Below are positions 1-64,000 of a stretch of DNA of 64,000 bases, one piece after another. The translations under genes were made by a program, and so were the position numbers. Origin of the DNA: Aquilaria yunnanensis (taxonomy: Eukaryota > Streptophyta > Magnoliopsida > Malvales > Thymelaeaceae); the NCBI GenBank assembly GCA_039654915.1, contig CM077595.1, positions 91,615,501 through 91,679,500 on the forward strand, given 5' to 3'. Position 1 is the first letter of the stretch. Each line of letters starts with the position of its first letter. Below the pieces are notes generated by a model. It had not been told where the DNA came from and searched no databases. It was given only the letters and a program-made list of their open reading frames with translations.

Positions 1-479
1 TTTGAAAATAAAAGGGGTAAAGTGTAGGTTAGAGCAAACCATAATAGGGTTTTTTTTATATAATTTTCTCTTATAAAAATTACATTTTTAATGAATTATT
101 ATACTTGTATAATATCAAATTTTAAATAAAATTAGTTTTAATTAAAAAACTATAAAAATAAAAATAAGACATTTTAAATTAAGTTGACCTAAAGTAAAAT
201 GAATACTTTTTAATTATTCCCTTAAGTAGCATGATATTTTGTTTGCAAGAAATTGAGCGTGTCAATTACAACGACTGGCCACCCTTGAGATGAAAAAATG
301 TTGTACCTGCAGCAATCATATAGTTTAATGGATCATTCTAAAATATGGGGGTGGTACCAATACCCTATTTTCATGGCTCATCCCAAAACTTTTGTTTTTT
401 GATCAGTTAAGGACCTAAGTCTAGAAATGTAACAAAAGTATACAAAATAAAGAAATTATAATGTAACCTGAACAACAAG
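1..479. other. AT-rich gene-free flank
   Basis: No coding potential or RNA gene is visible. The stretch is AT-rich, with several homopolymer runs. It precedes the minisatellite without a clear boundary signal. Confidence 0.5.
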
Positions 480-2170
480 TTACAGGTATGTAATTCAAGC
501 TAAATGGTATAATATTTAGGTTATACGGTATCGGATTCAGTTAAATAGTATTAGATTCAGGTTCATGTGATATGAAATTCAGATGATATGAGAATTAGGT
601 TGATATGGTATGAGATTTAGGTTTATGTGGTATAAGATTCAGGTGAAGTGGTATGCGATTTAGGTTAACTAGTATGGTATAAGATTTAGGCTGTGGTATA
701 GGATTGAGGTTAAGTGGTGTGAGATTCAGGTTATGTGGTATAAGATTATGGTTGTTGTGGTATAATAATAAGGTAAAATGGTATGAAATTCTAGTTGTTG
801 CGGTATAGGATTTAGGTTAAGTGGTATGAAATTATGGTTAATGTGGTATAGGATTTAGGTTTACTGGTATAATATGAAATTCAGGTTATGGTATAGGATT
901 GAGGTTAAATGGAGTGAGATTCAGGTTGTGTGGTATGAAATTTTAGTTATTGTGGTATAAGAATCAGGTAAAATGGTATAAGATTTTGGTTATTGCAATA
1001 TTGGATTCAGGTTAAGTGGTATGAGAGTATGGTTGTTGGAGTATATGATTCAGGTTAAGTGGTATAGAATTGAGGTTAAGTAGTGTGATATTCAAGTTAT
1101 ATGGTATAAGATTCTGGTTGTTGTGGTATACAAATCAGCTAAAATGGTATGAGATTCTGGTTGTTGCAGTATAGGATTCAAGTTAAGTGGTATAAGATTA
1201 TAGTTGATATGGTATAAGATTCAGGTTAAGTGGTATGTAATTCAGGTTAACTGGTATAGTATAAGATTCAGGTTGCGGTATAGGATTGAGGTTAAGTGGT
1301 GTGAGATTCAGGTTATGTGGTATGAGATTCTGGTTATTGTGGTATATGAATTAAGTAAAATGGTATGAGATTCTAGTTGTTGTGGTATGAGATTCTAGTT
1401 GTTATAGTATAGGATTCAGGTTAAGTGGTATGCAATTCAGGTTAACTAGTATAGTATGAGATTCAAGTTGTGGTATAGGATTGAGGTTAAGTGGTGTGAG
1501 ATTCAGGTTATGTGGTATGAGATTTTGGTTGTTATGGTATAGAAATCAGGTAAAATGGTATGAGATTTTAGTTGTTGTGGTATAAGATTCAAGTTAAGTG
1601 GTATAAGATTATGGTTGTTGTGGTATCGGATTCAGGTTAAATGATATACGATTCAGGTTAACTGGTACGATATGAAATTCAGGTTATGGTATAGGATTGA
1701 GATTAAGTGGTATACGATTCATGTTAAATGGTATGAGATTTAGGTTAAATGGTATGAGCTTCAGGTGCTTGTGGTATGAGATTTAGGTTAAGTGGTATGA
1801 GATTCAGGTTCATGTGGTATGACATTATGGTTGGTATGGTATGGGATTCGGGTTAAGTGGTATGCAATTCAGGTTAAGTGGTATGAGATTCAGGTTAAGT
1901 GGTATGAGATTCAGATTAAATGGTATGTAATTCAGGTGATTATGGTATAGGATTCAGGTTAAGTGGTATGAGATTCAGGTTAAATGGTATGAGATTCGGG
2001 TTAAATAGTATGAAAATCAGGTGTTTGTGGTATGAGATTTAAGTTATTGCGGTATAAGATTCAGGTTCTTGTGGTATAGAATTCAGGTTAAGTAGTATGA
2101 GATTTAGGTTTATGTGGTATAAGATTCAGATTGTTATAGTATAAGATTCAGGTTAAATGGTATGAGATTC
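480..2170. repeat. Degenerate ~20-bp minisatellite (GGTATGAGATTCAGGTTAAG type)
   Basis: About 80 diverged tandem units of roughly 20-21 bp, built on GGTATGAGATTCAGGTTAAG. Variants include GATTATGGTTGTTGTGGTAT and GATTCAGGTTATGTGGTAT, and some show higher-order alternation. No open frame is kept. The GATT..GGTT core resembles the telomere-like units that follow directly, so the two arrays may share an origin; that is inference. Confidence 0.85.
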
Positions 2171-2174
2171 AGAA

Positions 2175-2885
2175 TCAAGATTACATTTAGGGTTAGGGAT
2201 TTAATGTTAGGGTTTAGGAGTAGGGATTAGGCTTTAGAGTTGGGATTAGGGATTAAGCTTAGGGTTAGGATTTAGGACTAAGAGGTTAGGATTAGGATTA
2301 CGTTTAGGGGTTAAAGATTTAGAGTTAGGTTTGGTGTTTAGGGTTAGGGTTTAGGGTTTAGGAATTAAAGTTAAGGATTAGGATTAGGGTTATAGATTAG
2401 GGTAAGGATTAGGATTAGGATTAGGATTATAGATTAAGGTCTAAGATTAGGGTCCAGGGATTAGGGTTTAGAATTAGGTTTATGGTTAGGGTTTAGAATT
2501 AGGGTTAGGGATTATGGTTAGTTTTTAGGGTTAGAGATTAGGGATTAGGCTTTGTATATATTGGAAAAGTTTAGGGTTAGGAATTATGGTTTAAAATTAG
2601 GGTTAGGGTTATGGTTAGTTTTTAGGGTTAGAGATTAGGGATTAGGGATTAGGCTTTTTATATATTGGAAAAGTTTAAGGTTAGGAATTATGGTTAGAAA
2701 TTAGGGTTAGGGTTATGCTTATGGAATAAAGTTTAGGGTTAGGGATTATGGTTAGGAATTAGGGTTAGGGTTGAGGGTTAAGGATTAAGGATTAGGGTTA
2801 GGGATTGGGATTAGGGATTAGGGTTAGAAATTAGGATTAGGGATTAGGATTAAGGATTAGAGTTGGAGTTAGGGTTAGGGATTGA
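2175..2885. repeat. Interstitial telomere-like repeat array
   Basis: Dense degenerate units such as TTAGGGTTAGGGATTAGG and GGGTTTAGGG, all in the G-rich plus-strand sense. The plant telomere unit is TTTAGGG; here it is mixed with GGATTAGG and TTAGGG variants. Two near-copies of a segment ending in TATATTGGAAAAGTTTA (around 2556 and 2651) show a local duplication. The decay and the sequence on both sides argue for an interstitial or subtelomeric array, not a functional telomere. Confidence 0.8.
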
Positions 2886-3329
2886 TCAAACTAACTATCT
2901 TTTCCACATTAATAAGATCAAACTATTAAATTAGGGTCAATTCATTTTAACCTAAGTCATCTTAATTTAAAATAATTTATTTTCTTTTTGCATTTTTTTT
3001 CTTCAAGCCAAATTTATTTAAGAGTTAATATTATGTAGATGCAATAATCCTTTTGAAAATAATTTTTCATATTCTTATTAATTTTTTTATGAGTTTTTAT
3101 AATTTTAAGCATTAAAAAAACATAAAATTTTAATAAAAGTATAAAAAAATGAATATTCAATGAATTATTACACCTACATAATATTAGATTTTTAAATAAA
3201 ATTAGTTCTAGGTAAAAAAAGTAAAAATAAAAAAATATATATTAGATTAAGTTGACTTAAATTAAAATAAATTGACTCTTAATTTGTAGCTAAAACAACA
3301 AATAAAAAAATCAAATAAAAAATAAAAAT
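2886..3329. other. AT-rich spacer
   Basis: AT-rich sequence separating two telomere-like blocks. A segment near 3045-3290 (TTAATATTATGTAGATGCAATAAT... and ATTACACCTACATAATATTAGATTT) forms a loose inverted repeat and may be a decayed MITE. No gene is seen. Confidence 0.4.
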
Positions 3330-3480
3330 TAAGGTTAAGGATTTGGATTGGGGTATTGGGTATAGTGTTAGGGATTAGGATTAGGGTATAGGGTATAGGA
3401 TTAGGGATTAGGGTGTAAGGTTAAGAATTAGGGTTTAGGGTTAGAGATTAAGGTTTTAGGTTACAGATTAAGATTTATAA
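3330..3480. repeat. Second telomere-like block
   Basis: Short run of GGATTAGGGTATAGGG and TAGGGATTAGGG type units, same strand sense as the larger block to the left. Confidence 0.6.
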
Positions 3481-3999
3481 AATAGGTGGCAGATAAGTGT
3501 AATTTAAAAAAAAAATCATTAAGAAACCTGACATTTGCCTTACATTTTAGGAGTTAATACTATTTAATTTTCTTATGTTCATTAGGTTACTTATATGATC
3601 TACAATACTAATTGAATTTGAATAAAATAAACTAGTTATTTATCATTTCTTTGAATGTAAATAACATGTATGCAATTAGTTCAAATTTTTCTAAAATTTT
3701 AAATATTGAAAGTACATAAAAAATTATAAGATAAGTCTTGGAATTTTACTATGTCCACCAAGAACAATTTACTTAAATATGTATTAAGTATTTTAGCACA
3801 TTAATTCAATAAATTTTTGACTTTTTAAAAAGATTAAGCAAATTAAATTATTTAAATAATTGAATAACTAGCCTAAAATTATAATTCTCTGTATTGCCAA
3901 TTTTATCAAATTAATTTGTGTCTAAAACAACAAATAAACAAAAAAAAATAAAACAAAAATACAAATTACCAATGCTGTCAATGACTATTCTGCAAGCAT
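3481..3999. other. AT-rich flank of the retrotransposon insertion site
   Basis: No gene or repeat structure recognised. It ends in the AGAAA target site of the large retrotransposon. Confidence 0.4.
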
Positions 4000-4004
4000 A
4001 GAAA
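4000..4004. repeat. Target-site duplication AGAAA (left, outer element)
   Basis: AGAAA lies immediately left of the TGTGGCAACG element end. The same five bases follow the other end (42065-42069). Five-bp duplications are typical of LTR retrotransposon integration, so 4005-42064 behaves as one integration event plus later nesting. Confidence 0.9.
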
Positions 4005-4609
4005 TGTGGCAACGTCGAGGTCTTCTGGAGTCGCCACCAATCGGTTTACCTAGGTCGATTGGACACCTTAAAATTGGTCTGCGAGAGTTCAGGGATCGGG
4101 AGTACGGTTACGCTAAAACAACTTTGTTATAGCGCCCAAAATTGGCACCTTAGTTGATTTTAATTTTGTTTTGCTTTGCTTTTAGAAAATATTCAGTTAA
4201 TTTTTAAACTAGAAATTTTAACTGAATTAATCGGATGCGGATTTTTAAATTAATTTATATAAAACTTGATACTTCCGAACCATGGACTCTGCCGAGTCAT
4301 TTGGACACGGAAGATTTTGATTCCGAACCATGGACTCTGCCGAGTCATTTGGACACGGAATTTGGTGAAATTTTAAACAATTTTATCCATATTGTAAAAA
4401 TATGGATTTTTATCTTTTTATTTAATTTATTTATTTAAAAAATTTGATATTTTCCAAACCGTAGATCCTGCCGGATCATCCGGATATGGAAATTGATTTA
4501 TCGTAATTATTTAATTCTTATTATTATGAAATTAATTTTTAAATGGTAATTCTTTTTGTTTATGAATGATTTTTAATACTAACTAAAAAATTTATCTTTA
4601 TATTTTTAC

Positions 4610-4850
4610 TTCTTTTTTTACTTTCTTTCTTATCTTTCTTTTATTTTTCTTGTCTTTTCTTTCTTTCTTTTCTTTTTCTTATCTTTTCTTTTATTTTTTT
4701 TTATCTTTCTTTTCTTTTTCTTATCTTTTCTTTTATTTTTTTTTCTTATCTTTCTTTTCTTTCTTATCTTTCTTTTATTTTTCTTTCTTATCTTTCTTTT
4801 ATTTTTCTTATCTTTCTTTTTTTTTTTTTATTTTTTTCTTGTTTAATGAA
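4610..4850. repeat. CTTT-rich pyrimidine microsatellite in LTR
   Basis: Run of TTTCTTTTC/TTATCTTTC units. The matching tract in the right LTR (39020-39420) is about 200 bp longer, the largest difference between the two LTRs. Open frames across it are composition artefacts. Confidence 0.85.
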
Positions 4851-6934
4851 GGATATTTATTATTTAAACAATTACTTAATTTATAAAAGAATTCAAAATT
4901 AATTAATTTTTTTATAAGAAAGTTAATTAATTAATCTTGATATTTATTTTATGTTTATTCAAAAAAAGAAATAAATTAATTAAGAAAGATTTATATTTTA
5001 TGTTATGTTTGTTCTTTTTATTTAATAAAAGATAAACAAAAAAAAAATTATTAAATCAAGATCTTATTTATTCAGTAAAGAAACCAAAAATTATATGTAT
5101 ATTTTAAAATAATAAAAGTCTTAATATTTTATTTTGTTTTATTTTGTTTTGATAAAAGATTAACCAAAAGTAATTGTTTAATTAAGAAAATCAAAAATTT
5201 ATATGTATATTTTAAACAAAAGAAGAAAAGTTTTGATATTTATTTAATTTGTTTTGGAATAAAATATTATTTAACCAAAAAGTTATATGTATTTTAAAAC
5301 AAAAGTTTTGATATTTATATTTTTCTGTATATTCTTTTTTGTTTAATGAAAGATTTTTTTAATTTTAATTTATATCTCTGAAAATATATAAGTCTAAAAT
5401 ATCTAAGAGAAAATTTAAATTTTTATTATTTTCAAAATCATTTGACTAAGATTTTTATAAAGGAAACAAAAATTTATATCTTTTCATTATTTTAAAAAGA
5501 AATAAGTAAAAATATTACTGAATAAAATATTAGCACAAAATTTTTATTCTTTTTATTCTTTTTATTAATAAAGAAAAAAAACTAAAAAGTTATATTTTAT
5601 TATTTTAATAAATAATTAATATATTACTCCAAAGTTTTTTTATTTTTAATAAAGAAAAATTTATTTATATATTTTATTTAAAAATATTTCCAAGCCATGG
5701 ATCCTGGCGGATCATTGGGTCATGGAGTTTTAATTTTTGTTAAATTTTAATTATAATTTTATTGGATTTTTCTTGAATTTTTAATTTTAAAGATATGTTT
5801 AAAAAGAATTGATTTGTATATTTTTTTAGAATTATTTAATCATTTCTATTTATTAATTTTAACAAAAAGGAATAAAAAGTCAACTTTGTTATTTTTAAAG
5901 AAATAATAAAAAATAAAAATATTTGGCTTTTAAAAATGATTTTTTATTAGCCTTAATAATTAATTACAAAATAACCTTCTTTTAATTTTCATTTATTTAT
6001 TTATTAGTAAAGGGTAAAGGTGAATTAAATAAAAATAAAGTGGGGCTTTTTGGCCATCCACTTTAAAAATAAATAATAATAAAGGTTAGCAAAGTTGATT
6101 AAATTAATTAACAACAATAATAAAAATTAGCCAAATTTAATTAATTGTTAACAACAATAATAAAAAGTTAGTCAAGTTAATTAATTAACAACAATAATAA
6201 AAAGTTAGCCAAGTTAATTAATTAATAACAATAATAAAAGTTAGCCAAATTAATTAATTGTTAATTAACCAAATTAATTAAATTAATTAATTAACAACAA
6301 TAATAAAAAGTTAGACAATTTAATTAATTATTAACAACAATAATAATAAAGGTTAGTAAAAATTAGCAAGTTAGTTTTTAGTTGTTAATAACAACAAAAA
6401 AAGAAAAAAGCTTAGTAATAATAGCAATAATAAACAAATAAATAAACAAGTAAAAAAAAGTAAAAGAGTTAATTAATTAATTTTCTGCAAAGACAAAATA
6501 AAAAGGTTAGTGACTTAATAGAAAGAAATTGAAAAGATGATGGGTGAAACAGGGGTTTACCCTTTTGAATTAAAATTTTGAATTCCTGGGAAACGAAAAC
6601 AGAGCACACGCGAGGGAGGAAGGGGGGGCGACGGAGCGCTGCGACGGCGTGACGGTAGCACGGCGGCGGCGTGACGAGACGACGACGGCGGAGTGGGGAG
6701 GCGACGGGCGACGGCGTGACGGCAGCGACGGAGCAAAAGAGAGGAGAGACAGCGAGTGAAACAGAAGAGAGAGAAAGGAAGAAGATGGTCTGATCGTAAG
6801 AAAACAAAGTTTGGGACTTTCTGGGCAGAGGGAGGATAAGCTAGGGAATAAGGCTGTAATTTTATCTTTTTTTAAAACGGAGCTCTAAGCTTTTTCTCTA
6901 TTTTCTTTCTGTATTCAGCACTAAATTTGGAGGC

Positions 6935-6944
6935 CTATTTATAG
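6935..6944 (-). promoter_or_regulatory. TATA box of outer LTR (left copy)
   Basis: The minus strand reads CTATAAATAG, inside a CT-rich/AT-rich promoter-like setting and upstream (in the element's sense) of a GC-rich leader. It is the best candidate for the U3/R border; the right LTR has the same site at 41556-41565. Confidence 0.7.
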
Positions 6945-7437
6945 AGGAAGTTTGGCCGAACTGTTGATGGATAAATTAATAAAAAATTTCAAACTTATCT
7001 TTTAAATTGGTAAAATGACAATTTCAGTCCTTTACGTCTCTCAGCCTCTTGATAAGTTCCTGAAGCTTCTGATTTTGACAATTTTGTCGTTTTCTGTCAA
7101 TTTGGGCCAGAAACGTCGGTCGACCCAAAAATTCATGTGACAAACTACCAAATGCTCCTGGAACTTTCAGAATTTGTCAATTTTTCCCGAAACTTCTTAA
7201 TTTTGTCATTTTTACCTCAAACTTTTAAATTTTGCCATTTTTTTGGAGTTTTCTTTTTTTCTTTCAAATACACACATATATCATTTTAAATCAAATCTTC
7301 ACAAAACAAAAATGTATTTTAAACTAATTAAAATTTTTAGTAATAATAATAATAATAAAAATAATAATTTTTTATTTTCTTTTATTTAATTTCTTTTAAA
7401 AAAATTTTTTATGGTCGGACGAAATTGGGTGTCAACA

Positions 7438-7452
7438 GCTGCCCCCCTTTGC
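7438..7452 (-). promoter_or_regulatory. Polypurine tract of outer element
   Basis: The minus strand reads GCAAAGGGGGGCAGC directly before the TGTTGACACC start of the 3' LTR. This is the expected place and composition for plus-strand DNA priming and fixes the element's orientation. Confidence 0.88.
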
Positions 7453-7499
7453 ATGTTTCATGGGACATGATATATGCAAAGTTAGTTACCAAATTTCGT

Positions 7500-10085
7500 C
7501 CGGCTTAGCTAGGCATTGAAAACCTTTTCGCCGCCTAAATCCTGAGGTTAAGGAACTCTCCTTAGAACCCCGGCGATAGGAGCTCTCCTATCGTTGAAGG
7601 AAAATTGATTGTTTCTGAGGCAAAGGTTCTATCCTTAAAACCTCGGATTGATTGATTGATTTCGAAGCAAAGGTTCCATCCTTAAAACCTCGAATTGATT
7701 GATTGATTTCGAGGCAAAGGTTCCATCCTTAAAACCTTGAATTGATTGATTGATCTCGAGGCAAAGATTTCATCCTTAAAACCTCAGATTGATTGATTGA
7801 TTTCGAGGCAAAGGTTCCATCCTTAAAACCTCGGATTGATTGATTGATGTTGAGGTAAAGGTTCCATCCTTAAAGCCTCGAATTGATTGATTGATGTCGA
7901 GGCAAAGGTTCCATCCTTAAAACCTCGGATCGATTGATTGATTTCGAGGCAAAGGTTCCATCCTTAAAACCTCGGATTGATTGATTGATGTTGAGGTAAA
8001 GGTTCCATCCTTAAAACCTCGAATTGATTGATTGATCTCGAGGCAAAGGTTCCATCCTTAAAACCTCGGATTGATTGATTGATTTCGAGGCAAAGGTTCC
8101 ATCCTTAAAACCTCGGATTGATTGATTGATGTCGAGGTAAAGGTTCCATCCTTAAAACCTCGAATTGATTGATTGATCTCGCGGCAAAGGTTCCATCCTT
8201 AAAACCTCGGATTGATTGATTGATTTCGAGGCAAAGGTTCCATCCTTAAAACCCCGACACTAGGAGCAGTCCTACTGTTGATTGTTTTCGAGACAAAGGT
8301 TCCATCCTTAAAATCCCGACGATAGGAGCAGTCCTACCGTTGATTGTTTTCGAGACAAAGGTTCAATCCTTAAAATCCCGACAATAGGAGCAGTCCTACC
8401 GTTGATTGTTTTCGAGACAAAGGTTCCATCCTTAAAATCCCGACGATGAAAATTGATTATTTTCGAGGCAAAGGTTTCATCCTTAAAACCCCGATGATGA
8501 AAATTGATTATTTTCGAGGCAAAGGTTCCATCCTTGAAACCCTGATGATGAAAATTGATTATTTTCGAGGCAAAGGTTCCATCCTTAAAACCCCGATGAT
8601 GAAAATTGATTGTTTTTGAGGCAAAGGTTCCATCCTTAAAACCCCGATGATGAAAATTGATTATTTTCGAGGCAAAGGTTCCATCCTTAAAACCCTGATG
8701 ATGAAAATTGATTATTTTCGAGGCAAAGGTTCCATCCTTAAAACCCCGATGATGAAAATTGATTGTTTTTTAGGCAAAGGTTCCATCCTTAAAACCCCGA
8801 TGATGAAAATTGATTATTTTCGAGGCAAAGGTTCCATCCTTAAAACCCTGATGATGAAAATTGATTATTTTCGAGGTAAAGGTTCCATCCTTAAAACCCC
8901 GATGATGAAAATTGATTGTTTTTGAGGCAAAGGTTCCATCCTTAAAACCCCGATGATGAAAATTGATTATTTTCGAGGCAAAGGTTCCATCCTTAAAACC
9001 CCGATGATGAAAATTGATTATTTTCTAGGCAAAGGTTCCATCCTTAAAACCCCGATGATGAAAATTGATTGTTTTCGAGGCAAAGGTTCCATCCTTAAAA
9101 CCCTGACGAGGCAAAGGTTTCATCCTTAAAACCCCGATGATGAAAATTGATTATTTTCGAGGCAAAGGTTCCATCCTTAAAACCCCGATGATGAAAATTG
9201 ATTATTTTCGAGGCAAAGGTTCCATCCTTAAAACCTCGGTGATGAAAATTGATTGTTTTCGAGGCAAAGGTTCCATCCTTAAAACCCCGATGATGAAAAT
9301 TGATTATTTTCAAGGCAAAGGTTCCATCCTTAAAACCCCGATGATGAAAATTGATTATTTTCGAGGCAAAGGTTCCATCCTTAAAACCCCGATGATCAAA
9401 ATTGATTTTTTTCGAGGCAAAGGTTCCATCCTTAAAACCCCGATGGTGAAAATTGATTGTTTTCGAGGCAAAGGTTCCATCTTAAAACCCCGATGATGAA
9501 AATTGATTATTTTCGAGGCAAAGGTTCCATCCTTAAAACCCCGATGATGAAAATTGATTATTTTCGAGGCAAAGGTTCCATCCTTAAAACCCCGATGATG
9601 AAAATTGATTGTTTTCGAGGTAAAGGTTCCATCCTTAAAACCCCGACGAGGCAAAGGTTCCATCCTTAAAACCCCGATGACGAAAATTGATTATTTTCGA
9701 GGCAAAGGTTCCATCCTTAAAACCCCGATGATGAAAATTGATTATTTTCGAGGCAAAGGTTCCATCCTTAAAACCTCGGTGATGAAAATTGATTATTTTC
9801 GAGGCAAAGGTTCCATCCTTAAAACCCCGATGATGAAAATTGATTATTTTCGAGGCAAAGATTCCATCCTTAAAACCCCGATGATGAAAATTGATTGTTT
9901 TCGAGGCAAAGGTTCAATCCTTAAAACCCCGATGATGAAAATTGATTATTTTCGAGGCAAATGTTCAATCCTTAAAACCCCGATGATGAAAATTGATTTT
10001 TTTCGAGGCAAAGGTTCCATCCTTAAAACCCCGATGGTGAAAATTGATTTTGAGGCTAAGGAGCTTTCCTTAGGACCTCAAGCGA
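7500..10085. repeat. Tandem hairpin array, 47/51-bp units (outer element)
   Basis: About 50 head-to-tail units. The first half has 47-bp units (CGAGGCAAAGGTTCCATCC core plus GATTGATTGATT); the second half has 51-bp units with GATGATGAAAATTGATT. Each core can fold on itself: GAGG..AAGG pairs with CCTT..CCTC around a short loop. The last unit (10050-10080, GAGGCTAAGGAGCTTTCC...) keeps the pairing with different loop bases. Because 51 is divisible by three, long repetitive frames stay open on both strands (17-residue periods); these are not supported as genes. The matching array in the nested element is at 22000-24760. Confidence 0.9.
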
Positions 10086-10595
10086 AATTTATATGAAAGA
10101 AATTGAAATTGGAATAATTTTCTTCGAAAGTGTGAATTTTCATAATAGGCGAGCGCAAAGAATTACGCTTCGATAAAATGAGTGAATCTTAATGATGACA
10201 ATAACCCTGACAAATTATGTAAGGGGAACGGATGTTTGGAATCAATATTCAAGGTTTATCTAATATTTTCTTCAGTAAATATAGATTCCCTTGTGAGATA
10301 TGTCATCCAAATAAGGTTAAAGCTTAACTACCCCAAAATGTTATGCCTAGTAGACCTAATAGGATGCGTCTCAAGAGTAATAAAAATTACTCTTTACTCA
10401 GCCATTCCATCCTAAAGGCGTTGTTCTATGGTTTTAATATCAGCATGGACGAAGCTATATTATAAAAAAAGAAATTCCCTGAAAAGAAAAACTGAAACGC
10501 GAAAAAAAATGCTGATAATAAAACTAAAGGGCAAGAAAAACGGATCAGATCGCTTCTTTCTTCCACAATACTTCAACAGGGTGAGTAGAGGACCA
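10086..10595. other. Spacer between hairpin array and LOG (outer)
   Basis: Unique-looking sequence conserved in the nested element at about 24760-25273. A plus-strand open frame of 77 codons occurs in both copies but has no recognisable features and lies antisense to the element. It probably acts as the 3' untranslated region of LOG. Confidence 0.45.
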
Positions 10596-11225
10596 TTATG
10601 GGAGTGAACTGGTCGGGAAAGACTGTCGTGTCCAGTCTATCTGAATCATTGCTGGATCTGGTTCAGGAACAAAAGCTTGTATTTTATCTAGCAATTCTTC
10701 AGCAGTTGTTGCGGATATTATGATTCGCCGTGCCACTCTTGATATGAAATTCTTCTGCATAGCATAATCCATAAAAGCTATCAGACCTGTAAAGAAATTG
10801 TTAACATTTAAAAGCCCAATGGGTTTCTTATGCAAATTAAGTTGGGCCATGGAAGCAATTTGAAAGACTTCTCCCAATGTGCCAAAACCACCTGGTAGAG
10901 CGATAAAAGCATCAGCATTTAAAAGCATTTGTAACACACGCTCTTGCAAATTTTTAACCACTAATTCTTCTCCAATCGTGCCCCCAGAAATAAATTTCAG
11001 AGGTCCAGGGATAATGCCCAGAACTTGACTTCCTCCTAGAGATGCTGCTGATGCTACACCTCCCATTAATCCGACACTATCTCCTCCATAAACTAAATGT
11101 ATTTTTCGCTCAGCTAATACTCTACCCAAATGGTTGGCTGCTTTTAAATACTCTTCATCTTTTCCAGGAAAAGCCCCAGAAAATACACAAATACTTCGGG
11201 ATTTACGAGTTGGGGTTTTCTCCAT
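10596..11225 (-). CDS. LOG-like: LOG-family cytokinin riboside 5'-monophosphate phosphoribohydrolase (retrotransposon cargo, older copy)
   Basis: LOG enzymes release active free-base cytokinin from its nucleotide in one step. The ORF gives 209 residues from the chosen start. The family fold is visible: SICVFSGAFPGKDEEY near the N-terminus, the VYGG-SVGLMG phosphate loop (about residues 45-55), and the hallmark PGGFGTLGE (111-119), matching the family PGGxGTxxE with its catalytic Glu, preceded by an Arg in LQERVLQM. I start at the second Met because LOG homology begins just after it; the frame is open for 29 more codons (to 11312), but that part is hydrophobic and unlike LOG. The gene has no introns, whereas plant LOG genes normally have several, which suggests capture from an RNA copy. 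Odd: GGGS of the phosphate loop is GGDS here, a change absent from the nested copy, so activity is doubtful. It lies last in the cargo block, sense to the element. Confidence 0.85.
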   Translation of the reverse strand: MEKTPTRKSRSICVFSGAFPGKDEEYLKAANHLGRVLAERKIHLVYGGDSVGLMGGVASAASLGGSQVLGIIPGPLKFISGGTIGEELVVKNLQERVLQMLLNADAFIALPGGFGTLGEVFQIASMAQLNLHKKPIGLLNVNNFFTGLIAFMDYAMQKNFISRVARRIIISATTAEELLDKIQAFVPEPDPAMIQIDWTRQSFPTSSLP

Positions 11226-11257
11226 TCCTATCCTTACCCTTGTGAGAAAAGAGGATA

Positions 11258-11265
11258 TATTTATA
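11258..11265 (-). promoter_or_regulatory. TATA-like box upstream of LOG (outer)
   Basis: The minus strand reads TATAAATA within ATCTCTATAAATATATCC, about 33 nt before the chosen LOG start. A similar CTTATC..TTCATC-CTATAAAT context precedes NABP-like copies 2 and 3. Confidence 0.45.
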
Positions 11266-11334
11266 GAGATGAAGAGATAAGGCAATAATTTTATTTTCAA
11301 GAATGGATACATTATTGCCAGCTATTCACAGTAG

Positions 11335-11795
11335 TCACGAGTATGACTCTGGTCAGGTATGGGTACACTATCGTTAAAGAGGAGGAAAATTTTCAAAATA
11401 GCTGCTAGCATGTACAGTAGTCACTACTGTAGCTTACGTCAGGAGTAGGTACGTGATTGTTGGAAGAGAAGAAAAATTTTAAAAAGTGGCAGCTATATAC
11501 AGTAATCATAACTGTATCTCATGTCAGGAGTGGGTACATTATTGGGAGGATAATTTCAAAAGCGACAGCTAGCATGTACAGTAATCGTGACTTTGGTTCA
11601 CGTCAGGAGTGAATACATTATTACCAAAAGGGGAGGAAAATTTCAAAAGTGACAGCTAGCATGTACAGTAATCGTGACTTTGGTTCACGTCAGGAGTGGA
11701 TACATTATTACCAAAAGGGGAGGAAAATTTCAAAAGTGACAGCTAGCATGTACAGTAATCGTGACTTTGATCCTCGTCTTCCACTGGCTTTGCGT
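11335..11795. repeat. ~87-bp tandem repeat between LOG and NABP-like copy 3 (outer)
   Basis: Five or so diverging units with GTCAGGAGTGGATACATTAT, GGGGAGGAAAATTTC and GACAGCTAGCATGTACAGTA. The same sequence occurs once in each gap between NABP-like copies, so the array seems to be an expansion of that intergenic segment. The nested element has a matching array at 26020-26520. Confidence 0.8.
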
Positions 11796-11817
11796 CCAGT
11801 AATGGCTTCAATGCTTT

Positions 11818-12366
11818 CTATGAATCGGTGATTTGCATCTCATCTAGCTTTCTCACAAACTGGCAAACAGGGTCGTTTAGGGTCAGATTCCCAAGATTGT
11901 AACGATCTCGTTCTTTTTGGAAAATTATCCATAATCCAACAACCTCAAATTGCACTATTCCGCAAGAATGCGCTTCAAGAACCTCTCGAATATCTTCTAG
12001 AGATTCCTTACGCAAGCCATTCTTAATGAATCTTATTCTATCATTACGATTTCTGGTGATCACTCCTGGAGAACGACATTTATTGCTGCAAATCCACCAT
12101 CCACAATTATGACAAACGCCTAGCCTCTTTGCTCTTCTTTTTTTGGCATAAGCGCTTTTACCAAAGCCGGGCATACGGGGAAAGAACGCTTCTGGAACTT
12201 CACCAGCTGAACGAACCTTAGCTTCAATTAGCCACCGCACATTATCAGGAATGCCTTTGTGCATAAATACTTTGAATCGTTCACATCTAGCTTGATAAAT
12301 CTTTTTAAGAACATTTATTGGGAAGGAAGGAAAATACTTTCGTAGGGCGGAAAGAGAAGACTCCAT
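11818..12366 (-). CDS. Flexivirus NABP-like cysteine-rich protein, copy 3 (outer)
   Basis: 182 residues from the Met aligned with the other copies (the frame stays open to 12381). Three parts are visible: an N-terminal helix-like region (MESSLSALRKYFPS...), a basic patch (GKSAYAKKRRAKRL) and a zinc-finger-like C-x2-C-x4-C-x3-C (VCHNCGWWICSNKC), followed by a DRIRFIKNGL segment and a C-terminal tail. This arrangement resembles the small cysteine-rich nucleic-acid-binding proteins at the 3' end of Betaflexiviridae genomes (Viral_NABP / Carla_C4 families), several of which suppress RNA silencing. The resemblance is my reading of motif order, not a computed match. It lies between copy 2 and LOG, all in the same sense. 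Other zinc-knuckle nucleic-acid-binding proteins are the alternative. Confidence 0.75.
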   Translation of the reverse strand: MESSLSALRKYFPSFPINVLKKIYQARCERFKVFMHKGIPDNVRWLIEAKVRSAGEVPEAFFPRMPGFGKSAYAKKRRAKRLGVCHNCGWWICSNKCRSPGVITRNRNDRIRFIKNGLRKESLEDIREVLEAHSCGIVQFEVVGLWIIFQKERDRYNLGNLTLNDPVCQFVRKLDEMQITDS

Positions 12367-12424
12367 TGATGAAGGAGACAAAGAAAGAAATTAGTGATTG
12401 TAGGAAACGAAAATAACTAACACA

Positions 12425-12432
12425 TATTTATA
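12425..12432 (-). promoter_or_regulatory. TATA-like box upstream of NABP-like copy 3 (outer)
   Basis: The minus strand reads TATAAATA in the context TTTCATCACTATAAATATG, about 59 nt before the start codon. The context matches that of copy 2 (TTTTTATCACTATAAATGCG). Confidence 0.5.
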
Positions 12433-12582
12433 GTGATGAAAGGGATAATGCGTTAATTACACTTACAGAAGCAAGTACATTATTGTCAAAAGAAAAGACA
12501 AATGACAGCTTATATGTACAGCAATCATGACTGTGGCTCTCATCTTCCACTGATTTATGTCCAGTAATGGCTTCAATGCCTT

Positions 12583-13131
12583 CTATAAGTCGGGGATTTG
12601 CTTCCCATCCAGTTTCCTTACAAACTGACAAACAGGGTCGTTTAAAGTCACATTCCCAAGATTGTAACGATCTCGTTCTTTATGGTAAGTCCTCCACAAT
12701 TTGACAATTTGACCTTGCACTTTTTCACAAGAATGCGTTTCAAGAGTTTCTCGGATATCTTCCAGAGATTCCTTACGCAGGCCATTCTTAATGAATTTTC
12801 TTTTATCTTCACGATTTGTGGAGATGTATCCTAAAGAGCGACATTTAGTATTACAATTCCATCGCCCACATTTATAACACACGCCTAGTCTCTTTGCTCA
12901 TCGCCTTTTGGCATAACGGCTTTTACCTAAACCGGGCATGCGGGGCATAAATGCATCTGGAACTTCACCCGCCAAACGGACCTTAGCTTCAATTATCCAC
13001 TGCACATTATCGGGAATGCCTTTGCGTGTAAAAACTCTGATTCTTTCACATCTAGCAAGGTAGATCTTTTTAAGGACTTTTATTGGAAGGGAAGGAAAGT
13101 ATTTTCGCAGTGCAGAAAGAGTAGAATCCAT
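12583..13131 (-). pseudogene. Flexivirus NABP-like protein, copy 2 (outer), nonsense-broken
   Basis: Same 182-codon plan as the flanking copies: MDSTLSALRKYFPSLP start, GKSRYAKRR basic patch, then the finger VCYKCGRWNCNTKC and a RKFIKNGL segment. The frame is continuous but interrupted by one TGA at about 12895-12897, inside the basic patch, where sister copies have an Arg codon (AGA). A truncated 77-residue product lacking the finger is all that could be made. The matching copy in the nested element (27340-27888) is intact. Confidence 0.78.
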
Positions 13132-13251
13132 TGATGAGAGAAGAATTTGAGAGAAGAGGGAAATGAATCAGTTATTGTAGGAGACTGGAATAACCGACTT
13201 TAGAAGTCACGGGGTATCTTATCCGCTGGTTAATTAGAAGGAAGAACACGC

Positions 13252-13258
13252 ATTTATA
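13252..13258 (-). promoter_or_regulatory. TATA-like box upstream of NABP-like copy 2 (outer)
   Basis: The minus strand reads TATAAAT in TTTATCACTATAAATGCG, about 120 nt before the start codon; same flanking bases as copy 3. Confidence 0.45.
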
Positions 13259-13420
13259 GTGATAAAAAGGGATAACCTGTCGATTAAACTTAGGGGAGCA
13301 TGTACATCTGTCAAAAGAAAATGCAAACTTCTCAAAATATAACAAACTGTATGTACAGTAATTGTGACTGTGGCTCACATCTTCCACTGGCTTTACGTCC
13401 AGTAACGGCATTAACGGCTT

Positions 13421-13969
13421 CTATGAGTCGAGGATTTGCTTGCCATCCAGTTTTCTTACAAGCTGGCAAACAGGGTCGTTTACAGTCAGATTCCCGGGAC
13501 TGTATCGTTCTCGTTCTTCATGAAAAATGCTCCATAAACCAAGAAGTTCACATTGCACAGATCCACAAGAATGTGTCTCAAGAGTCAATCGGATATCATC
13601 CAATGAGTCCTTACTCAGGCCATTCTTAATGAATCGTATTTTATCTTCTCGATTATCAGAGATCATTCCTAAAGAACGACATTTAGTATTACAAGTCCAC
13701 CGTCCACATTTATGGCAGACTTGTAACCTTTTCGCTCTTCGCTTTTTGGCATAAGAGCTTTTGCCTATACCAGGCATGTGAGACACAAATGCCTCTGGGA
13801 TTTCACCTGCCAGACGAACCTTGGCTTCGATTAACCACCGCACATCTTCAGGGATTCCTTTGTGCATCAGAACTCTTAATCGTTCACAGCGAACTTGGTA
13901 GATCTTTTTGAGAATGTTCATTGGGAGAGAAGGAAAATATTTTCGTAAGACAGAAAGAGTAGGATCCAT
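13421..13969 (-). CDS. Flexivirus NABP-like cysteine-rich protein, copy 1 (outer)
   Basis: Intact 182-residue ORF starting MDPTLSVLRKYFPSLP. The basic patch GKSSYAKKRRAKRL covers about residues 69-82. The finger has Cys 85, 88, 93 and 97 (VCHKCGRWTCNTKC), followed by EDKIRFIKNGL near 108-118. It is the first of three tandem copies in the element's sense. Upstream (about 14030-14085) is a segment with ACCGACTTAAGAGTCACGG and GTATCCGCCGCTTAACC. A diverged version of that segment precedes copy 2 (about 13190-13240), so the duplication unit included the 5' flank. No TATA box is obvious before this copy. Confidence 0.78.
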   Translation of the reverse strand: MDPTLSVLRKYFPSLPMNILKKIYQVRCERLRVLMHKGIPEDVRWLIEAKVRLAGEIPEAFVSHMPGIGKSSYAKKRRAKRLQVCHKCGRWTCNTKCRSLGMISDNREDKIRFIKNGLSKDSLDDIRLTLETHSCGSVQCELLGLWSIFHEERERYSPGNLTVNDPVCQLVRKLDGKQILDS

Positions 13970-14164
13970 TTTCTAGAGGGAAGTAAAAGAAAGAAGAGAG
14001 GAAAGAATTAGTTATTATGGGCAACTGAGAGAACCGACTTAAGAGTCACGGAGTACCGTATCCGCCGCTTAACCGGAAAAGTAGATCCTACTTTATTTTG
14101 ATGTGATAGATATTTTTTTATCTTGGATATTCCATCGAGCTAACGTCGATCCAGTCCTCGATTA

Positions 14165-14500
14165 TTGAATCCATTGTCCGCTTTTGACAAATTTTCAACG
14201 ACAATATTTCTTGATGTCTACCTTATCTTTTACCACAGCTATCTCTTATCTTGGATACTACTAGCTGACGTCAATCCTGTCCTTCCAGGTGTAGTCTCGA
14301 TTATTAAATCGATTGCCAGGCTTTTGACAATATTGTCTACTTTATATTTTTTGATATCTGCCTTATCCTTGGCTATAGCTATCTCTTATCTTGGATACTA
14401 CTAGCTGACATCAATCCTGTCCTTCCAGGTGTAGTCTCGATTATTGAATCAATTGCCAGGCTTTTGACATATTGTCTACCTTATCCTTGAATTCCTGATG
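14165..14500. repeat. ~140-bp tandem repeat upstream of NABP-like copy 1 (outer)
   Basis: Two to three units with CTTGGATACTACTAGCTGAC, TCCTTCCAGGTGTAGTCTCG and GATTGCCAGGCTTTTGACA. The same repeats lie at 28850-29210 in the nested element. Non-coding. Confidence 0.75.
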
Positions 14501-15235
14501 CGGGTTGGTCCCGCATATTAGCTGTGTATCCAGTGATAGATTGGTAAGAGCTGATGACATTGAGATCTCAGCTTATACTGCTGTAACTGTGCTGTGAATG
14601 TGATTCCTGTTTGGTCCTTGTCATGTAAAAGCCATGCATGCATGATGTGAAATGCATGAATGCAGAGCATGCGTAACTGATGTTTTTTTTTTTTGTATGG
14701 ATCTAGTTCTTTATGTCTTTGTTTTACTGGATCCTCTTTGTGATGGCCTTCTTGGACTATCATTGAATCTCTTTATGCTTCCCAGCTCTTGTCCATTGCC
14801 TCAAAAGCCCAACTCTTTTCAAAATCCCATTTTCTTGACTTGTTCTTGAATTTTGGCCTCAATTTCTTTAATGTTCGCCCGCTTCATACTTTATATCTCT
14901 TTGGGTACTCATCCCTTGTCATGGATTTCATAGCATCGAAGGCTTATCTTCCAATGTTTCTTTGCCTATTTTCTTGTGGCCGTGCCGACACTTACTTATT
15001 CCCATGTTATAGTCTGAATGATTGCTCTTCCTTGAGCTCAAGTTTTGATCCATAAAACTTGCCCCCTTGTCTATTGAGCTTCTTTGTTGGCAGTCTCCTT
15101 CTTATGCTTCGTAGGGACTACTTTGCCCCTCTGAATATGGTATTTATGTGGATAAAAGGTATCATCTCGCCTTTGATTTAACAGAAGGTCGAGCATTTCT
15201 AGACCTTTGTGATGGCACTTGATCGTAAATTTCTC
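14501..15235. other. Decayed internal region with coding-like remnants (outer)
   Basis: Shared with the nested element at 29211-29986. On the minus strand a short frame beginning MDQNLSSRKSNHSDYNMG (ATG near 15053) is preserved in part. Its counterpart in the nested element is an uninterrupted 54-residue ORF. The family is not recognised. Confidence 0.35.
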
Positions 15236-15436
15236 TTACAAGAACCACATCTTATTAAAGAAAGACTCAAGATATCTCCTCACTTTTAAGTCTACATACA
15301 TTAATGAATAATGGTTTAGCCTTAAAGAAAAACTTTCATCAATTTGCAAAGCTTGACAAAGTAATTTACGGTCTTTGTTTTTAATTAAAATATCCTGCCA
15401 TTCTTCCTTTCCAACTCGAAGACATAAACTGTGCAA
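15236..15436 (-). pseudogene. Unrecognised conserved ORF remnant (EEWQDILIKNKDRK)
   Basis: A 66-residue frame containing EEWQDILIKNKDRKLLCQAL, then DESFSLRLNHYSLMYVDLKV. The same peptide with few changes lies at 29987-30178 in the nested element, where the downstream part is frameshifted. Similarity in the peptide between the two elements suggests a once-coding segment between gag and the cargo genes. I do not recognise the family; it could be a remnant of the lost pol or of another captured gene. Confidence 0.35.
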
Positions 15437-15589
15437 GGCAATAAGGTAGAAACATGATTCACAAGGATAGCCATTTAGCTGAATGAGGATGATATCGAGA
15501 GGTAACTGTTTGAATGTTTTTTTTTTGTTGTTTTGTTGCAGTCTTTTAGCTGAATGAGAATGATATTAAGAGGTAAATATTAGGTCTGA

Positions 15590-16100
15590 GTAAAGTTAAG
15601 TTTGAAGGGTGTGAAAGAAGGGTCTTTTAATACTACTCGTGAGCAGTATTAAATAAGGTAGAAACATGATTCACAATGATACTGAATGAGGATGTTCGGT
15701 TTGAGGAAAGTTAAGTTTAAGTGGTGTGGAAGAAGGGTCTTTTAATACTACTCGTGAGCAGTATTAAATAAGGTAGAAACATGATTCACAATGATAGTCT
15801 TTTAACTAAATGAGGATGTTCGGTCTGAGGAAAGTTAAGTGTAAGTGGTGTGGAAGAAGGGTCTTTTAATACTACTCGTGAGCAGTATTAAATAAGGTAG
15901 AAACATAATTCACAATGATAGTCTTTTAGCTGAATGAGGATATTAAGTCTGAAGGAAGTTAAGTTTTAATGGTGTGAAAGAAGTGGAAACATAATTCACA
16001 ATGATAGTCTTTTAGCTGAATAAGGATATTAAGTCTGAAGGAAGTTAAGTTTTAATGGTGTGAAAGAAGGGTCTTTTAATACTACTCGTGAGCATATCTG
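15590..16100. repeat. ~120-bp tandem repeat (outer)
   Basis: Four to five units with GAATGAGGATGTTCGGTCTG, GGTGTGGAAGAAGGGTC and TAATACTACTCGTGAGCAGT. Each unit contains TAATACT...AGTATTA, which can form a short hairpin. Fewer units are present in the nested element (30200-30625). Confidence 0.8.
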
Positions 16101-16900
16101 ATTACGGTGAAAAATTCAATAGTGAAGACCTCAAACTTGCCACCTTTTTCAGAAAGTTAGACCTCATCTGTTGCCCCCCAACTATCGTAATCTTTATGTA
16201 TGCTTGGTTTAAGGGTTGCTTTTGTCTTCTAGACCGCCTTTGCAGGTTTTCAGTCTAGAATCCATAGCTCACTTTTTTTTTCTTTTTTTTCTTTTGCTCT
16301 AGTTTGAGCCCTTTTTCCTTTCTCTTTTTTTTTTTTGTTTTGTTTTGTTTTTTTTTTTGTTTCCCTTTTTTTTGTGAGCTATGGTAATGACATACTTGAT
16401 AACTCTCTTGAAGTGAGATGACTCAAGTGGCCTTGCTTGCTCGTGCTTGTTCTTAGTCCTTTTTGGTTTTGAATTTTCCCTTGTTGTCTTTTGATGGAAT
16501 GGATGAATTTCTCTTTTCGGAGTTTGTGTTGCAAAGAACTGAGATCATAGCCCTCTTGAAGTGAAATGATTCAAGTGGCCTTAGTTGCTTGTGTTTGCTC
16601 TCAGTCTCTTTTTTTTGTTTTGGATTTTCCCTTTAATGGCTTTTGATGGAAGGGAGGAACTTCTTTCCTTTGTTGGAATTTGTGTTGTGGAAAACTGAGA
16701 ATTTTTTTTTTGTATTGAGCATTTGTGAGAATTGGGAGGCCACTGAAGTCATTTAATATGAGAGCTAACTTCTTTGGAAGCTAATCTCGGACTTCTTGCA
16801 AGGATGTTGATAACCACTGTGAATTTTTTTTTAAGAGTTGGGGTGCAACATATGAAATCATTCTTGCTAGATTTAGTAGTACTTTCAAGATCACCACTAT
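16101..16900. other. T-rich internal spacer (outer)
   Basis: Contains long T runs, and two diverged copies of a segment with CTCTTGAAGTGA(G/A)ATGA and AGTGGCCTT (about 16400 and 16550). On the element's sense strand this is A-rich RNA. No gene is seen; the same region is present at 30630-31440. Confidence 0.45.
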
Positions 16901-16924
16901 CAAATCTCCCTTAACTTTTTATTT

Positions 16925-17232
16925 TCACCCACGAGTAGTATCATTTAGAAAGCAAAGTATGATGGCAATAATAGTTAGTGCAATAGCAAAGATTGAGAGA
17001 TAGAGGTAAAAATGAAATTTTTGGTAAAAAGTGGTAGAATGTGTAGGTGTAATAATTGAATTAAAAAGTGGTAGAATGCACACATAACATCTTTTTGTTG
17101 GAGAACAAAAAGAACTACCGGTTGTCAAAAAGTAAAGTGTGATGACAATAATGGATAGTATAATGGCAAAGAGTGTAAAAATGGAAAGTAGTAGAATGCA
17201 CGCATTACATCTTTTTGTTGTACCAGAAAGAA
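16925..17232 (-). pseudogene. Small hydrophobic repeat protein remnant (outer)
   Basis: The minus strand encodes two linked modules of the type TKRC..CILLLS...hydrophobic segment. In this copy the first module is broken by an early TAG and a 2-nt length difference, leaving only 67 codons open from 17128. The nested element has the complete 121-codon version (31446-31811). Function unknown. Confidence 0.4.
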
Positions 17233-17444
17233 TACTAGGTGTCCATCTAACAAAGACTACACCCTAGATTCTGGACTAAATCTAGGAAATTTTTACTATT
17301 AGATTACTTTTGCAAGCTTTCAAAGATACAAGTTTATTCAAAGGATTCCCTGTCATTCGAAAATGTATGCGGACTGTTAGGTCAGATCTGACTTGGAGCC
17401 CTTCCAAAATCAATGTAATTCCAGCTCAAAATCTTCACTTTCAA

Positions 17445-18784
17445 TTACCAATCACATCGGGCCTAGCAGCTTGACCTCGGTTTTGTTTGATTTGTAGAGG
17501 AATGGCCTCGGGACTTGACGGCTTAAGAGTAGGTTTTGAGATCGGTATAGCATTGACTTCTTGTTCTTTAATGATCACATTCACATCATCATAAAAACGA
17601 TAAGTTGGGATGAGTCTATGAGTCTTTGCAGATTCTTACGAAATTCTGAGCATTCTCGGATAGAATGACTCTTACTGTCATGAAAGTTGCACCATTCCTC
17701 ATCTTCAACTTCTTCATGTCCAAAAGAAGGCTTTCCCATGATAATCCCTTCTTTCACAAGGCATGAATATACATGCTTAAGAGGGGTTATGATATCATTG
17801 ACTGACTTTTTCATCAGCCGGTGTTCTTCTATCATATTGACTGGTTTTTCTTGATGAGGCGGCAATGGATTGTGAGTGACATTCAGTTCATCGGAAAAGT
17901 CCAACCACTTTGATTCGATTAATTGTTGGACTATACGTTTCAATGCTGTGCAATTTTCCAAGCCATGGCCTGGAACGCCATCATGATATGGGCAAGTTAT
18001 GTTGGGGTCATACCACGTTGGATATGGGGGTCCAAATGGATTTGTAGGAATTGGACGGATAAGTTGACTTTCTATGAGTTTTGGATACAACTCAGTGTAA
18101 GTCATGGGAATTGGTGCAAAAACTTCTTTTGGTCTTCATGTGGGTACTGGAGGAGTCGGAACAGGTGGCCGTAACTGATTAGGCCTGTTGAGAGGATAAT
18201 TGTTGGGCCTATTGGGAGGATAATCATTAGGCCTATTGGAAGGATAATCATTGGGCATATTGGGAGGATAGTCATTGGGCCTATTGGTAGGATAATAATT
18301 GGGCCTTTTGGCAGAATAGGATAGGCGAGGACCGGTAGCCACAGTACCTACAAGGGGAATCCCTCTTTCGCGTCCTATTTGTTGTACTTCTTCATCTTTT
18401 GTTCTGGATGGTCCTCCTCTTTTCATAGGATCACTAAAGGACTCAGCAATCTTCCCAGTCCTAATCCCATGCTCGATCCTTTTCTCCAGACATGACAACA
18501 TCGGAGAAATTAGTTGCCGAATTGCCAATGAGTTTGTCATAATATGGGTATTTCAGTGTCTGGACAAACAAAGTGACCATTTCTTTTTCTGTCATGGGTG
18601 GCTGAACTTGTGCAGCTAAGTCCCTCCACCGTTGGGCATATTCCTTGAAAGTTTCTGGCTTTTTCTTCTCCATGTTTTGGAGAGTTTGGCGATCCGGAGC
18701 CAAGTCCATAACATGTTTATAGTTGCCGATGAAGGCCTGAGCAAGGTCATTCCAAGTTTTGATGTTTCTTGGTCCCTGACTTAG
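17445..18784 (-). pseudogene. gag: gag, 3' part (outer element, separated by nested insertion)
   Basis: Continuation of the capsid/nucleocapsid gene begun at 36349-36902. It contains the Tat/Ogre-type segment ETFKEYAQRWRDLAAQVQPP, a proline/asparagine-rich stretch of N(R/M)PN(D/N)YP repeats (18170-18310), and two C-H-C nucleocapsid-like modules (CPYHDGVPGHGLENC and CNFHDSKSHSIREC). Breaks seen: a frame change near 18480-18540, a TGA at 18136-18138, and a further frame change near 17600. Gag packages element RNA into virus-like particles in the cytoplasm; this copy cannot give a full product. It ends near 17445 where protease and pol would normally follow; neither is recognisable. Confidence 0.82.
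18780..18784. repeat. Target-site duplication CTTAG (left, nested element)
   Basis: CTTAG precedes the TGTGGCAACG end at 18785 and follows the other end at 36349-36353. It lies inside the outer gag, whose reading frame resumes across the insertion, confirming that the nested element inserted into an existing copy. Confidence 0.92.
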
Positions 18785-21700
18785 TGTGGCAACGTCGGGT
18801 TTTCTGGAGTCGCCACCAATCCGTTTACCTAGGTCGATTGGTCACCTTAAAATTGGTCTGCGAGAGTTCGGGGATCGGGAGTACGGTTACGCTAAAACAA
18901 TATTGTTATAGCGCCCAAAATTGGCACCTTAGTTGATTTTAATTTTGTTTTACTTTGCTTTTAAATAATTTTCAGTTAATTTTCAAAATTAGAAATTTTA
19001 ACTGAATTAGTCGAAATGTGGATTTTTAAGTTAATTTGTATAGAATTTTATACTTCCGAACCATGGACTCTGCCGAGTCATTTGGACACGGAAGATTTTG
19101 ATTCCGAACCATGGACTCTGCCGAGTCATTTGGACACGGAATTTGGTGAAATTTTAATCCATATCGTAAAAATATGGATTTTTATCTTTTTATTTAATTT
19201 ATTTATTTTAAAAGTTAATATTTTCCAAACCGTAGATCCTGCCGGATCATCCGGATATGAAAATTAATTTAAATTTAATTATTTAATTAATTAATAAACG
19301 GTACACGCAAACTGAATTTTCCTAAATGTGATTTTTTTTATTATATTAAAACTAATTTTAGATTAACTATTAAAAAGTCTATCCAAATCTAATTATGTTT
19401 AATATTAATTCCTAAACTAATTCATAATTATCCAAACAAAACTATAAAAGGAAAACATAAGTAAAACAATGACCAATTTGTAAATCAGAACAACATTAGA
19501 GGCTCAATTAGACAAATCAAATAAATTCAGGGGTAAATTATTTATTAAAAATATTTATCTAAACTAATCACACAATTATGTTTAATATTAATTTCTTTAA
19601 GTTTATTCATACTCTTAATCAAATGAACAAACAAAAACATAAAAGAAAATAAACATTAGTGACCAAATTGTAAATCGAAACAACCTAAAAGTCTCAGATG
19701 AACAAATCAAATAAATCCAGGGAGTAAATTATTTATTAAAATCACCAATCTAACATAATCATATAATTAAACTTAATGTAAATTCCTAAGTTAATTTATG
19801 CCTTTAATTAACTAAACAAACAAACAAAAAAAAAACACAAAAAGAAAATAAGTAAATCAGCGACTAAATTATGAATCAAAACAACATTGGAGTCTCGATT
19901 AGATAAATCAAATAAATCCAGGGGTAAAACTAGAATTATGCCGAACTTATGACTTTCAGATCAAATCCGGGTCGACAACGGGTTGGTTTGCGATCTGGTT
20001 TTCATTATTTAATTTTAATTAATTTTTTTTTGTTTTGTTTGTTTTAAATAATTTCAATTAATATCCAAACCATGGATTCTAACCGAACCACCTGGATATG
20101 GACGAAGGATTGATTTCGGATTTTATTAATTACTAAGGGCGGATCTCTGAAATTTGCCATGTGTTATAAAATTGATCTCTTATTAAATCTCTTCCTAATT
20201 TCTAGATGATGAGAAAAGTAAGCATACATGAGCAATTAATTTACTAATTATTCTTATATCCTATTAATATTTTTTATTTTCAAGATGCATTATGAGATCT
20301 AAATTACAATTATAAGAACCAGAAAATATAAAAATGAATTAAACATTCCAAAATGATATGCCTATATAGATTTAATGACTTAATTTGATAGATGACAAAT
20401 TAAACAGAACAAAGAGAGAAATCAAAGAAAGTAAAATAAATAAAGAAGTAAGTAAATAAATAAATAAGTAAAAAAAAATAGATAGTCAAGTAAGTAAGTA
20501 AATAAATCAACCGATGAGTAAATAAAGAGAACAAATAAAAAGAAAACAAACAAAAAAAAAAAAAACAAAACAAAAGAGACAACATGAAGTAAAACACATA
20601 AGTCATATTTTGTATAAACTTAATAATTAAAATTAATGCAAAGCTCAAACAGACAAAATAAATAAAACAAAAGAAAAGAGAAATCAATAAAAATCCTGCT
20701 GTTAGTGACTGATCTGCGAGATAAAATGAAGTTAGTGACTCATATGAAATAAAATTAGAAGATGGAGGATTGAATAAGGGTTTTACCCAAAAAAAAAAAC
20801 TTTGACTTGGTCAAAATAAAAGATGCGTCTGGCGTCTTCGTCTTCTTCTTTTGTTCTTCCGGCGTCGGGACGATGGTGGCGCTGCAGCAAAAGGGGACGG
20901 CAGGGCGACCGAGGGGGAAGTCTAAGCGCGGCACGAAGCACGGGCGCGGCGTGGTGGAGCAAGGGAATAGCTTCAGTGGCGGTTCCATCTCCGGAACCGA
21001 GGACAGACAGGGAATCTCGACGCCGCCGGTGGCTGTGGCTGATGGACGATGGCGCACTGAGTAGCTACCTTCAGGCTTCACGAGGTCGATGAAGACGGAG
21101 CGAGCGAGGCGGCGAGCAGATGAGGGATTGCGAGAGCGAGCTACGGTCAGCGTCACCGCGTCTGCCAACTGCCGAGGGAGGCAGCAGCAACAGCAACTGA
21201 GATGGATTTATAGCCCAGCCACAGTCGCCAATCATATACCACCCAGCAGGAAATATTTTGTTCTTTCGAGCGAAAGAGATGAATCGTGGGCGTGGGCCTT
21301 GAGCTTGGAAGAGTACGCGGCGAACTTCTGAGGGAGAGGAGGAGGAAACAATTGAAGTAGGAGAAGGTGAGAGAGAGATCATCCTGGAGAGAGAGAGAGA
21401 GAGAGAGAAGAGAGTCGAGAGAAGGAAATTAGTTCTGTGTGGCCAGAGAAGATGGTTGTTTGCGAGGGAGGAAGGAAAATTGAGAGTGAAAAGCTGTTGT
21501 GAGAGAGAGAGAGGGAGAGCCTTCGGGAGAGAGAGAGCTTAGGGAGCAGGTGAGAGATCCGCTCCAGCTAGGAGCTTCCTGAGTGAGAGAGCTAAGAAGG
21601 CCCCCTGCTAAATAGAAACGAGAAGAAGAAAGGAGAAGGCTCCAGAGGGCCTCGAAGTCTCTGGAGATGAGATTTTTTTATTTTTATTATTATTTTAACT

Positions 21701-21905
21701 AATAATAAATTTTTAATTTTTAATTTAACACACACAAACAGATATATTATTATATTTTTTTTTTTTTTTTAACTTATAAAATAAAAATGCCCCCATCCTA
21801 AACTAATTGTTATCAATAAATATAAAATATTATTTTTAATTTAATTAATATTTTTTAATTAATTAATTTTTTTTTATGAAGGTCGGACAAAATTGGGTGT
21901 CAACA
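18785..21905 (-). repeat. 3' LTR of nested element
   Basis: 3121 bp, TG...CA ends. It differs from the 5' LTR (33270-36348) mainly by a second copy of the ACCATGGACTCTGCCGAGTC unit at about 19050-19140. It contains (GA)n/CT-rich promoter sequence (21385-21560) upstream of the TATA box and a GC-rich leader downstream of it. Confidence 0.93.
21206..21213 (-). promoter_or_regulatory. TATA box of nested LTR (left copy)
   Basis: The minus strand reads CTATAAAT within GGGCTATAAATCC. It is preceded on that strand by long CT-dinucleotide tracts typical of plant core promoters and followed by a GC-rich leader. Same site at 35645-35652 in the other LTR. Confidence 0.7.
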
Positions 21906-21920
21906 GCTGCCCCCCTTTGC
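21906..21920 (-). promoter_or_regulatory. Polypurine tract of nested element
   Basis: The minus strand reads GCAAAGGGGGGCAGC immediately before the 3' LTR, identical to that of the outer element. Confidence 0.88.
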
Positions 21921-21999
21921 ATGCTTCATGGGACATGATGTATGCAAAGTAGTTACCAAATTTCGTTCGACCTTAACTAGGGATTGAGAACTTTCTCGC

Positions 22000-24760
22000 C
22001 GCCCAAACAGTAAGGTTTAAAGAATTCTCTTTAGAATCTTGACGATAGGAACTCTCCTATCGTTGAAGGAAAATTGATGGATTGAAATTGAGGCTAAGGG
22101 CCCTACCTTAGAACCTCTGCGATAAGAACTCTCTTATCGTTGAAGAAAAGTTGATTGATTGATTGTTTGTTTGAGGTTTAAGGAAAGGTCCTTAGAACTT
22201 CTAACGATAGGAAAACTTCTATCGTTGTAAGATGGACTGATTGATTGAGGTTAAGGAACTCTCCTTGAACCTCGACGATAGGAACTTTCCTATCGTTGAA
22301 AATTTGATTGAATGAGGTTAAGGAACTCTCCTTAAACCTTGACGATAGGAACTTTCCTATCGTTGAAATTGAAATTAATTGAATGAGGTTAAGGAACTTT
22401 CCTTGAACCTCGACGATAGGAACTTTCCTATCGTTAAAATTGGAATTGATTGAATGAGGTTAAGGAACTTTCCTTGAACCTCGACGATAGGAGCAGTCCT
22501 ATCGTTAATTGAAAATTGATTTCGAGGCAAAGGTTCCATCCTTAAAACCTCGGATTGATTGATTGATCTTGAGGCAAAGGTTCCATCCTTAAAACCTCGG
22601 ATTGATTGATTGATCTCGAGGCAAAGGTTCCATCCTTAAAACCTCGAATTGATTGATTGATCTCGAGGCAAAGGTTCCATCCTTTACAACCTCGGATTGA
22701 TTGTTTGATCTCGAGGCAAAGGTTCCATCCTTTACAACCTCGGATTGATTGATTGATCTCGAGGTAAAGGTTCCATCCTTAAAACCTCGGATTGATTGAT
22801 TGATCTCGAGGCAAAGGTTCCATCCTTAAAACCTCGGATTGATTGATTGATCTCGAGGTAAAGGTTCCATCCTTTACAACCTCGGATTGATTGATTGATG
22901 TCGAGGTAAAGGTTCCATCCTTTATAACCTCGGATTGATTGTTTGATCTCGAGGCAAAGGTTCCATCCTTAAAACCCCGATGATGAAAATTGATTGTTTT
23001 CGAGGCAAAGGTTCCATCCTTAAAACCCCGATGATGAAAATTGATTGTTTTCGAGGCAAAGGTTCCATCCTTAAAACCCTGATGATGAAAATTGATTATT
23101 TTCGAGGCAAAGGTTCCATCCTTAAAACCCCGATGATGAAAATTGATTCTTTTCGAGACAAAGGTTCCATCCTTAAAACCCCGATGATGAAAATTGATTG
23201 TTTTTGAGGCAAAGGTTCCATCCTTAAAACCCCGATGATGAAAATTGATTGTTTTCGAGGCAAAGGTTCCATCCTTAAAACCCCGATGATGAAAATTGAT
23301 TGTTTTCGAGGCAAAGGTTCCATCCTTAAAACCCCGATGATGAAAATTGATTCTTTTCGAGACAAAGGTTCCATCCTTAAAACCCCGATGATGAAAATTG
23401 ATTGTTTTCGAGGCAAAGGTTCCATCCTTAAAACCCCGATGATGAAAATTGATTGTTTTCGAGGCAAAGGTTCCATCCTTAAAACCTCGATGATGAAAAT
23501 TGATTGTTTTCGAGGCAAAGGTTCCATCCTTAAAACCCCGATGATGAAAATTGATTATTTTCGAGGCAAATGTTCCATCCTTAAAACCCCGATGATGAAA
23601 ATTGATTCTTTTCGAGGCAAAGGTTCTATCCTTAAAACCTCGAATTGATTGATTGATTTCGAGGCAAAGGTTCCATCCTTAAAACCTCAGATTGATTGAT
23701 TGATTTCGAGGCAAAGGTTTCATCCTTAAAACCTCAGATTGATTGATTGATTTCGAGGCAAAGGTTCTATCCTTAAAACCTCGGATTGATGGATTGATGT
23801 CGAGGTAAAGGTTCCATCCTTAAAACCTCGAATTGATTGATTGATCTCGAGGCAAAGGTTCCATCCTTAAAACCTCGGATTGATTGATTGATTTCGAGGC
23901 AAAGGTTCCATCCTTAAAACCCCGATGGTGAAAATTGATTGATGTCGAGGTAAAGGTTCCATCCTTAAAACCTCGAATTGATTGATTGATCTCGAGGAAA
24001 AGGTTCCATCCTTAAAACCCCGGATTGATTGATTGATTTCGAGGCAAAGGTTCCATCCTTAAAACCCCGATGATGAAAATTGATTGTTTTCGAGGCAAAG
24101 GTTCCATCCTTAAAACCCCGACGATAGGAGCAGTCCTACCATTGATTGTTTTCGAGACAAAGGTTCCATCCTTAAAATCCCGACGATAGGAGCAGTCCTA
24201 CCATTGATTGTTTTCGAGACAAAGGTTCCATCCTTAAAATTTTGACGATGAAAATTGATTATTTTCGAGGCAAAGGTTCCATCCTTAAAACCCCGATGAT
24301 GAAAATTGATTGTTTTCGAGGCAAAGGTTCCATCCTTAAAACCCCGATGATGAAAATTGATTATTTTCGAGGCAAAGGTTCCATCCTTAAAACCCCGATG
24401 ATGAAAATTGATTATTTTCGAGGCAAAGGTTCCATCCTTAAAACCCCGATGATGAAAATTGATTGTTTTCGAGGCAAAGGTTCCATCCTTAAAACCCCGA
24501 TGATGAAAATTGATTATTTTCGAGGCAAAGGTTCCATCCTTAAAACCCCGATGATGAAAATTAATTATTTTCGAGGCAAAGGTTCCATCCTTAAAACCTC
24601 GGATTGATGAAAATTTATTGTTTTCGAGGCAAAGGTTCCATCCTTAAAACCTCAGATTGATGAAAATTGATTATTTTCGAGGCAAAGGTTCCATCCTTAA
24701 AACCCCGATGATGAAAATTGATTTTGAGGCTAAGGAGCTTTCCTTAGGACCTCGAGCGAA
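22000..24760. repeat. Tandem hairpin array (nested element)
   Basis: Starts with larger units (22000-22510) that pair two stems: GAGGTTAAGGAAC..CCTTGAACCTC and CGATAGGAAC..TCCTATCG. Then come about 45 units of 47 bp (GATTGATTGAT spacer) and 51 bp (GATGATGAAAATTGATT spacer). Stem halves GAGG/CCTC and AAGG/CCTT are kept while loop bases vary. Open frames on both strands across the 51-bp units are by-products of unit length. Confidence 0.9.
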
Positions 24761-25273
24761 ATTTATATGAAAGCAATTGAAATTGGAATAATTTTCTTCG
24801 AAAGTGTGAATTTTCATAATAGGCGAGCGCAAAGAATTAGGCTTCGATAAAACGAGTGAATCTTGATGATGACAATAACACTGACAAATTATGTAAAGGG
24901 AACGGATGTTTGGAATCAATATTCAAGGTTCATCTAATATTTTCTTCAGTAAATATAGATTCCCTTGTGAGATATGTCATCCGAATAAGGTTAAAGCTTA
25001 ACTACCCCAAAATGTTATGCCTAGTAGACCTAATAGGATGTGTCTCAAGAGTAACAAAAATTACTCTTTACTCAGCCATTCCAACCTAAAGGCATTGCCC
25101 TATGGTTTTAATATTAGCATGGACGAAACTATCTTATATATAAAAAAAGAAATTCCCTGAAAAGAAAAACTGAAACGCGAAAGAAAATGCTGATAATAAA
25201 ACTAAAGGACAAGAAAAACGGATCAGATCGCTTCTTTCTTCCACAATACTTCAACAGGGTGAGTAGAGGACCA
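24761..25273. other. Spacer between hairpin array and LOG (nested)
   Basis: Counterpart of 10086-10595; highly similar to it. No supported gene; probably the 3' untranslated part of a LOG transcript. Confidence 0.45.
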
Positions 25274-25903
25274 TTATGGGAGTGAACTGGTCGGGAAAGA
25301 CTGTCGTGTCCAGTCTATCTGAATCATTGCTGGATCTGATTCAGGAACAAAAGCTTGTATTTTATCTAGCAATTCTTCAGCAGTTGTTGCGGATATTATA
25401 ATTCGCCGTGCCACTCTTGATATGAAATTCTTCTGCATAGCATAATCCATAAAAGCTATCAGACCTGTAAAGAAATTGTTAACATTCAATAACCCAATAG
25501 GTTTCTTATGCAAATTAAGTTGGGCCATGGAAGCGATTTGGAAGATTTCTCCTAATGTACCAAAACCGCCGGGTAAAGTGATGAAAGCATCAGCATTTAA
25601 AAGCATTTGTAGCACACGTTCTTGCAGATTTTTGACCACTAGCTCCTCTCCGATCGTGCCCCCAGAAATAAACTTCAAAGGTCCTGGGATAATGCCTAGA
25701 ACTTGACTTCCTCCTAAAGATGCTGCTGATGCTACGCCTCCCATTAATCCGACACTACCTCCTCCATAAACTAAATGTATTTTACGCTCAGCTAATACTC
25801 TACCCAAATGGTTGGCTGCCTTTAAATATTCTTCATCTTTTCCAGGAAAAGCCCCAGAAAATACACAAATACTTCGGGATTTACGAGTTGAGGTTTTCTC
25901 CAT
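25274..25903 (-). CDS. LOG-like: LOG-family cytokinin riboside 5'-monophosphate phosphoribohydrolase (cargo of young element)
   Basis: 209 residues from the second Met (open to 25990). Unlike the outer copy the phosphate loop is canonical: VYGGGSVGLMGG. The catalytic PGGFGTLGE motif (111-119) and the upstream LQERVLQM Arg are present, and the C-terminal part (KKPIGLLNVNNFF, then RRIIISATTAEELL) follows the LOG plan. Length fits the family (about 200-240). Expected role: cytosolic hydrolysis of isopentenyladenine- and zeatin-type nucleotides to active cytokinin plus ribose 5-phosphate. The ORF is intronless, sense to the element, downstream of three NABP-like ORFs. Its divergence from the LOG motifs I know for host genes suggests an old capture. 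Expression is unproven. Confidence 0.88.
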   Translation of the reverse strand: MEKTSTRKSRSICVFSGAFPGKDEEYLKAANHLGRVLAERKIHLVYGGGSVGLMGGVASAASLGGSQVLGIIPGPLKFISGGTIGEELVVKNLQERVLQMLLNADAFITLPGGFGTLGEIFQIASMAQLNLHKKPIGLLNVNNFFTGLIAFMDYAMQKNFISRVARRIIISATTAEELLDKIQAFVPESDPAMIQIDWTRQSFPTSSLP

Positions 25904-25935
25904 TCCTATCCTTACTCTTGTGAGAAAAGAGGATA

Positions 25936-25943
25936 TATTTATA
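25936..25943 (-). promoter_or_regulatory. TATA-like box upstream of LOG (nested)
   Basis: TATAAATA on the minus strand, about 33 nt before the chosen start; same place and context as in the outer element. Confidence 0.45.
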
Positions 25944-26019
25944 GAGATGAAGAGAGAAGGCAATAATTTTATTTTCAAGAATGGATACATTATTGCCAGC
26001 TATTCACAGTAGTCACGAA

Positions 26020-26520
26020 TATGACTCTGGTCAGGTATGGGTACACTATCGTTAAAAGAGGAGGAAAATTTTCAAAATAGCTGCTAGTATGTACAGTAGT
26101 CACTACTGTAGCTTACGTCAGGAGTAGGTACGTGATTGTTGGAAGAGAAGGAAAATTTCAAAAGTGGCAGCTATATACAGTAGTCCGTGTCAGGAGTGGG
26201 TACATTATTGCCAAAGGGGAGGAAAATTTCAAAAGCGACAGCTAGCACGTACAGTATCGTGACTATGGCTCATGTCAGGAGTGGATACATTATCGCCGAA
26301 AGGGGAGGAAAATTTCAAAAGCGACAGCTAGCACGTACAGTAATCGTGACTTTGGTTCATGTCAGGAATGGATACATTATCGCCGAAAGGGGAGGAAAAT
26401 TTCAAAAGCGACAGCTAGCACGTACAGTAATCGTGACTTTGGTTCATGTCAGGAGTGGATACATTATTACCAAAAGGGGATGAAAATTTCAAAAGCAACA
26501 GGTAGCACGTACAGTAATCG
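26020..26520. repeat. ~87-bp tandem repeat between LOG and NABP-like copy 3 (nested)
   Basis: Units with GTCAGGAGTGGATACATTAT, GCCGAAAGGGGAGGAAAATT and AGCGACAGCTAGCACGTACA. The 3'-most units are nearly identical to each other, showing recent expansion. A plus-strand frame across them is an artefact. Confidence 0.8.
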
Positions 26521-26574
26521 TGACCTTGTTCCGTCTTCTACTGGCTTTGCGTCCAGTAACGGCTTCAATGCTTT

Positions 26575-27123
26575 CTATGAATCGGTGATTTGCATCTCAT
26601 CTAGCTTTTTCACAAACTGGCAAACAGGGTCATTTAGGGTTAGATTCCCAAGACTGTAACGTTCTCGTTCTTTTTGGAGAATTATCCATAATCCAACAAC
26701 CTCAAATTGCACTATTCCGCAAGAATGCGCTTCAAGAACCTCTCGGATATCTTCTAGAGATTCCTTACGCAAGCCATTCTTAATGAATCTTATTCTATCA
26801 TTACGATTTCTGGTGATCACTCCTGGAGAACGACATTTATTGCCGCAAATCCACCATCCACAATTATGACAAACGCCTAGCCTCTTTGCTCTTCTTTTTT
26901 TGGCATAAGCGCTTTTACCAAAGCTGGGCATACGGGGAAAGAACGCTTCTGGAACTTCACCAGCTGAACGAACCTTAGCTTCAATTAGCCACCACACATT
27001 ATCAGGAATGCCTTTGTGCATAAATACTCTGAATCGTTCACATCTAGCTTGATAAATCTTTTTAAGAACATTTATTGGGAAGGAAGGAAAATACTTTCGT
27101 AGGGCGGAAAGAGAAGACTCCAT
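26575..27123 (-). CDS. Flexivirus NABP-like cysteine-rich protein, copy 3 (nested)
   Basis: Intact 182-residue ORF (open to 27138; the start is set by alignment with its sisters at MESSLSALRKYF). Basic patch GKSAYAKKRRAKRL, finger VCHNCGWWICGNKC, then DRIRFIKNGL. It differs from the outer copy 3 at only a few residues. Part of the same four-gene cargo block. Confidence 0.76.
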   Translation of the reverse strand: MESSLSALRKYFPSFPINVLKKIYQARCERFRVFMHKGIPDNVWWLIEAKVRSAGEVPEAFFPRMPSFGKSAYAKKRRAKRLGVCHNCGWWICGNKCRSPGVITRNRNDRIRFIKNGLRKESLEDIREVLEAHSCGIVQFEVVGLWIILQKERERYSLGNLTLNDPVCQFVKKLDEMQITDS

Positions 27124-27180
27124 TGATAAAGGAGGCAAAGAAAGAAATTAGTGATTGTAGGAAACGAAAATAACTAACAC

Positions 27181-27189
27181 ATATTTATA
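27181..27189 (-). promoter_or_regulatory. TATA-like box upstream of NABP-like copy 3 (nested)
   Basis: The minus strand reads CACTATAAATATGTG, about 60 nt before the start codon, as in the outer element. Confidence 0.45.
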
Positions 27190-27339
27190 GTGATGAAAGG
27201 GATAATGTGTTAATTACACTTACAAAAGCAAGTACATTATTGTCAAAAGAAAAGACAAATGACAGCTTATATGTACAGCAATCATGACTGTGGCTCTCAT
27301 CTTCCACTAGTTTATGTCTAGTAACGGTTTCAATGCCTT

Positions 27340-27888
27340 CTATAAGTCGGGGATTTGCTTCCCATCCAGTTTTCTCACAAACTGGCAAACAGGGTCATTA
27401 AAAGTTAGATTTTCAAGACTGTAACGATCCTGTTCTTTACGGAAAGTCCACCATAAATCCATAATTTCCCATTGTACTATTTCACAAGAATGTGTTTCAA
27501 AAGTTAATAGGATATCATCCAAAGATTCCTTACGCAGGCCATTCTTGATGAATTTTCTTTTATCTTCATGATTTCTGGAGATGTATCCTAAAAAGTGACA
27601 TTTAGTATTACAATTCCATCGTCCACATTTATGACAGACACCTAGCCTCTTTGCTCTTCGCTTTTTGGCATAAGCGCTTTTACCAAAGCCGGGCATACGG
27701 GGAAAGAACGCTTCTGGAACTTCACCAGCTGAACGAACCTTAGCTTCAATTAGCCACCGCACATTATCAGGAATGCCTTTGTGCATAAAAACTCTGATTC
27801 TTTCACATCTAGCAAGGTAGATCTTTTTAAGGACTTTTATTGGAAGAGAAGGAAAGTATTTTCGCAGGGTAGAAAGAGTAGAATCCAT
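27340..27888 (-). CDS. Flexivirus NABP-like cysteine-rich protein, copy 2 (nested)
   Basis: Intact 182-residue ORF: MDSTLSTLRKYFPSLP start, GKSAYAKKRRAKRL basic patch, VCHKCGRWNCNTKC finger, KRKFIKNGL. Its middle (GEVPEAFFPRMPGFGKSAYA) is closer to copy 3 than to the outer copy 2, so gene conversion between tandem copies is likely. The TGA that breaks the outer copy 2 is absent. A TATA-like box lies at about 27969-27976. Confidence 0.78.
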   Translation of the reverse strand: MDSTLSTLRKYFPSLPIKVLKKIYLARCERIRVFMHKGIPDNVRWLIEAKVRSAGEVPEAFFPRMPGFGKSAYAKKRRAKRLGVCHKCGRWNCNTKCHFLGYISRNHEDKRKFIKNGLRKESLDDILLTFETHSCEIVQWEIMDLWWTFRKEQDRYSLENLTFNDPVCQFVRKLDGKQIPDL

Positions 27889-27968
27889 TGATGAGAGAAG
27901 AATTTGAGAGATGATGGAAAGGAATTAGTTATTGAAGGAAACTTAGATAACCGACTGGAAAAACATGC

Positions 27969-27976
27969 ATTTATAG
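27969..27976 (-). promoter_or_regulatory. TATA-like box upstream of NABP-like copy 2 (nested)
   Basis: The minus strand reads CTATAAAT, about 80 nt before the start. The spacing to the ORF is shorter than in the outer element because a leader segment (the GTCACGG..TATCCGC box) is missing here. Confidence 0.42.
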
Positions 27977-28136
27977 CGATGAAATGGATAACGTGTCGAT
28001 TACACTTAGGAGAGCATGTACATCTGTCAAAAGAAAATGCAAACTTTTCCAAATATAACAAACTGTATGTACAGTAATTGTGACTGTGGCTCACATCTTC
28101 CACTGGTTTTACGTCCAATAACGGCATTAACGGCTT

Positions 28137-28685
28137 CTATGAGTCGAGGATTTGCTTCCCATCCAGTTTTCTTACAAGCTGGCAAACAGGGTCATTTACA
28201 GTCAGATTCCCGGGACTGTAACGGTTTCGTTCTTCATGAAAAATGCTCCATAAACCAAGAAGTTCACGTTGCACAGATCCACAAGAATGCGTCTCAAGAG
28301 TCAATTGGATATCATCCAACGAGTCCTTACTCAGGCCATTCTTAATGAATCGTATTTTATCTTCTCGATTATCAGAGATCATCCCTAAAGAACGACATTT
28401 AGTATTACAAGTCCACCGTCCACATTTATGGCAGACTTGTAACCTTTTCGCTCTTCGCTTTTTGGCATAAGAGCTTTTGCCTATACCAGGCATGTGAGAC
28501 ACAAATGCATCTGGGATTTCACTTGCCAGACAAACCTTGGCTTCGATTAACCACCGCACATCTTCAGGGATTCCTTTGTGCATCAGAACTCTTAATCGTT
28601 CACAGCGAACTTGGTAGATCTTTTTGAGAATGTTCATTGGGAGAGAAGGAAAATATTTTCGTAAGACAGAAAGAGTAGGATCCAT
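28137..28685 (-). CDS. Flexivirus NABP-like cysteine-rich protein, copy 1 (nested)
   Basis: Intact 182-residue ORF, nearly identical to the outer copy 1 (for example R to C in the VCLASEIP segment). Basic patch GKSSYAKKRRAKRL at about 69-82, Cys 85/88/93/97. The upstream leader with GTCACGGAGTACCGTATCCG is preserved (about 28755-28790). Confidence 0.78.
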   Translation of the reverse strand: MDPTLSVLRKYFPSLPMNILKKIYQVRCERLRVLMHKGIPEDVRWLIEAKVCLASEIPDAFVSHMPGIGKSSYAKKRRAKRLQVCHKCGRWTCNTKCRSLGMISDNREDKIRFIKNGLSKDSLDDIQLTLETHSCGSVQRELLGLWSIFHEERNRYSPGNLTVNDPVCQLVRKLDGKQILDS

Positions 28686-28849
28686 TTTCTAGAGGGAAGT
28701 AAAAGAAAGAAGAGAGGAAAGAATCAGTTATTATGGGCAACTGAGAGAACCGACTTGAGAGTCACGGAGTACCGTATCCGCCGTTTAACCGGAAAAGTGG
28801 ATCCTACTTTATTTTGGTATCATAGATATTTCTTATCTTTGATATCTCG

Positions 28850-29210
28850 TAAGGCATGACATTGATCCAGTCCTTGACTATTGAATCCATTGTCCGCTTT
28901 TGACAAATTTTCAACGACAATATTTCTTAATGTCTGCCTTATCTTTGACCACAGCTATCTCTTATCTTAGATGCTGCTAAGCTGGCATCAATCTTGTCCT
29001 TCCAGGTGTAGCCACGATTATTGAATCAATTGCCAGGCTTTTGACAATATTGTCTACTTTATCCTTTTTGATATCTGCCTTATCCTTGGCTATAGCTATC
29101 TCTTATCTTGGATACTACTAGCTGACGTCAATCCTGTCCTTCCAGGTGTAGTCTCAATTATTGAATCGATTGCCAGGCTTTTGACATATTGTCTACCTTA
29201 TCCTTGAATT
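28850..29210. repeat. ~140-bp tandem repeat upstream of NABP-like copy 1 (nested)
   Basis: Counterpart of 14165-14500: two to three units around CTTCCAGGTGTAG and GATTGCCAGGCTTTTGACA. Non-coding. Confidence 0.7.
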
Positions 29211-29608
29211 CCTGATGTGGGTTGGTCCCGCATATTAGCTGTGTATCCAGTGATAGATTGGTAAGAGCTGATGACATTGAAATCTCAGCTTATACTGCTG
29301 TAACTGTGCTGTGAATGTGATTCCCGTTTGGTCCTTGTTATGTAAAGGCTATGTATGCATGATATGAAATGCATGAATACAGAGCATGTGTAACTAATGG
29401 CTTTTTTTTTGTATGGATCTAGTTCTTTATGTCTTTGTTTTACTGGATCCTCTTTTGTGATGGCCTTCTTGGACTATCATTGAATCTCTTTATGCTTTTC
29501 AGCTTTTGTTCGCTGCCTCAAAAGCCCAACTCTTTTCAAAATCCTCTTTTTTTGACTTGTTCTTTGAATTTTGGCCTCAATTTCTTTAAAGTTGGCCCAC
29601 CTCATAAT

Positions 29609-29773
29609 TTATATCTCTTTCGGGTACTCATCCATTGTCATGGATTTGATACCATCAAAGGCTTTACTTTCAATGTCTGCTTTGCCCCTTTTCTTGTGAC
29701 CGTGCCGACATTTACTTATCCTCATGTTATAATCTGAATGATTGCTCTTCCTTGAGCTCAAGTTTTGATCCAT
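29609..29773 (-). CDS. Unrecognised 54-residue ORF (MDQNLSSRKSNHSDYN)
   Basis: Short uninterrupted frame starting MDQNLSSRKSNHSDYNMR, basic and Ser/Lys-rich, ending near MTMDEYPKEI. The outer element keeps the first half with a few changes. No family recognised; it may be a remnant of a longer ORF lost between gag and the cargo genes. Low confidence that it is translated. Confidence 0.25.
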   Translation of the reverse strand: MDQNLSSRKSNHSDYNMRISKCRHGHKKRGKADIESKAFDGIKSMTMDEYPKEI

Positions 29774-29986
29774 AAGACTTGCCTCCTTGTCTATTAAACT
29801 TCTTTGTTGGCAGTACTCCTCTTACGCTTCGTAGAGACTACTTTGCCCCCTGAATACGGTGTTTATGTGGATAAAAAGGTATCACCTCGCCTTTAACAGA
29901 AGGTCGAGCATTTCTAGACCTTTGTGATGGCACTTGATCGTAAATCTCTCTTACAAGAACCACATCTTCTTAAAGAAAGTCTCAAG

Positions 29987-30178
29987 CTATCTCCTCACTT
30001 TTAAGTCTACACACATTAATGAATAATGGTTTGGCCTTAAAGAAAAACTTTCATCAATTTGCAAAGCTTGACAAAGTAATTTACGGTCTTTGTTTTTAAT
30101 TAAAATATCCTGCCATTCTTCCCTTTCCAACTCGAAGACATAAACTGTGCAAGGCAATAAGGTAGAAACATGATTCAC
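29987..30178 (-). pseudogene. Unrecognised conserved ORF remnant (EEWQDILIKNKDRK), nested copy
   Basis: 63-codon frame with VYVFELEREEWQDIL and KDRKLLCQALQIDESF, homologous to 15236-15436. It stops where the outer copy continues (a frameshift or deletion near 29985). Family not recognised. Confidence 0.33.
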
Positions 30179-30199
30179 AAGGATAGCCTTTTAGCTGAA

Positions 30200-30625
30200 T
30201 GAGGATGATATCGAAAGGTAGCTGTTAGGTGTGAAGAAAATTAAGTTTGAATGTTTTTTTTTTTGTTGCAGTCTTTTAGCTGAATGAGAATGATATTAAG
30301 AGGTAATTATTAGGTCTGAGTAAAGTTAAGTTTGAGTGGTGTGAAAGAATGGTATTTTAATATTACTTGTGAGCAGTATTAAATAAGGTAGAAACATGAT
30401 TCACAATGATAGTCTTTTAACTGAATGAGGATGTTCGGTTTGAGAAAAGTTAAATTTAAGTGGTGTGAAAGAATGGTCTTTTAATACTACTCGTGAGCAG
30501 TATTAAACAAGGTAGAAACATGATTCACAATGATAGTCTTTTAACTGAATGAGGATGTTCGGTTTGAGAAAAGTTAAATTTAAGTGGTGTGGAAGAAGGG
30601 TCTTTTAATACTACTCGTGAGCGAA
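30200..30625. repeat. ~120-bp tandem repeat (nested)
   Basis: Three units with TAATACTACTCGTGAGCAGT and AAGTTAAATTTAAGTGGTGT; same family as 15590-16100 with fewer copies. Confidence 0.78.
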
Positions 30626-30629
30626 TTTG

Positions 30630-31440
30630 ATTATGGTGAAAAACTCAATAGTGATGACCTCAACTTGCCACTCTTTCCAGAAAGTTAGACCTCATCTGTT
30701 GCCCCCCAACTATTGTGATCTTTATGCATGCTTGGTTTGAGGGTTGCTTTTGTGTTCTAAACCGCCTTTGCAGGTTTTCAGTCTAGAATCCATATCTCAC
30801 TTTTTTTTTCTAGTTTGAGCCCTTTTTCCTTTTTTTTTTTTTGTTTTTGTTTTTGTTTTCTTTTGTTTCCCTTTTTTTTTTTTTTTTGTGAGCTATGGTG
30901 ATGACATACTTGATAACTCTCTTGAAGTGAGATGACTCAAGTGGCCTTGCTTGCTCGTGTTTGTTCTCAGTTCTTTTTGGTTTTGAATTTTCCCTTGTTG
31001 GCTTTTTGATGGAAGGGATGAACTTTTTCCTTTTCGGAGTTTTTGTTACAAAGAACCAAGATCATAGCCTTCTTGAAATGAGATGATTCAAGTGGCTTTA
31101 TTTGCTTCTCAGTCTCTTTTTTTTTTTTTTTGGATTTTCCCTTTAATGGCTTTTTGATGGAAGGGATGAACTTTTTCTTTTCGGAGTTTGTGTTGCGGAA
31201 AACTGAGAACCTTTTTTTTTTTTTTTTTTTTTTGTTTTGAGCATTTATGAGAATTGGGAGGCCACTGAAGTCATTTAATATGAGAGCTACTTTGTTTGGA
31301 AACTAACCCCAAACTTCTTGCAAGGATGTTGATAACCACTGTGAATTCTTTTTGAGGGTTGAGGTGCAACATATGAAATCTTTCTTACTAGATTTGGCAG
31401 CACTTTCAAGATCATTACTATCAAATTTCCCTTAACTTTT
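30630..31440. other. T-rich internal spacer (nested)
   Basis: Counterpart of 16101-16900, with several T runs of 15-25 and the same duplicated TCAAGTGGC segments. No gene is seen. Confidence 0.45.
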
Positions 31441-31445
31441 TATTT

Positions 31446-31811
31446 TCACCCACGAGTAGTATCGTTTTCAAAGTAAAGTGTGATAGCAATAATGGATAGT
31501 ATAATGGAAAGGAGTGAGAGATGGATATAAAAACGGAATTTTGGTAAGAAGTGGTAGAATGTGTAGGTGTAATAATTGAATTTTTGGTAAAAATTGGTAG
31601 AATGTGTAGAAGTAATAATGGAATTAAAAAGTGGTAGAATGCACACGCAACATCTTTTTGTTAGAGAACAAAAAGAATTACCGGTTGTCGAAAAGTAAAG
31701 TGTGATGGCAATAATGGATAGTATAATGGCAAAGAGTGTAAAAATGGAAAGTAATAGAATGCACGCATCACATCTTTTTGTTGTACCAGAAAAAGAATAG
31801 CAGGTGTCCAT
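31446..31811 (-). CDS. Putative small membrane protein with duplicated Cys/hydrophobic module (nested)
   Basis: 121-residue open frame made of two modules. Each starts with a TKRC..CIL motif (TTKRCDACILLLSIF; LTKRCCVCILPLFNSI) and ends in a strongly hydrophobic stretch (LSIIAITLYF) of membrane-spanning length, with further hydrophobic segments between. It begins MDTCYSFSGTTKRCD and ends NDTTRG. The outer element carries a broken version. The duplication at DNA level means the open frame could be chance on a repeat, but it is complete in the young copy and broken in the old one. Function unknown; position just after gag, sense to the element. Confidence 0.35.
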   Translation of the reverse strand: MDTCYSFSGTTKRCDACILLLSIFTLFAIILSIIAITLYFSTTGNSFCSLTKRCCVCILPLFNSIITSTHSTNFYQKFNYYTYTFYHFLPKFRFYIHLSLLSIILSIIAITLYFENDTTRG

Positions 31812-32040
31812 TTAACAAAGACTACACCCTAGATTCTGGACTAAATCTAGGAGATTTACTATTAAATTACTTTTGCAAGCTTTCAAAGATACAAGTTTAT
31901 TCAAAGGATTCCCTGTCATTCAAAAGTGTGTGCGGACTGTTAGGTCAGATCTGACTTGGAGCCCTTCCAAAATTAATGTAATTCCAGCTCAAAATCTTCA
32001 CTTTCAATTACCAATCACATCGGGCCTAGCAACTTGAACT

Positions 32041-32338
32041 CGGCGAATTGTTGGACCTTGAGTTTCAGTATGACAGAATTTTCAGTTGAATGTCCAATTG
32101 AACCTTTTTGATAATCATATTTGGCATTTGGGTCATTCCAACTTGGAAGATGAGGCTACTTGGTCTTTGCTACCGTTGATATAGGTGATAGCAGAATGCT
32201 TTCTTCAGCCAAAACTGTGATTAACTTTCTGTCAATAATGAATTTCATTTTTTGGTGTAATGAGGAGGGAATTGCTCCGGCCATATTTTTTATCTTGGAC
32301 TCTATATCTATGAGACGTCCTTCGGTTTGTTCTGCCAT
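32041..32338 (-). pseudogene. Scrambled gag/protease remnants (nested)
   Basis: Three short pieces in a row. (1) The gag N-terminus MAEQTEGRLIDIESKIKNMA (from 32338), matching the outer gag start. (2) PSSLHQKMKFIIDRKLITVL, which resembles the protease-RT linker region of Tat/Ogre polyproteins. (3) A decayed nucleocapsid-type module with the KGSIGHSTEN core, its Cys lost. The order and gaps show repeated internal deletion of a once-autonomous ancestor. Confidence 0.6.
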
Positions 32339-33247
32339 TAGTCTTGTTTGGAGCCGAGTTGGATATCGGTGTTGAGGTCCAATTTTACCTTTTTAAAGTG
32401 AGATTCATTTTACTAGATTTTACATGTATATGATTGATGCAATGGATGCATGCCATATAAAGTGAGATTATGTTTTTATCAGACTTTATATGCACGTGAT
32501 TAATGTAATGCATGCATGCGATGGATGAGTTTGCTTATCCATTATCGTAGAACTTCAAAACTTTTAGTTGTCATTATAAAGACCAAAAAGTTAGTAAAGT
32601 TTAATGCGTGGTTTTGATGTATGAAGAGTAATTGCACAAAACAGAAGTACAAGAAAAGAAAGATAAGGTTATTAATAAGTTAAATAATAATTAACAACTC
32701 ATGAAGTATTATGGATAAACAAGTTAAAACCATACGAAGAAAAGTGTAGAGTAACAACACAGCATAACAAGGATATACTTATGGCGTTGGTAAAATGGTA
32801 GAAATTCTATGGTCAGTTCTATGGTTAAGTGGGGAGTTCTATATGCATAAGGTGGTTTATCAAAAAGGCAGGGGATAGTTCCCGAATCCCGTCACTAAAT
32901 CATAGTGACGGCCCGATTCCTTACCCTCTAGGGTTTATATAAGGAATGGATTAATTCGAGTCGTAGCTTTTCGTGGGCCCATGCAGAGACTAACCGTCTC
33001 AGAAGGCAATACACTACTTTGCTACTTTGAAACCGGTGAAGGCTTGGAGACCGTGGCCTCACAAGGACAGCAACACCAATTCCGCTTAGAAAGAATCGTG
33101 TTTGATTTAAGGAAGCTCGGGTATAGAGCTTCATTTTGTGAATGCGTTATGCATGTTTACTTAAGTAAATATAATATATAAATCCACATAAAAATAAACA
33201 AAACAGAACAAAATAAATCAACTTTTAGGCTTGACTCACTAACCAGG
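32339..33247 (-). other. 5' leader of nested element
   Basis: Between primer site and gag remnant. It contains one to two units of the TTATATGCACGTGATTAATG repeat (32400-32530), expanded in the outer element, and a leader ORF of about 68 codons (32928-33134, minus) whose core SLHRFQSSKVVYCLLRRLVS is also in the outer leader (38088-38300). The ORF may be a uORF; no function is assigned. Confidence 0.5.
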
Positions 33248-33266
33248 ATCCCCAGTGGAGTCGCCA
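33248..33266 (-). promoter_or_regulatory. Primer binding site (nested)
   Basis: The plus strand ATCCCCAGTGGAGTCGCCA ends in CCA like a tRNA 3' end, so the element RNA carries its complement, three bases inside the 5' LTR. Ogre-type elements are described as using tRNA-Arg; this matches that type, but the tRNA identity is not checked. Confidence 0.82.
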
Positions 33267-33269
33267 AGC

Positions 33270-36200
33270 TGTGGCAACGTCGGGTTTTCTGGAGTCGCCA
33301 CCAATCCGTTTACCTAGGTCGATTGGACACCTTAAAATTGGTCTGCGAGAGTTCGGGGATCGGGAGTACGGTTACGCTAAAACAATATTGTTATAGCGCC
33401 CAAAATTGGCACCTTAGTTGATTTTAATTTTGTTTTACTTTGCTTTTAAATAATTTTCAGTTAATTTTCAAAATTAGAAATTTTAACTGAATTAGTCGAA
33501 ATGTGGATTTTTAAGTTAATTTGTATAGAATTTTATACTTCCGAACCATGGACTCTGCCGAGTCATTTGGACACGGAATTTGGTGAAATTTTAATCCATA
33601 TCGTAAAAATATGGATTTTTATCTTTTTATTTAATTTATTTATTTTAAAAGTTAATATTTTCCAAACCGTAGATCCTGCCGGATCATCCGGATATGAAAA
33701 TTAATTTAAATTTAATTATTTAATTAATTAATAAACGGTACACGCAAACTGAATTTTCCTAAATGTGATTTTTTTTTATTATATTAAAACTAATTTTAGA
33801 TTAACTATTAAAAAGTCTATCCAAATCTAATTATGTTTAATATTAATTCCTAAACTAATTCATAATTATCCAAACAAAACTATAAAAGGAAAACATAAGT
33901 AAAACAATGACCAATTTGTAAATCAGAACAACATTAGAGGCTCAATTAGACAAATCAAATAAATTCAGGGGTAAATTATTTATTAAAAATATTTATCTAA
34001 ACTAATCACACAATTATGTTTAATATTAATTTCTTTAAGTTTATTCATACTCTTAATCAAATGAACAAACAAAAACATAAAAGAAAATAAACATTAGTGA
34101 CCAAATTGTAAATCGAAACAACCTAAAAGTCTCAGATGAACAAATCAAATAAATCCAGGGAGTAAATTATTTATTAAAATCACCAATCTAACATAATCAT
34201 ATAATTAAACTTAATGTAAATTCCTAAGTTAATTTATGCCTTTAATTAACTAAACAAACAAACAAAAAAAAAACACAAAAAGAAAATAAGTAAATCAGCG
34301 ACTAAATTATGAATCAAAACAACATTGGAGTCTCGATTAGATAAATCAAATAAATCCAGGGGTAAAACTAGAATTATGCCGAACTTATGACTTTCAGATC
34401 AAATCCGGGTCGACAACGGGTTGGTTTGCGATCTGGTTTTCATTATTTAATTTTAATTAATTTTTTTTTTGTTTTGTTTGTTTTAAATAATTTCAATTAA
34501 TATCCAAACCATGGATTCTAACCGAACCACCTGGATATGGACGAAGGATTGATTTCGGATTTTATTAATTACTAAGGGCGGATCTCTGAAATTTGCCATG
34601 TGTTATAAAATTGATCTCTTATTAAATCTCTTCCTAATTTCTAGATGATGAGAAAAGTAAGCATACATGAGCAATTAATTTACTAATTATTCTTATATCC
34701 TATTAATATTTTTTATTTTCAAGATGCATTATGAGATCTAAATTACAATTATAAGAACCAGAAAATATAAAAATGAATTAAACATTCCAAAATGATATGC
34801 CTATATAGATTTAATGACTTAATTTGATAGATGACAAATTAAACAGAACAAAGAGAGAAATCAAAGAAAGTAAAATAAATAAAGAAGTAAGTAAATAAAT
34901 AAATAAGTAAAAAAAAATAGATAGTCAAGTAAGTAAGTAAATAAATCAACCGATGAGTAAATAAAGAGAACAAATAAAAAGAAAACAAACAAAAAAAAAA
35001 AAAACAAAACAAAAGAGACAACATGAAGTAAAACACATAAGTCATATTTTGTATAAACTTAATAATTAAAATTAATGCAAAGCTCAAACAGACAAAATAA
35101 ATAAAACAAAAGAAAAGAGAAATCAATAAAAATCCTGCTGTTAGTGACTGATCTGCGAGATAAAATGAAGTTAGTGACTCATATGAAATAAAATTAGAAG
35201 ATGGAGGATTGAATAAGGGTTTTACCCAAAAAAAAAAACTTTGACTTGGTCAAAATAAAAGATGCGTCTGGCGTCTTCGTCTTCTTCTTTTGTTTTTCCG
35301 GCGTCGGGACGATGGTGGCGCTGCAGCAAAAGGGGACGGCAGGGCGACCGAGGGGGAAGTCTAAGCGCGGCACGAAGCACGGGCGCGGCGTGGTGGAGCA
35401 AGGGAATAGCTTCAGTGGCGGTTCCATCTCCGGAACCGAGGACAGACAGGGAATCTCGACGCCGCCGGTGGCTGTGGCTGATGGACGATGGCGCACTGAG
35501 TAGCTACCTTCAGGCTTCACGAGGTCGATGAAGACGGAGCGAGCGAGGCGGCGAGCAGATGAGGGATTGCGAGAGCGAGCTACGGTCAGCGTCACCGCGT
35601 CTGCCAACTGCCGAGGGAGGCAGCAGCAACAGCAACTGAGATGGATTTATAGCCCAGCCACAGTCGCCAATCATATACCACCCAGCAGGAAATATTTTGT
35701 TCTTTCGAGCGAAAGAGATGAATCGTGGGCGTGGGCCTTGAGCTTGGAAGAGTACGCGGCGAACTTCTGAGGGAGAGGAGGAGGAAACAATTGAAGTAGG
35801 AGAAGGTGAGAGAGAGATCATCCTGGAGAGAGAGAAAGAGAGAGAGAAGAGAGTCGAGAGAAGGAAATTAGTTCTGTGTGGCCAGAGAAGATGGTTGTTT
35901 GCGAGGGAGGAAGGAAAATTGAGAGTGAAAAGCTGTTGTGAGAGAGAGAGAGGGAGAGCCTTCGGGAGAGAGAGAGCTTAGGGAGCAGGTGAGAGATCCG
36001 CTCCAGCTAGGAGCTTCCTGAGTGAGAGAGCTAAGAAGGCCCCCTGCTAAATAGAAACGAGAAGAAGAAAGGAGAAGGCTCCAGAGGGCCTCGAAGTCTC
36101 TGGAGATGAGATTTTTTTATTTTTATTATTATTTTAACTAATAATAAATTTTTAATTTTTAATTTAACACACACAAACAGATATATTATTATATTTTATT

Positions 36201-36348
36201 TATTTTTTTTTTAAACTTATAAAATAAAAATGCCCCCATCCTAAACTAATTGTTATCAATAAATATAAAATATTATTTTTAATTTAATTAATATTTTTTA
36301 ATTAATTAATTTTTTTTTATGAAGGTCGGACGAAATTGGGTGTCAACA
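33270..36348 (-). repeat. 5' LTR of nested element
   Basis: 3079 bp. Compared with 18785-21905 it has one ACCATGGACTCTGCCGAGTC unit instead of two; otherwise it is nearly identical (for example CTTCC/TTTCC near 35297, one change in the GA tract, and GGACGAAATT/GGACAAAATT at the end). Confidence 0.93.
35645..35652 (-). promoter_or_regulatory. TATA box of nested 5' LTR
   Basis: CTATAAAT on the minus strand, in the LTR that would drive the element's transcript. The CT-rich tracts at 35820-36000 lie upstream of it in that sense. Confidence 0.7.
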
Positions 36349-36353
36349 CTTAG
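36349..36353. repeat. Target-site duplication CTTAG (right, nested element)
   Basis: Matches 18780-18784. Confidence 0.92.
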
Positions 36354-36902
36354 ATACCACTGCAATGCTGATTTTGTGAGACTTTCCTGAAAAAGTGCAA
36401 TCCACACCTTTTCATCTTTTGTGAGTGGTTGTAGTTTCCTTAGGAACAGTGTGATGTGAGTGATGGGATCACTCGTTCCGTCGTATTTTACGAAATCCGG
36501 TACTTTAAAATCCGAAGGGATTATGACGTCTGGCACTAAGCAGAGGTCATCCACTGAGAGAGATCCGAATATATTACCTCCTTCAATGGCTCGCAGTCTC
36601 TTCTCTATTGTTTCGAGTTTTTGAGATTTTCCTTCTTCCTTTGGTGGTGTCTTCTTCTCTTCATACACAGTGTCTTGTTTCAGGTGAACACTAGCAGACT
36701 GTCCTGGTTCCTGAAACAGGTTTTCTTGGACTGAGACTCGTTGCGGAGTGAATCCCGGAGGATAAGTGGGATCTTGTGCTTCTTTGATGGGAACTTGAGT
36801 TACTTTCTCCTTGATTAGTTCCATGAATTGTCTTATCTGTTCTGCCATACCTTCTATCTTGGACTCCATCTCTATAAGACGTCCTTCGGCTTGTTCTGCC
36901 AT
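36349..36902 (-). pseudogene. gag: gag, 5' part (outer element), interrupted by nested insertion
   Basis: Starts MAEQAEGRLIEMESKIEGMA and includes the Tat/Ogre capsid landmarks YPPGFTPQ, DLCLVPDVIIP, FKVPDFVKYDGTSDPITH and a FQESLTKSALQWYL segment, then runs into CTTAG and the nested LTR. Its reading frame resumes at 18784. Without the insertion this would be the capsid N-terminal and part of the C-terminal domain. Other breaks are listed for the 3' part. Confidence 0.85.
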
Positions 36903-36959
36903 TAATCTTGTTTGAAGCCGAGTTGAATATCGGTGTTGAGGTCCAATTTTACCTTTTTA

Positions 36960-37685
36960 AAGGAATATTTATTTTATTAGATTCTATGCGTATATGATTG
37001 ATGTGATGGATGCATGCAATGAGATTATGTTTTTATCAAAATTTATATGCACGTGATTGATGTAATGGAATGCATGCAATGAGATTATTTTTATCAGATT
37101 TTATATGCGTGTGATTGATGTAATGGATGCATGCAATATAAAGTGAGATTATGTTTTTATCAGACTTTATATGCACGTGATTAATGTAATGGAATGCATG
37201 CAATGAGATTATTTTTATCAAATTTTATATGCATGTGATTAATGTAATGGAATGCATGCAATGAGATTATTTTTATCAGATTTTATATGCGTGTGATTGA
37301 TGTAATGGAATGCATGCAATGAGATTATTTTTATCAGACTTTATATGCACGTGATTAATGTAATGGAATGCATGCAATGATATTATTTTTATCAGATTTT
37401 ATATGCGTGTGATTGATGTAATGGATGCATGCAATATAAAGTGAGATTATGTTTTTATCAGACTTTATATACACGTGATTAATGTAATGGAATGCATGCA
37501 ATGAGATTATTTTTATCAAATTTTATATGCATGTGATTAATGTAATGGAATGCATGCAATGAGATTATTTTTATCAGATTTTATATGCGTGTGATTGATG
37601 TAATGAAATGCATGCAATGAGATTATTTTTATCAGACTTTATATGCACGTGATTAATGTAATGGAATGCATGCAATGAGTGAGTT
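36960..37685. repeat. ~60-bp tandem repeat in outer leader (TGCATGCAATGAGATTAT type)
   Basis: About 11-12 units of TTATATGC(A/G)(C/T)GTGATT(A/G)ATG plus TAATGGAATGCATGCAATGA, arranged as a two-unit higher-order pattern. Each unit has the palindrome TGCATGCA. The nested element has only one to two units, so the array expanded in this copy. It sits in the transcribed leader, where packaging signals usually lie. Confidence 0.85.
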
Positions 37686-37689
37686 TGCT

Positions 37690-38402
37690 TATCCAATATC
37701 ATGGAACTTCAAGACTTTTAGTTGTCATTATAAAGACCAAAAAGTTAGCAAAGTTTAATGCGTGATTTTGATGTATGAAGAGTAATTGCACAAAACAGAA
37801 GTACAAGAAAAGAAAGATAAGGTTATTAATAAGTTAAATAACAATTAACAACTCATGAACTATTATGGATAAACAAGTTAAAACCATACGAAGAAAAGTG
37901 TAGAGTAACAACACAGCATAACAAGGATATACTTATGGCGTTGGTAAAATGGTAGAAATTCTATGGTCAGTTCTATGGTTAAGTGGGGAGTTCTATATGC
38001 ATAAGGTGGTTTATCAAAAAGGCAAGGGATAGTTCCCGAATCCCGTCACTAAATCATAGTGACGGCCCGATTCCTTACCCTCTAGGGTTAATGTAAGGAA
38101 TGGATTAATTCGAGTCGTAGCTTTTCGTGGGCCCATGCAGAGACTAACCGTCTCAGAAGGCAATACACTACTTTGCTACTTTGAAACCGGTGAAGGCTTG
38201 GAGACCATGGCCTCTCAAGGACAACAACACCAATTCCGCTTAGAAAGAACGTGTTCGCTTTGAAGAAGCTCGGGTATAGAGCTTCATATTGTGAATGCAT
38301 AATGCATGTTTACCTAAGTAAATATAACATATAAATCCACATAAATATAAGCAAAGCAAATCAAAATAAATCAACTTGTAGGCTCGACTCACTAACGTCG
38401 AC
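37690..38402 (-). other. 5' leader of outer element (non-repeat part)
   Basis: Homologous to 32540-33247. Holds a leader ORF (38088-38300, minus) with core LHRFQSSKVVYCLLRRLVSA shared by both elements, and a second frame starting in the primer site region. Possible uORFs; no known family. Confidence 0.45.
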
Positions 38403-38421
38403 ATCCCCAGTGGAGTCGCCA
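38403..38421 (-). promoter_or_regulatory. Primer binding site (outer)
   Basis: Plus strand ATCCCCAGTGGAGTCGCCA, identical to that of the nested element and three bases inside the 5' LTR. It confirms that 38425-42064 is the 5' LTR. Confidence 0.82.
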
Positions 38422-38424
38422 AGC

Positions 38425-41400
38425 TGTGGCAACGTCGAGGTCTTCTGGAGTTGCCACCAATCGGTTTACCTAGGTCGATTGGACACCTTAAAATTGGTCT
38501 GCGAGAGTTCGGGGATCGGGAGTACGGTTACGCTAAAACAACTTTGTTATAGCGCCCAAAATTGGCACCTTAGTTGATTTTAATTTTGTTTTGCTTTGCT
38601 TTTAGAAAATATTCAGTTAATTTTCAAACTAGAAATTTTAACTGAATTAATCGGATGCGGATTTTTAAATTAATTTATATAAAATTTGATACTTCCGAAC
38701 CATGGACTCTGCCGAGTCATTTGGACACAGAAGATTTTGATTCCGAACCATGGACTCTGCCGAGTCATTTGGACACGGAATTTGGTGAAATTTTAAACAA
38801 TTTTATCCATATTGTAAAAATATGGATTTTTATCTTTTTATTTAATTTATTTATTTAAAAAGTTTGATATTTTCCAAACCGTAGATCCTGCCGGATCATC
38901 CGGATATGGAAATTGATTTATCGTAATTATTTAATTCTTATTATTATGAAATTAATTTTTAAATGGTAATTCTTTTTGTTTATGAATGATTTTTAATACT
39001 AACTAAAAAATTTATCTTTATATTTTTACTTCTTTTTTTACTTTCTTTCTTTTTCTTCTTTTTTACTTATTTTTACTTATTTTTAATTTTCTTTTAATTT
39101 CTTTTCTTTTCTTTCTTTCTTTCTTTTCTTTTTCTTTTTCTTTCTTTTATCTTTCTTTTCTTTTTCTTATCTTTCCTTTCTTTTCTTTATCTTATCTTTC
39201 TTTTATTTTTCTTTCTTATCTTTCTTTTATTTTTCTTGTCTTTTCTTTCTTTCTTTTCTTTTTCTTATCTTTTCTTTTATTTTTTTTTATCATTCTTTTC
39301 TTTTTCTTATCTTTTCTTTTATTTTTTTTCTTATCTTTTTTTTCTTTCTTATCTTTCTTTTATTTTTCTTTCTTATCTTTCTTTTATTTTTCTTATCTTT
39401 CTTTTTTTTTTTTTTGATTTTTTTCTTGTTTAATGAAGGATATTTATTATTTAAATAATTACTTAATTTATAAAAGAATTCAAAAGTAATTAATTTTTTT
39501 ATAAGAAAGTTAATTAATTAATCTTGAGATTTATTTTATGTTTATTCAAAAAAAGAAATAAATTAATTAAGAAAGATTTATATTTTATGTTATGTTTGTT
39601 CTTTTTATTTAATAAAAGATAAACAAAAAAAAAATTATTAAATCAAGATCTTATTTATTCAGTAAAGAAACCAAAAATTATATGTATATTTTAAAATAAT
39701 AAAAGTCTTAATATTTTATTTTGTTTTATTTTGTTTTGATAAAAGATTAACCAAAAGTAATTGTTTAATTAAGAAAATCAAAAATTTATATGTATATTTT
39801 AAACAAAAGAAGAAAAGTTTTGATATTTATTTAATTTGTTTTGGAATAAAATATTATTTAACCAAAAATTTATATGTATTTTAAAACAAAATTTTTGATA
39901 TTTATATTTTTCTGTATATTCTTTTTTGTTTAATGAAAGATTTTTTTAATTTTAATTTATATCTTTGAAAATATATAAGTCTAAAATATCTAAGAGAAAA
40001 TTTAAATTTTTATTATTTTCGAAATCATTTGACTAAGATTTTTATAAAGGAAACAAAAATTTATATCTTTTCATTATTTTAAAAAGAAATAAGTAAAAAT
40101 ATTACTGAATAAAATATTAGCCCAAAATTTTTATTCTTTTTATTCTTTTTATTAATAAAGAAAAAAAACTAAAAAGTTATATTTTATTATTTTAATAAAT
40201 AATTAATATATTAGTCCAAAGTTTTTTTATTTTTAATAAAGAAAAATTTATTTACAAATTTTATTTAAAAATATTTCCAAGCCATGGATCCTGGCGGATC
40301 ATTTGGTCATGGATTTTTAATTTTTGTTAAATTTTAATTATTTAATTAATTACTAATTTTAATTATAATTTTATTGGATTTTTCTTGAATTTTTAATTTT
40401 AAAGATATGTTTAAAAAGAATTGATTTGTATATTTTTTTAGAATTATTTAATTATTTCTATTTATTAATTTTAACAAAAAGGAATAAAAAGTCAACTTTT
40501 TTATTTTTAAAGAAATAATAAAAAATAAAAATAATTGGCTTTTAAAAATAATTTTTTATTAGCCTTAATAATTAATTACAAAATAACCTTCTTTTAATTT
40601 TCATTTATTTATTTATTAGTAAAGGGTAAAGGTGAATTAAATAAAAATAAAGTGGGGCTTTTTGGCCATCCACTTTAAAAATAAATAATAATAAAGGTTA
40701 CCAAAGTTGATTAAATTAATTAACAACAATAATAAAAATTAGCCAAATTTAATTAATTGTTAACAACAATAATAAAAAGTTAGTCAAGTTAATTAATTAA
40801 CAACAATAATAAAAAGTTAGCCAAGTTAATTAATTAATAACAATAATAAAAGTTAGCCAAATTAATTAATTGTTAATTAACCAAATTAATTAAATTAATT
40901 AATTAACAAGAATAATAAAAAGTTAGACAATTTAATTAATTATTAACAACAATAATAATAAAGGTTAGTAAAAATTAGCAAGTTAGTTGTTAGTTGTTAA
41001 TAACAACAAAAAAAGAAAAAAGGTTAGTAATAATAACAATAATAAACAAATAAATAAACAAGTAAAAAAAAATAAAAGAGTTAATTAATTAATTTTCTGC
41101 AAAGACAAAATAAAAAGGTTAGTGACTTAATAGAAAGAAATTGAAAAGATGATGGGTGAAACAGGGGTTTACCCTTTTGAATTAAAATTTTGAATTCCTG
41201 GGAAACGAAAACAGAGCACACGCGAGGGAGGAAGGGGGGGGCGACGGAGCGCTGTGACGGCGTGACGGCAGCACGGCGGCGGCGTGACGAGACGACGACG
41301 GCGAAGTGGGGAGGCGACGGGCGACGGCGTGACCGCGTGACGGCAGCGACGGAGCAAAAGAGAGGAGAGACAGCGAGTGAAACGGAAGAGAGAGAAGGGA

Positions 41401-41960
41401 AGAAGATGGTCTGATCGTAAGAAAACAAAGTTTGGGACTTTCTGGGCAGAGGGAGGATAAGCTAGGGAATAAGGCTGTAATTTTATCTTTTTTTAAAACG
41501 GAGCTCTAAGCTTTTTCTCTATTTTCTTTCTGTATTCAGCACTAAATTTGGAGGCCTATTTATAGAGGAATTTTGGCCGAACTGTTGATGGATAAATTAA
41601 TAAAAAATTTCAAACTTATCTTTTAAATTGGTAAAATAACAATTTCAGCCCTTTACGTCTCTCATCCTCTTGATAAGTTCTTGAAGCTTCTGATTTTGAC
41701 AATTTTATCGTTTTCTGTCAATTTGGGCCAGAAACGTCGGTCGACCCAAAAATTCATGTGACAAACTACCAAATGCTCCTGGAACTTTCAGAATTTGTCA
41801 ATTTTTCCCGAAACTTCTTAATTTTGTTATTTTTACCTCAAACTTTTAAATTTTGCCATTTTTTTGGAGTTTTCTTTTTTTCTTTCAAATACACACATAT
41901 ATCATTTTAAATCAAATCTTCACAAAACAAAAATGTATTTTAAACTAATTAAAATTTTTA

Positions 41961-41995
<35 letters not shown>

Positions 41996-42064
41996 TTTTT
42001 AATTTCTTTTATTTAATTTCTTTTAAAAAAAATTTTTATGGTCGGACGAAATTGGGTGTCAACA
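38425..42064 (-). repeat. 5' LTR of outer element
   Basis: 3640 bp, TG...CA ends. It is longer than the 3' LTR because of a larger CTTT tract (39020-39420). Other differences are small substitutions and short indels, for example an extra GTGACCGC near 41330 in the GC-rich leader. Confidence 0.92.
41556..41565 (-). promoter_or_regulatory. TATA box of outer 5' LTR
   Basis: CTATAAATAG on the minus strand; this copy would drive transcription of the element. Confidence 0.7.
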
Positions 42065-42069
42065 AGAAA
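42065..42069. repeat. Target-site duplication AGAAA (right, outer element)
   Basis: Matches 4000-4004. Confidence 0.9.
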
Positions 42070-43295
42070 CATTTAGGACGAAAACAAACTAACGTAGAAA
42101 TAGGAGGGCTAAAGGCACTTTTGCATTGAGAAACAATAGTGGGTTAAGGATGGAACGGTTCCGGAAGTGGAGAAGCGATGGTAGATGGAGCGTGGATGTT
42201 GAGAAGCTATAGTGGACGGAGCATGGAAGTGTGAATCGAAGCGCAGAAGTGGAGAAACGACGGCGAACGGGAGTGTGGAAGTGGAGAAATGGAGGTGAAG
42301 TGCGAATCGAACTGTGGAAGTGTAAGGAAGAAGGCAACGGAGGGAAGAGAATCAGCGACGAAGGGAAGAAGAGATGATGAGATTTCCGGCCATGTAACCG
42401 AATAACCAGTAGAACCGGGTGCCCCAACCATTTCTCTTCTCATATCCTAATCTGCTGGTTGAATAAGAAAGAAATTAACATTTGGGACTAAAATGATTAA
42501 AAAGGGAAAAATATAGTTATGGTGGTAATTTTGACCAAATATTAATCTGGAGGAATGGACGGCTGTGATTGGGGGGGCACGGTACCAGTCTGGGGTGGGT
42601 ATTTTAGAATCTTCTTGGTTTAACACCTTACACATACTCCTTGTTTATTTGGTTTGAACGAATCCCTAATCTACCTAATAAAGTCCTCAACTTCTGAACT
42701 TTTGTCTTAATGGAGGTCAATCAGTCACTTTCACTATTAAATTTGATAGAATCTCATTAAAAAATACTAACTTTTGCATCTAAATTTCACTATCAAATTT
42801 AATCGTAGGAGTGATTAACTGATATTGAATTAGGACAATCAAACTCTAACACAACTGTACAATACTAGAAAGTTTAATACTATCTTCGTTCATATTTTTT
42901 GACACATTTCACATTTTGCTTAATTTATTTATATTATTGTTTGATAAAAAAATTTAAAAGAATATATATAGAACTATAAGTCTTCATTAATCATTTATAT
43001 GTAAATTTTTTTATTTATATAATAAAATATTTAAAATAAAAAATTATAAATTAGTTAGTGTGAATGGTGAATATTGTAAAGAATTGAAGTATTATTACAA
43101 CCGTTTAATATGAAACGTCAAAGTTTGTACACTGAACGGACATTATTTAATATTTTGAGTTACTAATTAGATACCAATTTTTTTATTCATATACCATATA
43201 CATAGCTAAGCTTGAAGAAAGCTGTTTGACGATGGTCTAATGATCGTTGATCCTCTCTGCTTTTGCTTCACGAGGAAGGAACTGGAAATGAGCCA
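42070..43295. other. Intergenic, with GC-richer degenerate repeats
   Basis: Positions 42150-42340 hold diverged units around GTGGAGAA and GGAAGTG; minus-strand frames there are low-complexity. Near 42740-42810 a short inverted repeat (TAAATTTGATAG...CTATCAAATTTA) suggests a decayed MITE. No gene is supported. Confidence 0.4.
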
Positions 43296-43459
43296 TCAGT
43301 CAATCTTCCTGAATTCGTTCCGATCCCACATGCACGCCCGAGCTCCACCAGAACCGACCTTTCGAGCCAGGCCAGCCAGCTGACTTGAGCCTCTTAGAGA
43401 AGCAAGAGATATTGGGGGGAAAGCAACGAGAGTTTCAATAAAAAAAAGAACTAAGAGAG

Positions 43460-43639
43460 TTAAGAAGGGAAGACATCTGAAGTTTTGGTATTCCCGAAGT
43501 CGTTCTTGCTCCGTTTCTTGAAACAGAAGCAAGAAGAGAAGACGAGCCGGAGCACATTCTTTAAAACTCGGCCCCTCTTTGGAATCCGGCGTGGATTGGT
43601 TCCCTGAAACCTCCGACCGAACGCCGCATTCTCCGCCAT
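43460..43639 (-). CDS. Small basic plant protein, unknown function
   Basis: 59 residues from the ATG at 43639: MAENAAFGRRFQGTNPRRIP at the start, then KRGRVLKNVLRLVFSSCFCF and a Lys/Ser-rich tail. The RRIPKRG segment followed by an amphipathic helix resembles a group of small uncharacterised plant proteins, as I recall them. A TATA box (TATAAAC on the minus strand, about 43755-43761) lies about 120 nt upstream, sensible for a short leader. The frame stays open 51 codons further upstream, but that part overlaps the likely leader. No intron is needed. Function unknown. Confidence 0.5.
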   Translation of the reverse strand: MAENAAFGRRFQGTNPRRIPKRGRVLKNVLRLVFSSCFCFKKRSKNDFGNTKTSDVFPS

Positions 43640-43753
43640 TTTTTGGTTGGTTTTTCGGCGGATCAGAATCTTAGATATCTGGGAGTGGAGATATAGGGAG
43701 ACAGAGCAAAACAGAGCACCGACGAGTTGGGCAGTATTGGAGCATGTTAGGCT

Positions 43754-43762
43754 TTGTTTATA
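43754..43762 (-). promoter_or_regulatory. TATA box of small basic protein gene
   Basis: The minus strand reads CTCTATAAACAAAG, about 120 nt before the ATG at 43639. Confidence 0.45.
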
Positions 43763-43799
43763 GAGCGAGGCCAAAACCGAGTAAAAAAGCAAACGCGTG

Positions 43800-46259
43800 A
43801 AGGGAACTCGTAATCGTACAGAAATTTGTTGAGTTATTTCTTTCTTTTAAGTGCTCTGTTTTTTGTCTGTGAGACCCGTTCATCGACTTTAATTTAAACT
43901 AAATCGAATTTATACTGGAGCTTCTTGTTCAGGGTTTTTGAGGTTTGAACCAGTCGCTGGTACTAGGAGACGCGCTTAGGTGTGCAATGGGCTGGGCTTG
44001 GTTGGACTGGTTCTTGGTAATGAATCTGGAGTCCGTATTCCCCCCTATGGAAGCTTGAATTATAAATTACTCCCATAATCTCATATTCTTTAATACATTT
44101 TCATTTTTTTAGCTTAAATTTAACTTGATTTTATTAATATTATTTTTTTGTAAAAAATTTATATTAAGAAATTATAACTCTTCATTTATTGTTAATGTAT
44201 GATAGTTTTTTTAGTTATATACAAAAATAATGAAAATAAAAAAATTATAGATTAATTACTATGAATAATAAATGTTGTAAAGGACTTAAAACAGAGAAAC
44301 CCGTGCACCCTCTCATCTTTTCTTCTTTCTTTCTTTTTTTTTTTCGTTTAAGAAAATACTATCAATAGGGAAATCGACTTTTTTCCAATTTAAAGAGAGC
44401 ATCAACTAATTATCCAAACATTCTAATTGTTTTTTTTTTTAAATTAGATTTGAGGGTGTTTAAAAACCGATGTGTAAGAGTGTGCTCTTAACCCTGAAAG
44501 GTAAAAGTATAAATAAAGTAAAATTTTAAGAAGAAAAGTGTAATTGTTGTAATCGAATTAAGTAAAAAAGGAGAGAAATCCAATGCTCATAGCCAGTTTG
44601 ATGACTAATCGGAGTTGTTTTCAGGCGAAAAGATTCCTATTTCAACACCCATTTATCAGCTGAGGAGAATTTTATATACGTACATACTGTTAGGGGCAAT
44701 TATAATTTATCCAATGAGGTTTAGGTAAGATTATATTTTATATCATTTTGTTTTAGAAATATACACTTTATCCCTGCCTTTTTAATACAATCCGCTAGCA
44801 AATTTTAAAATTCTAATTTAGATTATACGGTACTCATATTTAAGTAATTTCAATCTGTATGGTATTTTTTTTATAATTAATTGATATTAAAAATTACAGT
44901 TTTCTATTTACAAAAATAATAGAAAGAAAAAAATTGATAATTTTATTAAACAAATAAAGGGTAAAGTGTATAGTTTTAAAACAGAAGAAGGGGTAAAATG
45001 TAATTTTACCTAAACCTCAGGGAATAAATTGTAATTAACTCTTATTATTAACCTGAAAAATATAGTTTGATATTGTTTGATGGAAGGTCTTCAAACATAG
45101 TTTCCTGGTTAATTCATATTGGATGATATCATAATTTCATCTGTAAAATTTTAAATTTTCTTTTTTTAGGATTTAGGGTCTATTGTCTCAAAACCTAATT
45201 AAGCATACATATTAATTTTTTCTTTCACACTTTTGCATCAAAATGCAAGATATTTTTTTTTGTCTCTACTGTGATCGGGGAATGCAAAGACAATTTTATA
45301 CTATAAAAGTCCTATATAGAAATGGTGGGTTGGCTAACTCGAAAATTTTGATGTTACTTAATTTTGTTTCTTGAGTGGCAATGGCAAACTTAAGTGCATT
45401 GAGGGCTGCATCTTAGGCTGCTGGCGACCAACCCTTAAATTGTCTTGGCTCGAGTCCAGATCTTCAACTCAACAATTTTATGTAAAATTAATCCTAATGT
45501 GGCGTACATAGAATTATGTGCATAATTCACATAATTTAGACGTTGGATTAGGATTACTAATTGATATAAATTGTTATAACAACTATTTGAGATGTAACAT
45601 TGATTTGCTTTTTCTCTTTGGGTGAAAAGATATCTAATTTTTTTGGCTTATTATAGGAAGTATTGACATGTTTTGATTTGAAAATTTGATTTGACAGAAA
45701 GGTTCATTCCCATCATGCGACACCAATAAATAGTAATTTTATTGATGTGATATAATGTAAAACCAGAATTAATATAAAAATTATTAATTTTTTTATATGT
45801 GAAATAACTCATGATTCAAAATATATTTTTATCTAATATAACCTAATTTAATAAAAATAATTTAGATTAAATTTCAGGTTTACCAAAACTCATACTCAAA
45901 ACTAATTTGATGTAATGTAAAGGGTCGTTCTTATGAGACAGGCAGTGGCTTTATGAGTATTATATTCCAATCGTACATGTGGAAGATTTTTGCAGTGCGA
46001 AATCACGTGTTACAAGGCCATGGTCCATCCTCTTGACTTATAAGTCGTGGTGTTGAAACGTGCGCATGGAGAGGCCAGTTGCGTTCTTGCATAGTTGTTT
46101 GTTCAGATCCCCGGAAAATCCAGCTTCTTGGAATCTGTCTCCTTCAGCTCACCTTCAGCTCAACCAACCACAGAGAGACAGACCCAAAAAAGGCCTCACG
46201 TGTTCGCTCACTCTCTACCTATAAAGTTCGAACCTTGGGATTGAACCAGAATCAGGATC
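43800..46259. other. Intergenic region upstream of potassium transporter
   Basis: AT-rich and gene-free apart from the inverted-repeat element at 44690-45050. The region just upstream of 46260 is GC-richer; a TATAAAG at 46220-46226 is only 34 nt from the start codon, so it may or may not be the true TATA box. Confidence 0.45.
44690..45050. mobile_element. MITE-like inverted-repeat element
   Basis: The left end has CAATTATAATTTATCC, ATGAGGTTTAGGTAAGATTA and TATACACTTTATCCCT. The right end carries their complements (AGGGTAAAGTGTATAG, GGTAAAATGTAATTTTACC, TTAGGTT-type and GGAATAAATTGTAATTA). Terminal inverted repeats are about 90-100 bp. No coding capacity and no clear target duplication. Likely a non-autonomous DNA transposon of Mutator-like type. 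Confidence 0.6.
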
Positions 46260-49200
46260 ATGGCGGCGCTGCTGCCCGGAGCTGATCCAGAACCCTCTCC
46301 CTCGGAGTTTGTCATCGTCACTGACCCATCACCACCTTCTCACAATGCCAATCTTCACTTCCTCCATAACCCACGACCAGTGGTTGCCTCGCTGGACCAT
46401 AAGGTTTCGTTCCTTGCCCCCCTATTCTCTCCCATTCCTTATTTTCTTTTGCATTAAAGGTTCTGTTTGATTGTTGGCTTTCATGGTTTTCTTGGAGTCA
46501 CGCCTTCTTTGTTATTGCGATGGCTCTTGTTAGAGGTTTGCGTTTCTGGGTTTGCTCCCGTTGTGTTGCTTGTGCTCTCTCTGTACCAATGAAATTCGTG
46601 TTGGAATATTTTCCCTTTGTAATTGAAAAGATTGCAGTTTGATTATTAGCATTGCATTTTTGGGAGCTATATAACCATAGTTTAAGTTTTGCCAAATTTA
46701 TGTTATATTTGGAGTGTCAGTATGAGATAAGCTGGCGGCCAAGCTCACTGTGGCTCCTAGGACTGCTTGCTGTTCCCAAATTTTGGCCTTTCAAACTGTT
46801 TGGATGTGAACTCCTGAATTGAGTCACTTGACAAGGACTATCTACTGATTAACTCATTTTCAACTAGGGCACTGGTAGATGGGGCAATTTAGGTCTTGCA
46901 TACAAAACTCTAGGAGTTGTATTTGGAGGGCTTGTGACATCCCCACTCTATGTATACCCATCAATGCCTTTGAATTCTCCCACCGAAGAGGACTACTTGG
47001 GTCTATACTGTATAATGTTCTGGACTCTCAGTCTCATTGGCGTGGTGAAATATGCCACCATAGCGCTTAAGGCTGATGATCACGGTGAAGGTATGTATGG
47101 AGTCATGCCTGAAATAGAATGTATTCTGTGTTTAACACCATATAGTGAAAACTTATTTAATTCCCAAAACATGAAGTCTTTATTTGACTTAAAATTGTTC
47201 TCTTGCAGGTGGAACATTTGCCTTGTATTCCCTACTCTGCAGGAAGATGAATATTGGTATCCTTGATTCCAAACACCCTGAGGCTAAGTCTAGTCTTTCA
47301 CACTCTATCATGAATGATGGAATTGAGACAAAAAGCAGGCTGGGAGAATTCTTTGAGAGAAGTCTAGTTGCTAGGAGATTATTGCTTTTTGTTGCTATGC
47401 TAGGCATGTGCATGCTCATAGGTGATGGTATTCTAACGCCTGCTATTTCAGGTTTGCTTGCGTCCTTTTTGCGTCGATATTATTGTTTGAAATTTCAGCA
47501 TGCTACTTTAGATGCATGTTTCTGATATCTGCTTTTGGAGATCTTGACAGTGCTGTCTGCAATAAATGGAGTCAGAGCGCCATTTCCTAAAATCAGTAAA
47601 AGTAAGGATGATCATATCTTTAGAACATACTGTTATGGAATGTTATTTATAGTTTAGAAAACATAATAATCTCTCTTTATTTTTAGGGATTTACTTTCTT
47701 TATTCCTAGAGATTTTCTTTCCTTGTATTCTCCTCCCATCTATTATATAAAGGTTGTGTGAGGGTCTTGTATTGATCAGGCCCTCTGTTGCTTCCTCTGA
47801 TATTGTTTAACATGGTATTAGAGCCATAAACCCTAGCCTATCTCTGCTGCAGCTAGCACCAGAAACCATATTCACTTTTCCATTTCTGCTGCCCTAACCA
47901 ATACCCTTATCTCTACTCAACCAAACCGAAAACCAAAGACACAGCCGCACCCAGGAGTCACTGGCGACCACAATAGTACCAGCGGTGTTGCCGGAAAACC
48001 TCCCACGTGCCGGCGCTTGGGCGTCACGTGCTGCTGTCCGGCGACCTCTGGCAATGGCGTTCTGATGGATGTGCTTGCCTCTCTGTCTTGAACAAGTTTC
48101 TGGTCTTGATTCATGTCAATTATGACCAGAATTTGAGTTTTCTCGCTATCCGATTAGTCTCTCGTATGTTGCTGTGCATCGTTAGCAAAGTTTGTGATTT
48201 GTTTGTTGGTCTCATCAAGGAGAATGTCAAATCATGAGGAGGAAAATTCCCAATCAGCTGTGGCCTCACAACCGTTTGTTACTTTATCTCAGGAAGAGTA
48301 CACTAAATACTTGTAATATCAGTCTGCATAGTAGGCCGTTTCTCCTCCCATGGTATCTGTCGTGCATCGAGGAAACCCAACAGCTTGTTATTCATCTAGC
48401 CTCTCTAGAAATCAATCTTGGGTGTTGGACTCTGGTGCCACTAACCATATTTTAGGTAAAATAGCCAATTTTGATCAAATATCTCCTCTAGCTTCACATC
48501 ATAGTCAACTCACCATTGTTGATGGATCTACCACCACCATTAAAGGTATTGGATCCACTCAACCTTGACCTTCTTTTACTTTACCCTCCACACTCTATGT
48601 TCCAAATTTTCCATTTAATCTTATGTCTGTGAGTAAACTGATCAAACAACTAAACTATTCTATTAGTTTATTTATTGATCATGTCATTATCTAGGATTTG
48701 AAGACTAAGAAGACGATTGGAGAAGGGCGTGAATCGAATGAAATGTACTATTTTGATAGATTGCAGTCATTAGTAGCGTGTCATGTTTCAGCTTCTCCTC
48801 TCCACTTCTAATTCATAGCCGTTTGGGTTATCCATCCTTAGAGAATCTCAAGAAATTAGTTCCAAATTTAAGTTCAATTTCTATTTTGTCATGTGAGTCT
48901 TGTCAGCTTGGGAAGCATAATCGTACTCCTTACTTGTCTCGAGTCAATAAACGAGTTGATAAACCTTGTATACTAGTTCATTCATATATTTGGGGTCTTA
49001 GCTGTACCAAGTCTAAATTGGGATTTCAGTATTTCATAATTTTTGTTGATGATTTCTGTTGAATGATTTGATTATATCTAATGAAAAATCGTTTAGAGTT
49101 ATTTTCTATCTTTTGTGCCTTTTGTACTGAAGTTCAAAATCAGTTTCACACCCGAATCAATATTCTTGTTAGTGATAATGCAAAAGAGTATTTCTCTAAC

Positions 49201-52200
49201 TCAATCTCTAGTTACATGCAGCAACAGGGTATACTCTATCAATCCTCCTGCCCACATACATCTCAACAAAATGGAGTAGACGAAAGAAAAATTCAATACA
49301 TTGTTGAAACAGCTCGTATCCTATTAATTCACATGAATGTACCCAAAAGTTTTTGGCCTAACTACAGCATTAGCCTTTGAACTTGCCCAACTCGAGCGAG
49401 TTGGTCCAAAACTCACTACTCACTAAAACTTAGTCCCTGAACTTTTTAAAAGCTATGCACTTTAGTCCATTATCTACTGTTTGAACAGACGGCGTTAGCC
49501 TGGGGTTGAAATCCACAGGCTTTCGTCCCCGCCGCCCTTCTCTCATCTTTTCGTTTGATTCAGTCCATCATAATCGATTCCGTCCAGCTCTCTCGATTCT
49601 GTCACGATATCGTTGGCGTGCCGTGATCCCCCTCACAAGCACACCGTTGTCTCCTCCATGCCAGCACGATTCAATCGGGAAGCTCGATTCGCTCGGGACA
49701 ACTAATCGCCTGGGAAACGAATCGCCGCTGTGAGGGAGGAGCAACAGAGCGATTCATGGCTGCCTACTCCCGCCTTCTAAAAAATCCGTCTTGCAAATTA
49801 GATGTGGAAGAAGCATGCGCCGGTACCCTGCCAGTGCAGCGTCTTGTCACCACACACAGAGGAACTTGTCGGCTGCGACTCGTCTCGGCTGAGGAGGAGT
49901 TGCAACGAAGGAGGATCAGTCGTCGATTTCAAACCCATGTTGCGACAGTGAGCCCGAGTTGGTTCGTCTCAGCCTAACGCAATTCGTTTATTACTATTGG
50001 GAATGGACTAACGTGCATAGTTTTTCGAAGTTTAGGGGCTAAGTTTTATTGAGTAGTGAGTTTTGGACCAACTCGCTCGAGTTGGATAAGTTTGAGGGCT
50101 AATGCTGTAGTTAGGCCAAAGTTTTTTAGGAGATGTTGTGCTCACTGCATGTTTTCTTATCAATCGTTTGCCATCTTCTATCCTTGCGGGTAAAATTTCT
50201 TTTTCTGATCTTTTTCCCTGTCAAGCTCTCTTTCCTGTCATTCCTCGTATATTTGGTTGTGTCTGTTTTGTTCATCAGAACTAGCCTGGCACAGATAAAC
50301 TAGACCCCAAATCTCTAAAATGTATTTTTCTTGGATACCCTCGTTTGTAAAAAGGGTACAAGTATTTCAGTCCTTCCCTAAATCGCGTTTTTGTTTCTAC
50401 TGATGTTACATTTTTTGAAATTACACCATATTTTTCTGATACTCAATTCATGTCTTCTGATACTAATGACTGTCTGCCCTTGCCCTTGCCCTTGCCCTTT
50501 GTACCTATGGCTCCTATCAATATTGATGTTCTAGTCACTGCTTCTACTCCTTCAGAGGTCATTCATGACAATAATCTGGCTTTTTTGGAGTGTCTTTCTC
50601 ATCCTGATTTATAAGTCTATACTCGACGTCCTCATCAAGAAGTACTACCACAAGATTCACGCTCGTCTCCACTGTCTTCATCTTCAACTCTACCGGCTGA
50701 TGATTTAGATATTCCAATTGCCCTTCGCAAAGGAAAAAGGTGTTATGCATTTCATCCTATCTCAAATGTGATCTCTTATAATTCATTATCACCATCATAC
50801 TCTGCTATTGTCTCTACCTTGTTTTCTATTCCTTTGCCTAAGTCTGTTTTGGAAGCCTTGTCTCACCCTGGATAGAAGCAAGCCATGGAGGAGGAGATGT
50901 CAACTTTGCGGATTAATAATACATGGGATTTAGTTCCTCTTCCACATGATTAGACAGTTGTGGGTTGTTGAGGGGTGTTTAATGTTAAAATTCACCCTGA
51001 TGGTACAGTTGATCAGTTGAAAGCTCATCTGGTAGCTAAGGGATATATACAGATATACGGTATGGACTACTCAGAAACGTTTTCTGCAGTAGAGAAAATG
51101 ACTTTAGTATGAGTTGTCATTGCATTGGCAGCCACAAATTAGTGGCCTTTACATCAATTAGATGTGAAGAATGCCTTCCTCCATGGTGATTTTGAGGAGA
51201 CTATCTTCATGGAGCAACCAGCTGGGTTTGTTGTTCAGGGGGAGACTGATATTGTGTCGTTTAAACAAGTCTTTGTATGGTTTGAAACAGTCACCACAAG
51301 CATGGTTTGGTCATTTCAATGCAGTTGTTATGGAGTTTGGTTTGCAGCAATGTGGCATGGATCACTTTGTTTTTTATCGACACTCTAGAGCTGGTAAAAT
51401 TATTTTGATTGTCTATGTTGATGCTATTGTTATCACTGGTGATGATATTGTTGGTATCCAGTCCTTGAAATCCTTCCTGCAAACGAGATTCTAAACAAAG
51501 GATTTTGGTTTGTTAAGATACTTCTTAGGTATTGAAGTAGCAAGGTCCAAAATGGGGATTTGCTTGTCCCAAAGGAAGTATGTCCCTGATCTTTTAAAAG
51601 AAATTGGTTTATTGGGAGCCAAGTCAGTTGAAAGCCTTATGGAGCCAAATGTCAAGCGTGATGTAGATAAAGGGGAATACTTGAAGGAACTTATTAGGTA
51701 TCGAAGACTTGTTGGCAAATTAAATTATCTAACTGTTACTCGTCCAGATATTTCATTTGCTGTGAGTGCAATAAGTCAGTTCATGGACTCTACTCGTACT
51801 AGCCATTGGGATACAGTAGTTAGAATTTTAGGATATCTCAAAGGAGCACTGGAATGAGGTATCCTTTACCAAAATCGTGGTCATACTCAGATTTAAGGAT
51901 ACACAGATGCTGATTGGGCAGGTTCCTATAATTGACGGTCTACTTCAGGTTACTGTATATTCAGAGGAGGAAACTTGGTGTCATGGAAAAGCAAGAAACA
52001 AAGTATTGTTGTAAGGTCAAGTGCTGAATCTGAGTATAGGGCAATGACGTATACTACATGTGAACTAGTTTGGTAAGGCATCTTGTCATGGAGCTTGGTT
52101 TCGCACACTCATCTCCTATGGAATTAATGTGTGATAATCAAGCAACCATCCATATTGCATCAAATCCCGTCTTCCACGAGGGAACTAAACATATTGAAGT

Positions 52201-54925
52201 TGACTGCCATTTTGTTCGTGAGAAGCTTCAAGAAGACTTGATCAAGACCCCGTATGTCAAATCAGAAGATCAACTTGCTAACTTATTCACTAAAGGTTTA
52301 GGAGGGTCTTGGAGCTTATGATATGTATGCTTCAGCTTGAGGGGGAGTGTTATGGAATGTTATTTATAGTTTAGGAAACATAATAATCTCTCTTTATTCC
52401 TAGAGATTTTCGTTCCTTGTATTCTCCTCCCATTTATTATATAAAGGTTGTGTGAGGGTCTTGTATTGATCAAGCCCTCTGTTTCTTCCTTTGATATTGT
52501 TTAACACATACGAATCTTCATAGATTACTTTGCTGATGTTAAAAGCCACGTTTAGCTTTGCTCAAGCGGTCAATTGCTTGCACCTCCTTTTCTTGCATAT
52601 TTGTGACCATATATATTTTCTGTGGATGTTCGCAATTCTTTTGGCACAGAAAATGATGTTGGTGAAGCCAGTGTAGCACACTAGCAACACTAGAGACATG
52701 TTTTCGAAATGAATTATCAAGGAATTGAGTTTAGTCGAGTAAACATACTCTAGCATGTTAATAGAGATAAACACAAATTGAATGTGGTAGTTTAAGGGTT
52801 ACCTGAAAGCAATGTTAAACAACAAATGTCTTAAGAATCCTGTATCAAAGAAAATAAAATTGTGGAGTCTCTTCTAGAGTTTTCAATTTGACCTGTGATG
52901 CAACTTATAATGGATATCCATCTCCTTAATACTCAGGAGCTTCCTGATTTACATTGTTGCAGCTGTTGTGGAAGCTCTTTCTGCCGCAGTTCTTGTTATC
53001 CTGTTCTTGCTACAGAAATGTGGCACCTCTCGTGTTAGTTTCTTGTTCTCCCCCATTATGGCAGCATGGACCTTCAGCACTCCACTTGTAGGAATTTACA
53101 ACATTATACATCACTATCCCGGCATTTTCAAGGCTTTGTCACCACACTACATCTTGAGCTTCTTCCTGAGAAATGGGAAAAATGGGTGGCTGATGCTTGG
53201 TGGTACCATCTTATGTATCACAGGTGGCGTTATGACTCTCGTTACTCTATCTCATATATAAAAGATTCTGAGTTCTTCTAAATTTAATATGTGATTTGTG
53301 CATCTGGGAATTACTAGCTTTTCTCTAGCGAAAGAACTAATTGCTAGCTCTCATTGTGTGAAATTTGGTTTCCCTTTTTAGAAGGGAGAAATAATGTCTA
53401 AATCTATCTCGCCTCATGCATCAAATGCAGGTTCTGAGGCATTATTTGCAGACCTCGGACATTTTAACAGACGTTCCATTCAGGTAAACGTTAATGCTGC
53501 TATCTACATAGGCTTCATTTTCCTGGTTTTTAAGTTCCTCGCTCCATCTTCCTCACAGATAGCTTTCTTCTTCACAATATATCCCTCCCTCATTCTTACG
53601 TATGCTGGGCAAACGGCTTATTTGATCAAGCACCCCAATGATCATGATGACGGATTTTACAAGTTCATACCAAAGGAAATTTACTGGTCTATTTTTGTCA
53701 TAGCTACATCAGCAGCAATTGTTGCCAGCCAGTCGTTGATATCTGCAACCTTTTCTGTTATCAAGCAATCAGTAGTGCTGGATTATTTTCCCCGGGTTAA
53801 GGTGGTGCACACTTCTACGAAGAAAGAGGGAGAAGTCTACTCTCCAGAAGTCAACTACATCCTAATGGTTCTCTGTGTTGCCGTCATTCTTATTTTTGGA
53901 GATGGGAAAGATATCGGCAATGCTTTTGGTATGGCAAACTAACACACCCTTCATTTTCTCCTGCTTCTCTTTAGCTGTTGCTGAAAACCACTGCCATTTT
54001 AAATTGCTTTTCACATTTCTTTTATATGTATGTGCTGAACTACAACTTATGTGCGGGTCCTTTGTTTTCAGGTGTTGTTGTCAGCCTTGTCATGCTGATC
54101 ACTACCGTGCTGCTAACCTTAGTCATGATTATTATATGGAGAGCACCGATTCTTCTAGCTTTGCTCTATTTGTTCGTGTTTTTCACGATGGAAGGTGTTT
54201 ATGTGACTGCGGTTTGCACAAAGGTTTCAGAGGGTGGATGGATCCCTTTTGCCATTTCTTTTATTCTGGCGTTCATAATGTTTGGCTGGTTCTACGGGAG
54301 GCAGAGAAAGATTGAGTATGAACTGACTCACAAAATGGATCTGGACAGACTGAGAGTACTATTATCTGATCCCGGAGTCCAGAGGGCCCCCGGATTATGC
54401 TTCTTTTACACCAAAATTCAAGATGGATTGACTCCGATCCTTGGGCACTACATAAAAAACATGAGGTCTGTGCACAGGGTCACCATTTTCACTACTCTTA
54501 GATCCTTGCTGGTTCCCAGAGTTGCTCCCCATGAGAGAGTAGTGATCAATAAGCTTGGTCTTAAAGGAGTTTATGGATGCATCATTCACTATGGCTATGC
54601 TGATTCGCTAAACCTTGAAGGAGATGACTTTGTCGATCAAATTACTGAAATTTTGAAGTTGCATATAGAGAACAGCTCAGGCGGTTTACAGTCTGATACC
54701 GCAGCGGTTGAGCAAGAGATGTCGGAACTAGAGGAGGCAAAAATGGCTGGTGTGGTTCACATTAGAGGGAAGACTAGGTTTTATATTGGTAACAACTGTG
54801 GCTGGTTTGACAGGTTCATGCTTGCGTTTTATGAGTTCCTGCACAATAACTGTAGGCCTGCGCTTCCTGCCCTGGTGCTGCCCCTATCACAACGCATCGA
54901 GGTTGGAATGCTTTATGAAGCTTAA
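46260..54925 (+). CDS. KUP/HAK/KT family potassium transporter (8 exons)
   Basis: Proton-coupled K+ uptake protein with about 12 membrane segments. Exons by GT/AG: 46260-46403, 46868-47090, 47209-47451, 47551-47601, 52963-53223, 53431-53483, 53559-53928, 54072-54925. All phases agree and give 732 residues, normal for plants. Landmarks: [20 protein letters not shown] in the first membrane region, [71 protein letters not shown] segment, and a hydrophilic C-terminal half ending IEVGMLYEA. Odd: the first segment has GG where most KUP proteins have GD (GVVYGDxxTSP). Intron 4 (47602-52962) is enlarged by a copia element with a Mutator-like element inside. Splice signals are intact, so the gene may well be functional. 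No particular member (e.g. KUP5 or HAK5) is assigned. Confidence 0.9.
47626..47630. repeat. Target-site duplication CATAC (left, copia)
   Basis: CATAC precedes the TGTTATGGAA LTR start at 47631 and follows the 3' LTR at 52507-52511. Confidence 0.9.
47631..47812 (+). repeat. 5' LTR of copia element
   Basis: 182 bp, TGTTATGGAA...TGTTTAACA. Contains TATTATATAAAGG (a likely TATA box at about 47739-47751). It is 23 bp longer than the 3' LTR because of a TTTTTAGGGATTTACTTTCT-type insertion. Confidence 0.9.
47814..47829 (+). promoter_or_regulatory. Primer binding site of copia element
   Basis: TGGTATTAGAGCCATA directly follows the 5' LTR. It is close to the TGGTATCAGAGC complement of initiator-Met tRNA used by most plant copia elements. 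Confidence 0.82.
48350..49354 (+). pseudogene. copia gag-protease/integrase remnant, 5' part
   Basis: The protease signature [11 protein letters not shown] is at about 48420-48452. The integrase zinc region is [12 protein letters not shown] plus [14 protein letters not shown] (48820-48935), and the integrase core is YFIIFVDDF, then [11 protein letters not shown] and QQNGVDERK (about 49030-49290). The frame is broken by stops (for example after VDDFC at 49062), and the integrase is cut by the TIR element at 49355. Confidence 0.8.
49346..49354. repeat. Target-site duplication AAAGTTTTT (left, TIR element)
   Basis: The same nine bases follow the element at 50118-50126. A 9-bp duplication is characteristic of Mutator-like transposons. 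Confidence 0.8.
49355..50117. mobile_element. Mutator-like (MULE) non-autonomous TIR element inside copia integrase
   Basis: 763 bp with terminal inverted repeats of about 118 bp (49355-49472 and 50000-50117), starting GGCCTAACTACAGCATTAGC and ending with its complement. It has a 9-bp target duplication. The interior (about 49500-49980) is GC-rich, unlike the surroundings, and has a continuous frame on the plus strand (49506-49733) without recognised similarity. A captured host fragment (Pack-MULE) is possible. Confidence 0.85.
50127..50880 (+). pseudogene. copia integrase C-terminal part and linker
   Basis: The copia integrase tail resumes after the TIR element with a frame reading into [17 protein letters not shown] sequence near 50145-50190 and an IFGCVCFVH segment (50250-50280). 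A Ser/Pro-rich linker with several stops follows. The CCCTTG trinucleotide-like repeat at 50480-50500 is a local expansion. Confidence 0.65.
50880..51857 (+). pseudogene. copia reverse transcriptase, broken
   Basis: Landmarks: the WDLVPLP start, [54 protein letters not shown], then [13 protein letters not shown]. The catalytic YVDD box reads YVDA, so the enzyme would be dead even without the stop codons (50954, 50970, 51111, 51140 region) and the frameshift near 51265. After a further stop at 51494 the domain continues [20 protein letters not shown] and [18 protein letters not shown]. Confidence 0.85.
51890..52321 (+). pseudogene. copia RNase H, broken
   Basis: Contains the [13 protein letters not shown] start (near 51899), [30 protein letters not shown] and [14 protein letters not shown], ending in [12 protein letters not shown] stop codon interrupts the GSYN..RSTSGY region, and a frame change lies near 52065. 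Confidence 0.85.
52337..52347 (+). promoter_or_regulatory. Polypurine tract of copia element
   Basis: TTGAGGGGGAG directly before the 3' LTR. Confidence 0.8.
52348..52506 (+). repeat. 3' LTR of copia element
   Basis: 159 bp, TGTTATGGAA...TTTAACA; several substitutions against the 5' LTR besides the 23-bp length difference. Confidence 0.9.
52507..52511. repeat. Target-site duplication CATAC (right, copia)
   Basis: Matches 47626-47630. Confidence 0.9.
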
Positions 54926-56429
54926 AGAAGTGAGTTTATCAGTGCCTTTAGTTTAGCGACCTCATAGGCTCATACCATACCATAGCCATATACTTGTAAA
55001 ATGGGACATGCAAAGCGGACGTAAGTTAAAGTTCATATTTCAAAAATCCTTTTTACTCGAAATTTTACAGATCCTCTCTGGTTACCAGCCTACTATTGAA
55101 TAACATTTTTATGAATTCTTTACTTAACCTAAAAAAGAGGAAAAATTAATAAGAATTTTGAGACATTTAAAAAAAATGTTATTCAATGTATTATTAAACC
55201 TTTATAGTCTTAGCTTTTTAAATGATGTTGGTTTTGGATAAAAAAAAAAAACCTCTAAATTGATAGTAAGCTAGTTTCAATTAATCTATGAACCAAAGAA
55301 ATTTGCTAACTAAAGAGCTGTATATGATGGTTAAATTTAGCGCCCTAAATCCTAGCCACATATAAACTAAAAACAATCATGAAGGGACTGTGTCATGTCC
55401 CATAATATCTTTCTCCTAACACTCTAGTCATTTGAAAGTTTTGTATGATATAGTGGGGTAAATAGTACCAATAATCCCGAACATTTAATTCTCATTGTAA
55501 ATTGGTTCTTTTTTGCATGGGGTGCGTGTTGATCGTGGGAGTTCACGAAATACTGTTTTAGTGTTGAAGCAACAATCGCTTCCTAGCAAATCTTTTCTGC
55601 ACAATGCTCCAAATCAAGCAGAGAAATTCTTCCTTGAGGTGTCCACATTTTATCTCACTCAAATCAACTCGCGTTGCCGTATGGAAGTCACCATAGCATA
55701 CAAGTGATTAGACTTGCAAAGTGAACAATTTGTCCATTCTTTCTGGCGTGTCTTTTCTAATCACGGCTACAAGAGCTATGATTACAGTAATTTACTAGCA
55801 TCACAAAATTGTAAAGTGTCTACTACTTTTTCTTTGCTTCCATAGCTCTTCATATATTAGTGCAAGTAATCGAAAAAATAATACGAGGAAGAAAATAAGA
55901 AATTTCTGTTCACTGATGGTACCAGGCTGAAACAAAAATAGAATTGAAGAGGAAGTAAATATGCATCAGTAATTCTCAAAAATGGACATGCCAAGCTTGT
56001 AATTCTCAAGTCTGAATCAGAGTCTCTCACTAGAATCATAAACTACGAAGAAGAAAATAACAAGAGACTGCACATCTTACGCCAGGTAGGAAAGCATGTC
56101 AAGCAAAGAGTTCACATTATTAATTCGATTTGGACCTGCTCATTCAACAGGAGATTACAAGAGCTCCCACCACTTGCGCTGCTCAACAATTATCTGAAAA
56201 ACTAGGGCTAAAGGTAAATATTTCTCTGCTGTTAAGTGAACAAAGAGCCTTGTATTGCACCTTCTGAAGCCTTCTCTGTGAGTTCTGAATTATAGATAAT
56301 GCAGCTGGTACTTGACCTGATAACTACTGTTATGGAAACCAGCCTCCATAGTCCATACTTAGGAAACTTTACTAGTGCAAAGATGACCTTCCTCAGAAAT
56401 CTTCTGACATAACTGTTCAGACAAGAACT
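54926..56429. other. Convergent intergenic region
   Basis: 3' flanks of the potassium transporter (plus) and the J-domain gene (minus). AT-rich; no further gene is supported. The plus frame at 55513-55707 lacks any recognisable feature. Confidence 0.5.
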
Positions 56430-59216
56430 TTAAAACAGTCTACTAGTCCAGTCGCAATCATTATCATGATGATTACTACTCTTTTTTGCTTCATCCTGGA
56501 TAATGGGTGAGCTTTCCCTTGATTGTGTTGTTGGGTTCAAGTTCGGAACATGAGTAGCCTCTTTTCCCTCATCATGATTAATGGCTGCGCTTTCCACTGA
56601 TTGCATTGATAGGTTAAACTTCAGAACCTGACAGGTCTCCTTCACTGCATCCTGCTTAATGGGTGACCCTTCCCTCGATTGCACTTTTGGATCTGAATTC
56701 TGAACTTGACCACCCACTTTCACTTCATCCAGGTTGACGGGTGAGCTTTCCCTCAATTGCATTGTTGGGTTCAAGTTTGGACCATGACCAGTCTCTTTAA
56801 CTTCCTTGGCACTAAGATGTGAGCTTCCTCTTGACTGCATTGTCGGGTTCAGCTTCAGAACACAGCCAGTCTCTTTCACTTCTTCCAGGTTAACAGGTGA
56901 GCTTTCCCTTGATTGCATTCTCAGGTTTAGTTTCTCTGAACTTGAACATGGCGCATCAAGATTTGCATCAGCAGCATCCATTTTCAAGATTTCATGAATA
57001 GTGGTTTTCAAGATTTCATCTGCATTAGTGGGTGAGCTTTCCCTTGATTGCATTGTTGGGTTCAAATTTGGAACATTAACAGTCTGTTTGACTTTGTCTA
57101 GGTTAACAGGTGACCTCTCCCTTGATTGCATTGTTGCGCTTAGTTTCTCTGAACTTGAACATGAAGCATTTGGAGTTCCATTAGCAGTACCTGTTTTCAA
57201 GATTTCCTGAACAGTGATTTCATCAATATTGGCTGGCAGAGCAGCAGGATCAAGCTCAAATGAACCTTTTGGCACTCCTTCCCCCTCCACACCAGTCAGT
57301 ACATGTGATGGAATTTGGTGGGAAAATCTGAATAACTCGTTGGGTGGTATCTGAAAAGCATCTACTCCTTCCTTGGCTGTTCGACAGAAAACACTGACAA
57401 AGTTTTTCAACTTACCCAAGTGAGCAACGTGTATACCATCACCTTCAACATACTCTGACAAGATCTCAACATAGTCAAACTCAAATTTCATGTCAGTCTC
57501 TGAATCTTGTTTCCATTTAATGTCCCAGTTCTTGAAAAGTGCCCAAGTTTCCCCCTTTCTCGGATATATCTTAAAGCTTTTTCTAGCTTTTCCTTTTTCC
57601 AAGCAAATCAAATGAGAGAACATAAAACGATCATTGGTATCTTCAGTATCCCCAATTATGAACTTACCACAAGAGACCGGCAAACCTTCATCTACCCATT
57701 CAATTTCATCCTTCCTTTTTGGGTCCGGATCAAGCCATGTTATCTTCAGCTTAAATCCAGAGAAACCAACATTTCTGACCCAAGCATAAAATCTAGGCAT
57801 GGCATCCAGCGTATCATAAACAGCCCAAATCTGTCCAGGAGCAAAACACCTTTCTTTTTTGTCCTTGTCAAAGTCATTGAACTCTGATTGCGGGCATACA
57901 TATAATTCTCTGTCTTCTTCACTCACGGTACTTGAATCTAGCGAAGCATCAGCATCAGAAATTTCTCCAGAAGTTTCAACACTCTTTTTCGGATCACATT
58001 CTTGTGCTTTTTCTTTGCTTGATTTCTTCTTAGTATCTATGTTATGATCAGGTGCAGCTTTTCCACCAGAAGTAACTTTTTCCTTTTCCATCTTTTTTTT
58101 TGTTCCGCAAGCTTCTTCTCTTCCTGTATCATCACCTATTTCTGTTGCAGAGGGTGACCTACTCCCTTTCGCCTTTTTGGGACCATTGGTTAGTTCCCCA
58201 TCATTGTTATGATTTCCTTTATCAGAAACCTGTTGCTTAAGCCTAACTGATCTCCGTGAAGTCCTCTTTGCATGGCATTCAGCATTCTTTTCAAACGGAG
58301 GACCACCATGATCACCATCCACAATGTTGTCTTCTTCAGTCTCAAAACACTCACTAGAATTCCTAGATCGTTTTCGTTTCTTACTATTCACTTTCGGCAC
58401 AGCCATATCAGAACCGCGACTTCCCTTTGAAGAACATGGCATTTTAGAATTCTCAGCCCTTGAATTCCCTTGGCATCCCTCTTCCATCATAGAAGCTCCT
58501 TGATTCTGACCTTCACTTTGTTGGGAGTAACTTGGCTGATTCAAGCTTGTTGGCTCAGCATATGCAACGTATGTTTTGCTGCAAGTTTTACAACGAAGAG
58601 CTTTTTGGAGTACATCCATACCATACTGATACTTAGCCGAACAATAAGGACACTTTGTTGAGAAAGTTGGACCTCTGGAAGACCCTTGATTAGTTGGCTG
58701 TGGTCGGAAATTCACACTTGTAAAGTTCGAGAACATATTGTTGTTAAAATCAGGGTATGGATGCCAACTCCGCTTGAGTACTGATCTATATATAGAAGCA
58801 GATGCTGATTTACCAACAGTTGCTTTCCTTTTCATGTCAAATGCTGAACGTTTACTGTGATTCAAAAGCACACTTTGTGCTTCTCCAACCAGCTTAAAAG
58901 CAGCATCGGCACCAGGGAACTTATTTTTATCAGGATGAAGTAGCAGGGCAAACTTCTTATATTGCTTCTTGATTGTCGCTTCATCAGCTGTCTGTTCAAC
59001 CTGCAGTATACCATACCAATCTACCTCATTCAATATTTTTTTCTCAGCAGCACAATGCACATCGCAGACCATTAAAATCTGCGATATGTTCTCCAGATCA
59101 GAATAGAGCTTTTGGGCCTTGAGAGCAAATTTGCGAGCCTCAGTAAAGTCCTTGGTTTGCATCATCTCCTCCGCAAGCTCCTTGGCCTTCATTGCATCAT
59201 CCTTATTGCATTCCAT
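56430..59216 (-). CDS. J-domain (DnaJ/HSP40) protein with DUF3444 and C-terminal repeats
   Basis: 928 residues, single coding exon. The start MECNKDDAMKAKELAEEMM matches the usual N-terminus of plant J-DUF3444 proteins; upstream codons lack an ATG. Domains: J-domain at about 66-127 with the HPD tripeptide in LLLHPDKNKFPGAD (Hsp70 ATPase stimulation), a CxxC..CxxC zinc-ribbon-like region (CPYCSAKY...CKTCSKTY, about 188-215), a Lys/Arg- and Ser-rich linker with a nuclear-signal-like SKKRKRSR (about 278-285), and DUF3444 at about 437-657 (FAPGQIWAVYD, then FVSVF). The last 233 residues hold eight degenerate units of about 26 residues, MQSRESSPVNLDEVKETG-like, each with an SP site. The likely place of action is the nucleus. 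The DUF3444 function is not established here. Confidence 0.93.
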   Translation of the reverse strand: MECNKDDAMKAKELAEEMMQTKDFTEARKFALKAQKLYSDLENISQILMVCDVHCAAEKKILNEVDWYGILQVEQTADEATIKKQYKKFALLLHPDKNKFPGADAAFKLVGEAQSVLLNHSKRSAFDMKRKATVGKSASASIYRSVLKRSWHPYPDFNNNMFSNFTSVNFRPQPTNQGSSRGPTFSTKCPYCSAKYQYGMDVLQKALRCKTCSKTYVAYAEPTSLNQPSYSQQSEGQNQGASMMEEGCQGNSRAENSKMPCSSKGSRGSDMAVPKVNSKKRKRSRNSSECFETEEDNIVDGDHGGPPFEKNAECHAKRTSRRSVRLKQQVSDKGNHNNDGELTNGPKKAKGSRSPSATEIGDDTGREEACGTKKKMEKEKVTSGGKAAPDHNIDTKKKSSKEKAQECDPKKSVETSGEISDADASLDSSTVSEEDRELYVCPQSEFNDFDKDKKERCFAPGQIWAVYDTLDAMPRFYAWVRNVGFSGFKLKITWLDPDPKRKDEIEWVDEGLPVSCGKFIIGDTEDTNDRFMFSHLICLEKGKARKSFKIYPRKGETWALFKNWDIKWKQDSETDMKFEFDYVEILSEYVEGDGIHVAHLGKLKNFVSVFCRTAKEGVDAFQIPPNELFRFSHQIPSHVLTGVEGEGVPKGSFELDPAALPANIDEITVQEILKTGTANGTPNASCSSSEKLSATMQSRERSPVNLDKVKQTVNVPNLNPTMQSRESSPTNADEILKTTIHEILKMDAADANLDAPCSSSEKLNLRMQSRESSPVNLEEVKETGCVLKLNPTMQSRGSSHLSAKEVKETGHGPNLNPTMQLRESSPVNLDEVKVGGQVQNSDPKVQSREGSPIKQDAVKETCQVLKFNLSMQSVESAAINHDEGKEATHVPNLNPTTQSRESSPIIQDEAKKSSNHHDNDCDWTSRLF
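56450..57150 (-). repeat. Eight 78-bp coding repeats at 3' end of J-domain gene
   Basis: Units around (plus strand) GGTGAGCTTTCCCTTGATTG and CATTGTTGGGTTCAAG, mostly 78 bp (26 codons), in frame. One unit is enlarged by a second CSSSEKL-containing segment that duplicates sequence from just before the array. Confidence 0.85.
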
Positions 59217-59311
59217 TCTTAATGCAAAGCCAGATGACAGTTTCAATTTGCACACACTCAATGGCCAAGTGATAGCTTAAATATACAAGAGCAGCTAAGT
59301 TAAGAACAGAG

Positions 59312-60950
59312 CTGCAACCTTTTTCTTTTCCCAATAAGAAACAGCTACATTTTATCATCCAGAAACCTCAGCACCAGATTGTAGTACCTGGCTACTCCTA
59401 TACAGATGATCCTGCAATATTTTTCATAAAATTTATGCAACTGGTACCATGTACCAACTAAAAAAAGGTTTACAGCAACCAATCATCATAAACTGCAGCA
59501 GGTAAAATATTTCATTTCCCTACTGAACTCTACACAGTTGGTTCTCCAGTGGCCAAAACTATACATGTAATGAATCTAGACAAGAAAAATCCCACATCAA
59601 AATAAGTAGTTGAAGTGATGAAAGTAAAAGAGCAATTACCTTATTTACTTCTGTAATCCACCAGCATGACGCACTGAAGCAGCTCGTGATGATACCTGGC
59701 AGGCTCCCTAAGGAGTCTGACACACTTTATGAAATGGCATTCACTTCACCTGGCACTAATGCAGTATATTTTGTTGCTTTTGGAATAGAGCTGACAACAG
59801 CCACAGGACAAGTGGTTATGTCCCCAAGACTGCAATTTTAAAAAGTGGTCTGCGTGTAGACTTCTGGCTATCCTGCTTAAATCTTCTTCAACGTACATAC
59901 AAATTCCCAAATCTTCTGTGTTTCCAGCTACTATTCACCTTACACCAAAAGATAAGCCAGCTTTGTGCTGTTAAAATACTTTGAACTGAAGAAAACAAAA
60001 AGAAACTGATGGAAGTCAGAATTTGGCCAAAAGAAAGCAGCTGAACTGCAACACACTTCCAGTTTCTTGTTTCTTTAAAATTCAATCAATGACGCACAAT
60101 TTTTCCTTCTCAATAAGAAAACTTCATTAAGACATTGAGAACATGCTAAAAGTTATTTACGAAAAATAAAGTCCAGAATTTTGGAACACTCTATTTTGCT
60201 AATGTTTAAATGCCTACAAACCCAAAAAATAATAGTGTGCATCCATCTATTCTTCACTGAGACGGGGAAAAAAAAAAAGAAAAACAATAATTTCAAAAAA
60301 AAAGAAACAGAAACCACCGTTCCTTCAAAAACTCTTCTATTTCATTCTTGTCAAACTGTCCAAAATCCATAATTAATCAGAGAAAAGGAATAATCAAATA
60401 CCAAGAAGATGAGAAAATTAGAATTACAACAAAACAGTTGAGTTTCATGAGAGCAAATCTACCCATAACATAAGGGAACCAACATTACTCTTTTATCAAA
60501 TTCCAATTCTTTTCACAGTTGTCACGTCACAGCATCAACAATCAACCCATAAAATCCCCACTTAAAATACAGGAGCCCAGCAAACACTTAGTAAAGGATT
60601 CCATCAGTAAGGATCAAATAATAACAATAATAATAATAATAATAATAAACAAGAAAATGAAAAGGGAAAGCTCCTACAAGAAGCCCAAGGACAGTGGCAA
60701 ACAACAAAATTGAGTTCGGAAAACGCCAAAAAATGGCCATTCAGAGAAACCCATTTCAGAACTCACTAAACTCAACCCAATAAGCACATAAACGAAGCAA
60801 GACCGCTTCACTTCCACAGCTGTGTAAGTCCAAGATTTTGAACATAACCAAAACAGAACAAACCCTAGACAAGAAAATCTCGATCAAGCAATACAAATTA
60901 GTTACTCTGAAGACGGAAAAAAAGGGAACAGACAATGAGGGAGGGCTTAC
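59312..60950 (-). other. Probable 5'-leader intron of J-domain gene
   Basis: On the minus strand a donor CCAG|GTAAGCC at 60950 and an acceptor TTGCAG|CTCTG at 59312 define a 1639-bp intron in the untranslated leader. Additional donors near 59646 (AATAAG|GTAATT) and 59390 (GCCAG|GTACT) hint at alternative leader splicing. The interior shows no gene. Inference from splice consensus only. Confidence 0.5.
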
Positions 60951-61059
60951 CTGGTTTACGACATGGACAACGAAAATACGAAATTCCTAAAGCGCGAGTT
61001 CCTTTTTTTTCCGAGGTTGAAATCCGAAGAGACGAAGCTGTAATTTTGATAACGCCCCC

Positions 61060-62239
61060 ATTTTCTCAAAGACTTGTAATTTGATAAAGGGACATGTAAT
61101 TTTTGAGGCAAGTGGGTCTGTGGGTGTAATGATGGAAATACCCTTGTACTTTTCTCGATTTTGCATTACAAGTCTTTGAGATTTAGAATTCTGAAATTAG
61201 ACAGACAAACTGACGAACTGTTTGAAAAGCAGGGGCAAATTACAATTTTCCGGTCTTTCACTTTTGGATGAGGTCAATTCTTGCTCTACATGAGGAGGTG
61301 TTGGATACTTGGATTAGATCGTACCCGAAATTTTCTATTTAAGGTGTTTGGGCTCATTAAATGTCAATTTAATTACATGGATGTGAAATTCTAAAAATTA
61401 AAAAGATAGATCCAATTTAATTGCCATTTGCCAAAATGTTGAGGTCATTTTTATCTGTTTTCTTTGTTACTATTTGGAGATAAATAATGGTTAAATTTTT
61501 TTTTTAATTTGTCTATTTCTTTTTTTAAATCGTTAAGTCAAGTCCTCCACTCATTAGCAAATGAGGCATGGTTTCAAGTCAGAACACCTGATTAAGCGTC
61601 AAGGGCTTCATGTGTGGTCGTAATCAAGTCCTTCCATTTCCACTATTTAAAATTGAACTATGCATGAATAAGAGAATCCAATTGAATAATTTTGAAAATA
61701 AAAGGGTCGATCATGATTTTTGTCTCAGTCGTATAGGGAATACACACACACGTACTTAGGATGCGATACACGGCAGAAAAATGAGGGACAGCCTAATAAT
61801 GAGTGGTGTTATAAAATGTTTTCTCTAAAAATGCTTAAACCATGTCTCTCAAATCGGTGACTATATCAGTGTATTTTGAAGTAACCATTAACCATAATTA
61901 TAACTTTTGATGGTCTTTTATTCTTTGATAGGGGTATACATCATCACATGTCCAGATATATGAAGGGAAAATATTATAAGTCCTAAAATAACTTGCACAA
62001 ATGATGAAAATATTTGTTTGCTGCTTGATTGAAATTTGAAAAATGTTGTACAATTTTTTTTTTCGAAATAGACATGCATATGTTTGTTCCTAATCATACC
62101 ATGTGCAAGGGTACATATTGTATAAATCTCTTCATACATTTGACATCTTTTGATTTTAAGTCGCCACAAAATACAGAACACATTATGTTTTATAACTTTT
62201 GTGCTAAATGATAAAGGAAACAGTGACTGTATACCTAAT
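61060..62239. other. Intergenic region upstream of J-domain gene
   Basis: AT-rich. The segment near 61040-61270 has a loose inverted repeat around GACTTGTAATTT and AAATTACAATTTTCC, which may be a decayed MITE. No gene is supported. Confidence 0.4.
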
Positions 62240-62920
62240 GGGTAAATTCCATGGGAGGTTATTTAGTTTTTTTTTGCCTCAAATATAGTCCTTGACCTTC
62301 AAGTTGTCCTATTAAAGTCTCTTACTTCATGTAGAGTATCCAAATTGATTCCTTTTCGTCAATTTCACTGTTAACTTTGAGGGAATAATGCTGACATTGC
62401 ATTAATTAACACTATAATAAATATTAAAATAATAATTTTGATTCTCACATTTTTCAATCAATAATATAAACTTGACACTTTTAAATGTAATGTTTACAGC
62501 CTAATATGTCCGACGGTAGAGAGAGATAACGAAGGAAAAGGGGACTATGGTGAACTTGATGGTATGTGTCTAGATCCAAGGTTGAGGGTAGCTGGCCTCA
62601 GCTGCGGTTGGCTCGGGTGGGCAACGGGCTGCTAAATGACACCTCTCTCTATCAATTGATAAGGAGTATTAGCAGTAAATTTAAAAGTTTAAAGTTTATA
62701 ACTATTAATAGGAAATGTTAGAGGATTAGACCTCTAGTCAAAGATTTACTTTAATATTAATTTATGGTACATCATCATTTTCCATCAAAGTAGAAGGTGA
62801 TAATGACGGAAATGACCTGGTTAGCATACACTATATGAGGTGAGTGACTTTAGTAGTACAACCAAAAGGTCAAGGACCTATTTGAGACAACAATAAAAAT
62901 TCTCATGAAATTTTCCCAAT
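62240..62920. mobile_element. Inverted-repeat (MULE-like/foldback) element
   Basis: The left end (CTCAAATATAGTCCTTGACC, TCCTATTAAAGTCTCTTACT, TTCATGTAGAGTATCC) is matched in inverted form at the right end (GGTCAAGGACCTATTTGAG, GAGTGACTTTAGTAGTAC, ACTATATGAGG). Imperfect arms are over 100 bp. The interior has no coding capacity and includes a GGTAGCTGGCCTCAGCTGCG segment. Exact ends and target duplication are not certain. Confidence 0.6.
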
Positions 62921-63205
62921 ATCAAATTATCAAGGTGTTTGCAAAGTCTACTTGTACCCATTTATTGCTCGAAGAAAATATTGACTTTCATTGTCATTTT
63001 AGATACACAGCCCTGAGATGATTTGTAGAACAAAACAATCTCGGGAAAGATGTTCCTCTTGCTATTATGCATTCTTCATGTAAACTCTCAATATTTTTAC
63101 TGAGGGTAGTAAAAACTAACTCTACTTGCTTTTTAAGTTTCAGCAAGTTTATGAAGATGAGGCCAACAAGTAACCAGCTGTGTTTATGAAGAACCTGAAC
63201 AAGCT

Positions 63206-63514
63206 TCAAGGTGCCTGTTGGAAAGACAAACGGCTTAGCGAATCGATTCGAACAATGAGCTCATCCTCAGGGCCAGACTCATCACTGGAACAACCAACTG
63301 CATGACCTTCCTCCGTCTCTCCTTGTTCTTGTCTCCGAGCGACTATTTCGCCCTTCAGCTCTCTCTTCCTCATGGTAGCCGACCCTTCAGACTTTGCTGC
63401 GACAAGACGACCCCGAGGTGGGGAAACATGCCGTAGTGACATGTTCTGTTCAGAGGAATGCTTAGTCGGAGCAACCCTTGAAAAACTTCTGCTCCTCTGC
63501 CATGGAATCTCGAC
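63206..63514 (-). CDS. Probable terminal exon of an unidentified gene
   Basis: On the minus strand an acceptor CTGACCAG at 63515-63516 is followed by an in-phase frame of 102 codons. It starts VEIPWQRSRSFSRVAPTKHS, has an Arg/Glu-rich middle (REL KGE IVARRQEQ), an acidic SSDESGPEDELIVRIDS segment, and ends LSFQQAP before TGA. Composition and the acidic/Ser tail look like real protein. A possible preceding exon is at 63608-63691. The gene would extend beyond the window. Family not recognised. Confidence 0.4.
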   Translation of the reverse strand, partial: VEIPWQRSRSFSRVAPTKHSSEQNMSLRHVSPPRGRLVAAKSEGSATMRKRELKGEIVARRQEQGETEEGHAVGCSSDESGPEDELIVRIDSLSRLSFQQAP

Positions 63515-63607
63515 CTGGTCAGTTGAAAGCTAGAAGGTTTAAGACGGTGAAACCAAAACCTTGAATGATCAGCATTGTCCCCAGGGAAAATATAACAATC
63601 CACTAAC

Positions 63608-63691
63608 AGAGGTCGGTATAGAGCTAATGGAGTTTGCTTGGCCAGTCTGAACTCGAATCTTTTGAGAAGGCTCAAGAGGAAAATTTCTCAT
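63608..63691 (-). CDS. Possible penultimate exon of the same gene
   Basis: Frame NFPLEPSQKIRVQTGQ then NSISSIPTS, ending at a GTTAGT donor in phase with the exon at 63206-63514. The 5' border is uncertain: an AG lies at 63687-63688, and an in-frame ATG is at 63691. Confidence 0.28.
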
Positions 63692-64000
63692 GAATCAATT
63701 TCCAGAAATGCAATAAAAGTATCATGAATTTATTTCCAAGAATGCGATTCAGTCTAGGTGTATGATCTGCCCAAGACTGACTGGAGAAGGGACTGGACTT
63801 GGTACATGAAAGCTGATCCCAGAAAGGGGAAAACAAGAGACAAAAATATACCAATCCTAATTGTCCAAAAATTAACCATATTCTTAATCCCAATACTACA
63901 ACAGCAAAAACTGGAAGTCCAAATATTTAGATGGCATTTAGTTGTAGAATTTTTTTTCCTTCTCCGAGTTTCAATATGAGGGTATAACATGATAAAAAAG

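Follow-up and report, generated by a model that had tools for sequence, protein, structure and literature searches.

Nested pol-less LTR retrotransposons of Aquilaria yunnanensis that share NABP-like and LOG-type cargo genes

Two LTR retrotransposons, one inserted into the other and both lacking pol, carry the same series of accessory genes in the window analysed here (a 64-kb stretch of contig CM077595.1 of Aquilaria yunnanensis): three genes for proteins resembling the nucleic-acid-binding proteins (NABPs) of betaflexiviruses, followed by one for a LONELY GUY (LOG)-type protein. The data suggest that the element keeps these cargo genes because they help it spread. The explanation preferred in the present work, which we consider about as likely to be right as wrong and whose functional part is drawn by analogy from the viral homologues, is that these are trans-mobilised, non-autonomous elements of Ogre/Tat/Athila (OTA) type which would keep a cassette for counter-silencing or host reprogramming.

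Anatomy of the nested elements

Both elements lie on the minus strand and have LTRs that end in TG..CA; in both copies the cargo genes and gag are in the sense of the element.

4005..42064, minus: outer LTR retrotransposon, with the inner one inserted in it (LTR pair; target-site duplication (TSD) AGAAA at 4000-4004 and 42065-42069)
38425..42064, minus: outer 5' LTR (94-97% identity to 4005-7437)
4005..7437, minus: outer 3' LTR (alignment to the outer 5' LTR)
18785..36348, minus: inner LTR retrotransposon, within the outer gag (TSD CTTAG at 18780-18784 and 36349-36353)
33270..36348, minus: inner 5' LTR (aligned to 18785-21905 over 3127 columns, with 6 mismatches and 4 gap openings)
18785..21905, minus: inner 3' LTR (alignment to the inner 5' LTR)
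38404..38421, minus: outer primer-binding-site (PBS)-like sequence TGGCGACTCCACTGGGGA (read from the sequence)
33249..33266, minus: inner PBS-like sequence, 18 bases identical to the outer (TGGCGACTCCACTGGGGA; read from the sequence)
7438..7450, minus: outer polypurine tract (PPT) AAAGGGGGGCAGC, adjoining the 3' LTR (read from the sequence)
21906..21918, minus: inner PPT, identical to the outer (AAAGGGGGGCAGC; read from the sequence)
36349..36902, minus: N-terminal part of outer gag, ending at the inner insertion (open frame; no Pfam match)
17581..18784, minus: rest of outer gag, two frames with stops (Retrotrans_gag 38.5 bits, cut-off 24.1, for 18460-18784)
8402..10049, no strand: outer 51-bp tandem array, lying between the LOG gene and 3' LTR (preceded by 47-bp units at 7604-8253)
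22515..24723, no strand: inner 51-bp tandem array, ~44 copies (repeat analysis)

The internal regions of the two elements have ~90% identity along two aligned stretches of ~4 kb or more; their LTR bodies are mostly dissimilar, the best three matches listed between the 3' LTRs spanning just ~0.7 kb. Because the TSDs differ (AGAAA and CTTAG) and the LTR bodies are largely unalike, the segmental duplication of a single element can be rejected, and the independence of the two insertions, which the earlier note had proposed, is supported. The inner copy is very young: given the 6 mismatches between its LTRs, the lack of any pol that could be found and the reduction of its gag to a remnant, it moved recently, presumably in trans.

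The absence of pol from both elements, also claimed in the earlier note, stands on three results. The longest stop-free sense stretch between gag or the 5' LTR and the first NABP-like gene has 112 aa in the outer element and 121 aa in the inner; Pfam gave no retroelement domain in the 10 scanned of the 14 stop-free stretches of at least 62 aa; and an integrase query derived from a pol-bearing relative, contig L001 (see below), matched nothing in the window at a credible level (E 5 at best). Neither Rfam, at its gathering thresholds, nor ARAGORN gave any match in the 64-kb window. With paired LTRs, a TSD, a PBS-like site and a PPT and no complete gag-pol, both elements are non-autonomous, as had been stated. 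Gag, which had been reported for both copies, does leave traces in each, but neither is intact: the outer gag is split by the inner insertion and contains stops, while the inner is reduced to 23 N-terminal residues and to 59 residues further on that have diverged to 44% identity (E 3e-8).

One piece of the outer gag exceeds the Retrotrans_gag cut-off and is thus a Ty3/gypsy gag. The remainder of that gag we take to be Ogre-like, and TGGCGACTCCACTGGGGA presumably matches tRNA-Arg, a type of PBS linked to Ogre. The type of PBS is described as typical of the lineage, and an aRH domain separates Tat from Athila, in the available part of PMC6317226. The Tat/Ogre membership asserted in the earlier note is tentative: it rests on gag, the PBS-like site, the giant LTRs and the tandem arrays, pol being absent from both elements, but the sole pol-bearing relative found looks Athila-like.

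The cargo genes and the constraint upon them

The order common to both elements is NABP-like genes c, b and a, then LOG, then the 51-bp array.

13421..13969, minus: outer NABP-like ORF c, 182 aa (PF05515 30.8 bits, PF01623 26.7 bits)
12583..13131, minus: outer NABP-like ORF b, one in-frame stop (translation; end inferred from the 182-codon inner counterpart)
11818..12366, minus: outer NABP-like ORF a, 182 aa from the ATG at 12366 (PF05515 27.9 bits, TTG-started ORF)
10596..11225, minus: outer LOG ORF, start matching relatives by alignment, frame open to 11312 (PF03641 106.3 bits)
28137..28685, minus: inner NABP-like ORF c, 182 aa (PF05515 34.2 bits)
27340..27888, minus: inner NABP-like ORF b, 182 aa (PF01623 27.8 bits)
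26575..27123, minus: inner NABP-like ORF a, 182 aa from the ATG at 27123 (PF05515 26.5 bits, TTG-started ORF)
25274..25903, minus: inner LOG ORF, start by alignment, frame open to 25990 (PF03641 106.0 bits)

ORF positions and Pfam scores bear out the sense-oriented series of three NABP-like genes and LOG in both copies. The earlier note's description of the block as fixed holds for the order, which is the same in the two copies, but not for the integrity of every gene, outer NABP b being complete apart from one in-frame stop. All four cargo ORFs of the inner copy are open despite its gag remnant, and that so young a copy should have open cargo but neither an intact gag nor pol suggests selection on the accessory genes themselves.

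PF05515 and PF01623 both exceed their curated cut-offs in all five full NABP-like ORFs of the window, and a basic stretch precedes the CxxC zinc motif, as in the cysteine-rich NABPs and silencing suppressors of betaflexiviruses (carla-, tricho- and vitiviruses). The window proteins differ from these in their 182-aa length, their encoding by a retrotransposon in tandem triplicate and their cysteine spacing, C-x2-C-x4-C-x3-C rather than the C-X2-C-X9-C-X4-C of PVH (PMC3689765, the part available). The top named viral matches by Foldseek of a low-confidence NABP model (pLDDT 61, pTM 0.34) are betaflexivirus silencing suppressor or nucleic-acid-binding proteins at E 0.013 or worse; every viral match stays short of E 0.001, and a model of this quality does not establish that the fold is shared.

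Both window LOGs score far above the PF03641 cut-off of 27 bits and have an intact PGGxGTxxE motif, which also occurs in 110 of the 120 LOG relatives among the matches listed; these two characters identify them as LOG-type, that is, as putative cytokinin riboside 5'-monophosphate phosphoribohydrolases. They match the solved plant LONELY GUY structures 2a33 and 1ydh (E 1.5e-51), but the cargo LOGs group apart from these, in a 116-row plant clade (SH-aLRT 98), and 100 of the 120 relatives listed add an EAR-like LxLxL C-terminal tail, which is new here and which both window LOGs lack. In the outer LOG an aspartate replaces a glycine kept by at least 90% of 21 aligned LOGs.

The constraint differs between the genes. 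Between the two copies, LOG has dN 0.013 and dS 0.205 (ratio 0.063, Fisher p 3e-14), and synonymous changes make up 30 of its 37 differences, compared with 34% among the possible transitions (p 7e-9). NABP c is weakly constrained (dN/dS 0.33, p 0.046) and NABP a not at all (dN/dS 0.94, from 3 synonymous and 10 non-synonymous changes); the inner NABP paralogues, compared pairwise, have dN/dS of 0.25-0.35 (p at most 7e-6). It might be supposed that a host LOG and a virus-derived ORF were caught by chance and are carried along, decaying without function, since transduced genes are known in LTR elements (PMC7264820, the part available), a stop interrupts outer NABP b and NABP a is unconstrained between copies. 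We consider this very unlikely in view of the excess of synonymous changes in LOG and among the NABP paralogues, the full-length relatives across several eudicot orders and the open cargo of the young copy.

The intact PGGxGTxxE motif and the strong constraint on LOG would also be expected if the effect were mainly hormonal, with LOG the key gene, driving up cytokinin and, in the manner of retroviral oncogenes, cell division, and with the NABPs as transcription factors acting in the same direction, as CVB p12 may. This is distinctly improbable; the EAR-like tail of the listed relatives (100 of 120) points to a possible function in the nucleus besides the release of hormone, although the window copies are without it.

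Relatives elsewhere and a possible role

The NABP relatives number 224 matches, with Populus, Xanthoceras and Orobanche named among the 120 listed, of which 104 have the CxxCxxxxCxxxC motif; full-length relatives of both cargo genes occur in several eudicot orders. Cargo genes of these two kinds are therefore present beyond the two window copies, as the earlier note's proposal of an element family implied, a segmental accident being excluded by the TSDs. Three scans of a viral contig collection (NABP alignment, LOG alignment and leader pattern) gave no confirmed locus.

The sole pol-bearing relative found is L001, and no autonomous partner with the LTRs of the window elements was among the finds. 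On L001 a retroelement integrase ORF (194-1594) is followed in sense by an NABP (1787-2347) that passes PF05515 and scores 20.4 against the PF01623 cut-off of 20.9. An RH-like end with one stop runs on in the same frame into the integrase domains, and this pol, which presumably carries Athila-like motifs, looks Athila-like rather than Tat/Ogre.

The position of this NABP after pol, the usual place of env-like and accessory ORFs (PMC7264820, in part), could be read as that of a structural protein. As basic zinc-motif proteins (104 of the 120 relatives listed), the NABPs might serve as a nucleocapsid or RNA chaperone for packaging and reverse-transcribing the element's own RNA, with no counter-silencing and with LOG a tolerated passenger. 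This reading is unlikely: LOG is the more strongly constrained (dN/dS 0.063), which makes it an improbable passenger, and by profile the proteins are nearest to viral NABP families, with relatives that act in silencing or transcription.

L001 also bears on whether the two genes belong together. LOG is absent from the 983 bases following its NABP, and the pairing could be limited to a few recombinant elements, the genes elsewhere occupying separate retrotransposon lineages that meet by template switching. The synonymous divergence of LOG between copies (0.205) is far above that of NABP a (0.025) and NABP c (0.051), so that the elements look like mosaics, and their LTR bodies are largely unlike. 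Reevesia contributes 32 LOG rows from 15 chromosomes among the 120 matches listed and no named NABP among the best 120 listed of 224. This restricted pairing is nevertheless somewhat doubtful, because the full order is common to two independent insertions and because NABP and LOG relatives are found on contigs of equal size (2128, 4511, 8723), which is what points to linkage elsewhere.

Under the preferred counter-silencing explanation, elements without pol, and in the inner case with gag remnants, retain the cassette while Gag and Pol would be supplied in trans by an autonomous relative. The NABP-like zinc-finger proteins may share the activities of their betaflexivirus relatives, which bind nucleic acid and dampen RNA silencing and/or alter host transcription; LOG would release active cytokinin, its tailed relatives (basic LxLxL) perhaps acting in the nucleus as well; and together they might help the family to be expressed and copied where cells divide and form the germline. 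The three NABP paralogues and the tandem arrays could fit a pairing of protein and target repeat like that of VANC, purely as a hypothesis. VANDALs are DNA transposons whose VANC protein is unrelated to the window NABPs, and repeat binding here is hypothetical. The likeness to VANDALs with VANC anti-silencing lies in an element-encoded, here putative, nucleic-acid-binding protein and in tandem repeats in non-coding parts (PMC10398659, in part).

The idea, like the earlier note's hypothesis that the cargo eases silencing and promotes division, agrees with the functions published for the viral homologues in the available part of PMC3689765, namely silencing suppression for PVM and PVH and, for CVB p12, the action of a transcription factor with hyperplasia. 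CVB p12 does not suppress locally induced silencing (PMC3689765, same part), so that suppression is not universal even among the viral relatives. Counted in favour of the preferred explanation are the TSDs, LTRs, PBS and PPT, the young inner copy, the open cargo, the constraint on LOG and the NABP paralogues, the relatives, the integrase-NABP order of L001, the functions of the viral proteins and the names of the top Foldseek matches; counted against it are the unconstrained NABP a, the weakly constrained NABP c, the stop in outer NABP b, the aspartate in outer LOG, the CVB p12 result on local silencing, the zinc spacing unlike that of PVH and the lack of an autonomous partner with these LTRs among the finds.

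A broader and rather speculative extension, which is probably not correct in full, is that a eudicot-wide lineage pairs a virus-type suppressor or transcription factor with a hormone-activating enzyme as a selected "host control" cassette, carried by autonomous elements and outliving gag and pol on non-autonomous ones, perhaps with NABPs matched to their own repeats and a nuclear branch of EAR-tailed LOGs. We know of no earlier retrotransposon counterpart of viral suppressors, and such a cassette, if real, would be the first. A retrotransposon-borne relative of these suppressors would bear on the origin of the viral proteins and on how genes pass between retroelements and RNA viruses.

Among known systems, Ogre/Tat elements with extra ORFs share Retrotrans_gag, a 5-bp TSD, LTRs of very large size and tandem arrays in extended non-coding regions (PMC6317226, Neumann 2019, in part), but the window elements lack pol and have two kinds of sense cargo. 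The prominent extra domains in that survey are the plant mobile domain, Transposase_28 and Athila ORF-1, and its available text has no match for NABP or lysine decarboxylase. A YgdH/LOG domain inside Gypsy elements was reported in LTR-retrotransposon consensuses of Citrus and Populus by a 2022 screen crediting Steinbauerova 2011 (PMC9289625, in part); section 12 of that source contains no NABP, pol-less form or EAR-like tail, and its available text has no match for NABP, Carla or nucleic acid binding. Gypsy elements of orchids that encode an AlkB-type RNA demethylase are likewise giant and keep an added RNA-directed gene whose kind occurs in flexiviruses too, but the enzyme is another, Gag-Pol is present and the affinity is to plants rather than viruses (PMC9289625, same part).

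The LOG half is not new, since LOG in plant Gypsy elements is already published, which qualifies the earlier note's claim of a new pairing; neither NABP-like genes in plant retrotransposons nor the NABP-LOG pairing appeared among the papers listed in the literature searched, judged by titles and abstract starts and mostly outside subscription journals, and Steinbauerova 2011 may mention NABP. Plant Gypsy elements have long been known to carry extra ORFs, but most of these have no known domains (PMC9289625 and PMC6317226, in part). Both cargo genes have well-studied relatives, which makes the role of extra ORFs directly testable.

Sequences upstream of the cargo genes

The leader of the L001 NABP resembles the one before window NABP c:

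14010..14080, minus: conserved leader before outer NABP c (local alignment to the L001 NABP leader)

The alignment scores 87, against 33 for the best of 60 shuffled queries and 44 for the best other-strand match; predicted RNA structure in the leader is no more stable than in shuffles (z 1.08, -0.38, -0.45).

TATAWAW lies 40 bases upstream of LOG and 66 upstream of NABP a in both copies, and for NABP b the distance is 87 bases (inner copy) or 127 bases (outer copy); it precedes neither NABP c nor the L001 NABP. A box 40-100 bases before three of the four ATGs is found in the inner copy (P 0.0004, for a test set after looking and in two related copies), only two being in range in the outer, and these candidate internal cargo promoters are a lead only.

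Directly before the ATG of NABP c stands CCCTCTAG, and directly before the leader on L001 a pyrimidine-rich TGCAG, either of which might be a splice acceptor.

The nested elements and their cargo

The earlier note had claimed two insertions with target duplications AGAAA and CTTAG, and both flanking duplications are confirmed. The arrangement is nested, with the gag of the outer element serving as the insertion site of the inner one:

4005-42064, minus strand: outer LTR retrotransposon, flanked by AGAAA, with TG..CA ends
18785-36348, minus strand: inner LTR retrotransposon, flanked by CTTAG, with TG..CA ends

An identical PBS-like sequence, TGGCGACTCCACTGGGGA, adjoins the 5' LTR of both elements, and an identical purine tract adjoins both 3' LTRs. 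The two inner LTRs align over 3127 columns with 6 mismatches and 4 gap openings. The outer pair differs by 47 mismatches in 2888 columns and 32 in 844 columns, in two alignments which partly overlap, so the outer element inserted earlier and the inner one very recently. At a substitution rate of about 1e-8 per site and year, the insertion ages are of the order of 0.1 (inner) and 1 (outer) million years.

Both elements carry the sense-oriented cargo NABP c, b and a (betaflexivirus NABP-like ORFs) and LOG (a LONELY GUY-type ORF), followed by 47/51-bp repeats common to both copies. The order of three NABP-like ORFs and then LOG, as originally described, was thus found in both elements, with one NABP broken: five NABP ORFs are full-length, and the sixth, outer NABP b, is interrupted by a single in-frame stop. 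In both copies, LOG, NABP a and NABP b are each preceded, at a distance of 40-127 bases, by a TATAWAW box (window positions 11265, 12432 and 13258 in the outer element; 25943, 27189 and 27975 in the inner), which may be a promoter of the ORF's own.

Gag, pol and a pol-bearing relative

The further claim that gag precedes the cargo in both elements holds for the cargo order but not for an intact gag, which is in pieces in the outer element and present only as remnants in the inner one. Outer gag is split by the inner insertion, and its remainder lies in two frames with stops; one piece matches Retrotrans_gag (38.5 bits, cut-off 24.1), and the N-terminal piece has no Pfam match. What is left of inner gag is 23 residues from its start plus 59 residues of diverged sequence (44% identity, E 3e-8). 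Pol, described as missing from both elements, was indeed not detected: the longest stop-free sense stretch from gag or the 5' LTR to the first NABP is 112 aa in the outer and 121 aa in the inner element, a Pfam scan of 10 of the 14 stop-free stretches of at least 62 aa gave no retroelement domain, and an integrase query against the window returned nothing credible (best E 5).

An NABP relative is carried by L001, a 3330-base contig from a prokaryote collection, filed as a Nomurabacteria MAG, which from its content is most likely plant contamination of a public genome record. Positions 194-2347 hold an integrase ORF (rve 60.4 bits, H2C2 48.2), a 192-base gap and, in the same sense, an NABP ORF scoring above the PF05515 cut-off and slightly below that of PF01623; NABP thus stands beside pol at least once. 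The leaders of this NABP and of window NABP c align with a score of 87, compared with control scores of 33 (best of 60 shuffled queries) and 44 (best on the window's other strand). According to PMC6317226, the aRH domain separates Tat from Athila. The L001 frame runs from an RH-like end (one stop) into the integrase without an aRH domain between, and by this criterion and its motifs its pol would be classed as Athila-like rather than Ogre. NABP is perhaps carried on more than one lineage of the Ogre/Tat/Athila (OTA) group.

Divergence and selection of the cargo genes

The two LOG copies show 37 differences, of which 30 are synonymous (dN 0.013, ratio 0.063, p 3e-14), where 34% of the possible transitions in LOG are expected to be synonymous (excess p 7e-9). 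The outer copy has aspartate where at least 90% of 21 aligned LOGs keep glycine. For NABP, dN/dS is 0.25-0.35 among the three inner paralogues (p at most 7e-6) and 0.33 between copies of NABP c (p 0.046); it is 0.94 between copies of NABP a, with 3 synonymous and 10 non-synonymous changes, so no constraint is seen on NABP a between copies.

The dS of LOG (10596-11312 versus 25274-25990) is 0.205, compared with 0.025 for NABP a and 0.051 for NABP c, a four- to eightfold excess, and the immediate LOG flanks differ by only about 2-5% between copies. On this evidence both elements appear mosaic, and recombination between subfamilies is a possible source of the LOG divergence. An exchanged LOG segment could account for part of the low LOG ratio, the protein still being the conserved part.

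Relatives, possible function and remaining window

Searches returned 224 NABP relatives, with Populus, Xanthoceras and Orobanche among the best 120, of which 104 have the cysteine motif, and 2203 LOG relatives, whose best 120 include Reevesia (32), Populus (6), Paulownia (4), Xanthoceras (4), Rehmannia (2), Parasponia (1) and Diplodiscus (1). A quick tree built from 124 rows (both window LOGs, these best 120 of 2203 and two Arabidopsis LOGs) has a 116-row clade (SH-aLRT 98) that unites the window copies with 114 of the 120 relatives, leaving outside the Arabidopsis LOGs, four Xanthoceras models and two other rows; inner forks are often weak (67 of 121 below 80). All 32 Reevesia rows among the best 120 fall in one clade (support 99) and are spread, by locus tag, over 15 chromosomes, a pattern that a transposon burst would give.

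NABP and LOG relatives occur on contigs of identical size (2128, 4511 and 8723 bases). Three shared sizes were observed above 2000 bases against 0.17 expected (p 0.0007) and above 1500 bases against 0.69 expected (p 0.03), and six against 2.8 for all contigs under 100 kb, the cut-offs being post hoc; the matching sizes suggest, without proving, NABP-LOG linkage outside the window.

LxLxL, the pattern of the EAR repressor motif of plants, lies within the last 14 residues of 100 of the best 120 LOG relatives, 97 of these 100 having at least two basic residues side by side within their final 16, and in 0 of 1722 control windows of the same relatives. It requires 15 changes on the tree, and some relatives without it are short models. 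Both window LOGs (10596-11225, 25274-25903) lack this tail and end differently, which rules it out as an explanation of the two elements.

According to PMC3689765, viral CRPs of the NABP family suppress silencing (PVM, PVH), and the p12 protein of CVB is described as a transcription factor which causes hyperplasia and does not suppress local silencing. The top Foldseek matches of an NABP model include betaflexivirus NABPs/silencing suppressors, at E 0.013 or worse and from a poor model. The reading judged most likely is that of an element mobilised in trans, with cargo that would protect or promote the element's expression: the cargo would be expressed, it would relieve silencing or reprogram the cell, Gag/Pol would be supplied in trans, and a new insertion would follow, in this presumed order. 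The pairing had been said to look new, and this stands in part: Gypsy elements of Citrus and Populus that carry LOG/YgdH are already published (PMC9289625), while the literature searched, whose coverage is incomplete, yielded nothing on the NABP component or on NABP-LOG pairing.

Elsewhere in the window, a degenerate 21/43/195-base repeat array followed by TTAGGG-like repeats (493-2883) resembles interstitial telomere-like sequence, and a MITE-like unit (49342-50130) consists of 569 bases between inverted-repeat arms of 110 bases that are 86% complementary. Host genes at 53394-54925 and 56430-59261 comprise K+ transporter pieces and a DnaJ-DUF3444 protein. Among the best 120 of 1350 matches to the latter, identity to named plants is about 50% or lower, and one further match reaches 71%.
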